From: Lenzites betulinus
Taxonomy: Eukaryota > Basidiomycota > Agaricomycetes > Polyporales > Polyporaceae
NCBI GenBank assembly: GCA_022264855.1
Contig: JABYQU010000008.1
Location: 372,001 to 436,000, forward strand
Direction: 5' to 3'
Length of the DNA: 64,000 nt
Positions 1 through 64,000 of the stretch are shown here, piece by piece (within the stretch, counting starts at the first letter, position 1; each line of letters opens with the position of its first letter). Position numbers and translations under genes: made by a program. The notes beneath the pieces were generated by a model that worked only from the letters and a program-made list of their open reading frames with translations, was not told the origin of the DNA and did not search any database.

Positions 1-99
1 GTGCTATCAGGCCAGCTAACGATTCCAAAATGGACAGTAAGACTTTGATCGAAAAGAAGAGTATATTAACTCACAATTCAGCTGAGAGCTGGCACCCAT

Positions 100-740
100 A
101 AGTCTCCACTATGCTCAGTAATGTTCCATAAGCTTTGAGGCAGATGAGTCCACGTGACAGAGCGGCTGCGCCTTGAGATCTTCAACAAAGTGCTTCAGAT
201 TACCGGGACCCAAACAAGCTGCGCGCGTAGAGCCCGAGGGAAAACAGGTCTTCCGAACGTGATTGAAGGCGTCGAACACACCAGGGAGAAGGAGAATGTC
301 GAGGTTGTTGATATTAGAGAGGAGCTCACGAATGAACGCCGCCTGCAGCTGAGACTGGTTGCTGGGAAAGTTGAGCTAGCAGAGCAGAACCTTGCGAATG
401 GTGGAGACGATCTCGGCATTCAAGCCAGGACCGGTAGGAGGACGCCCGCGAGTCTTCAAGGTGTAGGTCACTGGGGATGCGAGTGCGATGCCATAGTCAG
501 CTGAGACTAGGTTGACTGGCTGTCGAGTGTTGAAATGACCCCGTATTGCTGCGACGAGGTCGAAGAGCCACTTGTTGACTTCATTTCTGTTAACTGTGAA
601 CGTATAAGTCCTATTGCTTGGCAAATGATATTGCACAAACCTTTCTTCTGAAGGATCGCATAGCACATGCTCGGGATGTCGATATCAACCCAAGTCCACG
701 CTGCAGTGACGGCGAGCATCAACTCGCTCTGCATCATAGA
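100..740 (-). pseudogene. Decayed coding remnant, probably transposon-derived
   Basis: Two overlapping minus-strand open stretches (about 737-507 and 666-376) continue, after an in-frame stop near 376, into a third stretch with protein-like composition down to about position 100. The sequence can be read as one protein only with a frame change near 600-660 and by ignoring the stop, so it looks broken. I do not recognise the family. Its place among other transposon debris suggests an old element ORF; an intron at the frame change is the alternative. Confidence 0.3.
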
Positions 741-1397
741 CAGTTGTAGATTGACGAACTTGATGTGCTCCTTCTGGGCTGTGACTGCAGGCCATCATTG
801 AGCCAGCTGTGCACTATACCCCGCGGAGTACTTCGCATAGATTCCGCTCAATGTTGCTTGCTCCTTCTCAACACTGCTGATAGCAATGTTAAGAGCCTTC
901 AAGTATTTGGCCAGTGCAGGTGGTGTGAAGGCCTTGAACAGCTGTGCATATGCTGTTGAAGTCTCAATAAAATATATTCAGAAAGGAATAGAGTGCATCC
1001 CCTGGATGTGCCATGTTAAGGCTGGCCTCGCTTGCCTTATTCTGGATCCCATTCTGCTGTACCTGTCCTGCATGCATTCACCACAAGAGATCTGCATACC
1101 TCCACCCCAATTCCCCAACAGCACAGGCCATGCATGTGCTGTGTGCTTCATACAGCATGTCCTGACCATGCTGCAAGAGGATTGGCCCTGTTTGGCAGGT
1201 CAACTACCCCTGCCAGCAGAAAGTAAGTCTGTCATTTCAATTTGCTGATGTGCTTGTCATGATTTTGTACAGTGGCACAAGAAACTATATTGATGTGGTA
1301 GAAGATTTAGTAAACAGTGCCAGTGAGACTGCAACACAGTTTCTGGGCAAGTGAATGATATATAACAGTGTGGGATGCAGGACCAGTTTCTGAGGGG

Positions 1398-1913
1398 TCA
1401 GAGGGACAATAAAGTGGACATCTCCTTAGCCAAAGATGTGCACACATTGCTGAAGCAGCTTTGCACCTTCATTTCATGTTCTCCTATCAGTGGGTCAAGC
1501 TGCTCCATCTCCTTCTCATACGGATCTCGCTTGGGTGGATTTTTTCCTCTTGATAGAAGAGATACGAGCTGCATAATATCTTTTGGGTCCTCTCTTTGTG
1601 ATGGATAGAAAATTGGGTATGCATCAACTCCAATTCCCGCCATAGGCTAATGAAGGTGATATGTGCGCAGATCTTTGGGGAAGGGATAGAGGGGGGTTCC
1701 AGCGATAAAGGCCTTCCCCTTCCTTGGCTGGCTCAACAAAAAACCTGCCACTGCCTGTGTCTTGACAAGCCCTGCTTCAGTCTGTGCAAAGTCTGCCATT
1801 AAAGCTTGACAAGACAGTACTTGAGTCGGGCAGGAAAGGGTATGTGTCTCCATGATTGCATTTTGAAGGCCTTGTTGGTTCCCAGGTGTTTGGCAAGAAC
1901 AACAAATCTGCAA
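1398..1913 (-). pseudogene. Decayed coding remnant, possibly part of the same element ORF
   Basis: Minus-strand open stretches 1913-1647 and 1643-1398 are separated only by a stop codon and a few bases. Together they read as about 170 residues of plausible protein, including a segment with PRKGKAFIAGTPLYPFPKD. The stop and the lack of a start or splice signals argue for a dead copy. It lies upstream, in the transcription direction, of the remnant at 100-740 and may belong to the same protein. The family is not recognised. Confidence 0.3.
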
Positions 1914-4660
1914 GGTTTACAAACAGCTTTTCCAGCCTCCTGTTGATGTACAGCCCATAACTTGATAGAGCTTTACTGTTAAGCTAGTTCCTACCAGCTA
2001 CATTGTTGTGTCAGGATTCCTACACATTGGCATGTGGTTTGATGGTTTAGTGGAATTATTGGAGCCTGCCTGTAGACTTGTATACCTTTTTGGAGCTAAG
2101 GCAGTGCAAAAAGCTTGACTTGAATTGTCTCCCCCTCTGTTGAGTGAACAGTGTGAACCACTGCATGACTTGTTATACTCACTGGCATAGTTAGAATAGT
2201 GTTTGTCCAATTTCTGGCAGACTTTGGGCTCTTCTGTCATCTTGTTTTGCTTGCACCTTGTGATTCAATAGTCCTTATAGTTGCACTCTATACCTGAAAG
2301 AGAGATATGAGTGGTACAATAGGCATGCCAGACCCTGCAAAGGAGAAGAACCTCATCAGATCCAAAGGTACCTGTCAGATGACACTTGGGGTTGGGGCAG
2401 GCAGGTGGCAGGTGGTGGGTGTGCAGGAGTATGTGGCAAGTGCATGGGGGCGGGCGCATGGGGGCAGGCATGCAGAAAGTGAGGTAGCATGGGGTGGGGA
2501 CAGTGGCTAGTATGAAATCCCCATTGAACATCAATTGAAGTGCACATGAGAACACCAGAACATCAGGAGAGTGCCAGGAATGGGGAGCCGAGGGGGAACC
2601 ATAGAATAAACATATGGGACTCACTGGAATAAGCTGGAAATACATCAAAACAAATGGGAGTGTTATTTGGTCTAGAGAGATCTAAAGACATACTGAAAAC
2701 ATACCAATTAGTTGTTACCCATTATGTACAGTAGCATCTAGATTTACAGAGATATTATGATTGATGAGGAACAAAGAAATCATTTCTTATGTGGTGACCT
2801 TTTAGCCATTTGATGAAACACAAATCAATGTACATGGGAAAACAAATTCAAATCCCGTTAGTTTTTAATTAGATAATGAATAGATGCCATATAGTATCTG
2901 TTCTAATAAACCTAGGGTTAGGGTTCCAATCCGTTAGAGTATTTAGGGTTAGCACTTAGTTACCTTGCCATGCTGTGCTAGCCACTTGGTAGCCTTGGTG
3001 TAGTCCCAAGCTAATCCCTCCTAGTGGACACCTGTCTAACCCTAGCTCACATACCACTCCCCTTGAATGGCTCCACCTCTGCCAAATGGGCACATTGATT
3101 ATTTAATACCACATCTATTTGCTACTCACTAATACTTATACATAAGCTACTTTACTCTGCTTACAGGAGTTATATTAGTAATGTTTGACAGTTGTAGACA
3201 CTTAGGAAGTAAAAGTGTGGCTTATAATTAGTGGCTCAAATATGCATGCTGATAGTCAATAGAAATATAATGAGAAGCAATAGAAGGTCATACACCTCTT
3301 TGTAAAAGTATTAGAAGAGATGTATACCAAGTGAGCAGACTCTACTAGCATATAGCTGTTTTGCAGCTGTTCTTAAGACAAGTGCATATGAAATGGATAG
3401 CTTTTGGACATGTAGTTCATCAATCATCATTTGTAGGTATTTCAGATGCCTTTCTGAATACTTTCATTGAGTGGAACTTGACTCTAGCTTCTTGGTGATA
3501 TATAATACATCATCACTCTAAAATGTGTAAAAGATGTATTTTTGGCAGTTCTGTGATTATTTCCAAGTCCCACGGGTGCCTGTAGTGCTTGCCAGGTTAG
3601 TGAGCACACCCTGTGCCTAAGGGACCTGGTATAACTGAGCTCAGAACATTCTCCAAAAGCTAGGCTCAAAATCACAGAAAAACTGCTATATTGAGCCCTG
3701 TATCATTCTAATCTGTAACTGGTGCCATTAGGTGCGCATAATTGAGCAGAATCTGTGCATATATGACATATACTATACTGATAGGCAATCAAGGGAGAAG
3801 ATGCAGTGTTACTGCATTTGTAGTGTACTAGCTACTATGATTTGCTATTTCTGACATAGAATCTGCTTCTTTTACTACAAAAACAATATAATTACATTCC
3901 CATTAGTCATAGCTCTCTAATGGTATATAATAGTCTATACATTGTGTAACAAATGGCTTATATATATGGAATATATCTCTGTCTTTATGCCTAATTGTCC
4001 CACACCACACCCCTAATTAGGCAGACTAGTCCATATCAACTAACCGGGCTAATAAGGCCAATCACCTCAGCTCGCCCATACAGGTTAATACCACCTGGCG
4101 CCTGAACACCTGGATAGGTGACATCACTGATCAATCTGGCCTGCCCCTAGGCGCTGTTTCCATATTCCCTTGCTTGTCGCTTTCTGCCGCCCCGACAGCT
4201 CCCGACATTTTCTGGCAGAAGTATTGTAACACATGTTGCCGCTAAGGCCACCCTCCCACCCTCCGCCCCACCATGTGCCTACGTATTTCCTTTTTCAATC
4301 TTTATCTTGTGGCTGATAACCGCTACCACATTGTTCAGATCTAACGGCACTTTCCTGTAATCTCTCCAGGCCACCTTCCTTATCAGGCCTCCCCCGCTGG
4401 CGCTATCCCGCCTGCTTGCGCTATCCCGCCTGCTGGTGCTTCCCCTGCCCTCTGGTATTCCCCTGCCCTCTCCCTATGTGAGCCCTTTAACAGTAGATGT
4501 AGTACTATGTAGAGGAATTAAAATGCATGTTAACACATTAGAACCTAGTAGTCAGCCCAATCAGCAATTACAAGTTGTTATTAATCTACAAAGCGGAGTA
4601 CATGATCCTACAATACACTATTAGCTCCTGCATTATAGTGGCCTAGTAGTCCATGAGTCC
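1914..4660. other. Non-genic, AT-rich, CpG-poor stretch
   Basis: No believable gene is visible. Notable details are a very G-rich plus strand at 2,390-2,515 (runs such as GGGGTTGGGG and GGGGCGGG), a short run of telomere-like TTAGGG units near 2,912-2,958, and a threefold short repeat of the type GCGCTATCCCGCCTGCT at about 4,395-4,440. CpG is rare except at about 4,060-4,420. The stretch looks like old, methylation-decayed repeat DNA. Confidence 0.5.
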
Positions 4661-4667
4661 CGCTTGT

Positions 4668-5230
4668 TGAACTTCCATGTTTATGGCTGTGCCGGATGGG
4701 GAGTTGCTGTGGGGGGCCGTGCATCTACAATATGCCAGCATAAACATTCTTACTTACCTGTTATGGACATTGTACTATACACGGCATTTCATCATCCTTA
4801 CTGATAATTCTGATGCATTCTACACTGCCCCGGTACATTCCAGATCCCTATGGAAGTCTCTAGAATATGGCATCATTCTTGCACAATATGTCATTGTAGT
4901 CTTGCTCATCGTCTTACTCATCGCATAGGCTACTTACTCAGCGTCCTCTGAATGTCACATGCTTCTCTTTTATGCTTACTCATCGCAGTCCTCCAGTAGT
5001 ATATAAGGAGGACATTCTCTGCCATAGCTCTTCAGTCTTTTGCTCACAGACTGAAGAGTAAGTCCCACTACTGCTATGCCTACATATGTATTACTTACCA
5101 GTACTTGTAGTTCCTCTTTGTGTGGCTCACAGGTACTGTCAATATGATTATAGTCTTTTGCTCACAGATTGAATATTCCTCTTTGTGTGGCTCACAGCCT
5201 TCCAGGTTCAGAGTTCTTCAGGTTATGAGC
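4668..5230 (+). repeat. copia-type LTR (solo or 5' LTR remnant)
   Basis: The sequence starting TGTTGAACTTCCATGTTTA at 4,668 recurs directly downstream of the copia RNase H coding end at 13,279. The following stretch (about 4,700-4,815) matches 14,068-14,185 at roughly 90 percent by eye. It contains a TATA-like box (tagtatataagg, about 4,993) and repeated GCTCACAG motifs. The 3' boundary is not certain, since no clear primer-binding site follows. It has the same orientation as the copia remnant at 10.3-13.3 kb and could be its 5' LTR, with the interval filled by later insertions, or an independent copy. Confidence 0.6.
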
Positions 5231-5679
5231 CCTGCACTCTAACTGGTTGCTACCTCAGTCGACACCATGCGCGCACCCTATCTGTCAACCTTCTGCTGAT
5301 TTGTGCACACCTTCCCCCATCTTTCCTACCCTCTTGACTGTGCCCGCTGACACTGCTACCAGGGGGACATTTCTGCACTCGTTACACAGCCCTGAGTGCT
5401 TTTCTCATAGCCCTATATAGCCATACCTACACAGGCCTTTGTAGTGCGGCCTTCTTTCTGTATCCCTTGGCTGGACCCTGCACTTGCGGTAGCCAGTCGT
5501 TGTATCCATGTTCTTTAGGAACTTTGGAGCCGGAGGACAACCGTTTGGACCCTCCTTACAATACCTTTTGGCTTGAGTACGCACTTTCTTGGGCACAGTT
5601 GGCAACTTCTATCCGGATTTCTGGGTATATTGGCTACCTAGATTTCTGACTCACCTCAATAGGTGCAGCAGCTATTGTA
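5231..5679. other. No gene seen; probable copia or other repeat debris
   Basis: Only short overlapping open frames on both strands. Nothing recognisable is present. Confidence 0.4.
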
Positions 5680-6110
5680 CCAATAATGTGTCACAAACCA
5701 TTTAGCTTCCATAACCGTTTTACATTATGAACCGTCAGGGCCCATAATGTGTTACAAAGCTCTGGAGAGCGTCCTGGGACCTTTGTAATTAGGTAGGCAG
5801 CCTGGGGGAGGCCTGTTATCTCCCCAGAGATAACAGATTGGCCCATATCTAACTGATTGCTTTCTTATCTTTTTAGATTAAGTCTTTATCTCATCTCCCG
5901 GGTCCCTTCCCTGCCTCAATAGCCTCGCCACATGGGCACTTATTTCGCATTTTGGTGCGCTCCTCCTCCTCCTTCTGCTCCTGCTAGCTCACTCAGTTTC
6001 TACTCTATCAAGCTCTATCTAGGCTCATTTTAAACGTGTTTTAAAGGCAAACAATTGTATGTAAATATCGCTGGAAACAGGTAAGTACTCACACTATGAT
6101 TACAGGTGCT
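5680..6110 (+). repeat. Diverged single copy of the foldback-element arm
   Basis: The segment repeats, in the same order and orientation, the landmarks of the outer left arm of the foldback element at 7,047-7,500: two ATAATGTGTTACAAA-like motifs, a GGACCT...AGGCAG stretch, TCTCATCTCCCGGGTCCCTTCC, a pyrimidine tract, and a final GGTAAGTACTCA matching GGTAAGTACTGA. Overall similarity is much lower than between the two arms. It looks like an old solo arm or a related family member. Confidence 0.5.
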
Positions 6111-6211
6111 ACTAGTGCACTTTAAGCAGCACAAAACAAGTGATAGCGCACCCATTTCGTGTCATGCAAACACGCGCAAGGGTTTCCTAGCACCGTACTT
6201 TTAGTGCGGTT

Positions 6212-7015
6212 CTAACAAGTGCAAGGTGGGGAGAGCTGGGGGAGTCCAGTGCAACACTTCTGTGGCACAAGGGCCTTAATCCGGACAGACTTCTTCTGCA
6301 AGCAACGGTAGCCCGCCTTCTTCTCCATGGGGGCGAGCTTGGAGGTCGACGCGCACGTGGGGATCAACGCAATAGGGTCGTTAGTCTCGGATGCGGAAGA
6401 AGGCGGGGGATCCTCCTGCGGCGGCGCCCTGCCTTTACCTTTCTCTCGCTTTGGCTGTTTCGCCGGAGGGGCCGCGGGCTCGGGAGAAGTGGAGGGGCGC
6501 AGACACTTGTTGGAGGCGGCGCCGGTGGTAGTGGGGCTGCGCGCACGGAGGCGTACGGAGGTGCGGACGGGGATGGGCGCCGGCGAAGAAGAGGCAGGGG
6601 GTGGCGCTGAGGCGGCTGGGGTAGCTCGCACGGAGATGACCGGCTCTGGAGGCAGCGCACCAGTCGCGCGAGCCCACGCACCGACAAAGAGAGGATGGAG
6701 CCATGGGTAGCTGAGGGGATGCTCCGCCGGCCGATCTCCCATGCCCGTCGCAAAGTCCGCGAAGTGGCAGTAGAGGTCGTCAGCGAAACGGCGGACAGTG
6801 CCTGGCCGTTCAGTCAGGTGCACGAGTTCGTCCTGGGTGGAGAGGTGTCAGCAACCGCAAGGCACACAAGACAAGACAATGGCACGCACTAGTTGGGCCA
6901 AAGCCCCCTGCGCCCTCTCCTCGACATCCTCGTCGGCGGCCTCGGGCAGAATGGTGACGCTGATCTCCTGTTCGAGAGCGTGGCGCGATTGTTCGCGATG
7001 TTGGTCGTTCAACAT
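6212..7015 (-). CDS. Hypothetical protein, proline/serine-rich tail, one intron
   Basis: Reading on the minus strand from the ATG at 7,015, the frame runs about 50 codons, crosses a canonical GT-AG intron of about 37 nt (near 6,836-6,872), and continues through the open frame ending at 6,212, giving about 250 residues. The first half looks folded, with motifs RPGTVRRFADDLYCHF and SYPWLHPLFVGAWARATG. The second half is low-complexity Pro/Ser/Ala/Arg with basic KKRK-like patches. I do not recognise the family; its style recalls multicopy, transposon-associated proteins of Agaricomycetes. The start codon lies only about 31 bp from the end of the foldback element, so its promoter has probably been displaced. 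Confidence 0.45.
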
Positions 7016-7501
7016 CCCGGGTGTGGCGGTGGTGGATGACCAGCCCCTGTTGTAGTTCTAATGTATTACGAACCGTTCATGCGCCCGCGCAGCATTACAT
7101 TATAAACCATTCGTGTTCGTAATGTATTACGAGCAGCCGGGGACGCCAGCGCTGCCCTCCGGGACCTGCCTAATATGGCAGGCAGGCCCGGGGGACAGTG
7201 CTGGCGCCCCCGGGAGCCTCTAATCTGTTATCTCTTAATAGATTATGTCTTATCTCATCTCCCTGGGGCTTTCCCGCGCGCGCCTGTGCCTCCCTCGCAG
7301 CCACATCCCGATTAGGCAGGTGCACTCTTGTCCTCCCTCCCCTGCCTACCTGCTTCGCCTCTCTCTCGCTCAGTTCCTGCCCGATTCGCCTCAAACCTAG
7401 CGCATCTTACTCGGGAGAACTGAGGCTACGATCGTGCGCAAACAAAATGAGAATTGGGTAAGTACTGATTTTGCTACTGGAGATACAGTAAAAGTGCAGA
7501 A

Positions 7502-7929
7502 GAGGCGACAAAGAACGGGCGATATCTCGTCCGTTACTTGTCGCCTCGACGCGCAAAGTACTTTCCCATAACGAGGAAATCCAGCGCGTTCGAACGCGCC
7601 GTTATACGCGCGAATCGGCCGACGGACGGTGGAGCTGCGCTCCGCCCACCCAGGGGGGAGTGCAGCTCCTCCTCCTGTGCTCGTATTTCATTCTTTTTTC
7701 CTCGCACTTGCTTTGTTCATTTACTAATACATTGTACTCCACAGGTATAACGTTTTCTCAACGAACTACAACCCACAAACACGTCGAGGAGGGTGAATAG
7801 TAGTCCCACTACTACCCACCTTCCTCGACGCATAGCGCTGCCGTTTCTGCGCGTATCGCCGCGCAAAAGGCACCGCCAGAAAGCGGCTGAATGCTGCTTT
7901 CTGTCGGTACCCTTTGCGCGGCGATACGA
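7502..7929. repeat. Nested palindromes inside the left arm
   Basis: Three separate hairpin-forming palindromes lie in this arm: 7,502-7,548 (GAGGCGACAAAGAACGGGCG paired with its near-complement), 7,783-7,829 (GTCGAGGAGGGTGAATAGTAG paired), and about 7,851-7,927 (GTATCGCCGCGCAAAAGG paired with CCCTTTGCGCGGCGATAC). Each also pairs with its counterpart in the right arm (9,097-9,142, about 8,814-8,862 and about 8,704-8,795). Confidence 0.7.
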
Positions 7930-8319
7930 CCATGTAGCGCGTCGCTATCCACATGTGCTCTTCCTCCCTCTCCTCCAGCTGCTCACCCCCCTTCTATCTC
8001 TCAACAGGTACTCTGGAATGCTATGTACTTGTCTATTAACATCTCATGTAGTGTATATACCTATTCAATAATGATCTTTACTCATATGTGCTGCATAAAC
8101 AATAGACTGAGCAAAACTGAGCAAAACAGCGAGTTTTGCACACTCATTTCATCCCTACATACCTAGGTATACCTCTAATACATCTGTGATGTGTATACAT
8201 CGATAGCCAATGTATACAGCTTTCAAACAAGCCCAGAAACATGTAAATTGGCGAAGAACTCGAATTTATGTACTACAAAGTGTTCTACAAGTTCTGTATA
8301 TACTGTGCTGTACATACAG

Positions 8320-8373
8320 ACATGCTGAAGCCGCCCGAGACCGTCTTAAGACGGTGGGCGGCTACCTGCATGT
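8320..8373. repeat. Hairpin in the foldback spacer
   Basis: GCCGCCCGAGACCGTCTT at 8,330 is followed at once by AAGACGGTGGGCGGC, flanked by AGACATGC and GCATGTCT. It is a nearly loopless palindrome close to the middle of the foldback element. It could be a fossil insertion, a bidirectional terminator or a cruciform; no function can be assigned. Confidence 0.6.
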
Positions 8374-9597
8374 CTACAGTAATAACGCGATATTTCCGTC
8401 CATTCTCGTCCGTTCCTGTTGCAAATTTGTACACATATAGCGACTCCATGGCGTATTAATCGTGCCCGTTTTTATGATAATCGGTTGCGCGGATCGTGCA
8501 CAGCAAGGGTGTACATTCTGGTCATAGATAAGTAGATTACACATTTGAACGGGCTCTGATTGTTCTACAATCCAGTGTACACATAGCGATGGCATACACT
8601 AATACGTGAAAGAAAGCAGAATGTTATTTGAAGACTTGCACATGAATCTATCGCTGAAACATGTGATTACACTGCATGGAACACAGAATATCGTATTGCG
8701 ACGGTTTGTGCGGTCGTATCGACGCGCAAAGGGCACCGTCAGAACGCTGTGTTGCGCCGCTTTCTTCAGGTGCCTTTTGCGCGGCGATACGCGCAGAAAT
8801 GACAGATATATGCGTCGAGGAAGGTGGGTAGTAGTTGGACTACTACCCACCCTCCTGGATGTGTTTCTTCGCTGTAGTATGTTCGTAAAACGTTGTACCC
8901 ATGACATACAATGTATTAGTGACTTAATAGAGCAAAAACGAGCAAAAACGAATGGAATATGCGCAGAGGAGGAGGAGCTGCTCTCCTGCCCGGGGTGGGC
9001 GGAGCGCAGCTCCACCGTCCTTGGGCAGAATTGCGCGTGTGGGGACTCGTTGGAACGGGCTTACCGTCGTCTTGATGGGAAAGCAATTTGCGCGCTGAGG
9101 CGACAAAGAACGGACGAGATATCGCCCGTTCTTTGTCGCCTATTATACCCTGTTACTGTATGTACTGTAGCGCAGTCAGTACTTACCGGATTCCAGTCCC
9201 GTTTGCGCGCGATTGTAGCCTGAGATCGCCCGAGTAAGACGCGCTAGTTTTGAAGCGAATCGGAGAAGAATTGAGCGAGGGAGAACCAAAGCAGGCAGGC
9301 AGGGGAGGGAGGACCAGAGCACACCTGCCTAATCGGGATGTGGCTGCGAGAGAGGCACAGGCGCGCGCGGGAAAGTCCCGGGGAGATGAGATAAGGCCAT
9401 TATCTATGTTAGATAAGAGATTAGAGGCCCCCGGGGGCGCCAGCACTGTCCCCCGGGCCTGCCTGCCATATTAGGCAGGTCCCGGAGGGCAGCGCTGGCG
9501 TCCCCGGCTGCTCGTAATACATTACGAACACGAACGGTTTATAATGTAATGCTGCGCGGGCGCATGAACGGTTTATAATACATTATGACTACCACAG

Positions 9598-10265
9598 CTG
9601 GTGGGATGACATAGTGACATAGCCAGAAGAGCTGTAGAGAAGACAGAGGCAAGAAGCGAGAGGGGACCGCGAGGAGGAGGAAGGAGAGGGCGACACTCTT
9701 TAGGGGACTACCCCGGAGCTTTAGACATTAGCGGAGGGCACGATCAACTCCACTCAGGGCCATGGAAGCAGATTGGCAAGCCTGCATGCTAGCGCTATGG
9801 TTCGCGAGGCCGCAAGGTGACAGCCGGACACCGCCAGAGGCTTCGCGCCATCAGATCACTTCTCTGAGGATGCGCGAAAGGAGGAGTGCAGACCAGCTGC
9901 AGCGGCTTCCTGGGCACACCGAGCCACATGTGGGAGGTTAGGAGGAAGCATACGCGGGCGGGTGGGCTGAAATGCCAGACAATGTGGCGGGGGCGCAGCA
10001 GTGCGCCCCTGTGAGGCTACTGCCCCGAGGCTCTACAGTGACACACGCGGCAGGCGCTGGCCGAACACGAGGACTGAGGGCCGCGAAGGCACACATGGCG
10101 TAACCATACTTGGTCAAATGAATGGAACACTTCCAACGCGCACGCGCAGCATCAGTCGCAACCGGCTGCTACTGTGTTCGCCTACGGCGCGGCTGACGAG
10201 GTCTTACGGCGGGAGGTTGGAGTACTAGGCGGGAATACACACAGCGCAGACCCTTTGCTCTCCTG
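9598..10265. other. No gene recognised between foldback and copia remnant
   Basis: GC-richer and purine-biased, with only short overlapping frames. It may be further insertion debris inside the former copia internal region. Nothing can be supported. Confidence 0.4.
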
Positions 10266-10758
10266 GTGGAACTCTCACAATGTCTGTCTACCTGCGGGAC
10301 TCCATGTACACCCAGATGGCCTACTTGCTCCAGTACCGCCCCCGGATAACCACTACATGTCTATCTCTTGAAGAAGGCCCTCTATGGTCTTAAGCAGGCA
10401 TTGTGTCAGTGGAACGAGAAAATCCACAAGTCCCTCCTTGACCTGGGCTTCCTTCATACCTATTCTGATGCTGGACTCTATGTATATCATCAACAAGGGG
10501 GGGATGGGTCCATTACAATTGTTGTACTCTATGTCAATGACCTACTTCGCTTCAGAAATTGGCCTTGCTTTATCAAGCACGTCAAAGACACACTGATGAA
10601 GCAGTATAAGATGAAGGACTTGGGACCTGTTCAGTAATTCCTCAGGCTTTGTATCACTCATGATCACTCTACTCGTATTATTGAGATTGATCAAATCAGG
10701 TACATCAAGCCCATTCTTCAGCGCTTCAACATGGCAGATTGCAAGCTGGCACGCACCT

Positions 10759-12522
10759 AAGGCAGGGCCCCAGTGTTGCTGTTAGATAGGTTGATTGCTC
10801 ATGGGAAAGGAGTCTCACAGAGTGACTTGACAGGGATGATGGACGGTTGGGCTATAAATAGCCGCTATGAATCGGGTGTCAAATCTCAATCATTCTCTGA
10901 GCTGTTTGCTGGATTGTCAGAGGGAGGGTTGTAAACGCTTTAGAGAGTCTGCCTGCCAAATTGGATGGTAATTCTATGTGGCAGTGGGCGCCAATGTGTG
11001 CATTGAGTGCCCAAAAGCCTTTGTTACTGCGCTCTGGCATGGCTCCAGCACCGTCCCATATTGTTAGTTGTATTACTTGCACAATGGACAATTCCAATGT
11101 CCTGCCTCCTCCGGCTACTCCTCCAAAAAAACTGCCACAGTGTGCACAGCAAACCATTGGTGTTCAGTTCGCCACACCACCAAAATGTCGTCCCCCGCAG
11201 AAGGACTCTGCGGTAGTCAGTCGACCCAAGGTGCTACTGCATCAACAGAACCTAGCAAAGCAGTTGAACGCTATAATGAATCCTCATAGCTCCCCACTGC
11301 CGTCTACCAACGACCTTGTTCAGCCCTCTCCCGACTATGGCAGGGATGTTGAGATGGACAATGCGGAGCTCAGAGCCACAAATCTGGATGTGGATGCAAT
11401 GGCCATCAACCCCCCCCTTGAAAGTGCTCCGCGCGCAGGCTACTCCCTGATGGTGTCTCTGAGAAATTATACGGCTTCTGGCTTGCCTTAATCCTGACAC
11501 TGGTCCCCAACTACCTCGTCTACCTCCAAGAGTCCCAAGTGCATATAGGTGCACCCCCTCTGCTACAGCAATTTGTATGTTCTACACAATGTTCGCCTTA
11601 ACTGTATGGTATATGTTTTGCACAATGTTTATCTAAACTGTACTGTATATGTTGCGGGTAACATTTGTGCATGCTTCTTCCGAAACAGCTCCTCGGATGT
11701 TCCATGAAATGATATTTCATTGGTTTCCTTGAACCCTTACATGAATGTCAAGCTAATGGTACTACCCAATGGTCATTCGACTGTGTAGACAAAGTGTTAT
11801 GTAACCATTCTGCCGATGGTTGACCAACCAATTCACTGACTGTTTCCTCTGATATACTCTTCTACAATTGAATGGCCATTCACACAAACCTTCACCAGAG
11901 GAATATTGCGGACCATTCAGACAAACAGTCAAGAAGTGTCTGCCAAACTGCTCTGTGAATATTACCACACATAATTCCCCAAACATACCATCAGGAACAT
12001 ATATATTGACGGTAATGGGCAAGAGACATAACTACATCAGTGCTGCTAGCGACGGCTTCTGAGTGTGAAGTTATAGCAGTCATACTTATGGATTTTTCCA
12101 TCCATGTTTGGCATCCTCTGAGGGTGCAGATCCTTTTACGTTGATATTGAAACAACACCAAAAAATGTCAGTGTTATATAGCCGTGCTCGATTATGACAC
12201 CTGCTGAAGCCTTCTCATCAACTAGTAACAGTGCGCAGAATTGTAGCCTACATATGTCAGAGATCAAGCTTGCAGGTAGGCACGGATTTTTAACAGGATG
12301 ACCATATCAGTGAAAGGGACCACGGACACTGAGAACAATGACCATTGGAAGGTTGAGCAGGACTCGCAGCCACCAGCGTCATGAACTGCACGCCAGGGAA
12401 TGCCGGGGCTTTCCATATCGGTACAGCAGTATAAATTGGCTAAAGGTACAGTGTCTCCTTCAGACACCTTTCCCACGATCATTCAACCCATCTGAAAGAT
12501 AGTTAGGGGTCCTGCCTGCGGT
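10759..12522 (+). mobile_element. 1.76-kb insertion nested in the copia RT domain
   Basis: The copia frame breaks exactly between GCTGGCACGCACCT (10,745-10,758) and GCTGGCACATACCT (12,523-12,536). These 14-bp sequences match at 12 positions and look like a target duplication; joining across them restores the copia reading. The insert begins AAGGCAGGGCCCC and ends GGGGTCCTGCCTGCGGT, an imperfect inverted repeat. No transposase is visible. The family is undetermined: the ends slightly resemble hAT termini, but the 14-bp duplication is too long for hAT. Confidence 0.55.
10976..11491 (+). CDS. Hypothetical ORF carried by the nested insertion
   Basis: An open frame of 171 codons from the first ATG. 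The product is Pro/Ser/Gln-rich with several Cys (SCITCTMDNSN), then an acidic stretch (DYGRDVEMDNAELRATNLDVD). No catalytic motif, membrane segment or known domain is seen. It is the only sizeable frame in the insertion and may be a fragment of an element protein. Whether it is expressed is unknown. Confidence 0.3.
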   Translation: MWQWAPMCALSAQKPLLLRSGMAPAPSHIVSCITCTMDNSNVLPPPATPPKKLPQCAQQTIGVQFATPPKCRPPQKDSAVVSRPKVLLHQQNLAKQLNAIMNPHSSPLPSTNDLVQPSPDYGRDVEMDNAELRATNLDVDAMAINPPLESAPRAGYSLMVSLRNYTASGLP

Positions 12523-13278
12523 GCTGGCACATACCTCTCTCCCTGTGGGCACAGTTCTAGAAGCCACAGACCAGCCTGCCTCAGACTCCTTCAGGACCCG
12601 CTACCAGAGCTTAATCGGCAGTCTTCTATATGCCATTCTCAGTATGCAACCTGATATTGACTTCCCTGTGACATGGTTGTCTAAGTATAACGCCCAACCA
12701 TCAAATGCACACTAGGACTATGCCAAGTATGTTCTGCATTACCTTCAAGGAACAAAGAACTACCGGTTGCGCTACCAAGGGGCGTCCAATGATGGTCTGC
12801 TGTCCTATTCGGACTCTGACTATGCTAAGGACTGTGATGATTGGCATTCTATCACTGGCTTTGTCTTCTTGATGGCAGGTGGCGCTATCTCATGGGTATT
12901 GAGGCGGCAGCCTACAATCTCTGTCTCCTCTACTGAGGCGGAGTATAAGGTGGCATCTGATATCTGTTGTCAGCTGACTTGGCTGAGGACATTTGGCAGT
13001 GAGTTGGGGGGATGACATTTCGCGGCCTACGTCTTTGTGCGTGAACAATCAGGGATCCATATTCCTTGCTGTTAACCCCGTTGTTGACCATCGTACCAAG
13101 CATATTGAAGTCCATTACCATTACATTCAAGAGCAGGTTGAACTAGGGAACATTGAGATGTTCTATGTCACTACCATGGACCAGCTTGCTGATGCCCTCA
13201 CGAAGAACGTGCCCTTCCCCATATTGGACCGTTTCAGAAGGGGTGTTGGTTTGGTCACCTCTGCATCTTGAACGAGTG

Positions 13279-13318
13279 GGAGTGTTGAACTTCCATGTTT
13301 ACGGCTGTGCCGGTGATG
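13279..13318 (+). repeat. copia 3' LTR, first piece
   Basis: Begins TGTTGAACTTCCATGTTTAC eight bases after the polyprotein stop codon and matches the start of the LTR at 4,668. Similarity stops after GGCTGTGCCGG and resumes at about 14,068, so the LTR is interrupted. Confidence 0.7.
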
Positions 13319-14067
13319 CACTCAACCAACTGGTAAGGACAGATGGAAGAGACGGTCGAGAGCCCAGGGGGTTGAGACCAGGCCGCGGAGACGTCTTGCA
13401 GAGCATGAGGAGAAGTTAGGTTTGTGTCGGGTGTCCTTATGGTGGTGCGGTACACAGAGAAATGCAAAGGGGGGGGGGAGCAGCAAAGGCAAGGCGGAGG
13501 GTAGAGGACTACTCAACTGAGCTGGCATTCCACGGTATGCAGGAGGATCACTTCACAGCCTATGTCAGACATCACAGAGGGTTCGCAATTCAATTGCAAT
13601 GCTAAAACGCTAATCGCAGGTGTTTGCAGGGTTTGCAGTGTTTGCAGTTCGCTGTTTGCAGGGTCGTTGCAGGTTCTTTGAGAGAGAATAGAGATCTGAG
13701 CCAAGGGGAATCTGAATTGTCACAGCCTGAGGGCGTAGGTATTTACAGAGAGAGCCAGAATGTCCAGTGGTCATCAGAAAGTCCCTGAGGAATGTCCATC
13801 ACAAAGGGGATTGACACCCGTGATGCACCAACCATTGCCGCATAAACGCAGAATGTGCCCGTGCCCCAACGGACCAGCGCCACAGAATGCACGCCCCCGC
13901 GCGGGTCTGCCCATGTGCTCGCGATATCGCGTGATGAGCTGTCCACACATGGGCAAGGCTTCCGTGTTGCGATGAGTCCTCTGCACCACCGAAGTCCCGT
14001 GGACTTGCGAAAACCGTAAAAAGAAAGGCTCGCGGGTATTGGCTCAGCACCGGGCGTATCACCAGAC
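13319..14067. mobile_element. About 0.75-kb insertion splitting the copia LTR
   Basis: This DNA is absent from the corresponding point of the 4,668 LTR. It contains a G10 homopolymer (about 13,470), a cluster of direct GTTTGCAG repeats (13,620-13,665), and then a CpG-richer part (13,800-14,060) with overlapping frames on both strands. Possible ends are GGTGAT and ATCACC, too short to be decisive. No known protein is recognised. Confidence 0.45.
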
Positions 14068-14185
14068 CAGGAGTTGCTGTGGGTGGCTATGCATTTACAA
14101 TATGCCAGCATGGACATTCTTACTTACCTGTTATGGACATTGTACTATACATGGCATCTCATCATTCTTACTGATGATTCCGCCA
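14068..14185 (+). repeat. copia 3' LTR, second piece
   Basis: GGAGTTGCTGTGGGTGGC followed by ATATGCCAGCATGGACATTC and the rest matches 4,708-4,815 at about 90 percent. Similarity ends near 14,185, so the LTR is truncated on its right side. Confidence 0.65.
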
Positions 14186-14800
14186 GCATCACTAGTTGGG
14201 GCACAACAAGTGCTGGAGGTCACCGGTTATGGTCACCTCTCTTGTCACAGTGAATTGTCTACCATGTCCAGCTGGGCAGGTCATTATCAATGTGTTCTAG
14301 TATGACATATATCATTATTTGTATGTGCACAAAATTGGTTTTGCTGGCATTACTGCCCAGATTGATGCACTACTATGTTTCTTGCTCTCACATTGGGCAC
14401 TTATAGGCTCTCCAAAAAGGTGCCACTTGCAATGCTACAGGTGTGTGCAGTGCAAGTGAGCAAGGGAAGGTCAACAAGGGAGGTTGTGTACATGGGCTCA
14501 TGCAAGGGCACACCTGATGTGTTTGGAGAGCACCTGTTGAGAACAAGTGCCGAAGAGGACAGCAGCCACAGTGGAGTTTCAAAGGCAGTGACAATCCACT
14601 AGGCTATTAATGTCAAGTCAAACCATCCCATCACAAATACACTTGCCTCCCGCTGCCTTTATGCTAACAAACCATCTCATGCTTTCCCCCTCTTACTTAA
14701 AAACAACACAAACGCTAATGGTGAATCAATGACTATATTATGAATAGTGTTCTGTTGTGACTAGTTAAAACCCCAGATGCCTAATAGATTAGAACCCCAT
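14186..14800. other. No gene recognised
   Basis: CpG-poor repeat-like DNA with only short frames on both strands. Confidence 0.4.
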
Positions 14801-14814
14801 AGGGTTATAGCTAG

Positions 14815-14900
14815 GTTTGACTGCAGCATAATAGCTCAGTGGTTTAAAGCACCACAGTGCCTATTAGAGGTTGTGGGTTTGCCTCCTGCTTGTGCTGCTT
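14815..14900 (+). repeat. tRNA-like sequence, possible SINE head or tRNA pseudogene
   Basis: TAGCTCAGTGGTTTAAAGC (from 14,832) fits a tRNA D-arm/A-box. About 25 bases on, GGTTGTGGGTTTGCCTCC fits a degraded T-arm/B-box (consensus GGTTCGANTCC). The spacing is tRNA-like, but the acceptor stem does not pair and the B-box is mutated, so it is not a working tRNA. A tRNA-derived SINE is the most natural reading. A further A-box-like TTTAGTGGTAGC occurs at about 15,076. Confidence 0.4.
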
Positions 14901-17900
14901 TTCTGGGTTTATACCATTTTCTGGCTTATCAATGTGTCTCCCCATTTAAAGGCCATCCAAGCACCCTGCCCAAACTGACCAAACTAACCAAATGCCTGTC
15001 ACCAACCCTGCAAACTAGAGCCCACAATAACTGCAGGCATCAATAAACTTAATGACACAAACTATGCTAAGTGGTTTAGTGGTAGCTGAGCTTCAACTCA
15101 ACATTAAACCAGACCAACTATCTCATATCACCAGTGACAATACCACCAACCTCTAGGTCTTGCTGCAAGAGGTCCATGCCTTAACAGGTCTAGGGTCCTG
15201 TAACACCCTCCATACTAAATTCTACTGTTAATGCATGGAGACCCCACAAGCCATCCAGGCCTATGTTACGCAGATTTGCAAGAGCACATTCTGCCTTAAA
15301 TAGGCTGGCACCTCAATCTCCAATGAGGAGTGCCTTGGTGTCCTACTTACTGGCTTCCCATCCTACTTTGGCCTATTTATTATCTCACTTGAAGCCTTTT
15401 CTAAGTCTAACTGCACTTTTTCTAGCATTATATAATGCCTCATTCATGATGACACTCACCTAGGCCCATCCTGTAACAGTACCCCTACCCTTGCTGCATA
15501 TGCACCTGCACCCTTCACCCTTGCTAAGCATCCAATTGCCAACATCACCTGCATTTATTGCAGCCAAAAAGAACATTACTGGTTGGGCTCCCCCAGCCCT
15601 GACTATATACCAAGAGCCTACTGCCACCACCACCACTACAGCTGGGAATGAGTGCCATTATGGTTTTTGATGCAGAGGGTAAAAGTCTATTATTCCCTTT
15701 TGCTCAATAACAATGCTACCTCTCCTCCTGGCCCTTCTCCTCTGATAAGGTATCAGAAGATTGTCCTACTGGTTTGACAAAGAGTGTCCTGGGGGTACAC
15801 ATAGTAAGCCATATCATCAGAGGCTAATTAAGAGCCATAGATGACAGTGGCAATGCCAAGTGAGGCTCCTCAGCAACTTCACTAGTGACCTCCAGGATTG
15901 TTAGCACATGGGGGTTTGCTAACTCTGAGGGTGCCCTTGAAGCAATTGCATATCATGGAGTTGCACTTCAACTTATATGTGCAGGGGACACAAGTGCGAT
16001 GACTTATCTGAGTGTTGGTATATATGGTAGCTCCTTAGAATTTAAAGAATGGGCCAACTCCTTAACCTAAGTGTCAGGCAGGAAGGCAAAGGGCAATGTG
16101 GGTTTGAAGCTAGAAGTTAGTACAGACTTGTGAGTACCATGCAGCTTTACTTATACAATGCAGCATGAGCATAGCTTACTCATTAAGACCACTTAGCAGG
16201 GGGGTTTTGCCCCTAAAACTTATTTATAATATTATAAAAATACATATGATAGTATAAGAAAGTATAATCTGTGCACAGAAAGACATGGGTTGATCTATAG
16301 GTGTCATTATAACAGCGGTATATATGTGTGACTATATGCAATTGGGTGAAAATGTAATTAGAAGATCTATCAAGACTCTTTTAAACTTTATTTCTCTTGG
16401 GATATTAGTATATTCCTACAACTTTATAATGTATCCTATAATTTATGGTGATCTATACATAATATATGGGTCTACATGTTACTTACTATATATGAAGGCT
16501 TTATTCAGATTTATAGCTAATCTATAGTGTAAATACCTACATTTACATAATTTATATCTATAGGTTATTGCATAGGTTTTTTATAAATCTGCTTACAAGT
16601 AATTCTTATTTATGCTCAGCTCTAGTTGAGATATTTGTTTTAAATATGAACTTTTCCTTATCTCCAAACTCCTGATCTGGTTGTCAATTTCTAATCTCTG
16701 ACCCTAAATCTTAGAGTTCTCCCTGACTTTATATTTGTCTTTTATTTTCCCTTTATGTATATTTTCCTTCTCCCCTATCTTCCTTTCAGCCTCCACAAAA
16801 CTTCTGTATAACCTCAAACTCTATCCATCTGAAATAGAGAACTTTGGCAAGTTTGTTTAGTGCATTGCTGACAATTTTGCAGTGTGCTTTACGCTGTGTT
16901 GCCAAGTCTAACTCAAATTTCTAAACCCCAAACTCCCAATTCCAAGCACACTTGACTTTTGGCCCTAAGAGGTATGGTCCTAATATATGTTTGTGTTATT
17001 CTTAAACAAGTAAGGGGTGAGCATGAAACCATTGGTTGATGTAAGAGTGACAGGAAGCAAACACATTAAAGTGGAGGGATAGTTTGTTGTTATATGGCAA
17101 AGCAGTAAAAGGGGATGAGCACACAGGGGGCCATCAAAGGCAGACATATAAAAGATTATATATGTTGTTATATGCACTTTTGATTGCAGGATAGCATTGG
17201 CTATATTGTAATCAAATCTCTGCACATAAAAACTACATCCAAGTCTCTTTCAGAAGGTGTTAGTGCATGTGTTACACAGTAGGTCCAGAGTCCAGACAGA
17301 GGTGCAGCATGGAGGGGAAGGACTTCAGTGAACCTATTAGCAATACTCTGAGACCTCCTGCAGTTGTCCTTGATTTCTGAGGGAACAAGTAGTTGTATTT
17401 GGCTAGAGTTTGGGCCTGACTATTCCGGAGTTCTGCACTGACTAGGTGCAATAAACTTTGAGACAATTGGTGCAAAACTGAGTCTAAGAGAGGGGATAGG
17501 ATGACAAGGGACAAAGTCTAAGGGGACTTGTTGAGCAAGCAAGATTAAATAGAGTCCAAAATCTGGAGTTTTAGAGCACTGAGCCTTTAAGTTATTGGAT
17601 TAGAAAGGTCAGAGTTTGGGGGTCATAACAGAGTTAGACCAAGGGAATAGATTGATAAGGGAGTAGCAAAGGAAAGGAGGTAATGGAATGGGTAACAAGA
17701 AGGGTAACAAGATATTCCATGTGTGTATTTATGGGGGGGGGACCTTATTGTTAAGGAAGACAATAATGACATGAGGAATATCAAATCTGGAGTTTGGAAA
17801 ATCCTGAAAATCCAAAGTTCCGGAGTCTAAGGACAAAGACAATAGAGCTTATTGTTAAAGGGCAAGGTGGTGCAAGAATGTCCCAATCATGAGGGAATGT

Positions 17901-18200
17901 ACACACTGAATTCCCAAATTTCGGAGTTCAGAGGTCTAGAGGCGCAGGAACTCAAAGTACAAAGTCCGGAGTGCGGGAAAACCGGAGTTCGGAGCTACAG
18001 TGCGCACGGAGTGCCAAAACACTGCACGTTGAATAGTATTTGCCATTGACTTCTGTTTAATAGTTTCTATGTTAATTCTTAGTACATAACCACACTACAT
18101 CAATTAATGCAATAATTACACCACCCTGCATCCAGCAGTAACATTACTGTAAAGTACTAAATGTGATTGCTATATCATCACATGCTACAATAGTAAGATA
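14901..18200. other. CpG-depleted repeat debris, no gene recognised
   Basis: Very few CG dinucleotides and many stops in all frames. The part around 16,200-16,620 is strongly AT-rich. Between about 17,550 and 18,020 short motifs of the type GGAGTTCGGAG / CCGGAGT recur many times, and partial complements occur at 16,640-16,940, suggesting the edges of one decayed inverted-repeat element. CpG begins to reappear from about 17,930 towards the gene at 18,224. Confidence 0.45.
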
Positions 18201-18223
18201 TCACACTGCCACAGCTAACTGAC

Positions 18224-20021
18224 CTACATCACCATGCAACCCCTAACATCTAGCCCGAGCTCATGCATCTCCTCCTCAGCGGCCTCGCGCTCATTCTGCT
18301 GCAGCTTCTTCTTTGCTTCCATGGGAAACCAATCTTTCATGAAGTTCAGTAGGGCCCAGTCCACATTTGCTATGACTCGAATCAGCATCAATTTTAAACG
18401 ATGCGCAGGAGTGGTACCCACATCGATCGGCAGACAGGACGGTGGTTGCTCGGCATATCGGACAGTGTTCTTCTCCCCGTTTCTGGAGCTTGACCAGGCA
18501 TCTGGTAGCACGGTCACGGTCAAACACATGCACATAAACACCGCGCAACACTGACCTGACACAGAACAGATGACTGCAGTGCAATCGAATTGGCTTGAAG
18601 GCCAGGCTCGTGCAAATGACGCAGGAGTAGTCGTCAAGGTGGGGTACGATTGGAAGGAGCGTTTCCGTGAGGGCCTGGACGAGAAGTAACGACAGAGACA
18701 GTGTCTCGCTGTTTCGCACGGCAGGACGCGAGAGCACCAATGCGCTGTCGAGACTATCCGGCCGCACGACGAATGGTGAAGTCAAGTCGGGAGCGAGGGG
18801 AAGCGCTGTCCGCTTGGCATGTTTCTTCAGAATCTTGCGGGTAGCTTCTGCCGTGACGTGCTGGAACTGATCGCACGTAGTCAAAACCAATACACCAGTT
18901 TAAAAATGATGACCTCTTACCTTGCGCAGGTCCAGAATAAACGTATTCAGCTCCAGGAACTTGTTTAGGGCGATACGACTCTGCTTCATACGAAGCTTGA
19001 GGCTCCCCTTGGCCATACGCTCTTTCAGCTCCGATGAGAATGCATGCAGTCGGGTCTCTGCGTCTTCGACGTCTCTTTCGCCTCTGAAACGTTCCTGGTG
19101 TCCTTGGAATATGTCCGCTTCCATGTACAACTGGAAGATCTGGCGCCAAGTATCGAGGTCTGAGCGTGAGGTGATTGAAAGTGCGTAGGAGGTTACTGAG
19201 ATATTCGCGGGATCGGAGGAGTAGGGGGAATACGGATGAAAAGCAGCGGAGTGAGAGGAGGGGCGAGCAGCAGAGGAGATCTCTTGGGAGAGAACACGAA
19301 GGGTGGACTCGAACTCTGTCCGCTTTCCGACGAGGTAGGAGGCGAGAGACTCGAGAGCTTCTGTGAGCGTGCGGAAGAAGGCAGTATCGGAAACGAGGGG
19401 AATGATCAGCTCGGCGGGCAGATCGCTAACCGCAATGAATTGGGAGGTGTAAAGGGAGGAGTGGAGGAAGAGGCTTACCCAGTGTCTACTTTAGCAGCGA
19501 GCTCCCCGTCCGCAGGGTCGTGGGGGTCGGAGGATGACTGGTGTTGGTGCACCGAGGACCCGAGTGCGCTGATGATGAACTCCTGGGGTATGGGCAGAGA
19601 TACCAGTGTCTCTGACTTGGGTGGAGACGATGGGCTAGCGCTGTCGGTCGTCGGAGGATCGTCGCTGGAGTCGAGTCGGAGGCGTAAGCGTGGCTCGACA
19701 TGGTCGGCAACGTTTGCGAGTTCGTAAATGACACGGGAGCCGGCGGAGGCATGGACGGGGTCTGCGTCCGCGCGCTGTTTCCCCTTGTCGGCGGCAGCGC
19801 TGGGGGGCTGGAGGACCTGGTGCAGTACATCTGGGGAAAGACCTGAGATGGGCGTTATTGAGTGCGGGGTAGACAGGGGCGCGAGGAGACGGACCGAGGG
19901 CGGTGAGCTCAGCGACGATCTGGTTTATGATCTTCTTGAGCTGTCTGTACTGGATCGCGCTCTCCCTGAGGTCGGGCGGGAGGGTGAGGAGGAGCTGGGC
20001 GTATGTCTTGGAGAAGTGCAT
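18224..20021 (-). CDS. SPX-RING E3 ubiquitin ligase (Pqr1/NLA-like)
   Basis: Six exons were read on the minus strand: 20021-19895, 19842-19479, 19425-18921, 18866-18556, 18501-18422, 18369-18224. All introns are GT-AG and 52-54 nt, giving 510 residues. The start MHFSKTYAQLLL with RQLKKIIN is the N-terminal SPX signature; the second SPX part (KQSRIALNKFLELNTFILD) precedes the third intron. A C3HC4 RING finger follows (CVICTSLAFKP ... HLFCVRCLVK ... HCPICR), then a conserved tail (NVDWALLNFMKDWFP). SPX domains bind inositol pyrophosphates and report phosphate status. Fission-yeast Pqr1 and plant NLA share this layout and restrain phosphate uptake by ubiquitylation, so a similar role is inferred. 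The gene shares a 58-bp intergenic gap with the divergent gene at 20,080. Confidence 0.9.
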
Positions 20022-20079
20022 CGTCGTTCGCAGACACAAGACAGGCGCCTGTCGCGCTCTCTCTCGTCCTCGATCCGCC
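20022..20079. promoter_or_regulatory. 58-bp gap between divergent start codons
   Basis: Only 58 bp separate the ATG of the SPX-RING gene (minus, 20,021) from the ATG of the DUF2358-type gene (plus, 20,080). Any core promoter and 5' UTR must overlap the opposite gene's first exon, or one gene must start transcription inside the other. No TATA box is visible. Confidence 0.6.
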
Positions 20080-21261
20080 ATGTCCGCCCTCGCTCGCAGC
20101 CCCGCCCTCGCTGCTTCCGCCCGCCTCTCGCGCCCCCCACGGCCCCCGACGCTCTCTCGCGCGCAGCGCTGGTCTGGCTGTGTGCGCCGTGAACTTACTC
20201 CGCGCGCGAATGCGCAGTCTACCCTCGGACCGGCCCTGGCATCCGCGAGCTCTCCTCCCTCGCTCCTTGCATCTACTCCGGGCCCTCACAGCGACGCAAA
20301 GCCCCCGGGAAACAGTGGGCCGAGAGAGTTGTCAGACCAGGAGTGGGAGATCCGTACAGGTCTGTCTTCCTCTCGTTTGCCCCCGTGGCCTAGAGAGCCT
20401 GATGCTATCCCAGTACCGTCCTCTCCCGCCATGTATTCTACAATATCGCCATTATACATGTCTTTATGTCGAACGCATCTGCTAAACATCCCGTACAGGA
20501 CGAGGCATCTACATACTTCAACAGACCCTTCCTGCTTTCTTTTCTACAGGCCTTGTCTCGTCCCTCGACACCTCCTCCGCTTCAAGTTCCACGCAGGACG
20601 ATGATACTTCCATCTACAGCCCCAACGTCCGCCTTGTCTACCGCCCGCCGATGCCCGTCCCTCCCCCCTTTCCCCATACCTTGCAGGTAGAAGGTCTGTA
20701 TCTCCCTTATCCCTCACCCTACGCCGCTGAACCCCTTTCCAGGACTATCATTATATCTTGCATCCTCCGTCATCCTCCGGCGTACCCTAAACGCGCTCTA
20801 TACCGATCTGCGCGTCGAGCTCCAACATGTCCGTGTACACGGTCCGCGCTCCTCCTCCACCTCGGGCTTGAGCGCTAGTCCCGAGGAACATGCACCATCC
20901 ACACAGGCCGGTAGCACGCGCAGCATCCGCGAGAAGAGCCTCTTCATAGGCATATCCGTCCGCGGCACCAATCGCGTCAGCAAAGCCGAAGGTGGCTGGG
21001 AAGTGTACGCCTGCTTCACCCGTCCCCCTGCATGCATCCCTGACGCGCACCAGGAACTCGACATACACCTTCTCGCCCATAACAGGCCTGATACACTTGC
21101 ACACCATCGATTCCATCCACCCCGCGCCCCACCAAGCGTTCTTCGACGCCCTCCAAGCTGCCCTCAGCAAGATTGGCCTCGGCGGCACACCCGGCGAAGG
21201 TGGCGTAGCGCGAGCCTCACCACGATCACAGCCGGACCTCAAGCCCGTCAATCGCTCATGA
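20080..21261 (+). CDS. DUF2358/NTF2-like protein, probably mitochondrial
   Basis: Starts at the ATG at 20,080 with an Arg/Ala/Ser-rich leader (MSALARSPALAASARLSRPP) resembling a mitochondrial targeting sequence. Exon 1 ends at 20,359; an unusually long intron (20,360-20,498) follows. The frame then gives QQTLPAFFSTGLVSSLD, SPNVRLVYRPPMPVPPPFPHT and, after a 51-nt intron, RRTLNALYTDLRVELQHVRV. A last intron (donor GTACGC) leads to EVNSTYTFSPITGLIHLHTI and DSIHPAPHQAFFDALQAAL. About 290 residues. The layout fits the DUF2358 (C6orf136-like) fold, an NTF2-like family of unknown function. That family name is recalled from memory and was not tested. It is convergent with the ULA1-type gene, with stop codons about 180 bp apart. 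Confidence 0.7.
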
Positions 21262-21438
21262 AGCTCTCCCCATATGATAGCAACATTGTAGTTCGATTCC
21301 TCCATGGACATACAACATCTTTTGTCACGATGCATCGTACTCCCCACTCAATGCTAATTCAAATGCAGTTTGGACATCGGCAAAGCAATTGACAAAGCAA
21401 CCAAATTCTATGTTACATCAATTTCGTTTCTTTACGCC

Positions 21439-23541
21439 TCATCCGACGACGCCCGTCCACGAGTCTACGAGATCGACCACGCAGTATCCGTTCAGTGGGA
21501 CGTACTGCTCTGTGATCATCTTGATCGCCTCCTGCGCAACCAGCCCTCCGAGGAATGCAGCCATGTTTGGAAGGTCTGCGGTGGGCGCACGAGCACTGTG
21601 CGGGCCGACGTCAGAAAATCCCATAAGTCAATGAAGCGGGAAACATACACTTCGCCGACAGCCGCGTCCACTTCGTCGGGGAGTTCTACACCGGTGCCGA
21701 CGATGGAGATAATCTCCCCTTTGAGGGCCTCCTCGGTGATGTTCGACGCGTCTGCATGTTATGTTAATATTCGGAGATTTTGTGAGACGGAGCGTGACCG
21801 TACCGGAATTCCGAGAGAGCAGGTTGGTCAGCGCGGTAAGTGCAAGGTGGGTAGCTGCCTCGCGGGGCGTCGCCGACAGTGAATTGACTGCGCGTACATT
21901 AATCATGGTGAGTGCTTCTAGCATATCCTATACGAATGGAGACCTACCGACAGACTCGCGATCCGTGTCGAAAGTGCCCCATCGCTTGCCCCGCAGGACG
22001 CGCAGGTGGTGTGAGTTTTTCACAAACGTATCGACCTCTTCGGGATTCGCAGTTTCTGCGGCCTCTGGGTGCTTCGCCTTGAAGAGTGCTTTGAACTTGT
22101 CCTGGAACGCGCATGAACCAATCAGTCACCTCATTTACACGGGATCGCAGGAGTCCCGTACCTTCTCGACCTCAGACCACTGGCGGTACAGATTCTGGAG
22201 ACGAACATAGCTCTCGGTGTCAGATTTCATGTCGGGGAGTGTCGAAGTCAGCGGAAGCGTGCCCGGCCCAGAGGGATCCTTCGTGAAAGCCGCAAGGGTA
22301 TCTAGTAGCGCATGGAAAGTTGAGTGGCGCTGATGCGCGGCGTTCGAGGTCGACGGCAAAGCAGATAGCGAGAACAATGCCTGTATGTCAGAGGAAACCT
22401 TTGCGTAAAATTAGAACCGAGCCCTGGAAGATGCGACGAGCGAAGAGAACATACAGCGGGCTCCGACCAGACGCGCCACGCCTGCGCCTCGGCCTCATCA
22501 AAGTTCTCCTCGTCGATTTTGACCTTCAGGTCGAGGATCCCCTTCTTGAATTCCTTCTTTTCCGCGGCCGTCTTCGGGAGATTGCCGTCATGCTACGAAT
22601 CTCGTCAGCCCGAGCCGTGCCATCGCACAATGTGGCTGCCTACGCTTTTACGCCACTCGTCAACTTGGCGGACAAGGATGACGACAAACGGGAGGTGCCC
22701 GTGTGTAGTAGGGTCCATGTTCTTCAGATCAAGGCCGCGTGCCCACTCGAGCAAAGCAGGGAAGGGGCGCGTGATGCGCAATGAAGGGGCAGTCTCGGAA
22801 TGCGACTGTGATACTAGCTGTGAGTAAGTAGCATATCCCAGAGACGAGACTGCGTTCTTGACACTCACCGCAGTGTTCGTGGTACTGTATGTGGAACTCG
22901 GCGAGGAACCCTGCAGAGCGAACGGCGATGAGAGGCGGTCCGGCGGGATTGGTCCAAAGCAGAGTGGAGAGCTCCTCGAGGGTGGGTTTGTCCAGGTTGT
23001 GCGCAATGATGATCGAGAATGTGGAAATCCATTCTCTGCCCTCCTCTGTGGCAAGAGTCTCTTTGATGTCATTGAGGACAGCCTTGCCCTCCACGCTCTC
23101 GTTCAGCTCGCGAAGGAGGGGAACTGCCTCTTGTGCGCGGGGCTTCCCTATGCTTTCCCGTGCATTGAGGAAGAAGTTGTTACCAGCATCAGCAGGGGTG
23201 GTAATTGCTGCGTCGAGGATGGAGAAGTGGCCGATTCCGGGAAGGACGAGATTCTTGAGGATGGAGGTAGATGTGGCTGAAGAGGAGACGAGAAGGATGC
23301 GGGCGGACTCTAGTGCTGCCTGGCCCGAGGCGGCCCAGATGCTACGGAAGGTTAGCTAGCACGCACCAGAACACAAATTGCGACGCGTACCGTAGCTGGC
23401 GGTCATACCGACGCGTCTTGTCGTCGGGTTGAGCGCTGCTGGGGGACAACATGAGCATAGGCACGCGATCGAAAGAGGGAGCAGTGCTTACGCGAGCGTG
23501 GTCGTGGCGGTCTCGATGTCCTGGGACTCTGTCGCAGCCAT
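21439..23541 (-). CDS. ula1: NEDD8-activating enzyme E1 regulatory subunit (ULA1/APPBP1/NAE1)
   Basis: The minus-strand start is ATG at 23,541. A small first exon and intron lead to QPDDKTRRYDRQLR-IWAASGQAALE, the signature of the E1-like adenylation fold in ULA1 proteins. The frame continues through NLVLPGIGHFSILDD and HNLDKPTLEELSTLLW, then several short exons, to the typical C-terminus PNMAAFLGGLVAQEAIKMIT with VPLNGYCVVDLVDSWTG. About 530 residues and ten or so exons, close to the family's usual length. This subunit pairs with UBA3 to activate NEDD8 for cullin modification and lacks the catalytic cysteine itself. The 30.5-kb element begins 95 bp upstream of the start codon, so its native promoter is probably cut off or reduced to this stretch. 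Confidence 0.92.
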
Positions 23542-23635
23542 ATTCTGTACAACACTTTGGTATGTCCCGTCCAAGATCAATCCTTGTGAAGAAAGCAAGA
23601 GCACGGATGGCGGAGATGGATGAGTGAGCAGTAAT

Positions 23636-24195
23636 CACAGGGGGCATTCACCAAAGTTTCCGAGGAAAACACGGCAAAAACATGCCATTGAATGAAAAAC
23701 TATTCCTGCCATATTCACTCGTCGAACACGGTGGGAATATGACGGGAATATGTTAAATGTTCGTTTACCCTTTTTTGGCATGTTTCCCCGACAAAAACGG
23801 CGAAATTGTAATATATTTTGGTGCCATTTTGACTTCGGAAACATGGCGAGGAACATTGTGGGAACATGTGGAATATTGTGAGGCGTGTTTTCGCAGAGAA
23901 CGTGGCCACGATATCGCGAGAACATATACAATATTACCCATGCCATGTTCTCCGCATGTTTCTCGCGAAACAATGGCACAAATGTACGATAAATTTCCCC
24001 CGTTCTGCCTCAGAAAACATGGCACCGCAACATTGCGATGTCTTTCGAAACACTCTCGCCATATTCTCCGAGCCAAAACGTCAGATAAATGCCACAAAAA
24101 TATCCAATTATCCCTCCATGTTCATTGTCATATTCCCCCCTTAAACATGACACTAATTTTTGATTAACTCTCTGACATGTTTGCGGAAGAAATAT
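23636..24195 (+). repeat. Left subterminal repeat / MITE-like copy
   Basis: The outer end is intact (CACAGGGGGCATT); the inner end stops at AAGAAATATGCC, lacking the last terminal bases. The core at about 23,702-24,130 appears identical, base for base, to about 53,639-54,067. It is full of short motifs such as GGAACATGTGG, GAAAACATGGC and CATGTTTCTCGCG in both directions. Open frames in it are not genes. Confidence 0.75.
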
Positions 24196-24624
24196 GCCAA
24201 GGCGGATTCGCGTCACGAATCATCCGACGACTCGTATTACGACTCGCTCGTCGATTCGTAGGTTGATTCTCAACCCGACACCTGCCTCCCCCTACCGCAG
24301 CATTAAACCTGGAGCTACGTAGATACCTGGAGACGAGGATAAGTTGATGTCGCAGGTTCTATGTCACATGGACCTGGAGCCCAGTGCAACGGCCTGAAGG
24401 CGAGGGTAAGTTGATGTTACAGGCGGGCGGTATGTCACTCGAGGGGAAACTGAACGTGTGGGAGGACAGATCCATTCAGGTTCTTCATAAGTAGTGGCTG
24501 ATAGAACTATCACTCCTATGTAAACTCCTATGTACAGTAGCACGAGGTCCGGACGAAACGGGCGTCGCCATAAGACCCGTGTTGGGCAACTGTACGTACT
24601 CGCCCCTGGGCCCATCTGCCCCCT

Positions 24625-24717
24625 CACTCGAAGCACGTCCCCCCACTCGAAGCACGTCCCCCCACTCGAAGCACGTCCCCCCACTCGAAGCACGTTCCCC
24701 TCACTCGAAGCACGCTC
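24625..24717 (+). repeat. 19-bp minisatellite, five units
   Basis: Units of CACTCGAAGCACGTCCCCC start at 24,625, 24,644, 24,663 and 24,682; a slightly altered fifth starts at 24,702. The array lies just inside the left end of the element. Confidence 0.85.
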
Positions 24718-24846
24718 CCTGCACCACCTACCAACCTTCCTCCGCCTTCGTGAGCCTGCCTTGCGGATACCTGTATGATAGGTCGAGATGAGCTGCCGTG
24801 ACGCTCACGACGATGGCCGTCAAACACCTACCTGGATGATCGTGAT

Positions 24847-25934
24847 TCACTCAGCGTCCATCGGCTCTGTTGCCATCCTGATGCTCCGAAGAAAACACGC
24901 CTGCTTGTATAACACGTCGAAGTAGGAGCTGGCGACAGCTCGCACGAATCCGAGGGGGTAGGGATCAATCGAACGAAGGGACATCATCTCGAATGACGGC
25001 TGTTCCAAATCCTCGCTCAGAGCATCGCGGAGCGAGGTGAGGCCGTCGAGAATGGACGAAACGATGGCTTCCGCACGGAGGAGCGGGATAACGGGGTTGC
25101 AAAGCGCTTGTGAGGCGCGCCATATATCGATTTGCTGACGGAAGTCGTCGATTGTCGTTGTGATGGCTGAGGCGACGACTATAGCCCGATCCACGGCATT
25201 GATTGCGTGGTGGGCGGAGTTGGAAGAAGCGTCCTTCGACAATGAGATAATGCGATTGAGTCGGTAACTAGTGGGCTGGCCGAGGTAAACGCCGAAGATG
25301 CCGCCTTCATCGAGGTGCTTGAGGCCTGAGATGACGGAGCTCTGCATGAAGGTAATCCTAGGCAATCGTCAGTACGGTGTTGATCGTCTCACGGGCTGGT
25401 GAATGCATACCGTGTTACAGCAATCTCGACATGGATGAGGACTTCGTGAAGGGATACGGAGAGGTCTCGAGACGAGGTGGCAATGGCGGAGAGGACCTCG
25501 TCGCTGGTGGTGCTCACGTTGGAACCATCCCGCCCGAGGTAGACCCAGGCACCGCACTTGAAAGTCTTGTTGACGACGGAATTGATAGACTGAATGGCCG
25601 TGAAGGTGCTCGGAGAGGGCGCGTTCCAGATTAATCCATCGGTGTAGATGCGCGAAGACTCGATGAATTCCTGCATCAGGACGCCACTGTTGTCGATGGC
25701 ATCCGACGCGGGACAAACGGCAGAAGTGAGGGGTACCGGTAGGATGAGACAAGCCATCGCGATGCCGACCGCCAGGATCGACTGCGACGCATCCGTGACA
25801 TGCGAGGATAAGGTCTCGACTCGCACATCGACGCGCATATAGCGGTTGAAGAAGAAGTAGGGAGTGAAGATGTCGAACAAAGGGATCACCCAGGCAATGA
25901 AGGGGATTGCGAGGACTAGCCAGGCGTACCGCAT
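24847..25934 (-). CDS. Hypothetical membrane protein (cargo gene)
   Basis: From ATG 25,934 the product starts MRYAWLVLAIPFIAWVIPLF, a strong signal-anchor or membrane segment followed by a second hydrophobic patch (FDIFTPYFFFNRY). A further hydrophobic run is SILAVGIAMACLILPVPL. The rest looks helical, with cysteines and possible N-glycosylation sites. One short GT-AG intron near 25,360-25,400 joins it to the second exon ending at 24,847, for about 340 residues. An open frame just upstream (26,253-25,957) might be an additional 5' exon, but I could not place splice sites. No family is recognised. Confidence 0.55.
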
Positions 25935-26777
25935 ACTTGTGAGATGGTAGGAATGTTTATTGTTGCAGGTCTTGAGATTCCCGTAGGTGAGGCGAAACGC
26001 AGCGTTCTGTAGAGACGACTGAGAGTATAAACCGAAAGGGCGTGAGTGGCACATCCTTGAGGCGAATGGTTTTGTATATGGAGACGCACGTGACGTTGAT
26101 CACCGCGCGATTCCGACTCGTGCTTGCTCGCTCGCGATGGTCCAGGTCTAGGGCGGCGAGCACGGACAGTCGTTCCGGAATCGACGATGTCACCGATGCT
26201 ACGGGCCGGAAAACATGGCGTACTTTCGACGGAATGGCGGTCGGTGGAATCAACGAAATACTTAGAATAAGATATTACCCAAAAAGATGTACACGGTTTG
26301 ACCTACAGATGTTTGTGGATTTATGGACGGGTGTGGACGGGTGACGTGCGCTGGAAAATCGTCCTGCGGCCCTCTATAGCATCCTGTACGGGTTTTGAGT
26401 ACATGAGCCATACTGCCGGGGGAACACACCTGTGTGACAGACCAGGCCGTTAGAGTAATGATTACCACAATTTCTTGCGCGGTAGATTCAAGAGAGACTG
26501 TCTACCTCGTTCCCTGCATGGTGGTATGGGAAGAGGTTGGAACGCGCGACTAACGATCTGTTCAGGCACGTTCAGGAATCGCACGATAAGCGCTTGTGTG
26601 AGGGCGCCTGTCTTTTGACACGTGCTCTCGCACTTCCACCTCAAGCTAAGTCGTCCCCCGAACGTCAAATGCGTACGTCCGTCGTCCTCCAGCAGTAAAA
26701 CATGCATTATATCAAACGGTGAGAGATGACATTCAAGACGTGTGCAGCAACCCCCCAGCAACACCACTACACTTCAA
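25935..26777. other. Intergenic, no gene recognised
   Basis: Contains the open frame 26,253-25,957 (minus), possibly an upstream exon of the neighbouring gene. Otherwise only short frames. Confidence 0.4.
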
Positions 26778-28083
26778 TTAAGCAGAAAAGGCTCGAAGGA
26801 GCAGTTCGCCCTGGCGGAGGAGGGCAACGTATTCCTTCAGGGTCTCGACAATCGGGTTGGAGAGCTGGAGTGCCTGCAGGTAAGAGATTGACGAGGGTGA
26901 GATTGGTGAATACGTACCTGCAACATCTCTCCACTCTTGGCGCAAATACGCTCGTACGCGGCGTATGCATCACGAAGCGTACGGACTTCGATCTCCTTCT
27001 TGTAAGGGCCGGGGAGTGTGCTTGGAGAGGTAACCGAAGAAACCTCGAGTATCTAGATAGGGAGATTAGAGGTTGAAACCAAACGAAAGAAATCCATACT
27101 CGCTTCAAGAAGGCGAAGCGCCGCGTCGTGAGCTTCCTCCTGGGCGAGGATACGTTGAAGAGGCGCGTCGTACTGCTGCAGCGCTCCCAGGTAGTCCGAG
27201 ATTGGGATGTATTCCGACGAACGCTCAAACCAGGTCATACCATGCTGGACAGTGAGGTCGGCGCACTGCGCAAGTACGTCCTTCCGCTCTTCGGCCAAAG
27301 ACAGGAGGAGTTGGAAGAGCGGCTTGACTTCCTTCTCAACTTCCTCCTTCGTGACCTTGCGGGCTCCCAGGGTGGTTTGACAAAGCTTAACCTCACGCTA
27401 CGCATGGCGTTGAGAGGAAACGATGTAGCGATAGAGATACGACATACCTCATATGCGATGACATAAAAAGACGGCTTGAACTCCCTGAACTCGTCTTTCA
27501 GGGCTTCGGCGTCAGCCGAGAGTTTCTTGAAAGAAAGCTCCAAGTCCGGCAGCGACTTGCGAATGAATACGCGGTCGGCGAGGGAGAGCTGTCCTGCCTC
27601 AGAAAGTTGGCGATGAAGAGTGGTGAACTGGTGGAGGAATGAGATCATGCAGAGAAGAATGTTGGGCACAGGACGAACCTCGCCGAGAAGCGACTTCATA
27701 ACCCGATTGTTCTCCAATGCGCCGATTATCACAGAAAGTACGCGCTTCATGGCCACCGATGTTTCGTGGTCGTCCTCTTCACCCCCATCGGCGTAGAGGT
27801 GCTTAAGGCTGTGCGACGCGGTGTATAGATCCTGTTTGACGCGAAGTCGGTATTCTTTGTTCTGAGATACTACGTGTGACGCGAAGACAGCAGTCCATTC
27901 ATTGAAGTCGGCGGGAAGTAGGCGAGTTTCGCGCAGCCTATGGCAAGCATTAGTCCGTGTTTTTGAGCAGTATAAGAATACGGACCTGGTAATACGCTGG
28001 TCGAGGGCCGAGGCGGCATCGCGTACGCTGTCTTCTCGTAGCTGAACCCCACGAAAAGCCTCTTCGACGCCGATAACGTTCAT
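26778..28083 (-). CDS. Cargo gene C' (helical protein, unknown)
   Basis: Reads from ATG 28,083 (MNVIGVEEAFRGVQLREDSV) through several exons; the longest open stretch covers about 27,930-27,455. It ends ETLKEYVALLRQGELLLRAF before the stop at 26,778, about 360 residues. Predicted mostly helical, with a central hydrophobic helix (ILLCMISFLHQFTTLHRQL). Start and end both resemble gene C at 45,910: V-VE-A with spaced E and R at the N-terminus, and IVETLKEYVALLRQ against LIQTLRESVAVLQD at the C-terminus. I therefore treat them as distant paralogues in inverted positions. It is divergent from the gene at 28,426, with 342 bp between starts. Confidence 0.6.
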
Positions 28084-28425
28084 TTCGTAAGCACGCGGAA
28101 GGGCGACGATGACGGAGGTCCCTTGGAGAGCAGGACGATGAGTAAAGTAGAAGATGGGTGAAGTTAACTGAGGAGGCGGGCTTTATGTCGGGGTCAGCTA
28201 TGTGAGGGGACGGTGCCACTGGTCACGCTCACGCCGTTCGCGGCCACCACGCGACAAGGAACGCGTGCGAGATCAACTGGAAAGGAAGGTCACAGATTCA
28301 CACTATCTGCGATGTAGCTTTCAAATTAAATCGATACGACCTCGAGAAGGAAACAAGGCTACTCACCTAGCCAGCAGTACATAGCCCGTCGCTCGAGGAG
28401 CCAAAGAAATATCATACGGGTGCGG

Positions 28426-29342
28426 ATGATGGCGGGACTACTGCCACAGGGCGAGATGCTTGTAGTGCGACTCTTGAACATTACAGATTCGTCCTATGGG
28501 CCGACGCGGTAAAGGAGCATCTGTATACCTCTATGGTCAATCTATGGCCGGGTGTAGGAATGACATACAGCGGATCCAGCGGCCGTACCATTGGTACTAG
28601 TAGCAAGAAGAACAAGTCACTTACCCATGGAGGCGAATCAGCTTCCGAAATCAGGTGATGTTACCCATTTATGGCTAAGTTAGATTCTTAGCGCGATTAA
28701 ACGCCCGACGCTCCTCCTACTCAACGACATTACTTTCAGGTTGCACCTCTATCAGTACGTGTCATCCTCTGTAACTCAACCTCACTCGCTCCTCTTCCGG
28801 CAGCGAACTACGTCTTAGCCTGGGACGTTGCGGTTGTCCGATACCGCATCCCCAAGATCACTGCCGGTCCCTACTTAAGAATCCGCTAAATCAACACATG
28901 GATGTTCTTGACGGGTTTGTCGCCAGCGAATTATGTGGTGTGGCATTGTTAAAGCCCTGTCCAGGAGAATATTTGTCACGGATCTCGCCTTTCGAAATCG
29001 TCAAGAAGAACGCGCACATTTCGAGGCTCTCACGGCTCGTCTCCAGACCTTAGCAAGCGTCCATAGCGAGCTTGGGGCGACGCTCGAGGTCTTACGTGAG
29101 ACGTACTCAGGTATTGGGGCTCAAATCCTCCAGCTCGAGATATACATCTCAATGTTGGCCTCGGAATACCCCGAAACCGACATATCCGATTGCGACGGTC
29201 AACGAAAGCATGGTCCGCACTCCTCGGCGAGCAAAGGAAGCCGTCGTTGGAAACACAGGCTGAATGTAAGCTACTCTGCTGTTGTTTTGATAATTTCTAA
29301 CCCCTATGGTAGGGCATCTTGAAGCGTGTGGCTCGCAGATAG
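28426..29342 (+). CDS. Cargo gene B'' (possible third B-family member)
   Basis: A plausible start is ATG 28,426 (MMAGLLPQGEMLVV). Spliced exons give SSGRTIGTSSKKNKSL, RLHLYHELRLSLGRCGC and LLKNPLNQHMDVLDG. The main coding stretch, about 28,990-29,274, reads HSELGATLEVLRETY then ILQLEIYISMLASEY and DISDCDG, a zipper-like helix with an acidic end. A last intron leads to the stop at 29,342. LNQHMDVLDGFVASEL resembles LNQHTRVLRNVVDEL of gene B (41,733-42,717). The junction near 28,930-28,990 is unresolved, so this could be a pseudogene or a mis-spliced model. Confidence 0.4.
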
Positions 29343-30206
29343 CCCAATCGACAATTATCACCCCTTCGTCTCTGTCGTCCTACTTTTGCCACTCCTTGCG
29401 CTGCAATCGCTCTCGTGCTCTCCGACCCCTCGCTTAGTTTATCACAGGATCTTTAAGAGACTATCTAGCCGCTTGTTAGTTTTGTAGAAGCTCGTCGTTT
29501 TCCGCAGGCTTGACGTTATTGTGAAGTTGACCCTTGAATAATCATATCCGCGTAGGTGCGAAACTCGCTTGCTCGCCGTGTCTTTGCGGACCAAGTGAAG
29601 GCATTGATGCACCTTCCGTGTTCAGTTCAGCCTGGGGGCCAGTATCCGACCTGCTCTCTTCCACCACATCTCCCAATCCCGTACATATAATTGCCGATTG
29701 AACGTGCCTGCGACACTGTCCGAATATCAACTTAGTACCCTATCACACTCACTGGTGCTGCTATACCGGTTCATGCTACTTACCCCTCTTCGTCTCCGTT
29801 GCCATCTTACTCTCACTCACTCTAGGTTTTCCCCGCGACGGTGTGCAGCGATCACACCCCCGCACATGCAGAACACCTACTAGATCGGCAGCGATGGGCA
29901 CAATCAACCCCAAGACGAGCACCCCCGACGAAGAAGTGGAGAGATCGACATTGGTGGGCGTTCATGTCGCATAGGGTACGCAACAAACCTGCGACGAAGT
30001 ATCAAGAGGGTGGACTAATCGGCGTTGGCACAAGCTCATTTCGTGGAGGTCTTACATGGATACTATGCACAGATGCGAAGGAGCACCATATCATACACCT
30101 CTATTAGCGGAAAAGGATCTGTAGACACATAAGATGTACAGGCGTGTTTCGGGGACAGACAGTTCGGAGCACTTGCGGGGACAGTAAAATCGGAGCACTA
30201 CCGAAC
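29343..30206. other. No gene recognised between B'' and A'
   Basis: Only short frames on both strands, no repeat recognised. Confidence 0.4.
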
Positions 30207-31277
30207 TCAAAACATGAGCTTGGCAAGGACAATGGTAGCGTGGATGGCGAAGTATACGACGAAGACGGTGAGGACGAGATGGACAACCAGGACGACAGCG
30301 GAACACAGCGAGCGCTTCTTGAAGTAGCGGCCGGCGTGGAACATGAACGTGTCGAAATCTTGCTGGGCAGTATCAGAGGTCAGGGCCTCTGGCAACTGAG
30401 CGGCGATGGCTTGGAGCTGTCCAAGTGAAAGCGAGGGGCTGAGGTCGTCGAGCGACTAAAGCAGAATTGAGCTTCGATGCTGGAAGCAAGCACGAGCTAT
30501 GAACTCACCTCGCCATCTGCGCGACCGACGAGGACGACACGCGCCTCGAGTACATTGCTAAGGCACTCGCGCTCGATAAACCCTACAGAAGATGAGAACA
30601 CCTCACAGGGTTACAGGGATGTCAATATACGAACAAAGGAGCGCCTTCATGAACAAGGCCCGAAGGTCGGCTTCGGGGATCGTCAAGTCGGGACGTTCAT
30701 ATCCAGCCGACTGCAGCATCTACGAGTGGAGTTCCGTCAGTGTTGGCCCGAAGGTATGGTGGATTTACAGGAAAGACGATGCAGCCTACCGCAACCATGG
30801 AGATACGGGAATCGAGAACGTCGGCGAGGAAGCTGGCTGTGGTAATTGCAGAAGGAAAGAGAAGCTTGCGGGAGGTATGATCCTCGCAGTCCTCTAGGTT
30901 GTCATGCAAGGAAAGGCGGTCGCCTTCAACGAGCGGTTCAAAACGGTCCCCGCGGTGGGGCGTTCGTCCACGTTGAAACTCGAGTTGGATACCCTAATAA
31001 AACAAGGGAGATGTCAACCAGCCGCGTCTTAACGTACCAGCGCGAAAATTACATCGAGATGGTCATCAAAGGAACCAGGCGGGACGGTGCGTCCTCGAAC
31101 CGGCTCCAACTGGTCAAAGTCCTCGGCGTCCACGTCAATGGCACTATTGACAGTCGCACCCCTGAAGGGAGTCGCGCGGTCGGGATCGTAAGAAACGTAG
31201 ACGCGGCGGCGGGGGACGTCGGGGAGGAACAAAGTCTTGTCAACGTTGTCGCTGTTGTTGTTTCTCGCACCGGACAT
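30207..31277 (-). CDS. Cargo gene A' (tail-anchored-like membrane protein)
   Basis: Starts at ATG 31,277 with MSGARNNNSDNVDKTLFLP. Exon 1 continues through the acidic segment IDVDAEDFDQLEPV to an intron at about 31,036. The next exon encodes RFEPLVEGDRLSLHDNLED and FLADVLDSRISMVAVGC, then ERPDLTIPEADLRALF, and finally LSLGQLQAIAAQLPEAL and a strong C-terminal membrane helix (AVVLVVHLVLTVFVVYF) just before the stop. About 300 residues. One exon junction near 30,560-30,610 could not be solved in frame with canonical sites, so a frameshift or an unusual intron is possible. Divergent with B' across the duplicated 1.41-kb intergenic region. Confidence 0.6.
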
Positions 31278-32665
31278 GGTTGGCGTTTGTCGATCGACGA
31301 GGAGAGGCTTTGAAAAGATGGGCAGAGAGGCAGAGAGGTTCCCAACAGTAGGGCGTACGGAGGGAGTGGTTAAGTGGGGAGGAGGGAACAGCCCAAGTTA
31401 TGAGGGCGGACGTCTGTGCCGGGAGTGGCACCTTGCTGTCGGAATCGACCGAATCTCGATGGAAATACCGGCTAAGCTGCTGTCTGTCCGCATCCGCATT
31501 AGCTGTCCTGAAGTCACAATCGAGATGGAGCTTCTCACCATGTTTCGATACGCAGTCTAGCCTGCTGTACAGCTTCTCGTTGCGCTCACAGGGCCCGTGA
31601 TCACCGTGGATACGTCTATGTAGCTGGCTTTCGCGCACGCCACACACCCGCTCAGGCTCCGGGTGGCACACAGCAGCACGATGCAGACGCAAGGACGGGT
31701 AGTCAGGTCCTCTGCAACCCGGGGGGCGGTATGGGCTCACCACGATGTCCCCACGAGGACTTCGGGCATGGCACGAATATTGTGGTCCAAACCATGGGCT
31801 GCTGTAGGGCGTTCGAAACGATCAGGGATTCGACTCGTTACCGATGAGACTAACGGAGACGTACGGGCTGTTTGGAGGCGAGCATACTTCAAGTTATGTT
31901 GCGATTCTGCTCGAGGTGGTTCGGGCAAATCATGGCGTAGGTACCAGTGACGGGGCCGCGTAGGGCGCGCACCAACACGAGGCTTTCATATCGCGAGCCC
32001 CGCCTGTGAAGAGGGTTCCAGCATGTATCGACTCGGGCCGATTTGTGATGACCAACTCTCGGCGGTGGAGAGGCCTTGAGCGTGTAGATGCTAGGAAGAG
32101 CTCTTGTTAGCTACAGAACGAGCTCATAAAGTCTATAACTCACCTGCGTAATTTTGACGAACACAGATGGCATACGCTGTTAATCGGCGCCGACGTGGTG
32201 TAAGGAGATGAGTGTCGTAACCCGAATCGCCGCAATTTCTTGATTGGCATTTGGTCACTAGTCACGCAAGCGCCCCGCAATTGGGGGAATCTGGTCACAA
32301 TTACGCTCGATTTGGAGTGACAAACTCACATTCTGTCCCCTTTAGGGAGAAATGTCACGCATCGATATTCTTGCACAGGGGTCCGGGTTGTTGGTCCGCT
32401 GACCCTAACCTGAGCTTAACGGTTCGGTAACCGTTATGCCACGCTGTAAGTCTTCACTCTTCGCTCTCATGATGCATGGCAGTCTTCACGCGCAAGCCCT
32501 GGTCGCAGACCGCGCTGTATACCAAGATGCAGCCTCTCCTTCTCCTTTGTCCTCTGCGCTTTCTACATATGTCATGCTGCGGCTTGCCCTCCTCGTGCTC
32601 CGTCGCCCCGTCCACCGATTCCCCCGGTTCTTCCGCCTCTAGTACGCCCTTTGTCCACCCCTTGC
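31208..32665 (+). repeat. Left copy of the 1.46-kb inverted repeat (A'-B' intergenic)
   Basis: Inverted copy of 42,740-44,198. It covers the first 69 coding bases of A', the whole A'-B' intergenic region and stops about 22 bases before the B' start codon. By eye the two copies differ only by one G in a homopolymer near 31,726 (six here, seven in the other copy). Homology in the coding sequences on both sides drops abruptly. It must contain both promoters. No long conserved ORF explains the identity. Confidence 0.9.
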
Positions 32666-32687
32666 CCGTCTGTAACTCCTCTCCGCT

Positions 32688-33664
32688 ATGTCCCAAATCT
32701 CCTGGCAGTTCCGTGACCGTACGTTCCCGCAAATGTTCCCCTCCTGAAAGACAGTCATTGACGTCTCTCCCCAGGTCTGCAGCAAATTCTTGCTGAGGTA
32801 GTCAATCGCGACGACGTCTCGATACCCTACCGAGACTTGGCATATCTCAGTTGGTTTTGCGTTGACTCAGCATGACCAAGTACTCATCGTTCTGCAGTGC
32901 GTCCTCGAAAGCTTCGCAGCTCCCAACACCGGGATTCCCCATACCGCGCTGCTATCAGAGCCGCGGTAAATGAAGAGGTAGACGCGTCCGCGTCCGTCTA
33001 AGCTCACGCCGGTGTTCTTAATGCCCTCGCCACAGAAGTTTCTGGGACGCGTCTTTGTCGATTTTCACTGCGACCCGCCTCTCTTGTATATCACTCCCCT
33101 GGGCCGATTGTTGTACGTAGAGCAAGGCCGAGGGACCTGCATCGTCTGACACCACCTTCATGCAGCTACATGGACTTAATCCCACCTCCCGCTGTCCGAG
33201 CTACACGTACCCCGCCCCGAAGAAGCATACACAATCGCGTGACACAGTAAGCACGTTTATACAACCCCAGCATCACCACCCTCACCTTTCTCAGGCTGTC
33301 ACTGATTACCTCGAAGCGGCTACCCTTGTCAAAGCTATCCAGAAGGTCATCGGCGCTCATGGTCCCTTCGGTGTGGATATTCCTGACGTTCCGCAGCTGC
33401 CGCAAACGGTGCGTCTCTTTCGTGCGATACTTACCCGGGCACTCAATCAAAACCTGCAGATACGCTCTATGCTCGAGAGCGAGCAAGCCCTGCGTGCAGA
33501 GGTATTTCGCAGAACGTAGCTCGTGTTATAATCTTCAATTACTGACTTCCATGGCTATACAGAACTGCGATTTCGTCCTCCAGCTTACCGATCTCAATAA
33601 TGAAGTCGACGAGCTACATGCGCGTGTAGGGAAGGGTAGTTCCAGCGCCGTACAGTTGGAGTAA
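32688..33664 (+). CDS. Cargo gene B' (small protein with zipper-like C-terminus)
   Basis: Eight exons, all GT-AG, about 207 residues: MSQISWQFRDR; LQQILAEVVNRDDVSIPYRD and so on; then segments with PYRAAIRAAVNEEVDA, KFLGRVFVDFHCDPPLLYIT, DYLEAATLVKAIQKVI, the 14-residue exon starting IRSMLESEQ, and the last exon NCDFVLQLTDLNNEVDELHA. Exon sizes and several motifs match gene B (41,733-42,717): LQ..L after exon 1, PRYREHIISAVKREV against PYRAAIRAAVNEEV, a 14-residue penultimate exon in both, and a final exon starting N with a leucine-rich helix. No known domain is recognised. The helix suggests dimerisation. Confidence 0.65.
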
Positions 33665-33967
33665 GGTGCCGGCGTAACGCCGTGTCGTGTCCGCGCCCGT
33701 AATAGCTGTTTGTGTGTATTGCCATTTTCCTGAACAGATTGTATCAATCGTATGTATGCTGCAACTTGTTTTATGTGCTCCCCCTTCGCCCGTAGGCCCC
33801 CTGTGATGGTGCGCAAGTGTAAGACGCGCTGTCGCGCCGATTCTTGTTTTGATCACGTGCACCTCCGCCATCCTGCAGGCAACCGCCTGGGATAAGCAGT
33901 GGCAACATGCGCTGGGTGCTGGTCTTCACTCTTCTCATCTGACGGCGCGCTCGAGCTTAACTCTACT
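33665..33967. other. Short intergenic region
   Basis: Nothing recognised; presumably the promoter of the WD40 gene. Confidence 0.4.
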
Positions 33968-35872
33968 ATGGTGTCCGAGTTTTCAACATCTGCCTATGTA
34001 GAACACCGCACTCTGGTGGGGGGTCACAGCGACACCGTTAATTGCCTCGCATTCTCGCCCAGCGGGACACATCTTGCCAGCGGCGGCGACGACCACGCAT
34101 TCGTTATATGGAACGCCCTTCAAGGTCGCTTACTGTATCGGTTCATGTTCAAGAGTGCCGTAGATGCCTTGCTATGGCATCCCATCTACCCTGACACAGT
34201 AATCGTGGGTTGCGAGAATGGAACGATTTCGCAAGTGCACGAGTTCTCCGTAGTGTGTTCTCCCCGCATCTCAATGTCTATAATATCTCACTGCTAGCAG
34301 ACGAACAGCGAGCATTACGAGCTCAATCTCGGTGTCAGGAGCACCATTCATTGTCTCGATTATGATATTCATACCGCACAACTTGCGATCGGCATGGGGG
34401 AGGAAGTCCATGTGACGAAAGAGAAGACTCAAAGTTAGGTTCTTCCGTCCTTATTCGTTCCATTGCTGACAAGTGTACCCGGGATACAGATCGTTACGGG
34501 GGTGATGTAGCCTTACCTTCTCCTGCCGATCCGGTAATCACGGGCGCAGGCGAATGGCGGTTGCGTGCGATAGCTTTGAAGTTCCACGACCGCGGCACCG
34601 CCCTGATCGTCTCCTATCTCGGCCATGGCATTAGGTATGTATACGTATACCGCTAAACGGTAACAGTTGACCGATATTGATACCATTATTACAGCTGTTG
34701 GGATATCACGTCCGGCGCATCTTTGTGGCACATCCCGATGCCTTCTACGAAGCCCAACATGTCAGTTCAGCCAGGTCGTTCTCCAGACTTTTCACGCCAA
34801 CTGAGGTTTTATAGCGGCGGGGCAGCTATCAGCATCGACCACCGCTACATCGCTGTTTACAACCTGATCGATGGTTTAGATCTATACGCACTCGGGACGA
34901 AGAAAACAAAGCCGAAAATGTCTTATAAGATTGACAAAGCACCACGTTCGAAACACCGGTTGCAGGTGAACTTTGTTCACGGCGGCCGTGCAATCTTCTC
35001 TGGAACGACTAGTGGCAAAATATCCCTGTGGGATGTCAGGACGGGGGAAGTATGCCAGAATTTGGAGCATGCAGGCGAGTTCACAACATGCAGCATACCT
35101 TTGACACCGGCGTATCGCTGAACCTTCTGCGCCAGAGGATATCATCCAAGCTGTCGGCGTGTGTATCTTACTCCCTCTTCTCGTGCATGTATATGCTCAT
35201 CCAATTTAGTCTACCGTCCACGATAAGTTCGGCTATATCGCCACCGGCTCTGCAATCCATGGTCAAGGTGCGTATATCAAGATTTGGAGAGCGAGGATCA
35301 GTGAGTGCCTTACTTCCTGTTTTATCCTTCCTCTCACTGGTCTCTCCTCAGCCCAAGAACCAGGAATCACCGACTTGGGTCGATCAGTCGTCGACCTACT
35401 CCGATTCGCTGTGGTAAATCGACATTTTGCTTCGGCGCTCACTGACGATCTTTCGTCTGTTCTCACTATTCTTGTAGCCAGGTAAAGCGACACTCGACGT
35501 CCTCAGCACACTCCTTGCAATTGCAATCCTAGTAGCCGCGGTTTGGGGTCTTCTTCAAGTCCCCTGGTCTGCGATAACAGCCGCTGCGATGGCAATTGTG
35601 AGTAACCTCCTCGCTTCACACACCGACTTATGTACCGAACATTGCCATGTCAGATTCGCCTCGGGTCGGCGATGATATTACGCCTCTTCAACAGCTTATA
35701 CGAATGGGGCTACCACTGCTGGCTAGCCACGGCAGAAACCCTGGGTGACTTGGGTGAATGGTGCAAGGAGTTCCTCCGGCATGCGCTGCGTACGGCATTG
35801 CTTTCTCTGTTGCCGGAGCTTGCTGCTGCTCCCCGCGACGCCGCGCTTGAAATTCCTCGCCCCGACCTGTGA
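33968..35872 (+). CDS. WD40-repeat protein with C-terminal hydrophobic segment
   Basis: From ATG 33,968 (MVSEFSTSAYVEHRTLVGGH) several exons encode WD-type repeats: GHSDTVNCLAFSPSGTHLAS with DDHAFVIWNA, a CWDITSGASLWHIP unit, HGGRAIFSGTTSGKISLWDV, and YIATGSAIHGQGAYIKIW. After the repeats a linker (LGRSVVDLLRFAVVNRHFAS) leads to a long hydrophobic region (LLAIAILVAAVWGLLQVPW) and an amphipathic tail ending at 35,872. WD40 propellers bind partner proteins; an attached C-terminal membrane segment is uncommon and suggests a scaffold at a membrane. It lies in the 10-kb centre between the inverted repeats. Exact middle exons are approximate. Confidence 0.7.
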
Positions 35873-36749
35873 CCTGAATTGTTGTATGCCACATTCATTT
35901 AAATCTCACCGTTTCGAGCTCCTCATTCATGTTTATATCCAGGACACACTGGTAGCCCGGTGGGCCATGGCGGAAGCGCGTTTGATGAGGAGGATCGTGT
36001 TTCGTTTCGGACAGGGTATACATGCTGCATCGTGGTATCTAACATACGGAGTCTGTCATAGCACAACTGTTCGAGCCGTACGCGTAAGCCCTGGCGAGTT
36101 ATTCTACCCTTCGCGCACCTGTACATGTGATTTCCATCCACGGTTTAGGCGCGGGCACGATGTTGTAGGCGCTCAGCGCTTAGCGAGTACTTACTTAGAC
36201 TAGACGTCCGCGTCATGGCGCGTAGTCTCCCCTGCTCATTCGCAACGATTCTCAGTTCTGTCAGCTCTTGCTATCAACTGTGCTTTTAAAATTCGACATA
36301 TGCGCCGTTCGACATCGGGGGTAGGGGTACGCGTATGCATTCGTACATCGGCGACTCGAGGCCGTTGGTCCTCCTATCATGATACTGGTCGCGACAAAAA
36401 CATCAAAAGCCTGTAAGTTAGGCCGAGGCTATGGGTCGTATCTGGGCAGGCGGGATCTCAACCTGATATTCTTCTAAGTAGTGGTATTCTCGCAGAATAG
36501 GGCGGGCTTGTGCAGATGTGATGGCGTTCAGGATACGTTCCGACGCCCGACGCCTCGTGTTGCCCATGAATCGAATCGTGTGCGTGCCACCCGGACGATT
36601 CAGCCCGCCGAGCCAAAGACTCTTTGTTTCGTCCTGGAGATCTAACGCTGTCCTGTGTTGCACGACAGAGCCTTCACCCTCTTTCGCGCTTTCCACCACG
36701 TACCTGCTACTCATCGAGCTACATCCCTCTCACACCGTCTACTCTCGCA
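35873..36749. other. No gene supported
   Basis: Open frames at 35,745-36,203 (+) and 36,418-36,714 (-) compete with others and lack start context or splice support. The end of the stretch is the promoter of the next gene. Confidence 0.4.
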
Positions 36750-39103
36750 ATGCCGACCGATACTAACAATCCTAATCCCAACTCTAATCCACTGCTCAGT
36801 GAGTACTACTTCAGGGACTTCAACGGACGTTAACATGTCGCGATAGATGCTCTTCTCAACCAGGACAACTACTTGAGACTCACGCCGCAGTCAACGACGC
36901 CCGCCGGCAGTCCCTCGCAGGGTGCGCTGATATACATTGTCCGATAAAGCCTACCCTTACGCTTTCGGCAGCCCGGAGGCCTCAGCCGCCCTCGCAACAG
37001 GGTGCGTCTCGAGGAGGTAACCTGTTGCACGGCCATGCTGCGCCCTACACTTCTCAGATGCAGTTGGGGTAAGCTATCATGTCGGGGTAGTTGTTACATA
37101 TCTGACACTCCTTTCAGGAATCCATCCACCGCTGCTAAGAGGAGCGCCAACCCGCCAACCGACTCGGACGATGACCATGACATGCAAGGGAAAGACGTGC
37201 CGACTGTTTTCAAGCGTCCCCGCCGGCGCTCGCGAGACGACCCCTTTCAAGCTCCCGCCTCTGCCGGCGCGGCCGAGTTCCTGCCAATTCCTCCGGCCAT
37301 CTATTATCTCAATCCAGCCATGTTTCCTCAAGGCTTTGCGGCTGGTATCGCTGGTGGCAATGGTGGAATGGGCACCCCGCCTGGTCTTCCGCGAAACATC
37401 AATGCTTCCCCCTTGCGTGATGGCAGCGGCATCGGCGGCGCCTCTGACAGCCGTGGAGACGGGACTTCAGCAGCAGCCACCGCTGGCCCCAGTACCTCCC
37501 CTCGTAGAGCCCGTGCGGACCACCCTCAGCGCGGTGAAACCAACTCCAGCGACGAAAACGAGTTTATGCGGCAGTTCGCCGATGACGACGGTGCTGACGA
37601 TGAAGGGGACGGAGGTCGCCCCAGTAGGCGTCAGAAGGGTAAAGATCGCACAGGCGATGATGGGAGTCGCCCATCAGGGCCGCCAGGGGCGGGTCAGTTC
37701 TCTGTGAGTACGTTGAGGGCTAGAACAGTGTTTCCGCTGAGCTCCTTTCAGACCTTCGCCACTCAATCCGAAGTTTCCCTCATCAGGAGCGATCTTCATC
37801 AGCTCAACCATAGCATGTCGCATCTAGTCACCCTTGTCGATCGACAGACTCAATTTTTCTCCACGTTGGAAGCAAGAGGCCTCCTAGGTCGCTTGGATGC
37901 TTCCCAGAGCTCCTTTGCCCCAGCTCAGGCAGGTGCCGGGCAGTCGAACGGGCAGTCGAACGGATCTGTCCCGATGGAAGTGGATCAGCCTGCCTTCATT
38001 CCTCTCCCTCGCCGTCAGCGAAGGGGGCGAGCCTCGGAGCCGAAGCTCAAAGGACTTCCGACACAGCGCGACTCTGAGGACGTGGTCTTGGCCGTACGTC
38101 CGCCGTTTTCTCACCTACTGATCATCGCTCACATGGTGAATATGCCGCAGGATCGCATTCGTGCACTGACCAGAGAACTCATGAAGCGCAAGTCTGCTAA
38201 GGATCCTATCACGAGCGCTATGGTGCCGACCGACGAGCAAGTCGGCGACTACGATCCCTACGCCGGCCCCGCCTGTACCATCCAGGATTTCCGTCCGGAT
38301 CTTGGTTCGTCCCCTAGCTCCCCTTGGAACGTCTCCGTCGTCGAGTTGTTCGTTATGCACTTTATGGAAAAGCACCCCACGGCAGCACGCGACCGAGTGG
38401 AGGACCTGTTCCAGGTGCACCTGAAATACCTATGTGCGAAGTGGCAGTCGTCGTTCCACAACCCGGAGGTGCTGCGACAGCGACAACGCCTTCTCAACAG
38501 GTCGGAGCGCCAACGTAATGTAAGTGTATGCGGACCTTCGGGCGCCCCTTACTCACACCTCTATAGCTGTACTACCGCCGGCTCGCCGTAGCGCACTCAT
38601 ATGCCGATCTACGCCAGCACATCCCTATGATCATGGCCCTAGGGGTGAAGGGCATGAGCTCGGATGAATCGGACCACCGCAATGGGATTGCCCAGTACGG
38701 TGTCTTCGCGAAGGAGTGGCGTAACCCGATAGTCACGCGATGGCTGCGAGTCTTGGATAGCCTGTATCGACGCCTCCGCTTCGGCGATGCGGACGAAAAC
38801 AAGCCCGGCTCCCAGCCTCACAATCGGTTCTACTCGGACAGAGTGTCCACGCGGCGCCCTCCGGTGAAGGGCCTTCCGTGCAACGCGTACGACCCCGAAT
38901 GGCTCAGGAACCTTCACCCCTACGACAAGAAGCATCTCCTCGTTCAAGAGGATGTCCAGTATAATTTCTCGCATAACCCGGAGCTCCAAAAGTGCGTCTT
39001 CCCACCTGCGCTCGAGTATAGCCATGTTAACGCAAGGACGCTATATTTTAGGCTGGCGGATGACTACAACGGGGAGCACAACCCTCTAGGACTGTACTTC
39101 TAG
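36750..39103 (+). CDS. Conserved Agaricomycete-type protein, function unknown
   Basis: Start MPTDTNNPNPNSNPLL at 36,750. Three or four small exons (NYLRLTPQSTTPAGSPSQ; GGNLLHGHAAPYTSQMQLG) precede the main exon from about 37,120. The first half is disordered: acidic patches, KRPRRRSRDD, and a Gly-rich stretch. The second half looks folded (VELFVMHFMEKHPTAARDRV; RNGIAQYGVFAKEWRNPIV; WLRVLDSLYRRLRFG; LPCNAYDPEWLRNLHPYDKK). About 690 residues. Proteins with this C-terminal part are, from memory, multicopy hypothetical proteins in mushroom genomes; being inside the element, it may be an element-borne second ORF rather than host cargo. DNA binding is possible, given the basic patch, but unproven. 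Confidence 0.7.
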
Positions 39104-39363
39104 TGCAGCTTTCAGCCTCGCGTCGTCACACCGCCAGCATCCGCATCGCCCTCCACCTCACCCCTCCCCGCGGCTCTTGTATGCGTATGCATCATCTCCT
39201 GTCTATCCTGCGTTTCGGCCTCCGTATCATCGCTCATGCCCACCGTTCGAAGGTAGTAACGCTGCAACAACGTCAAGTTCTCCATCGGCTCGCTATTTGT
39301 CACAGAACCCTACGCCACACACTTATTTGTGCACATCTTGTCGCGCAGTACACGTTCCTTGTT

Positions 39364-39458
39364 CTCCCCGCCGTTACTTCTACTCCCTGCCGTTACTTCT
39401 ACTCCCCGCCGTTACTTCTACTCCCCGCCGTTACTTCTACTCCCCGCCGTTACCCCTA
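39364..39458 (+). repeat. 19-bp minisatellite, five units
   Basis: Units of CTCCCCGCCGTTACTTCTA start at 39,364, 39,383 (one C to T change), 39,402, 39,421 and 39,440 (end altered). It lies just downstream of the preceding gene's stop codon. Confidence 0.9.
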
Positions 39459-39693
39459 CGCTCCTTTCCTGATTTGTGTATTGTTTCCTCAAAATATACG
39501 CTCTTTACTTTGTCGCCCGAATCGTATATCACGCTCGTTACAGCTAGACGGCACCGTGCGACCCCTATGAGCATGCGTGGTGGGCCTTCACGCCTCCTCC
39601 TGCATGCGTTCCATTACCGCTCGCCACCTGATGCCCTGCCGCTGCGCTGCTTATCTTCGTCTACTCTCGTCGAGCCCTCGTTCAAGTTGACGT

Positions 39694-41072
39694 TTGAACG
39701 TTGAACGAACTTCTGCCTCCTCTCGACGCGGGCGGCTACAAGAATCGCGTGCTCGGACCGAAATCCGTGCCGGCAACTTCCGGGTCTCGTTTATCCCACC
39801 GTCCACCGTTCCACGTCTTCACCACAAAGCACTGTTTGAGACGAGAGTCGGCGTACTGTCGACAGAGGATGCTCGTTCACGTCTCCTTTCTCTCTTTCCT
39901 GGTCGAGTCGAAGCGTCTTTTGTCCAGGGCGGATGGTTGCAGATATGTGCGGAACCATACAAAAGTCAGCAGCTCGCTATGATCTCTTGTCGTATCTCCC
40001 GCTCTTCTTGTACTGCAACCTCCTCAACGACCACGGCCTTCTATCCAGGACACTATGATCGAGCCTGAATCCCCCGTAACGATTCATATCGATTGTGCCA
40101 CATATCCGGCTTTCCTCCTCCAAAGCGATGAAGGCAAGCCTCTTGGACCATACTCCGTAGTGTTGAGACATCGCCACTTGCTTCAGCAACAGCGGGTCAT
40201 ACAGAGGTGGGTAGTACTTCTGTTTATGCTCGTCTTTCCAGGTATCTCACATTCTGCATGAATGCTGTAGACCTCTTGCGACTGATCAGCATGCGGGCGC
40301 CAAACTCACGCGAGGTATTTCTGTCGAGCTCACGGTACGCAGTCGAATGTTATCTTTCCTATGCCATGCCTCCTCACCCAGACACCGAAAGAATACCGAC
40401 GTCGTAGGTGCCTCGCCGGCTGGCTCGAATCCGCCGTCCGAACACGCAGTCGCACCGTTGGATGTGCCCGCGGCTCCAGTTGACGCTGCCCGCGCAGCCA
40501 CTGCTGGGTTGCCACCCCCGCGCTCTACCAATCACGCAGCTGCCGCCAACGCCGTGGCTTCTTCGTCCAAACTCAGCGCTCGAAATGTGCAAGGTAACCC
40601 AGCGGCCGATCAAACTCCGGAGGAGCTATCTATGTGCGTGCTATCTTGCCGGCGACCGCGAAAGTCATACTCACCTCGTTGTAGAGACGGTTTACATGTC
40701 GTGCGTCACTCCAGGAGCATCCGCAGCAGGGGAGAGAAGACCGTTTGGTTTGCATCTAGCGGCAGAGATCTCCTCCAAACGCCTCCGGAGCTTCCCCTTT
40801 CCCGCTTCGCAGACCTTTACGTGCATACCAGCACCGGTGGCGCCAGGCAGGCCTGGCTTCGAACACATGCCCTCAAATGGGCATCCATCGACCTCTGTCA
40901 ACCTCATCCGTATCTGAAGGGCTACATGTTCAACATCTGTACGAACGGCGAGCCTTCGTGGGTAACGAAGGATACCATACGCACGTACAAGGGTCGCGCG
41001 AAGAAACGCGAACAGGACGGGCAAGTGCGTCCTCCTACATCCTCACGGCCTGGTAAGTTCGTTTCTGACTAG
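39694..41072 (+). CDS. Hypothetical multi-exon protein (cargo)
   Basis: Coding-like stretches in order: about 39,735-39,990 (ARSRLLSLFPGRVEASFVQG, GGWLQICAEPYKSQQ), 40,052-40,205 (MIEPESPVTIHIDCATYPAF, SDEGKPLGPYSVVLRHRHLL), and about 40,760-41,050 (LLQTPPELPLSRFADLYVHT, QAWLRTHALKWASIDLCQPH, EPSWVTKDTIRTYKGRAKKR). A low-complexity Ala/Pro linker lies between. I could not fix the start codon or every splice site. The C-terminal part looks like a compact domain ending in a basic helix. No family is recognised; it may be a transposon-associated protein. Confidence 0.4.
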
Positions 41073-41732
41073 TCGAGTATGTGCGTTATTAAATGCTATA
41101 TACAGCGCCCTGAAGGATGTGAGTGGCGCCCATGCGCCTGACGGCCTCTCCACCATACCCCCCTCCTATGTATGTCATCTGTATACCTGTACGTTGTCGT
41201 GTACACCTAGCTTCACATTCGGCACATGGTCGTCAAATTTCAGCGTGGGACATCGTTATCACTGAACACGATAGGCGTACGCAGCCCTTGAGCTTGAGAG
41301 CTAAGACATATCAAGTACACACTGACATAGCCCTAACATGGACGATCCTGGAAAATATATGCCAGGTGGCGTTCTACTGAGCAGCTACCAGCTTGCGTCC
41401 AGCTTCGTCTGCGGGCGGTGGGCTGAGGACGCGTGAGGGGCGTGTTCGAGCGCACGATGGGAACAGAAAAAGAAGCAGCCCTCCCGCTGCTCAGCTGGAC
41501 GTTGGGACCCGCCTCTCGAGTTCGGCCGGTCCCTCTACTGATTGGGATACAACAAGAGCTGCAGCACATACGTCGACTCGGAGAGGGGATGGTCTGGGCC
41601 CCGAGTCTTCAAATGAGTCTCTCCATCATCGTCGCCGGTGCGATGCAGAAATCTATGTCAATTGGGTCGAAGGGGCTAATTCATTACAAGGTAGTAATTC
41701 ATTACAAGGTGGTACAACGAACACCATGAACG
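41073..41732. other. Intergenic, no gene recognised
   Basis: Contains a short direct repeat (AATTCATTACAAGGT at about 41,678 and 41,697) just downstream of gene B's stop. Otherwise only short frames. Confidence 0.4.
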
Positions 41733-42717
41733 TTATATAACAAGCTCCATGTCGTCGTCTGAGCAATCGGCATCACCATTGCTAACGACTGGAGCGTTGG
41801 AGGGCAGCTGTGAAGCTAGCTGCGCGCGGAGACGTCTTCTGTCTGCTCGCAGGTAGTTTAGCTCAAGCTGCAGCTCGGAGTTCTGCATCGCAGTCAGTTA
41901 GATGAGCTCGCATAACGGAGGGCAACTCACCTGCCCTTGCAGGACGTCGACAGTTTCGCACAGAGATTTAACCTTCGCGCACTGTTAGCCCTGACGCGAC
42001 ATGCGATAAGACGAAGGACCTTACGGTCGCTGCCACCCCCTCGACTTCGATGTTCTGCTCGCCGAAGTGGAACTCGTAGAAGACATCTTGAAGTTCGTCA
42101 ACTACGTTACGAAGAACGCGAGTATGTTGGTTTAACTGAAAGAGGCGGCGTAAGGATGGATAATGCTATACAATGTGGACTGACTGAACCTTGGGCACAG
42201 TCAAAGAACGTATACGGGCGTCCCCACGGTCGTAGAGAGGGAAGGTGCCCCATTCGTTGTAGCTGTTAACATAGTGTGGGCAGACGGCGACCAGTGACAG
42301 GGATATGACCTACAATCGTTGACCCGAATCCGTGAGCACTAAGCACTCGAGATCCGGAGCGGTGTCGTGTAGAACGCGTCTGGCGCGGACCTGGTACGAA
42401 CGTGTTATAGTGCATATCCCACCAACCCACCAACGGGGACGTACCTCTCGTTTGACGGCAGAAATGATGTGCTCGCGGTACCGCGGACCATACTGGATAC
42501 CACTGCCGGTGAACTGGCCGCAGACTATACCAGCATCAGCGAGTTGAATCACGAGGCGAAACCCGACGTACTCTTGTATATGACGTCCTGTAGAAGGAGA
42601 AACGTTCTACCTTGTTTCGCGAACGCGCTCAGCACGCCTTGGAGACCTACAGATATGAGTAGAATGACAAAGCGTATATAAAAGAAACATACGAGAGTGG
42701 TACGTCGACTTCGACAT
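41733..42717 (-). CDS. Cargo gene B (small protein with zipper-like C-terminus)
   Basis: From ATG 42,717: MSKSTYHSR, then LQGVLSAFAKQG, then RHIQEYVGFRLVIQLADAG and PRYREHIISAVKRE. Further exons read RRVLHDTAPDLECLVLTDSG, YNEWGTFPLYDRGDARIRSL, LNQHTRVLRNVVDELQDVFY, VKSLCETVDVLQGQ, and a last exon NSELQLELNYLRADRRRLRA ending in an acidic SDDDMELVI. About 215 residues. Between exons 2 and 3 the frame works only if 23 nt bounded by GTAGAA and CTACAG are removed, an exceptionally short intron or a small frameshift. Exon order and lengths parallel B' closely. A heptad-like C-terminal helix suggests dimerisation; there is no bZIP basic region. Confidence 0.65.
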
Positions 42718-42739
42718 GGCGAAGCAGGATTGCAGACGA

Positions 42740-44198
42740 GCAAGGGGTGGACAAAGGGCGTACTAGAGGCGGAAGAACCGGGGGAATCGGTGGACGGGGC
42801 GACGGAGCACGAGGAGGGCAAGCCGCAGCATGACATATGTAGAAAGCGCAGAGGACAAAGGAGAAGGAGAGGCTGCATCTTGGTATACAGCGCGGTCTGC
42901 GACCAGGGCTTGCGCGTGAAGACTGCCATGCATCATGAGAGCGAAGAGTGAAGACTTACAGCGTGGCATAACGGTTACCGAACCGTTAAGCTCAGGTTAG
43001 GGTCAGCGGACCAACAACCCGGACCCCTGTGCAAGAATATCGATGCGTGACATTTCTCCCTAAAGGGGACAGAATGTGAGTTTGTCACTCCAAATCGAGC
43101 GTAATTGTGACCAGATTCCCCCAATTGCGGGGCGCTTGCGTGACTAGTGACCAAATGCCAATCAAGAAATTGCGGCGATTCGGGTTACGACACTCATCTC
43201 CTTACACCACGTCGGCGCCGATTAACAGCGTATGCCATCTGTGTTCGTCAAAATTACGCAGGTGAGTTATAGACTTTATGAGCTCGTTCTGTAGCTAACA
43301 AGAGCTCTTCCTAGCATCTACACGCTCAAGGCCTCTCCACCGCCGAGAGTTGGTCATCACAAATCGGCCCGAGTCGATACATGCTGGAACCCTCTTCACA
43401 GGCGGGGCTCGCGATATGAAAGCCTCGTGTTGGTGCGCGCCCTACGCGGCCCCGTCACTGGTACCTACGCCATGATTTGCCCGAACCACCTCGAGCAGAA
43501 TCGCAACATAACTTGAAGTATGCTCGCCTCCAAACAGCCCGTACGTCTCCGTTAGTCTCATCGGTAACGAGTCGAATCCCTGATCGTTTCGAACGCCCTA
43601 CAGCAGCCCATGGTTTGGACCACAATATTCGTGCCATGCCCGAAGTCCTCGTGGGGACATCGTGGTGAGCCCATACCGCCCCCCCGGGTTGCAGAGGACC
43701 TGACTACCCGTCCTTGCGTCTGCATCGTGCTGCTGTGTGCCACCCGGAGCCTGAGCGGGTGTGTGGCGTGCGCGAAAGCCAGCTACATAGACGTATCCAC
43801 GGTGATCACGGGCCCTGTGAGCGCAACGAGAAGCTGTACAGCAGGCTAGACTGCGTATCGAAACATGGTGAGAAGCTCCATCTCGATTGTGACTTCAGGA
43901 CAGCTAATGCGGATGCGGACAGACAGCAGCTTAGCCGGTATTTCCATCGAGATTCGGTCGATTCCGACAGCAAGGTGCCACTCCCGGCACAGACGTCCGC
44001 CCTCATAACTTGGGCTGTTCCCTCCTCCCCACTTAACCACTCCCTCCGTACGCCCTACTGTTGGGAACCTCTCTGCCTCTCTGCCCATCTTTTCAAAGCC
44101 TCTCCTCGTCGATCGACAAACGCCAACCATGTCCGGTGCGAGAAACAACAACAGCGACAACGTTGACAAGACTTTGTTCCTCCCCGACGTCCCCCGCC
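42740..44198 (-). repeat. Right copy of the 1.46-kb inverted repeat (B-A intergenic)
   Basis: Mirror copy of 31,208-32,665. It includes the B-A intergenic region (42,718-44,128, 1,411 bp against 1,410 bp on the left) and the first 69 coding bases of gene A. Identity ends about 23 bases before the B start codon and just after codon 23 of A. Confidence 0.9.
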
Positions 44199-45302
44199 AC
44201 TCCCCCTTTTCTTACGATCCCGACCGCGCGACTCCCGCCACTGACGACGCTAATGATCGCCCTCAATGCCGAGGATCTGAGTCCCCGCGCGACGTTCTGG
44301 ACGATGAGCGTAACGTACGGGTTTCCGCTTTCCGCTCCCTTTTTTACTACGCTAACATGCAGCTATCAGTACACCGGCACCGTTGTAGTATCTCGTGGCG
44401 CCGTCTTGACTTCCACGGTGAGGTTCAGTCTTCCTTAGTCACGCCAACTCTCTCACATCGTGTTGCGTGCATATGCAATCGTCCTGCAGGTCACCTACAG
44501 CGACCTCCCGGACGGTTACGATCGCGTTGCTGGCCAGACCAGAGCCGCCCTCGTTGTACAGGGTCGCGACCCTGTCCTTGTCCCTCAAGGATGGGTTCGC
44601 TTCATTGAGAACCCGGACAGCCTCGCCGCCTTAGTGGTGAGCCTCAGGCCCGTAGAGTCCCTGTTGTTTTTAACGCTCCCTAGGTCTCTCCAGGCCGGGA
44701 CGGCCACTACCGTCCGGTCGTCGGGATAACCCATCGCAAGCTGCGCTACGTCCTTCAGGATGCTATCGACTGTGAGTGTGCTTTCCGTGGCACGTATTCT
44801 GCTGTGCTTATCTCTGCCCAGGGTACCTTAAGGAGAATGACATCGACGGTACATCCGTGAACGCTACGTTCATGGAGATCGACGACGGTGACGTACGTCG
44901 CCGATTGCCTATACGATGGTCTCTCATCTGACACAAGTGCTATAGGTCGCCATCAGGCGTAAGACCCCAACCGGAGTCAGCTACATGCGCGTCCTCGCCG
45001 CCGATCAAGACTTCTTCGCCCCCATTCCCGAAGTATATGTGCCCTCCCTGTTCGGGGACATTGCGATTTTCCTCACCGTCGCAGGCATCGTACTCCTCGG
45101 GTATCGGTGTGGACTCAATGTCCAGAACGTCCTCCGCGTGGGGGAGACCCTGTACGGCAGCTTCCCCGCGATCACCGATTTCTACATGGAAATCACTATC
45201 TTCGCTAATCGCCTGGCGCTGTACATGCTCAAGGTCGTCGGGAAAGTTGTCTTGCGCGTCGATAACGTGCTCGCTCTCGCGCGGGAGATGGCGGAGCTCT
45301 AG
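44129..45302 (+). CDS. Cargo gene A (membrane protein; 5' end out of frame)
   Basis: The first 23 codons (MSGARNNNSDNVDKTLFLP and so on) are identical in DNA to A'. The following codons keep frame to about 44,240, but the clearly coding continuation (MIALNAEDLSPRATFW, from 44,253) is in the +1 frame. Later exons read YTGTVVVSRGAVLTST, YSDLPDGYDRVAGQTR, HRKLRYVLQDAIDWY, AIRRKTPTGVSYMRVLAAD, and a hydrophobic stretch DIAIFLTVAGIVLLGY near the C-terminus. Either translation starts at 44,253, or the 5' end was overwritten by the A' copy and is now frameshifted. NAEDL resembles DAEDF of A', supporting distant paralogy. About 300 residues. Confidence 0.6.
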
Positions 45303-45909
45303 GTTCACATTGTTACGCATGTACTGTATCCTGTCCCTGCTCTTGGAATGTACCATATTGTTACGGCTGCTGTTCAAATCGCGTACGGCTTCATTGGGTT
45401 GGGATATGGACGTTCCGGCTGCCTGATACCGCCCAGTGCTCGTGAGCGGAGCAGCCGGGCCGTACTACGCGTACTACGCAGTTACCGGCGTCCGATGCAC
45501 CTTAGCCCCGTCTGCCAGCTCGACCTCCCATCTCCGTCTCCTACCTCCCACCGCTCTTTTCCTGTTGCATGTATCGTATGGCTGGTATCTTCTGGTATCC
45601 CAACCTCTGCTGCGTTACGCACGAATCGTGTATCTTGCAGCAGTAAGTATGCTGCGACGGTCTTCGGATACACACCCAGTATACTAGACGGACAAAGCAA
45701 CCTCGGTTTGGCGAATCTGCGAACAATGTCGCTACCACTGGACGCTGCTGTTCCGGAGCTCGGTAGTATCGCCGGATATGTTCTAGGCACCCACGCGTGT
45801 GAGTGGCACTCCTCCTCACAATATCAATATATACTCGTAAGGACTTTCGACAGCCTCATACACACGCCGCAACCATCACCACCGCTCAAACCTACCTTGA
45901 ATCCATACG
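45303..45909. other. Intergenic between A and C
   Basis: Long plus-strand frames here (from about 45,348) are unspliced read-through with poor composition. No gene is supported. Confidence 0.4.
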
Positions 45910-47205
45910 ATGGTCTTAGTCGAGGACGCGCTCGCTCTCGTGAACGAGAAAGAGATTGCTATCAGGACTGCTTGCTGCGATTTCGATCTCGCGATGAATC
46001 GGTACGGATATCCTTTGTACTTAGTCCTGGTACCGGTACTCATGTTACTTGCCTTACCCTCAGTATGCGACACACCCTCCAGTTGCCTATTGCCCAACAG
46101 GGGTGGCTTTCGGCATTCGCAGACCGCATATCCTTTCTCAACAAGCAGCACCGTTACGCAGTCAAGAACGACATGCAAGCACTCTCGACTCGCCTGCGAC
46201 AGATACACCGCCAGCCTAACACCACTTCCGGTGCGTTATCCTTGGAACATCGTGTCCAGGCAATGGCGAGCGCGGTCGGCGAAGCCAAAGTATTAATGAA
46301 AGAGGTGAGCTCCCGTTCAATATCTCTCTCATGACCTTCCCGTCATCTTCATCCAGGTTGAGGGACTATATGACGCACGAGTTCGTCAGAAAACCCTCGG
46401 CGCCGCCGATCGAGTGCGGCTGTGCCGTGCCATGCCGCGTCTACGACTTGACCTTCAGCAGGCTGTCGACTCCAACTCATCAATCGGGAGCAAGCTCACT
46501 GACTGGAAGATTTGCTTTCGTATCCTTACTTCCGAGGTAAGTTATGACCTTTCTAGTACGTGTCCCATCCAGACTCATTATCGTTGCCTGTCCAGTCGTA
46601 TATGTCTAGATTCCTCGCCACGCTACAATCCTACAAGGTTTCGAAGGTAATCGCGGAGGAGAAGGCTGCTCCCATCTTTGAGCGCATCATCGAGCTCCAG
46701 GAGGCTCGCGATGCCATCATATTCGAAAGTGCTGCGCTCGGAATATCCCACGAAGCGTCCTGGCTCGAGCGTGGTGACCGCGGGATCCGAGATCGCGAGG
46801 TTCGCCGCGAACTGCGCAAGTATGACGACTTGTTGCAGAAGGCCAAGTTACAGCAGGCCGCGCAAGCCGAAGCCCTGAAGCAGGCAGAGGTACGTTCCTC
46901 CTGCTCCTGGTACAAATTTGACGGCTGATTTCCAGCCGCCTAGGATCTGGCCAACTTGGCGTTCTCCCCTGCGAGTCTTCCCGGACCGGACGGCGTTGAT
47001 TTGCCCTTCGACCGCCTACGCGAGGCGTACTCACAATACCAGCAAGTTCAAACTGCTTGCGATACTCTGGAAAATGTGAGTGCGTATCATCTGGCTAAGC
47101 AAATGTCTAACAGCCCGCTAGGCTATCGGCACTCTCATTCAGACCCTCCGAGAGAGCGTCGCGGTTCTGCAAGATGCTTCGCCCGTAACTTCCGGGATCG
47201 TGTAG
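45910..47205 (+). CDS. Cargo gene C (coiled-coil/helical protein, unknown)
   Basis: Start MVLVEDALALVNEKEIAIRT at 45,910. Later exons encode GWLSAFADRISFLNKQHRYA, VQAMASAVGEAKVLMKE, VEGLYDARVRQKTLGAADRV, SYMSRFLATLQSYKVSKVIA, a charged helical exon (REVRRELRKYDDLLQKAKLQ), and the last exons ending LIQTLRESVAVLQDASPVTS at the stop 47,203-47,205. About 370 residues, strongly helical. It resembles C' at both ends. No domain is recognised. Confidence 0.6.
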
Positions 47206-47641
47206 GCAGTGGTCTGATCGTGGCGGAGTTCGATGTTGAATACGTGTCTGTTGCTCGTATATGCTGCTGAATAACAGTTACTGGGTCTTGCGTAGTATGT
47301 GTGGCCGTTTGCGTCGAGTAGCGATGATCATGTTGCCGCGGGCTGTCGTTAAATCGGACAGATGCGAAGGGGTTTTGATCCTCCAAATTGTGCCTATCTG
47401 AGCCTCGTTTTCCATCACTGTGGCGAGCTCACTCAACGACCCTCGACATACCTTGGTTTGCACTGTGACTATCGACCGCTGCACTCGAGGTCACGGTCGC
47501 TGGGCTTCCCAAGGCACGATATTCAGACTATCTACTTCGCGATTCACTGATGACCTTGTTCAGAAGGCTGACAATCGCAGCGCTTCGGGTGAGCTGCTTG
47601 AGCTTTGAGCTCCAGTCCTCTAATGCTGACGACAAAAAGAC

Positions 47642-50600
47642 ATGAGTAACAAGCCCAGCTCCGCAACGGCATGGCGACACAAACGATGGGCACGATTGAG
47701 GGAGACTTTGGCCGACCACCAGGCCAGCTCAATCGCAGTCCCGTCAAATCCAGGTGGTTCGGCACGGACGGAAATCTCTCTGGTTAAGAGGGAACCGTCG
47801 CAGAGCAATTGCGACCCTTCCCAGAAGCCATCTCTGTCACGTCCCCCTTCCCCTATCCCCGCTGCTCCATCTGCCCCCCCACCGAAGGTCGCGTCCCGCC
47901 TGGACGATCTTCTCCATATCCATCTTGCATTCCTCCAAGGGATGGTCTCCTTTTCCGCGCCGAGACACATACTGCATTTCATCCTGAGCCCTCCCAAGGA
48001 AGGAGCGTTTGAACCCTGGAGCGTTCAATCTGGCAATCCGTGCAATAGCGGCAAGTGTTCTCTGCTCCCGAATGCGTCTCAGAATGGCCACTTCCTCGAA
48101 TATCAAAATTGGCTCACGGCAACATATATCTTCTTGAAATCCATAGATACCGAGCACGACAAGGAAGTCGACACCTACAGGCGCGGTCTGACAACCCAAG
48201 TACTTGAAGAACTAGATCGTCTCGAAAGCCTCAAAGAGTGGGAGTGGGAGAGGCAAGCCACGGCGTCGCCTGACACCAGTGCTGATCATCATGAATCGCG
48301 ATTCATGATTAATACCGGTGCGTCCCGCAGTATGACTTTGTACTTCAACTGAGCCTACCACCGTCATGTAGATAGTCACAACGCTGTTCGGTGGAAATCG
48401 TGGACGGCCGAATCTACTCCTGTTCACGCTTATTCCGTCGTGTCTGCGACCTCAAATCTACTCCTCGGAATCTCTCGAAAGTCCACTGGTATATTGATGG
48501 GTGGACTACGGAGCACCATCCGACTAGCCCTGGAGTACGCACGAGCACCGGATCCGCTGCTTCCGCGGGACCATCGTCTTCTTCGACAGCTCGCTCGGGA
48601 TCCTCGAACTGTTCTTAGAGCCCTGGATCTCGATCCTCACATCACGACCTACAATTGCTGTTCCCAGTGCTTTGCTTTGTATGATCTCAGCGTCCCAACT
48701 CCCCTCACATGCACCGAACGCGCAGCGCCTGAGAGCCCCCCATGTGGTGCAAAACTTCTTCGTCGACGAAATATTGGCGGACGCAGCATATCCTTCCCAG
48801 TCCGCAAGTATCTCCACCAATCGCTCAAACACTGGCTGGCCCGGATGCTATGCCGTGAGGATATCGAGGAGTGGTTACAACGTCGTCGTTGGAACGATGG
48901 GAGTGTCCGCGTACCTATGCGGGATATCTTCGATGGAATTGCACTGCAGTCCCTCCTCGGTCCCGAAGCGGGTACCGCCTTCTTGGACGCTCCTCCGCAC
49001 GAGCTGCGACTCATATTCTCCCTCTCTGCCGACGGCTTCAATCCGTACCAGATGAAGGAGGCGAAGCACACAGTCACCAGTACGGCGATCTATATGATCT
49101 GCCTGAACCTTCCAGAACACTTGCGTTACCTCCCCGAGAATCTCTACTTGGTCGGCGTCGTCCCTGGTCCTACTAAGCCTTCTACCACTCAAATCAATCA
49201 CTTCCTAAAGCTCGTCGTAGACGACTTTCTCGACTTCTGGGCACCGGGAGTGCAGTATACGAAAACGGCTCTCAGACCTCAGGGACGGCTGGTACGCGCG
49301 GCGATTGTCCCGTTGGTTGCGGATCTGCTCGCGGCTCGACAACTTTCTGGTTTCGGACCTCATAATCACAGTCGTGTCCTCTGCAGTGTTTGCACGGCGC
49401 TCGCCGAAGACGTCGAAAACACGGATCCGGAAACCTTCGAGCCACGCAACCTGCAACAACATCGCGCTCACGCACAGGCTTGGTTAGACGCCCCAACGAC
49501 GTTTGACCGCGAGAAGCTTTTCGAGCGGACTGGGATCAGATATACTCAGCTCCTCCGCCTAGAGTATTGGAACCCGTTCCTGTATACTGTGGTCGATACC
49601 ATGCACAACCTTTATCTGGGCCTTCTACAGCGCCATGTCCGCGTAATCTGGGGAATAAACGTGGATATCGAAGACGGCGACGCGTCGGGCCTTACCTCGA
49701 CCTCGGTCCCCCCACGTCCGTCAGAGGAGAAGATGGCGCAAGGCACAAGTCTCCTACTCAACGCGCGTGCGGAGCAGTTGCGCCTTGCAGGCAAGGCTGT
49801 GCTGTATCACTTGTGTCTCGATCGTGGCATACGACGCGCCGGCACTGTCTCTCAGCTGGTGAAAAACTTGGTTGCGTGGGTACGAAATACGAGTTCCACG
49901 CGTGCGAAAGGCTGTTAACACATCCACGTTCATAGCGCAAGAAGGAGGCATTCCCGATTGAGCGACAATCACAACAAGTACTCGACGCAGGTTAGTCGCG
50001 ACACTTCGTCGATTCCTTCTCGTCGGTTCTACGTGATGTTTGCTTACTAAGATGCTGCCCTAGATGACAAACTTGCGTCTCTGTACGGAGACGAGCTCAC
50101 CCCCGCGATTCGAGCTGCCGAGAAGACTCTCCATGGGGCCAAAGCGTCTACCGCTCTTGCGCGCAAAAAGAAGGACGTCTTACAACGGATGTGCGCTGCA
50201 CGCACTCTCGACTCCAACGGCTCTAAGGAGCTACTCGCCAGACGACTCCTAGCTTGGGTCAGTAGACTCGGAGTGTTTTTAAGTATGATGTCTATACCAA
50301 CTTACATTCTATTTCAGCTAGACGAAGAAAAGCTTTCCGATACGTTGGGAAACCTTGTCAGTTATTTCGTCCGAGCACAAACTTTCTATACAGCTCACTG
50401 TCTTGTTAGATCCTGTCAGGTACTCCGGACGAGAATGCTGTTCGTAAATTCACCTGTGCCGGTAATGTTCTGAGTATAGATTGAAGCAAACTCATTGACA
50501 GCCCAATCCGGAGCCAACGGTCCAAGGATCCCGAGAGCACGATGCAAATACCCTTCGTCGTCAGGCGAGTGCACGCTATTCTGGTTGGTCGACAGCGAAG

Positions 50601-52045
50601 TTGACATGGTAATCTCGCATTAGGACCCGACGAGCGACATATCCGAGGGTGTTATCAGACACAACCAGGAAGCTATAGGCCGAGATACCCTCGATGCGTA
50701 TATGGAAGATCGAGCCTGCATGCAGCTGCCGAGCTGGGTGAATGCTCCGCCGGTCGCGTTCGGCACGAAACAGCACGGGAAGTTGAGCGCAGATCAATGG
50801 CGCACCCTGTGCATCATCAATCTCCCACTCACCCTCACCAGAACGTGGAGCTTCCAAGAGCCACGCCGCGTGAAAATGTTGGAGAACTTTCTAGAGGTTG
50901 TAGAAGCTATCGAAACATACGGTCTTCTGGAGATCGACGAGCGGCAGATCGCCGATGCAGAGCGACTGATGCGCAGGTATCTGGAAGGTATCAAAGAGCT
51001 CTACCACGGCACGAAGATTCAGCCGAATCATCATCTTGCCCTCCATATCGGCGTATTTCTCCGACTTTTTGGACCAGTTCACTCTTGGCGGTCATTTGCG
51101 TTCGAGCGTTTCAACTTCTATCTACAGTCGATCAACACGAATATGACGTTCGGTGAGCACCCCGGCGCGTGCGCGCGCGTTAAGGCACTTTCGACGATTA
51201 ATTATATCTCATACCTTGCAGGCGAACTCGAGATGACGTTCATGATGCATAGCTGTCGTGCCGCAAACCTGCGCCCACTTCTTCGTAGCCCAGCCGTACA
51301 ACGTTTCATGCACGAATTTTCCAAAAGCCTCTCAGCTGCCGACGGTGATGACCGCCGGGGAATGCGCCTTGACGCAATTTTACGCTCGACAACAGAAGAC
51401 ACTTCGCTGCCACAAGCTCGTCCATTCAAAAGCTCGCGACCTGCACCCCTAGAAGACGAAGTCTATGCGGCTCTCTTGGAGAGACTCTCCCTGCCGGGAC
51501 AAGATTGCGTCTACATGGATGAACGGCAATTCTATGTCGAGCGTCCCCCCGGAAAGCGCCCTCTTCCTCGCGTCGCGGTCCTGTGCTCGTCTATACCGAT
51601 ATCGGGCGTACTCTATAAGCCCTCTACCAGAGCTGCAGGAGACGGTAATATCATGTTCCGGCATCCCCTTCTCGGATCCAACCCACAACCCGGTCACATC
51701 GAAAAGATCATTCTTCACACGCGCCAGGATACCGGTGGCAAGGATATCTCGGAGAGTTTCATATACGTCAAACGCCTCAAGGCCCTCAACGCTCTCGACG
51801 CGTCTCTTGACCCTTTTCGTAGGTATCCCACTGTCGGAGGCCGACTCTACTACCGGTCGTTCGAAGACAAGACTTTGGTGCTTCGTGCGTGGGACATCAT
51901 CTCTCACTTCGCCTCAACAACTATGGATCACCTTGTGGTGCAAGTTCCAGGTGCCCTGGACGCGACGAAACACCATCCGTGCAGGATCAGCAAACCCTGT
52001 GTGCATGTTCGCCCTCTAGATAGGGTACGTCAAAGCTGCTTGTAA
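47642..52045 (+). CDS. TNP2-type transposase of a CACTA/EnSpm element
   Basis: Start MSNKPSSATAWRHKRWARLR. A 5' exon to about 48,315 is followed by an intron and a long exon with LVGVVPGPTKPSTTQINHFL, the TNP2 signature. The likely DDE residues are D in LSADGFNPYQ, D in VDTMHNLYLGL and E in FAFERFNFYLQSINTN (about 51,100). Between the second and third lies an insertion with a SAP-like helix pair (KKDVLQRMCAARTLDSNGSK, about 50,170-50,260). Introns are canonical (for example donor at GTACGA near 49,881). I see no inactivating stop or frameshift once introns are removed. Roughly 1,250 residues. It lies near the right end of the 30.5-kb element and probably mobilised it. Confidence 0.85.
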
Positions 52046-53590
52046 TGAACCACCGGTACTGATCATGCGGCTATACAAACAGCTCTTACGGGATCTGCGC
52101 GAACCAGACGGCGCAGACACAGAGGAGTCCACGCAAGCGTCGTCGTGACTTGGGCGCATCCACATGCTGTAGAGGTAGTCGATCACGGCGAGATACAAAT
52201 TCGTGGACGTCAGAGGCATGTTAGGTACACCGCAGCGATGACTGGTTTATGAACAGATGTATATGGATCAAGAACCAAACTCTGGAATCCCGTGCTCAGC
52301 GCTCAGCGTTCGAAGACTGAGCTGCACCCATATGTATCCGGGAGGCGATTCGACATTCCAGCCTCCCCTAAATCACCATTCAGCGGGCTACAGACGCCCG
52401 CTTGATGGGCGCGTGTCGGCCATGACTCCGCGCTCGCACACCTAGACTCCAACCACATCCTACGATACGGTTGACAGTACCCCTGCTGCTCAAAACAGGC
52501 ATCGGGCGACGGGACTAGCGCGCGGGCGGCGCATGTAAGGCCGAGCTTCGACCCTGGTAGCGCGTTGGATAGTGAACACTACGCTGCGGTCGAGTAGTGA
52601 GTGGAATGCGGCGTCAGGTACGTTCGGAAAAAGGGTCTCGTCTCTACCCTTATAAGCTAATACGGAATCACAGCTCGTATTCTGAATCAGCCATCCAAAC
52701 GTGCGAGTAAACTCACGGCAGATGCATGAATCAACTGGGAGAGAGTATGCCTGGGGAACACAAGTATGTCAGGCAGCCTCCGTCTCCTTACGTGCAGAAG
52801 TATCAAATCAGTATGTTGTCCTCGGTATGAGGGTGTCGTCGCCTATCGCCGCATACTTATGTTCCTCAAGACACCGACGGTCGTGTTCGCGCTGATCGAC
52901 GACATCGACTCGGCGGACTCGGACTTCACCGACGATATGGACAGATTCCAGTGCATGGAGGTCCCGTGAGTGACCGTGGCGACGTGGATCGCACTCCTTG
53001 AAGGTATGTATATTGATACGGTGTCGTGCAATCTTATGCACTTCTAAGCTCCCGCTCCGGACTCGCCCCGCGAGAGCGCATCTGACTAGCCTCATCAAAG
53101 CCACACGGTGAACCCTCCCCCCGAATTCCTACCCGCGGACAGTGCCGGATATCGCACAGGTGCGCTCCCGCGTCCGTCTTCAATGCTGTTACGAGAAACT
53201 TATCGAACATTACCAGTGGTTGGACTTGCGATGACGATAACACTACGACTCGAGCATATATGCATGACAGCGAGACGCTTTGGAGCTCGGCCAGATGCTG
53301 TATAAATACGTAGGCGGCCCCGCGGTCAGTAACATCATACTCACCTCGTTCGTGGTAGGCTCGTCGCCTGGACATCCAGATCCTCTCCGCATGTACCCAC
53401 TGCCACCGTATTCCAATCGATATCTCCGACTCCCTTCACTCACTGTTCTCCCTACTCCTTCAACCCCTTCGCCTGCCTATCGTCGACCTATATCATTTTG
53501 ACTAGCGCTTCATCACTCTAACTACGATTCTCTACGAGAGTCGCTTCACGAATCATCCAACGAGTCGTAAGAGGATTGCTGACCCGATTC
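52046..53590. other. No gene supported between transposase and right end
   Basis: Short frames on both strands (for example 52,216-52,016, 53,104-52,808, 53,375-53,034, all minus) show some protein-like composition but no splice-supported model. Near 53,545 the sequence TCACGAATCATCCAACGAGTCGTA resembles one just inside the left end (24,210). Confidence 0.4.
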
Positions 53591-54160
53591 TTGGTTGGAA
53601 TCGCGTGTTGCCATGTTCCCGTTGACAATATGACACATATTCCTGCCATATTCACTCGTCGAACACGGTGGGAATATGACGGGAATATGTTAAATGTTCG
53701 TTTACCCTTTTTTGGCATGTTTCCCCGACAAAAACGGCGAAATTGTAATATATTTTGGTGCCATTTTGACTTCGGAAACATGGCGAGGAACATTGTGGGA
53801 ACATGTGGAATATTGTGAGGCGTGTTTTCGCAGAGAACGTGGCCACGATATCGCGAGAACATATACAATATTACCCATGCCATGTTCTCCGCATGTTTCT
53901 CGCGAAACAATGGCACAAATGTACGATAAATTTCCCCCGTTCTGCCTCAGAAAACATGGCACCGCAACATTGCGATGTCTTTCGAAACACTCTCGCCATA
54001 TTCTCCGAGCCAAAACGTCAGATAAATGCCACAAAAATATCCAATTATCCCTCCATGTTCATTGTCATGGGCCTGCCCTAAACATCACGCTGATTTTTTA
54101 TCATTCTCTGTCATATTTCTGTCATGTTTTTCTCGAAGAAATTGCACAATGCCCCCTGTG
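53591..54160 (+). repeat. Right subterminal repeat / MITE-like copy
   Basis: The core at about 53,639-54,067 is identical to the left copy and in the same (direct) orientation. The inner end is divergent and lacks the terminal motif; the outer end is intact (AATGCCCCCTGTG ending at 54,160). Confidence 0.75.
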
Positions 54161-55071
54161 AATTGGAACTTGCACTGCGTGTGATCTAGGCGCGCAAGAT
54201 CTGATCTGCGATCGCAGTGGGTCCTCTCGACGTCCTGTTCCTCGTCTCTCTCTCAGACCACGCTAGTACTGGCGCATATTCGAATATCCCTCGAGGTTGA
54301 AACCACAAGCAGCAGAAACAATATGCCATACTCTTTGGAAAGTCCCCGATCTCAGACGACTATGCGTAACATGTCCCGACGTCTATCGTGTACACGGTTA
54401 TCTCACGGCGATGAAGCGTAAGCTGCACTGCTACTGATATGTTCAAGGACAATCTCATAGACATCGATGCATCCGCACGATCATCCCTGGAGGGATGCCG
54501 CGGTCTCAAAAACACGGCCGGAGCGGGTATGTCGATTGCGCATGCCTTACGCCGACAAGCATGTCATCGGCGCGGCCGCCCGCGCCGTGTTGTCCCTGTG
54601 CGAATCCAGGTCCCGCGCTCCCCGACGTACCCGAAGGCTGGCAAGCCATCCGAGACGTGCTCAGTCGGCGCGCCCTCCGCATGGGCCCGCGCGCGCACTC
54701 GCAAAAAATGCGGTGAGCGATATGATTGTGCAGGGACAAGACTGCAGGGAGGTGAACATCCTCCTCGGGCGTTTGGCGCGGGAGGATCGGCTCACGGAAC
54801 AGTTGCGGTATGCACTGACAAGCAGATCGCAGACAGTATCCGGGCCCGACCGCGCAGCTCCCCCGCCCCCCCTCGACTCTCCTTGCCGCTCGGGATCGCA
54901 CGCCACCCTTTGTCCTCCCACCTTCCTGTCCTCACATCCACGCGGCGCCTCGTGTTTCACCGCAGCCGGTGACGCGCCCTATCGCGCGGTATAAAGCATT
55001 CGCTTCTGACCACGCGGGCCCCTGCCCGCCCTTCCGTTTGCTGCTTCGGCCGCTCCCATCCTTAGATTCTC
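54161..55071. other. Intergenic; promoter side of the RTA1-like gene
   Basis: GC-rich, with overlapping frames on both strands (54,439-54,994) that have biased, non-conserved composition. No gene is supported. Confidence 0.45.
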
Positions 55072-56603
55072 ATGGCCATCCAAGAACTGACGTCTGTCTT
55101 CGGTGTGACCGCCAGTAAGTCGCACAATTGGTCCAAAAATATGATGTACTAACCTTCGTCTTAGGGGCAGAAGTTAACGCCCACCATTTGCTCTACGGCT
55201 ATGTCCCTACCGAATGGATCTGCATCCTTTTCATCGTACTCTTCAGCATAACCACAGGCATGTGCCCCGTACACTCATACGCCGTGTCCATACTTAACAT
55301 GATCACTCTCAGTCATTCATATCGGACAGGCAGTATGGTCCCGCCTTTGGTGGCTATTTGGCACCGCTGCTCTCGCCGGGCTGATTGAGATCATTGGCTG
55401 GGGCGGCCGGACATGGTCCAGTATATCGCCCACGCTCCTTGACCCCTTCCTCATGCAGTGCGCACGCCGTTTCTTGCTGTGCCAGTGTACCCTTAGGATG
55501 CCACTCACTCGAGAATGTTTTCTCTCAGAATCACTACGACCATTATTGCTCCAACTCCTCTCATTGCCGCCAACTTCGTAATCCTGGGGCAGATCATCAG
55601 ACGTCTTGGACAGCAATACAGCCGCCTCAGCGCGATGTGGTGTGCGACTTACATCCTCTTACCGCTCCTCCTCTTGCTTTGCTGACTTGTTCGGTGCAGA
55701 CACTATTATCTTCTGCTCATGTGTATGCGCCCGTTTGCACGCTTACAACACCTCGACCCGCTGACCGATACGTAGGATCTCATCGCACTCATCGTCCAAG
55801 CCATCGGCGGTGCGAAGGCCTCCGGCGCCGTCCAAAATAACGAGGACCCCAACCCTGTCCGTTTTAACCGCTCATGTTTCACCTTACTCGCCGATCTAAC
55901 GTCGCTTTGCACAGGGCGGGCACATCATGCTGGGCGGCATCGCGTTCCAGCTCGGTACGCCGTCCCTATCTCCTCCAACGTAATCTGCTTTACTCACCCC
56001 AGCATTGCCGGACAGCTGCGGTATCCATTTACATGATTCTCGCCGCCGAGTTCCTGCTGCGCTACCACCTCGACAAGCCGTACCACCGCAAGGGCGAGGT
56101 GCTGCCGAAGAGCTTCGCCCTCGACCGGGGCGTCAAGCTCATGATCGTCGGCCTCGTATTCGACGGTCTCTTCATCCTGATTCGGTGTGTACTTTGTCGG
56201 CAGCCTCCGTCACCGCGGTTACTGACTTTTTGACATCGGCACAGGTCGATCTACCGTACCATCGTAAGCGTCGCTGCGCACAGAATCTCCGCTATCCGAC
56301 GTCACTGACGCGTCTCGCAACCAGGAACTGACGAACGGCTGGGGCGGCCGTATCATCCACACGCAGGTCTACTTCAGTGAGTTTCAGTCGCACACCCACG
56401 CCGCCTGTGAAGACGGAACGAGGATCGGATAATTGATGGTCCGTCCCACAGACGTGCTCGACGGCACGATGATTGTCCTTGCGATGTTCACCCTCAACTT
56501 CTTCCACCCCGGGTTTCTTTTGGGCAAGGCCGACCGCTGGAACTCCAAGCAGCCGAGCGAGGCCGGCTCGGAGACCCCGCGCGAATCCAAAGAACGCGTT
56601 TAG
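55072..56603 (+). CDS. RTA1-like seven-helix membrane protein
   Basis: Start MAIQELTSVFGVTA at 55,072. Short exons then encode successive membrane helices: LYGYVPTEWICILFIVLFSI, SRLWWLFGTAALAGLIEIIG, then PLIAANFVILGQIIRRLGQQ and a segment ending DLIALIVQAIGGAKA. They continue with GGHIMLGGIAFQ, YMILAAEFLLRYHLDKPYHR, KLMIVGLVFDGLFILIRSIY and a last helix near DGTMIVLAMFTLNFFHPGF. The GYVPTEW opening, the GGHIMLGGIAFQ helix and the order of helices are typical of the RTA1/lipid-translocating exporter family (plasma membrane or ER; linked in yeast to 7-aminocholesterol and sphingoid-base resistance). About 310 residues and eight or nine exons. The substrate is not predictable. Confidence 0.85.
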
Positions 56604-56868
56604 ACCGCGCACCTTAATCTTCACCTCCGTTCTCTCACACTATATCACGTTTCATTCGGACAGATCGCAGTGGCGCGCACGCGCAGTAGGCCCAGGCGTA
56701 CATACTGGTATTACTTTGAATATAGACGTAGCATATACTTACAGTGTCCTAGCGCACCCGGAACCAGTGGAATGTTGTATGACCAGTCGCGCACCCGATA
56801 ATGGAAATCGGACCTGATATCTGCCACGACGATCACTCCAAGAGACTGCGACAAGCGTCCGATATAAC

Positions 56869-57938
56869 CTAGTCTTCGATGACAATGACCTCGCCTGCCC
56901 CCAGCCCTGTGCTCGCCCCTGAAACCCCCACTCTCTGTCTTCGCGCAGGCCGCGCAGGCGCCTCGTCGTCCACCTCGCCCGAAAGGTCAATGTCGACCTC
57001 ACCAGAGCGCACGTCTCTCTTCCGCTTCGCTCTCTGTGCACTGCGCGCCGCAGACCGTGCCGCCGCCGACCGCTCATCGTCCGAGTCCTCAATCGTGATT
57101 GTATCTGCCGGTGCCGCAGTCCTCGGCGTAGACGTCCTCGGCGGCGCTGCTCGATCCGAGACAGGTCTCGATGCCGGCATGCTTGCACCCGTCGCGGCAG
57201 AAGACCGTGTGCTGGGGGCGGCGACCTCGGCTACTGCTACTGGTGCCTTGCCCTTGCCCTTCGACGCAGCGGACGGGCGCGCGTAGAGACCTGTCCATCG
57301 TCGGGCGTTCTGATCGTGCTGCACACGATTGCGCATGTATTCGGTGGCTATGGTTGGGACTACACGAGGTGTATTGAGGAATGATATGTTCAGAAGCCTT
57401 CGGCGTACATACCTAAGGGGTCCTCTGAGCCGTTCCCGACGCGTCAGTAAATGCATGTATCATTGCGGAGAGCAGACGCACTTGGGTTCGGGTCGGTAAG
57501 CAAAGATGATAGGGACAGAACGACCTTGAAAAGGGAAAGTGCGGGGGACCAGTTGTGCTTCAGAATATCAATACATATGCCCCCGCGCTCGTTGATGTTC
57601 ATGTGGTATATACTGCGCAACATGAGCAAACAGCGGGGAGAGCGAGGCGCACACGGGAGCTTACCGGGTCTTGAACGCCATTCTTGGCGCGGAGAAGCTA
57701 CGCGGGAGATGAGCACGCGACACGCCCGTAGCCACCACACGCGTGCGGGTACGTACGGGTAGTCGTGTCCGAGCGTGATCTCGACCTCGAAGACGCCGCC
57801 TTCGTACACACTGCCCTCTGGACCAGGGATTGTCGCGTTCCAGTGGAAGAGGTCGTCGTCGGAAGGGGCGAGCTTGATGGCACCGAGGTCCTCCTTCTTG
57901 AGGTCAGCGACCTCGCGGTGGATGCGCTTGAGCGTCAT
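56869..57938 (-). CDS. UBE2E-like ubiquitin-conjugating enzyme with SIM-like tail
   Basis: Start MTLKRIHREVADLKKEDLGA at 57,938. Exons join to HDYPFSAPRMAFKTRIYHMN, INERGGICIDILKHNWSPAL (catalytic Cys in ICID), LSLSSLLTDPNP and EYMRNRVQHDQNARRWTGLY, a complete UBC fold of about 150 residues. The usual HPN triplet reads HMN; UBE2E enzymes have HCN there, and EYM-NR-xHD also fits UBE2E. A tail of about 135 residues follows, Ala/Ser/Pro-rich, with an NLS-like RAKRKRD and three SUMO-interaction-like motifs: TITIEDSDDE, VDIDLSGEVDDE and the terminal VIVIED. UBE2E enzymes usually extend at the N-terminus, so this arrangement is different. It shares a 428-bp divergent intergenic region with the next gene. 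Confidence 0.85.
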
Positions 57939-58366
57939 CTTGACGTCTCTCTCAGTATGTTATGCATATGGTGGCAAGAGCGCACGCACGGGGGAGACGT
58001 GAACGGGAGCCATGGCGGTGGGAGGAGGAGTGAGTGTGGCTGAAGAGGCGCGACAAACGTCCGAGACAGACGGACCGCGAGACGCCGGCTTATGTCATCG
58101 GCAGAACGCGGGGAGACGAGCCGGGAGACGCCCGTCGACTCTCTCTGACTTCCACGGCCATGTTCTGAGCATTGAGCAACACACTCGAGCATCGAACAGC
58201 GTCCGCCAGGCTGCCTCTCTTACCACACTCCATCTCCTGCTTCAACACGCACGATGATAACTCGAATATCGGCTTAAGCACGCCCTTGTTTCCTCCATTA
58301 TTGCAATCATCCATAAAGTAACAAACACACCCGCGCACGTTCGCCCTTCGACCACCGTTTCCCGCC

Positions 58367-59865
58367 ATGTTCGGCGAGCACGAATCAGAGAGCCCCCGCG
58401 TCCCCAGCCCATGGGACCCCTTCCTCCCCTCGCCCCCAGACGGCACCCCACCCCAGCCAGGGCCTCCCCTGCACAACGGCATACCCAAGCTCGTCCCAGA
58501 AGTTGAAGAGGTATGTATCATTCTGACTCGTTTGTTTGCCGCCAACTCATCGCCTTGTAGGGTAACGTCGAGTACAAGCTCAAGCTGACAAATATCTCCA
58601 ACGCCCGCTTCGCCCGCCTCGTTACTCAGCTCAAATGGCGTCTTCTCGAGGGCGGCGGTCAGGCGTATTACGAGCTTGGTGTCGCCGACTCTGGTGCCCT
58701 CATCGGTCTTTCGCGAGCAGACCTTGAAGAGTCGCTCGAGTCGCTCGAAATGATGGCCGGCGAGATTGGTGCCTCGGTCATTGTCGTGAAAGAGATTGAA
58801 GTTCCTCCAACCATTGCCGCCATCGCCGACAAAGAGTCTGGATACACCGACCCGGCCACGGGTGACTGGCACCGCAAGATGAAGCACCGCACCTTTGTCG
58901 GGACCGACGGAGAGTTCTCCACCGCCACGGAGGGCGAGACCGACGTCACGACCGACCTTACAGACCTGGACGACATCGCGTCCTCTGTGTCCATCGAGCG
59001 CACGCCTGGGATCGCTACTCCCACTTCACTCTACCTTCGGACCACGGCCGTTGCCCACCGCCCGGTCCGGACCAACCCGAGCCGTCCCACGGCGCAGTCT
59101 TCGCCTTTTATTGCGCCCATAGATGACGATCTCGCGCTCTTTTCCATGGAACCGGAACCCGCGTTCAGAGATGATGCGACAGCCAACGGTTCCATGGGGG
59201 ACGACGAGCTAGACCTCGGGCCACGCTGCTCGTCCTTTGCAGGCCTCGAGATCTCTGCAGTCTACAAGCCGCGTCCGGTGCGGCACCGCACACGCCCAGG
59301 GATGACGACCGCTCTGGGCCCGACAGCTGGCAGGCACGGGAAGCGGTACATTAAGCCCAAGGAGAAGAAGGTGCAGCCATGGCATCAGAACGCGCACGCC
59401 AAGACGGTGGGCGTCGGGAAAGGTGCGAAGCCGCCACCGGGTCCGCCAGTGAGCAAAGAGGAAAAGGCGCTGCAGCGGCGGTTGGCGCGCGATAAGAAGC
59501 GGGACGAGAAGCGAGCTGCCCTGATCGCCCGTGCGACGGTGTCCGAGGTCGAGAGCACTGGGGCCGCACCCGTGGAGGGGGAGGACCCGGCTGCGAACGA
59601 GACGGCGACACGGGCGTTGGCCGCGGAGATCGGGGAGGAGGTGAGCACGCTGGCAGAAGGGGCGAGCGAATTGCACGCGGCGGTGGAGGTGAGCAGGAAC
59701 GGGCCTGGCGAAGAGTCGCCGGTGCTAGAAGCACGGCAGCTCGTGGACGTGCGCGGGGCAGCGACGGGGAATGGCGAGGCGCGGCTTATCGTGGAGGCGT
59801 TGGTGGTACGGAAGATGTCGATAGAGGAGGCGACGCTCGACTTTAGTCGATTCTCGCTCGTCTGA
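58367..59865 (+). CDS. GTPBP1/GTPBP2 N-terminal-like protein lacking the GTPase
   Basis: Two exons: 58,367-58,510 and 58,561-59,865, giving 482 residues. After a Pro-rich start the sequence GNVEYKLKLTNISNARFARL and LVTQLKWRLLEGGGQAYYEL, then GLSRADLEESLESLEMMAGE and ASVIVVKEIEV, matches the N-terminal region of GTPBP1/GTPBP2 translational GTPases. No G1 (GxxxxGK), DxxG or NKxD motif follows. The rest is low-complexity and charged, with a KKEKKV-like basic part (SKEEKALQRRLARDKKRDEK) and a conserved-looking end (MSIEEATLDFSRFSLV). It may bind a GTPBP partner site, ribosome or RNA without hydrolysing GTP; this is inference. Confidence 0.75.
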
Positions 59866-60754
59866 AGCTTGGCAGGAGCCCCTAGCCAAGGAGGGGGACG
59901 GACGATTACCCCGGAGTGGACCTACTGTTTTAATCTGTGGCTGTTTCTTCTGTACTTAACGTTTAGAGAAGCTGGTGATGGTGGGTACGATGAACCGAAT
60001 ATGGCAGCTTATCCGTTCGAGTGCACGAGTGAAGCAGCGCAAGCATATGAGCTGGCGGACGGCCGAGTGCTGCGGAGGGCGGGTCGTGTGGCAGTCGTGT
60101 GCCTGGACGCTGGCTGTATACGCCATCTCTTGGATTTCTCACCACCCGGGCGGAGCTGGCACATGTGCGGGTGGCCAACGCGAAAAATGACATACGGTGC
60201 GGGCTCAATCGCCATGGCAGGCCGCTGCTGGCGACATGCGAGGGGGAGTGCGAGGGAGGAGGGCGTGGAGGAGAGCGGGAGCCAAGGACGGATCAGCACC
60301 CGGGGCTTATCGCGCACGTGGCCGAGTCGCCCCCGCCTTCGCTCGAGCTCCCCCTCCTCCTCCTCGTCCCTCTCTCCCGCCGCGTCCCCCTCGTCCGCTC
60401 CCATCGTTGCCCTCTCGCGCGCACGCCCCCGGCTTCCCTCCGCACGGATCCTTTTTCCCCTTTGCCTCAGCCGCCCGCACCCTCGTCCGAAATATCCCCC
60501 ATCTGCTGACGTCCCGCAACTCTCGTCAGCGCACCTCTTCTCCCGAACCCCTGCTATCTCGCCCTCTCTCTCAGCCTCGTCGCCGTCTGCCTCTGCTGCC
60601 TCTCTGCGCACGCTCCCACTGCTCACAACCCGTCTCTGACCCCTCTGTGCTCCCCTGACGCCCCGGCATCTGTACGTCCCGGCACCCAGCGCTCAGCGCC
60701 CTGCTCTTCTGCCAAACTAGATCTCTCGCTCGCCTCCCCTCCCTCTGGCATGAA
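59866..60754. other. Intergenic; 3' flank and OPT gene promoter
   Basis: Long frames here (59,869-60,639 and the opposing 60,626-60,009) reflect GC bias. From about 60,340 the plus strand is pyrimidine-rich (CTCCCCCTCCTCCTCCTCGTCCC), typical of fungal promoters just upstream of a start codon. Confidence 0.5.
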
Positions 60755-63700
60755 ATGTCCGCGGTCGTCGAGGAGGACCATCGCGACTCCGCCTCGTCAT
60801 TAAGCGTCCCTCCCTCCGACTCTGCCTCCTACGCCAGCGCCTTCGAGCGCGAAAAGTCCATCCGTACGCGCACCCGGTTCCACTCGCTCGCGCCCATCTC
60901 TCATCTCCCATTTCATATTCAGGGTCTGTGCAGTATGATACCGAGTCCCTCTCATCACGCATCTCCCCACCCTCCGACTTCTTCGACCCGAACTATGATA
61001 CTGACATCACCTGGCTCGGTACGCCCATTCATCTCTCCGTCGCGCGCGATATAGCGGTCCCTTACGCGCGCATTTCCGTCCTGTCGTGAACAGAGGACGA
61101 CTCGCCCTATCCAGAGGTGCGCTCTGCCGTCGCGAACTATGACGACATTTCTATGCCCGTCAACACCTTTCGCGCATGGGTGCTCGGCATCATGTGGGCG
61201 ATCATCATCCCAGGCGTGAACGAGTTCTACTACTTTCGCTATCCCTCAATCATGGTTACCGGCGTATGTTTACCTGGAAGAAATTCTTATTTCTCTGTCA
61301 AAACTTATATCCCGCCGTCAGATCGTCGCACAACTGGTCAGCTTCCCAATGGGCAGAGCATGGGCACGATGGGTACCCGCAGTCAAGGTCTTCGGCGTGT
61401 CCTTGAACCCGGGGATTTTCACCATCAAGGAACATGTGAGTGCGCAGCGGCTTCGGAGCCACAACCATGATGCTTATCCTCACAGGTCCTCATCACCATC
61501 ATGGGAGGGGTGGGCGCGCAGGCAGCCTATGCGGTACGTCACTGTTACCTGGAATCAATGACCCTCCGTTACCCACACTGCCATATAGACGGAGATCATA
61601 GCTGTTCAGCGTGTATGGTACAGGCAGAACCTCGACTTTGGATGTAGGCCGTTTTACTTATTCTCTTGAATCACTCCACTGACAAGCTGTAGACCAATGG
61701 ATGTTGGTCATGTCGACGCAGGTAAGTGTCTACTGACACAGCAGAAACACCACACCTCTGACAGGTTGCGCTTCCCTCAATAGCTCATAGGGTTCTCTGT
61801 GGGTGGCCTGGCCCGGAGACTGGTGCGATATCCTCGCCTCTGTGCGCTTCACGTCACGGCTTGCTAATTTAAACTGTTCAGCTGGTCGCGCCAGCGTCCA
61901 TGAGTAGGTCTTTACTCATCTCCCATTTTGATTGATCCTTAATTCCTTGTATAGTTTGGCCAAACACCCTCGTCCTCTGTGCACTGTTCAACACACTGCA
62001 CTCGCAGAGTTACGCCGGCATTGGTATGCGTAGCGGCCTCAGCCGCGAGCGCTTCTTCACCTTCGCTTTCATCTCTGCGGCCCTGTGGTGTATGCCCCTG
62101 ACATCTATTCCGTCTGTATATAGCTGACGTCCGTTATCAGACATCGTCCCGGGATATCTGTTCCAGGCTCTCAGGTACGTCGCGCTCTCCGTCCGCTCTT
62201 GGCCCGCCTTCTTACATCTCGGCGGCTGCGGCTGTAGTGTCTTCACATGGGTAGGTCCGCTCGTCGTTATCGCTAGCCTGTACTATACCGCCTTTTTGCA
62301 TAGGTTTGCTGGCTAGCCCCCCAGAATCCCGTAAGTCCATTTCATATCTCCCGTGCGTCTCAATACCGATGAACCTACCGCTGTTATTGCAGAAAATCAA
62401 CGCGCTGTTTGGGTAAGGTTCACTGCTCGTACTTGGCGCTTTGGCACTGAGCGGCGTCTTCAGTTATCACAGCGGCATGGGCTTCTCGCTCTTGTCATTT
62501 GACTGGAATCAGATTGCCTTCATCGGCAGCCCGTTGTCGACGCCCTGTACGTCCACCTCCGCTCTGTTGCCCAAATGAGGTCCCTGAAACTCAAGCTTTG
62601 TTACAGGGTGGGCCGAAGCCAACGTAATCGCCGGTTTCCTCATCTTTTACTGTGCGCTCTTTCTCCATGTATCGTCATACAGACCGGGCCGCTCATCGTT
62701 ACGCTCTCAGGGTTCCTTGCGCCCGTCATCTACGTATGTATGACGCCACCGAGCATCTGGCGGTTGACTGACATGCTCCTAGTTCACAAACACCTGGCAC
62801 ACCCAATTTATGCCGTGAGTACCGCGCGTCATAGCAACCGTACTCCCACTGACCGCCACACGTGCAGAATATCTTCCTCCGGGCCATATGACAACACTGG
62901 TATGTGGAGCCCGCTCACCGTCCCGTTGCGACGCTCGTGACCGACCCCCGTGCAGGAAAACCGTACAACCTAACCAGGATATTGAACGCCGACGCCACCT
63001 TCAACCACCAGGCGTACAAGGATTACAGCCCGCTATTTCTCTCGTACGCAACCTTTTCCTAGGGCGACTTGCAGACACTCATGGCTGACTTTCGTCACCC
63101 AGTGCGACCTTTGCTATCTCATATGGTCTCGCCTTCGCCTCGATCACGGCTACTATCGTCCATGCCGCTATTTACTTCCGCAAGCCGATCATGGTGCATC
63201 TGCACCGGTCCCTCGGCGAGCAACCAGACGTCCACGCGCAGCTCATGTCAAAGTACCCGCAAGGTAAGCACACTGCCTCCTTCGTACACGCGGTCCTTTC
63301 TCACCAGGACTTCCCCCATTGTAGTCCCGGAGTGGTGGTGAGTATCCAGCCCGTGATTTCCAACACTTCACCGTTATCTGACGCCGAGCAGGTACGGATG
63401 CATACTAGGTACGCCCGCTCAGCATGCCCCTCCTCCTTTGCATTTCACTAACATCGATGTGCAGCCGTCACCTTTGTATTTGCGTGTCTTGCCATCAAAC
63501 TCTACCCGACACAGATGACCATATGGGCATTGATCGTGGCGTTGCTCATTGCACTTGTAAGTCCGGCCACCCCTTCCCACATCCCCATTTGACACTTTGG
63601 TAGGTGTACATTGTCCCAGCCGGTATGTGTTCCGTTGCTCTGGGTGCTCCTCTCTCCGCGCGGTAGAAAGTGACCGCCGTGCACTCATCTAGGTATGATC

Positions 63701-64000
63701 CAAGCCGTGACCAATCGACAGGTTGGGTTAAAGTACGTCGCCCGAGTCCTTCCACACTCAATTATTGGAATTCACATGCATTGTAGTGTCATTACCGAGC
63801 TCATCATCGGCTACATGCTCCCCGGCCGTCCCGTTGCGATGATGATGTTCAAGGTGAGCACTTGGGTGGCGTACGTCGGACTCCAACTAACTCCGTTGTG
63901 CTGCTCGCATAGACATGGGGATACATCACGATGTCGCAAGGTATGTTGTTACGGTGACAAGGCAGCGATGGGAACTAAACCGCCTCATAGCCATGATCTT
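60755..64000 (+). CDS. OPT-family oligopeptide transporter, cut by window end
   Basis: Start MSAVVEEDHRDSASSLSVPP, an acidic cytosolic N-terminus. Short exons then encode EDDSPYPEVRSAVANYDD, NTFRAWVLGIMWAIIIPGVN, VSFPMGRAWARWVPAVKVFG, LNPGIFTIKEHVLITIMGGV, WPNTLVLCALFNTLHSQSYA, INALFGYHSGMGFSLLSFDW, ADATFNHQAYKDYSPLFLS, and near the end ELIIGYMLPGRPVAMMMFKT. These are standard landmarks of fungal OPT1-type proton-coupled oligopeptide/glutathione transporters (12-16 membrane helices, plasma membrane or vacuole). About 20 introns of roughly 45-60 nt. The C-terminal part is beyond position 64,000. No disabling change was noticed. Confidence 0.88.

Follow-up and report, generated by a model that had tools for sequence, protein, structure and literature searches.

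A giant multigene CACTA/EnSpm-type transposon in Lenzites betulinus and a second complete relative in the same genome

We identified a 30,525-bp transposon in Lenzites betulinus that very probably belongs to a giant, multigene CACTA/EnSpm DNA transposon family. The element occupies positions 23,636–54,160 (+ strand) of a 64,000-nucleotide stretch of contig JABYQU010000008.1, hereafter the window, and was delimited by its ends, a 3-bp flank duplication and a collinear second copy. Because this second copy (C98:56,056–82,598, 26.5 kb) is complete, collinear and equipped with ends and a target-site duplication of its own, the window element represents an established family of giant CACTA elements rather than a one-off. 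In a mushroom-forming fungus, then, a CACTA-class transposon can apparently exist as an established giant with many genes, among them a recurrent core extending well beyond the transposase.

The element is bounded by a perfect 13-bp terminal inverted repeat, CACAGGGGGCATT (23,636–23,648, + strand; 54,148–54,160, − strand), which has no other exact match in the window. The resulting CACAG..CTGTG ends continue inward as imperfect inverted similarity (65-nt arms, 75%), and an AAT target-site duplication lies directly outside them (23,633–23,635 and 54,161–54,163). The C98 element has perfect 14-bp ends and a TGA/TGA duplication, while a 774-bp relative on C76 shows the same kind of ends with TCA/TCA, so that CAC..GTG termini and 3-bp duplications are found in all three elements. 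Counted in full 500-bp bins, AACATG/CATGTT, a putative binding motif, occurs eight times in the first bin of the window element, eight times in the last and zero to two times in every other; the C98 element is likewise enriched at both ends. The initial annotation had called a CACTA-type element from perfect termini, AAT flanks, a tnp2 transposase and motif-rich ends, all of which were confirmed in the window. Scanning the window for CAC/GTG pairs separated by 3 kb or more, flanked by the same 3 bp and differing at no more than 2 of 14 positions, returned four pairs, the reported one being the best (1 mismatch in 14, compared with 2 for each of the other three). Five 2-mer-shuffled controls gave 3, 3, 0, 1 and 1 pairs in the same scan; since shuffled sequences yield 0–3 such pairs, a lone two-mismatch pair is not significant. 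The strength of the element call lies in the longer end similarity and the second locus, not in the end pair alone.

The transposase gene (47,642–52,045, + strand) is of the tnp2 type and comprises several exons, with a visible start codon and 3′ exons that agree by eye with the database protein P0016. PF02992 (tnp2) matched ORF 48,353–49,918 with an E-value of 1.5e-12, scoring 47.6 bits where the cut-off is 28.6. The motifs SADGFNPY (49,025), ADLLAARQ (49,319), CSVC (49,382), HHLALH (51,029) and FERFN (51,101) appear to be those of a DDE-type enzyme, the putative catalytic residues having been assigned by eye. The exon structure rests on conserved exons and P0016; automatic splice modelling gave no model, as one intron lacked a candidate. 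We rejected an assignment to Plavaka, whose ends are TGT..ACA or CATCA..TGATG in the available text of PMC12730594: the ends found here are CACAG..CTGTG, and the Plavaka model scored 13.3 bits on P0016, below its cut-off of 26.3.

The coding blocks of the window and C98 elements are collinear and equally oriented, and the two transposases are 75% identical. In-frame stops in the matches to C98 tnp2, to gene B and to the WD40 gene may represent introns or decay. Among the roughly ten genes of the window element, a WD40-repeat gene (33,896–35,482, + strand; PF00400, E 1.8e-9), which is collinear in C98 and has further copies in the genome, gene B (36,948–39,103, + strand), encoding an orphan protein whose C-terminal region is conserved, and the orphan gene C (39,983–41,072, + strand) look like core element genes because their order is common to the C98 element and they recur near more distant tnp2 genes. 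We scored recurrence as non-self matches within 25 kb of one of 13 strong tnp2 matches, with a chance of 1.7% per site. This applied to 8 of 11 matches for gene B, 4 of 5 for gene C and 3 of 4 for the WD40 gene (binomial 1e-12, 4e-7 and 2e-5, respectively, values that assume independence among matches that are not fully independent); the other matches (3/11, 1/5 and 1/4) lay beyond that distance. For annotators, the orphan genes B and C and this WD40 gene, where they lie near tnp2, are probably to be treated as element genes rather than host genes.

Further regions common to the C98 element are a left-arm orphan gene (26,781–28,182, − strand), coding blocks at 28,912–29,319 (+ strand) and 42,169–42,606 (− strand), small coding blocks at 30,210–30,610 (− strand) and a right-arm gene (44,439–45,302, + strand); a right-arm orphan gene (45,303–47,267, + strand) is similar to the left-arm orphan gene. 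A Pfam scan of 32 ORFs (21 of the 28 ORFs of at least 150 aa, plus 11 shorter ones) detected nothing above the curated cut-offs besides tnp2 and WD40. Gene B had no match in Pfam or PDB, its AlphaFold model was poor (mean pLDDT 51), and none of nine Foldseek matches reached E ≤ 0.001; gene C likewise had no PDB match. A search for relatives in viral contigs gave five pattern matches, none of them confirmed.

These data divide the earlier proposal of one giant unit that had brought a gene cargo between host genes. The single CACTA-type unit with its own transposase stands and has a counterpart at a second locus, but the gene cargo is not supported: most conserved coding blocks occur in the same order in C98, and three genes recur near more distant tnp2 genes. 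Most of the supposed cargo would accordingly be read as element genes; the left-arm ORFs at 24,847–26,099 (− strand), membrane-like by eye and without a match in C98, could be cargo. Recent capture of neighbouring host genes by an ordinary CACTA element is very unlikely, even though WD40 is a common host domain and the large block adjoins a conserved ThiF-domain host gene (22,729–23,541, − strand; PF00899, E 1.6e-8 in ORF 22,729–23,355), whose start codon, placed by eye, is some 95 bp beyond the left end of the element. The gene set and order shared with an element whose transposase is 75% identical, the recurrence of three genes near more distant tnp2 genes and the scarcity of Pfam domains in the 32 ORFs all oppose it; with the collinear C98 element, host-gene capture is largely refuted, leaving only the ORFs at 24,847–26,099 as candidates. 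The left flank matched only itself in the assembly, with no second allele.

Both complete elements carry two near-identical repeat pairs at matching positions. The terminal direct repeats of the window element (23,701–24,131 and 53,638–54,068, both + strand), delimited by exact match length and identity profile, are identical over 431 bp; this core, in direct orientation, bears out the 0.5-kb end copies of the initial annotation. The inner ends of these repeats look decayed. Not included in that annotation was a pair of internal inverted repeats of about 1.5 kb (31,167–32,692, + strand; 42,713–44,236, − strand), 99.0% identical over 1,528 aligned columns with 9 mismatches and 4 gap openings. 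The corresponding C98 pairs are direct repeats of 435 bp (99.8% identical) and inverted repeats of 2.0 kb (99.3%, 15 mismatches). Between the elements, the direct repeats reached 54% in a forced alignment (40–47% in ten shuffles), and the inverted repeats gave no blastn match at E 1e-3. Near-identity inside each element, with no recognisable likeness from one element to the other, points to within-element homogenisation. A nested separate transposon was rejected as the source of the 1.5-kb inverted repeat, which is found nowhere else in the genome and whose C98 counterpart at the matching position is unrelated. The full repeat-and-gene plan is shown for the closer pair, the window and C98 elements, which are the two complete elements delimited. 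At two more distant loci, stretches of 30 kb on C1 and 20 kb on C44 contained no CAC..GTG pair with a 3-bp duplication and none of the paired repeats of this plan, and the gene order on C1 differs.

Near-identical repeats are a known assembly risk, and our analysis rests on the assembly. Nevertheless, an artefact is the least probable of the explanations considered: the flanks differ for each copy, identity drops at the repeat edges, mismatches (9 and 15) separate the members of the internal pairs, and two complete loci show the pattern with repeats of different sequence.

A search for further copies of the 13-bp ends had been suggested earlier. Related elements were found on C98 and C76; two of three other exact 13-mer matches in the genome (C43 and C54) lacked further end similarity and are probably due to chance. 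The C76 element resembles a solo end and contains an additional insertion of about 190 bp. C17 carries a 67-bp stretch resembling the right end, with no left partner found within the 3-kb locus at up to 4 mismatches, and C74 a 64-bp fragment. The free-standing 774-bp element on C76, together with the 431-bp repeat at both ends of the window element, would suit two separate small non-autonomous elements flanking an unrelated block by chance. We consider this highly improbable, as the outermost ends have AAT in common and C98 shows the same kind of outer ends, an equivalent interior and a TGA duplication of its own. An ancient origin of the giant element from a pair of small elements is possible and fits the preferred reading of a giant CACTA family.

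Under that reading, the AACATG-rich ends would be recognised by the transposase, probably with assistance from at least one of the WD40, B and C proteins, and the 30-kb unit would move by a cut-and-paste mechanism. The plan appears composite-like, an interior set between two end-units of which only the outer ends are intact. If the direct repeats recombined, the interior would be lost and a single end-unit would remain, resembling the C76 copy, while gene conversion between paired repeats may keep each pair alike as the elements diverge.

The yeast 2-micron circle inverts via its own repeats. By analogy, a plasmid-like CACTA lineage might use the direct repeats to exit the chromosome as a circle and return to it, and the inverted ones to flip its middle, thereby amplifying beside transposition; this is unlikely, as is, to the same degree, its companion proposal that the core set (transposase, WD40, B and C) runs this second cycle. 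The four-part plan, which recurs in two diverged elements and has two near-identical repeat pairs in each, the solo-like 774-bp copy, and inverted copies of at least 3,937 bp, 100% identical, near a third tnp2 gene are consistent with such a cycle. Conversely, we saw neither circle junctions nor inverted isomers nor a replication gene, the middle is equally oriented in the window and C98 elements, and plain gene conversion accounts for the repeat identity. The two near-identical pairs make end-matching and circularisation of large DNA transposons directly testable.

The nearest known group is fungal EnSpm of the CACTA/EnSpm superfamily, CMC/CMCT clade; relative to its description in the available part of PMC12730594, the Lenzites elements stand out by their size (26–30 kb), about ten genes, a recurrent core and direct plus inverted repeats. 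Like Starships, the window element is a giant fungal mobile unit with several genes, but the Starship captain is by definition a tyrosine recombinase, whereas the enzyme here appears to be of the DDE type. The earlier remark that no such recombinase was seen holds for the 32 ORFs scanned (21 of 28 of at least 150 aa, and 11 shorter), which contained no DUF3435 captain; a genome-wide DUF3435 search gave no match, but neither did any of its 14 controls. Starships have been reported from the basidiomycete Tremella (PMC13066641, in the text available).

Oversized EnSpm elements, with several accessory genes in red algae, are described in the accessible sections of two papers: 16–20 kb with 4–5 ORFs in Chondrus (as cited in PMC6431247) and up to 15.2 kb in Ectocarpus (PMC12477816). 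They are smaller than the Lenzites elements, and those sections describe no such repeat plan. Giant KDZ elements (30.3 kb in Ectocarpus; 31.7 kb and active in Chlamydomonas), with accessory genes frequent in fungi, are likewise DDE-type DNA transposons of about 30 kb but belong to another transposase superfamily (PMC12477816, same sections). Soybean Tgmt (20.5 kb) and TgmR (13 kb) share CACTA ends, a 3-bp duplication, tnp2 and short subterminal motif repeats with the Lenzites elements; as far as the excerpts go, they have few ORFs, and their direct repeats are short motifs without a long identical pair (PMC2613891, PMC4219821). In beet Coe1, a tnp2 gene lies inside 169-bp direct repeats (96.4%) with CACTATAA motifs outside, an arrangement that the authors prefer to read as a transposon nested in an LTR retrotransposon, a reverse transcriptase pseudogene being present (PMC2426827, in part); by comparison, the 32 scanned window ORFs contained no reverse transcriptase or integrase. 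A long terminal repeat pair in CACTA is not described in the portions available of PMC4219821, PMC5659041, PMC8978399, PMC12477816 and PMC2613891, and no earlier CACTA report of this repeat plan or of this gene core was found in the literature compared.

A close parallel in repeat architecture is KolobokP, a group of composite-like animal DNA transposons whose solo repeats occur with duplications and whose long terminal direct repeats are, according to its authors, unlike those of any other DNA transposon (PMC9587614, in the text available). The window element similarly combines long terminal direct repeats with terminal inverted repeats, which would make such repeats a recurrent solution, but it belongs to another kingdom and transposase superfamily (tnp2, not Kolobok). 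KolobokP encodes a homing endonuclease, whereas no His-Me finger was detected in the 32 scanned ORFs; the same text does not mention internal inverted repeats, which are present in the Lenzites elements. A further difference is the decayed appearance of the inner repeat ends in the Lenzites element.

The window element spans 30,525 bp (23,636–54,160) and carries features that the initial annotation had described there: perfect 13-bp inverted ends, AAT directly outside both, and a TNP2-type transposase within. The transposase gene (47,642–52,045) carries a tnp2 domain (PF02992; 48,353–49,918), and the class motifs D, D, CxxC, HxxxH and E, assigned by eye following the pattern in PMC12730594, lie in the expected order from 49,025 to 51,115. 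The element agrees with CACTA/EnSpm elements in its ends, the length of its target duplication, its transposase and its subterminal motifs. The tnp2 domain was located by a Pfam scan of 21 of the 28 stop-to-stop ORFs of at least 150 aa, the other seven overlapping scanned ORFs in different frames, together with eleven shorter ORFs. Weak matches below the Pfam cut-off included one to the carboxymuconolactone decarboxylase family in ORF 30,846–31,313 (17.7 bits; cut-off 23). Among database proteins, P0016 from Lenzites betulinus showed 98% identity across 44% of the query, and P0039 likewise comes from L. betulinus. A ThiF-domain gene adjoins the element, which also holds two 19-bp minisatellites (24,620–24,719 and 39,353–39,453) of about five copies each with differing units.

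When the main exon of the transposase was searched against the genome, it gave 35 matches, 13 of them at E < 1e-70. The closest paralogue, with 75% identity and one in-frame TAG in the match, belongs to a second complete element on contig C98 (26,543 bp), bounded by perfect 14-bp ends CACAGGGGGCAATG at 56,056 and 82,598 with TGA outside each. Oriented like the window element, it is collinear with it over the interval that starts with the left-arm gene (26,781) and closes with the end of the transposase (52,042; peptides of at least 30 aa, E ≤ 1e-4), and the only out-of-order sense matches pair the two similar arm genes with each other. By the same peptide comparison, the window ORFs at 24,847–26,099 had no match in the C98 element. 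Roughly 240 bp beyond one end of the C98 element lies a 401-nt inverted repeat pair of 84% identity (C98:54,001–55,819), perhaps a neighbouring transposon.

Both elements share a plan of two repeat pairs. In the window element, identical 431-bp direct repeats (23,701–24,131 and 53,638–54,068) start 65 bp in from the left end and stop 92 bp before the right end, and 1.5-kb inverted repeats of 99.0% identity (31,167–32,692 and 42,713–44,236) enclose a 10.0-kb middle. The C98 element carries, at matching places, direct repeats of 435 bp (99.8%) and inverted repeats of 2,030 bp (99.3%) enclosing 9.0 kb. Identity drops off within about 100 bp of the repeat edges, and some older similarity persists beside the direct repeats. 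Between the elements, whose transposases are 75% alike, the direct repeats reached 54% in a forced alignment (40–47% for ten shuffles), and the inverted repeats gave no blastn match. Since the pairs are near-identical within an element but dissimilar across the two, each appears to be homogenised inside its own element. The arm genes (26,781–28,182 and 45,303–47,267) are similar and oppositely oriented, as if they were the decayed outer part of a larger inverted duplication, beyond the portion still kept alike. Each internal inverted repeat bears, by eye, the same ORF start, MSGARNNNSDN... (31,029–31,397; 44,009–44,608), reading outward into sequence that differs between the two sides.

At the sensitivity of our search, the window inverted repeat had no further genome copy, and the partial stretches on contigs C1 and C44 contained no such repeat pair, their self matches being tandem or near-by repeats. 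On contig C65, near a tnp2 gene at 945,475, the stretches 953,064–957,000 and 980,064–984,000 are copies in inverted orientation that match at 100% along at least 3,937 bp (the limit of the stretches compared), and hold copies of gene B, an orphan gene of the window element (36,948–39,103).

Including the window copies, gene B (exon 38,567–39,103) occurs at 12 genome places, the orphan gene C (39,983–41,072) at six, and the exon of the WD40-repeat gene (33,896–35,482) at five (E ≤ 1e-8). With self removed, 8 of 11, 4 of 5 and 3 of 4 copies, respectively, lie within 25 kb of a strong tnp2 match (one of the 13 below 1e-70; chance per site about 1.7%). Binomial values were 1e-12, 4e-7 and 2e-5, to be taken as indicative because the matches are not wholly independent. 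On this proximity, all three look like core genes of the element. Copies beyond 25 kb were those of gene B on C72, C64 and at C65:981,789 (36 kb off), of gene C at C65:700,224 and of the WD40 gene at C65:681,058. The latter two lie 19 kb from each other, have no strong tnp2 match within 60 kb, and are perhaps a decayed relative. The left-arm gene (27,235–28,182) matched only the window and C98 elements, placing it outside the wider core. In the window the genes run WD40, B, C, tnp2, but on C1 they run WD40, tnp2, C, B; gene order is therefore not fixed among distant relatives. Protein-database searches, one of which scored just the 7,998 candidates with the most words in common, turned up no gene B relatives beyond Trametes pubescens, T. 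versicolor and a single 'lgn'-source sequence. A large minisatellite array (C1:321,026–324,688) lies beside the copy of gene B in the C1 relative.

Large size by itself is no novelty, since giant EnSpm elements and giant KDZ elements, the latter of about 30 kb, are already reported in algae (PMC6431247, PMC12477816). KolobokP has terminal direct repeats similar to these, which its authors describe as unlike any other DNA transposon (PMC9587614); because KolobokP belongs to a different superfamily, the likeness does not make the present element a member. The nearest known case having a tnp2 gene is Coe1 of beet, where the gene lies inside 169-bp direct repeats. Literature searches of open-licence papers, several of them covering just the top-ranked results, gave no report of the repeat plan or the gene core in CACTA elements, which does not prove their absence.

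Most likely, the tnp2 transposase moves the element by cut and paste at its CAC..GTG ends. Helper proteins binding the AACATG-rich ends would probably assist it, judging from the motif enrichment and from descriptions of plant CACTA elements (e.g. PMC4219821). Gene conversion would keep the repeat pairs alike, and the repeats may additionally serve circularisation or inversion; the two complete elements carry their middle in the same orientation and so lend no support to frequent flipping. A 774-bp element on contig C76 (959,119–959,892), with ends of the same kind and a TCA/TCA duplication, looks like a solo copy: by eye it aligns with the window element's left end and onward across the direct repeat, and it terminates in a right-hand end. 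Less an insert, it would have the size that recombination between the direct repeats predicts; alternatively, it may be a simple internal deletion product. The insert, of about 190 bp, lies between the left-end part and the right-hand end and is bordered, by eye, by an identical 12-base sequence on either side.
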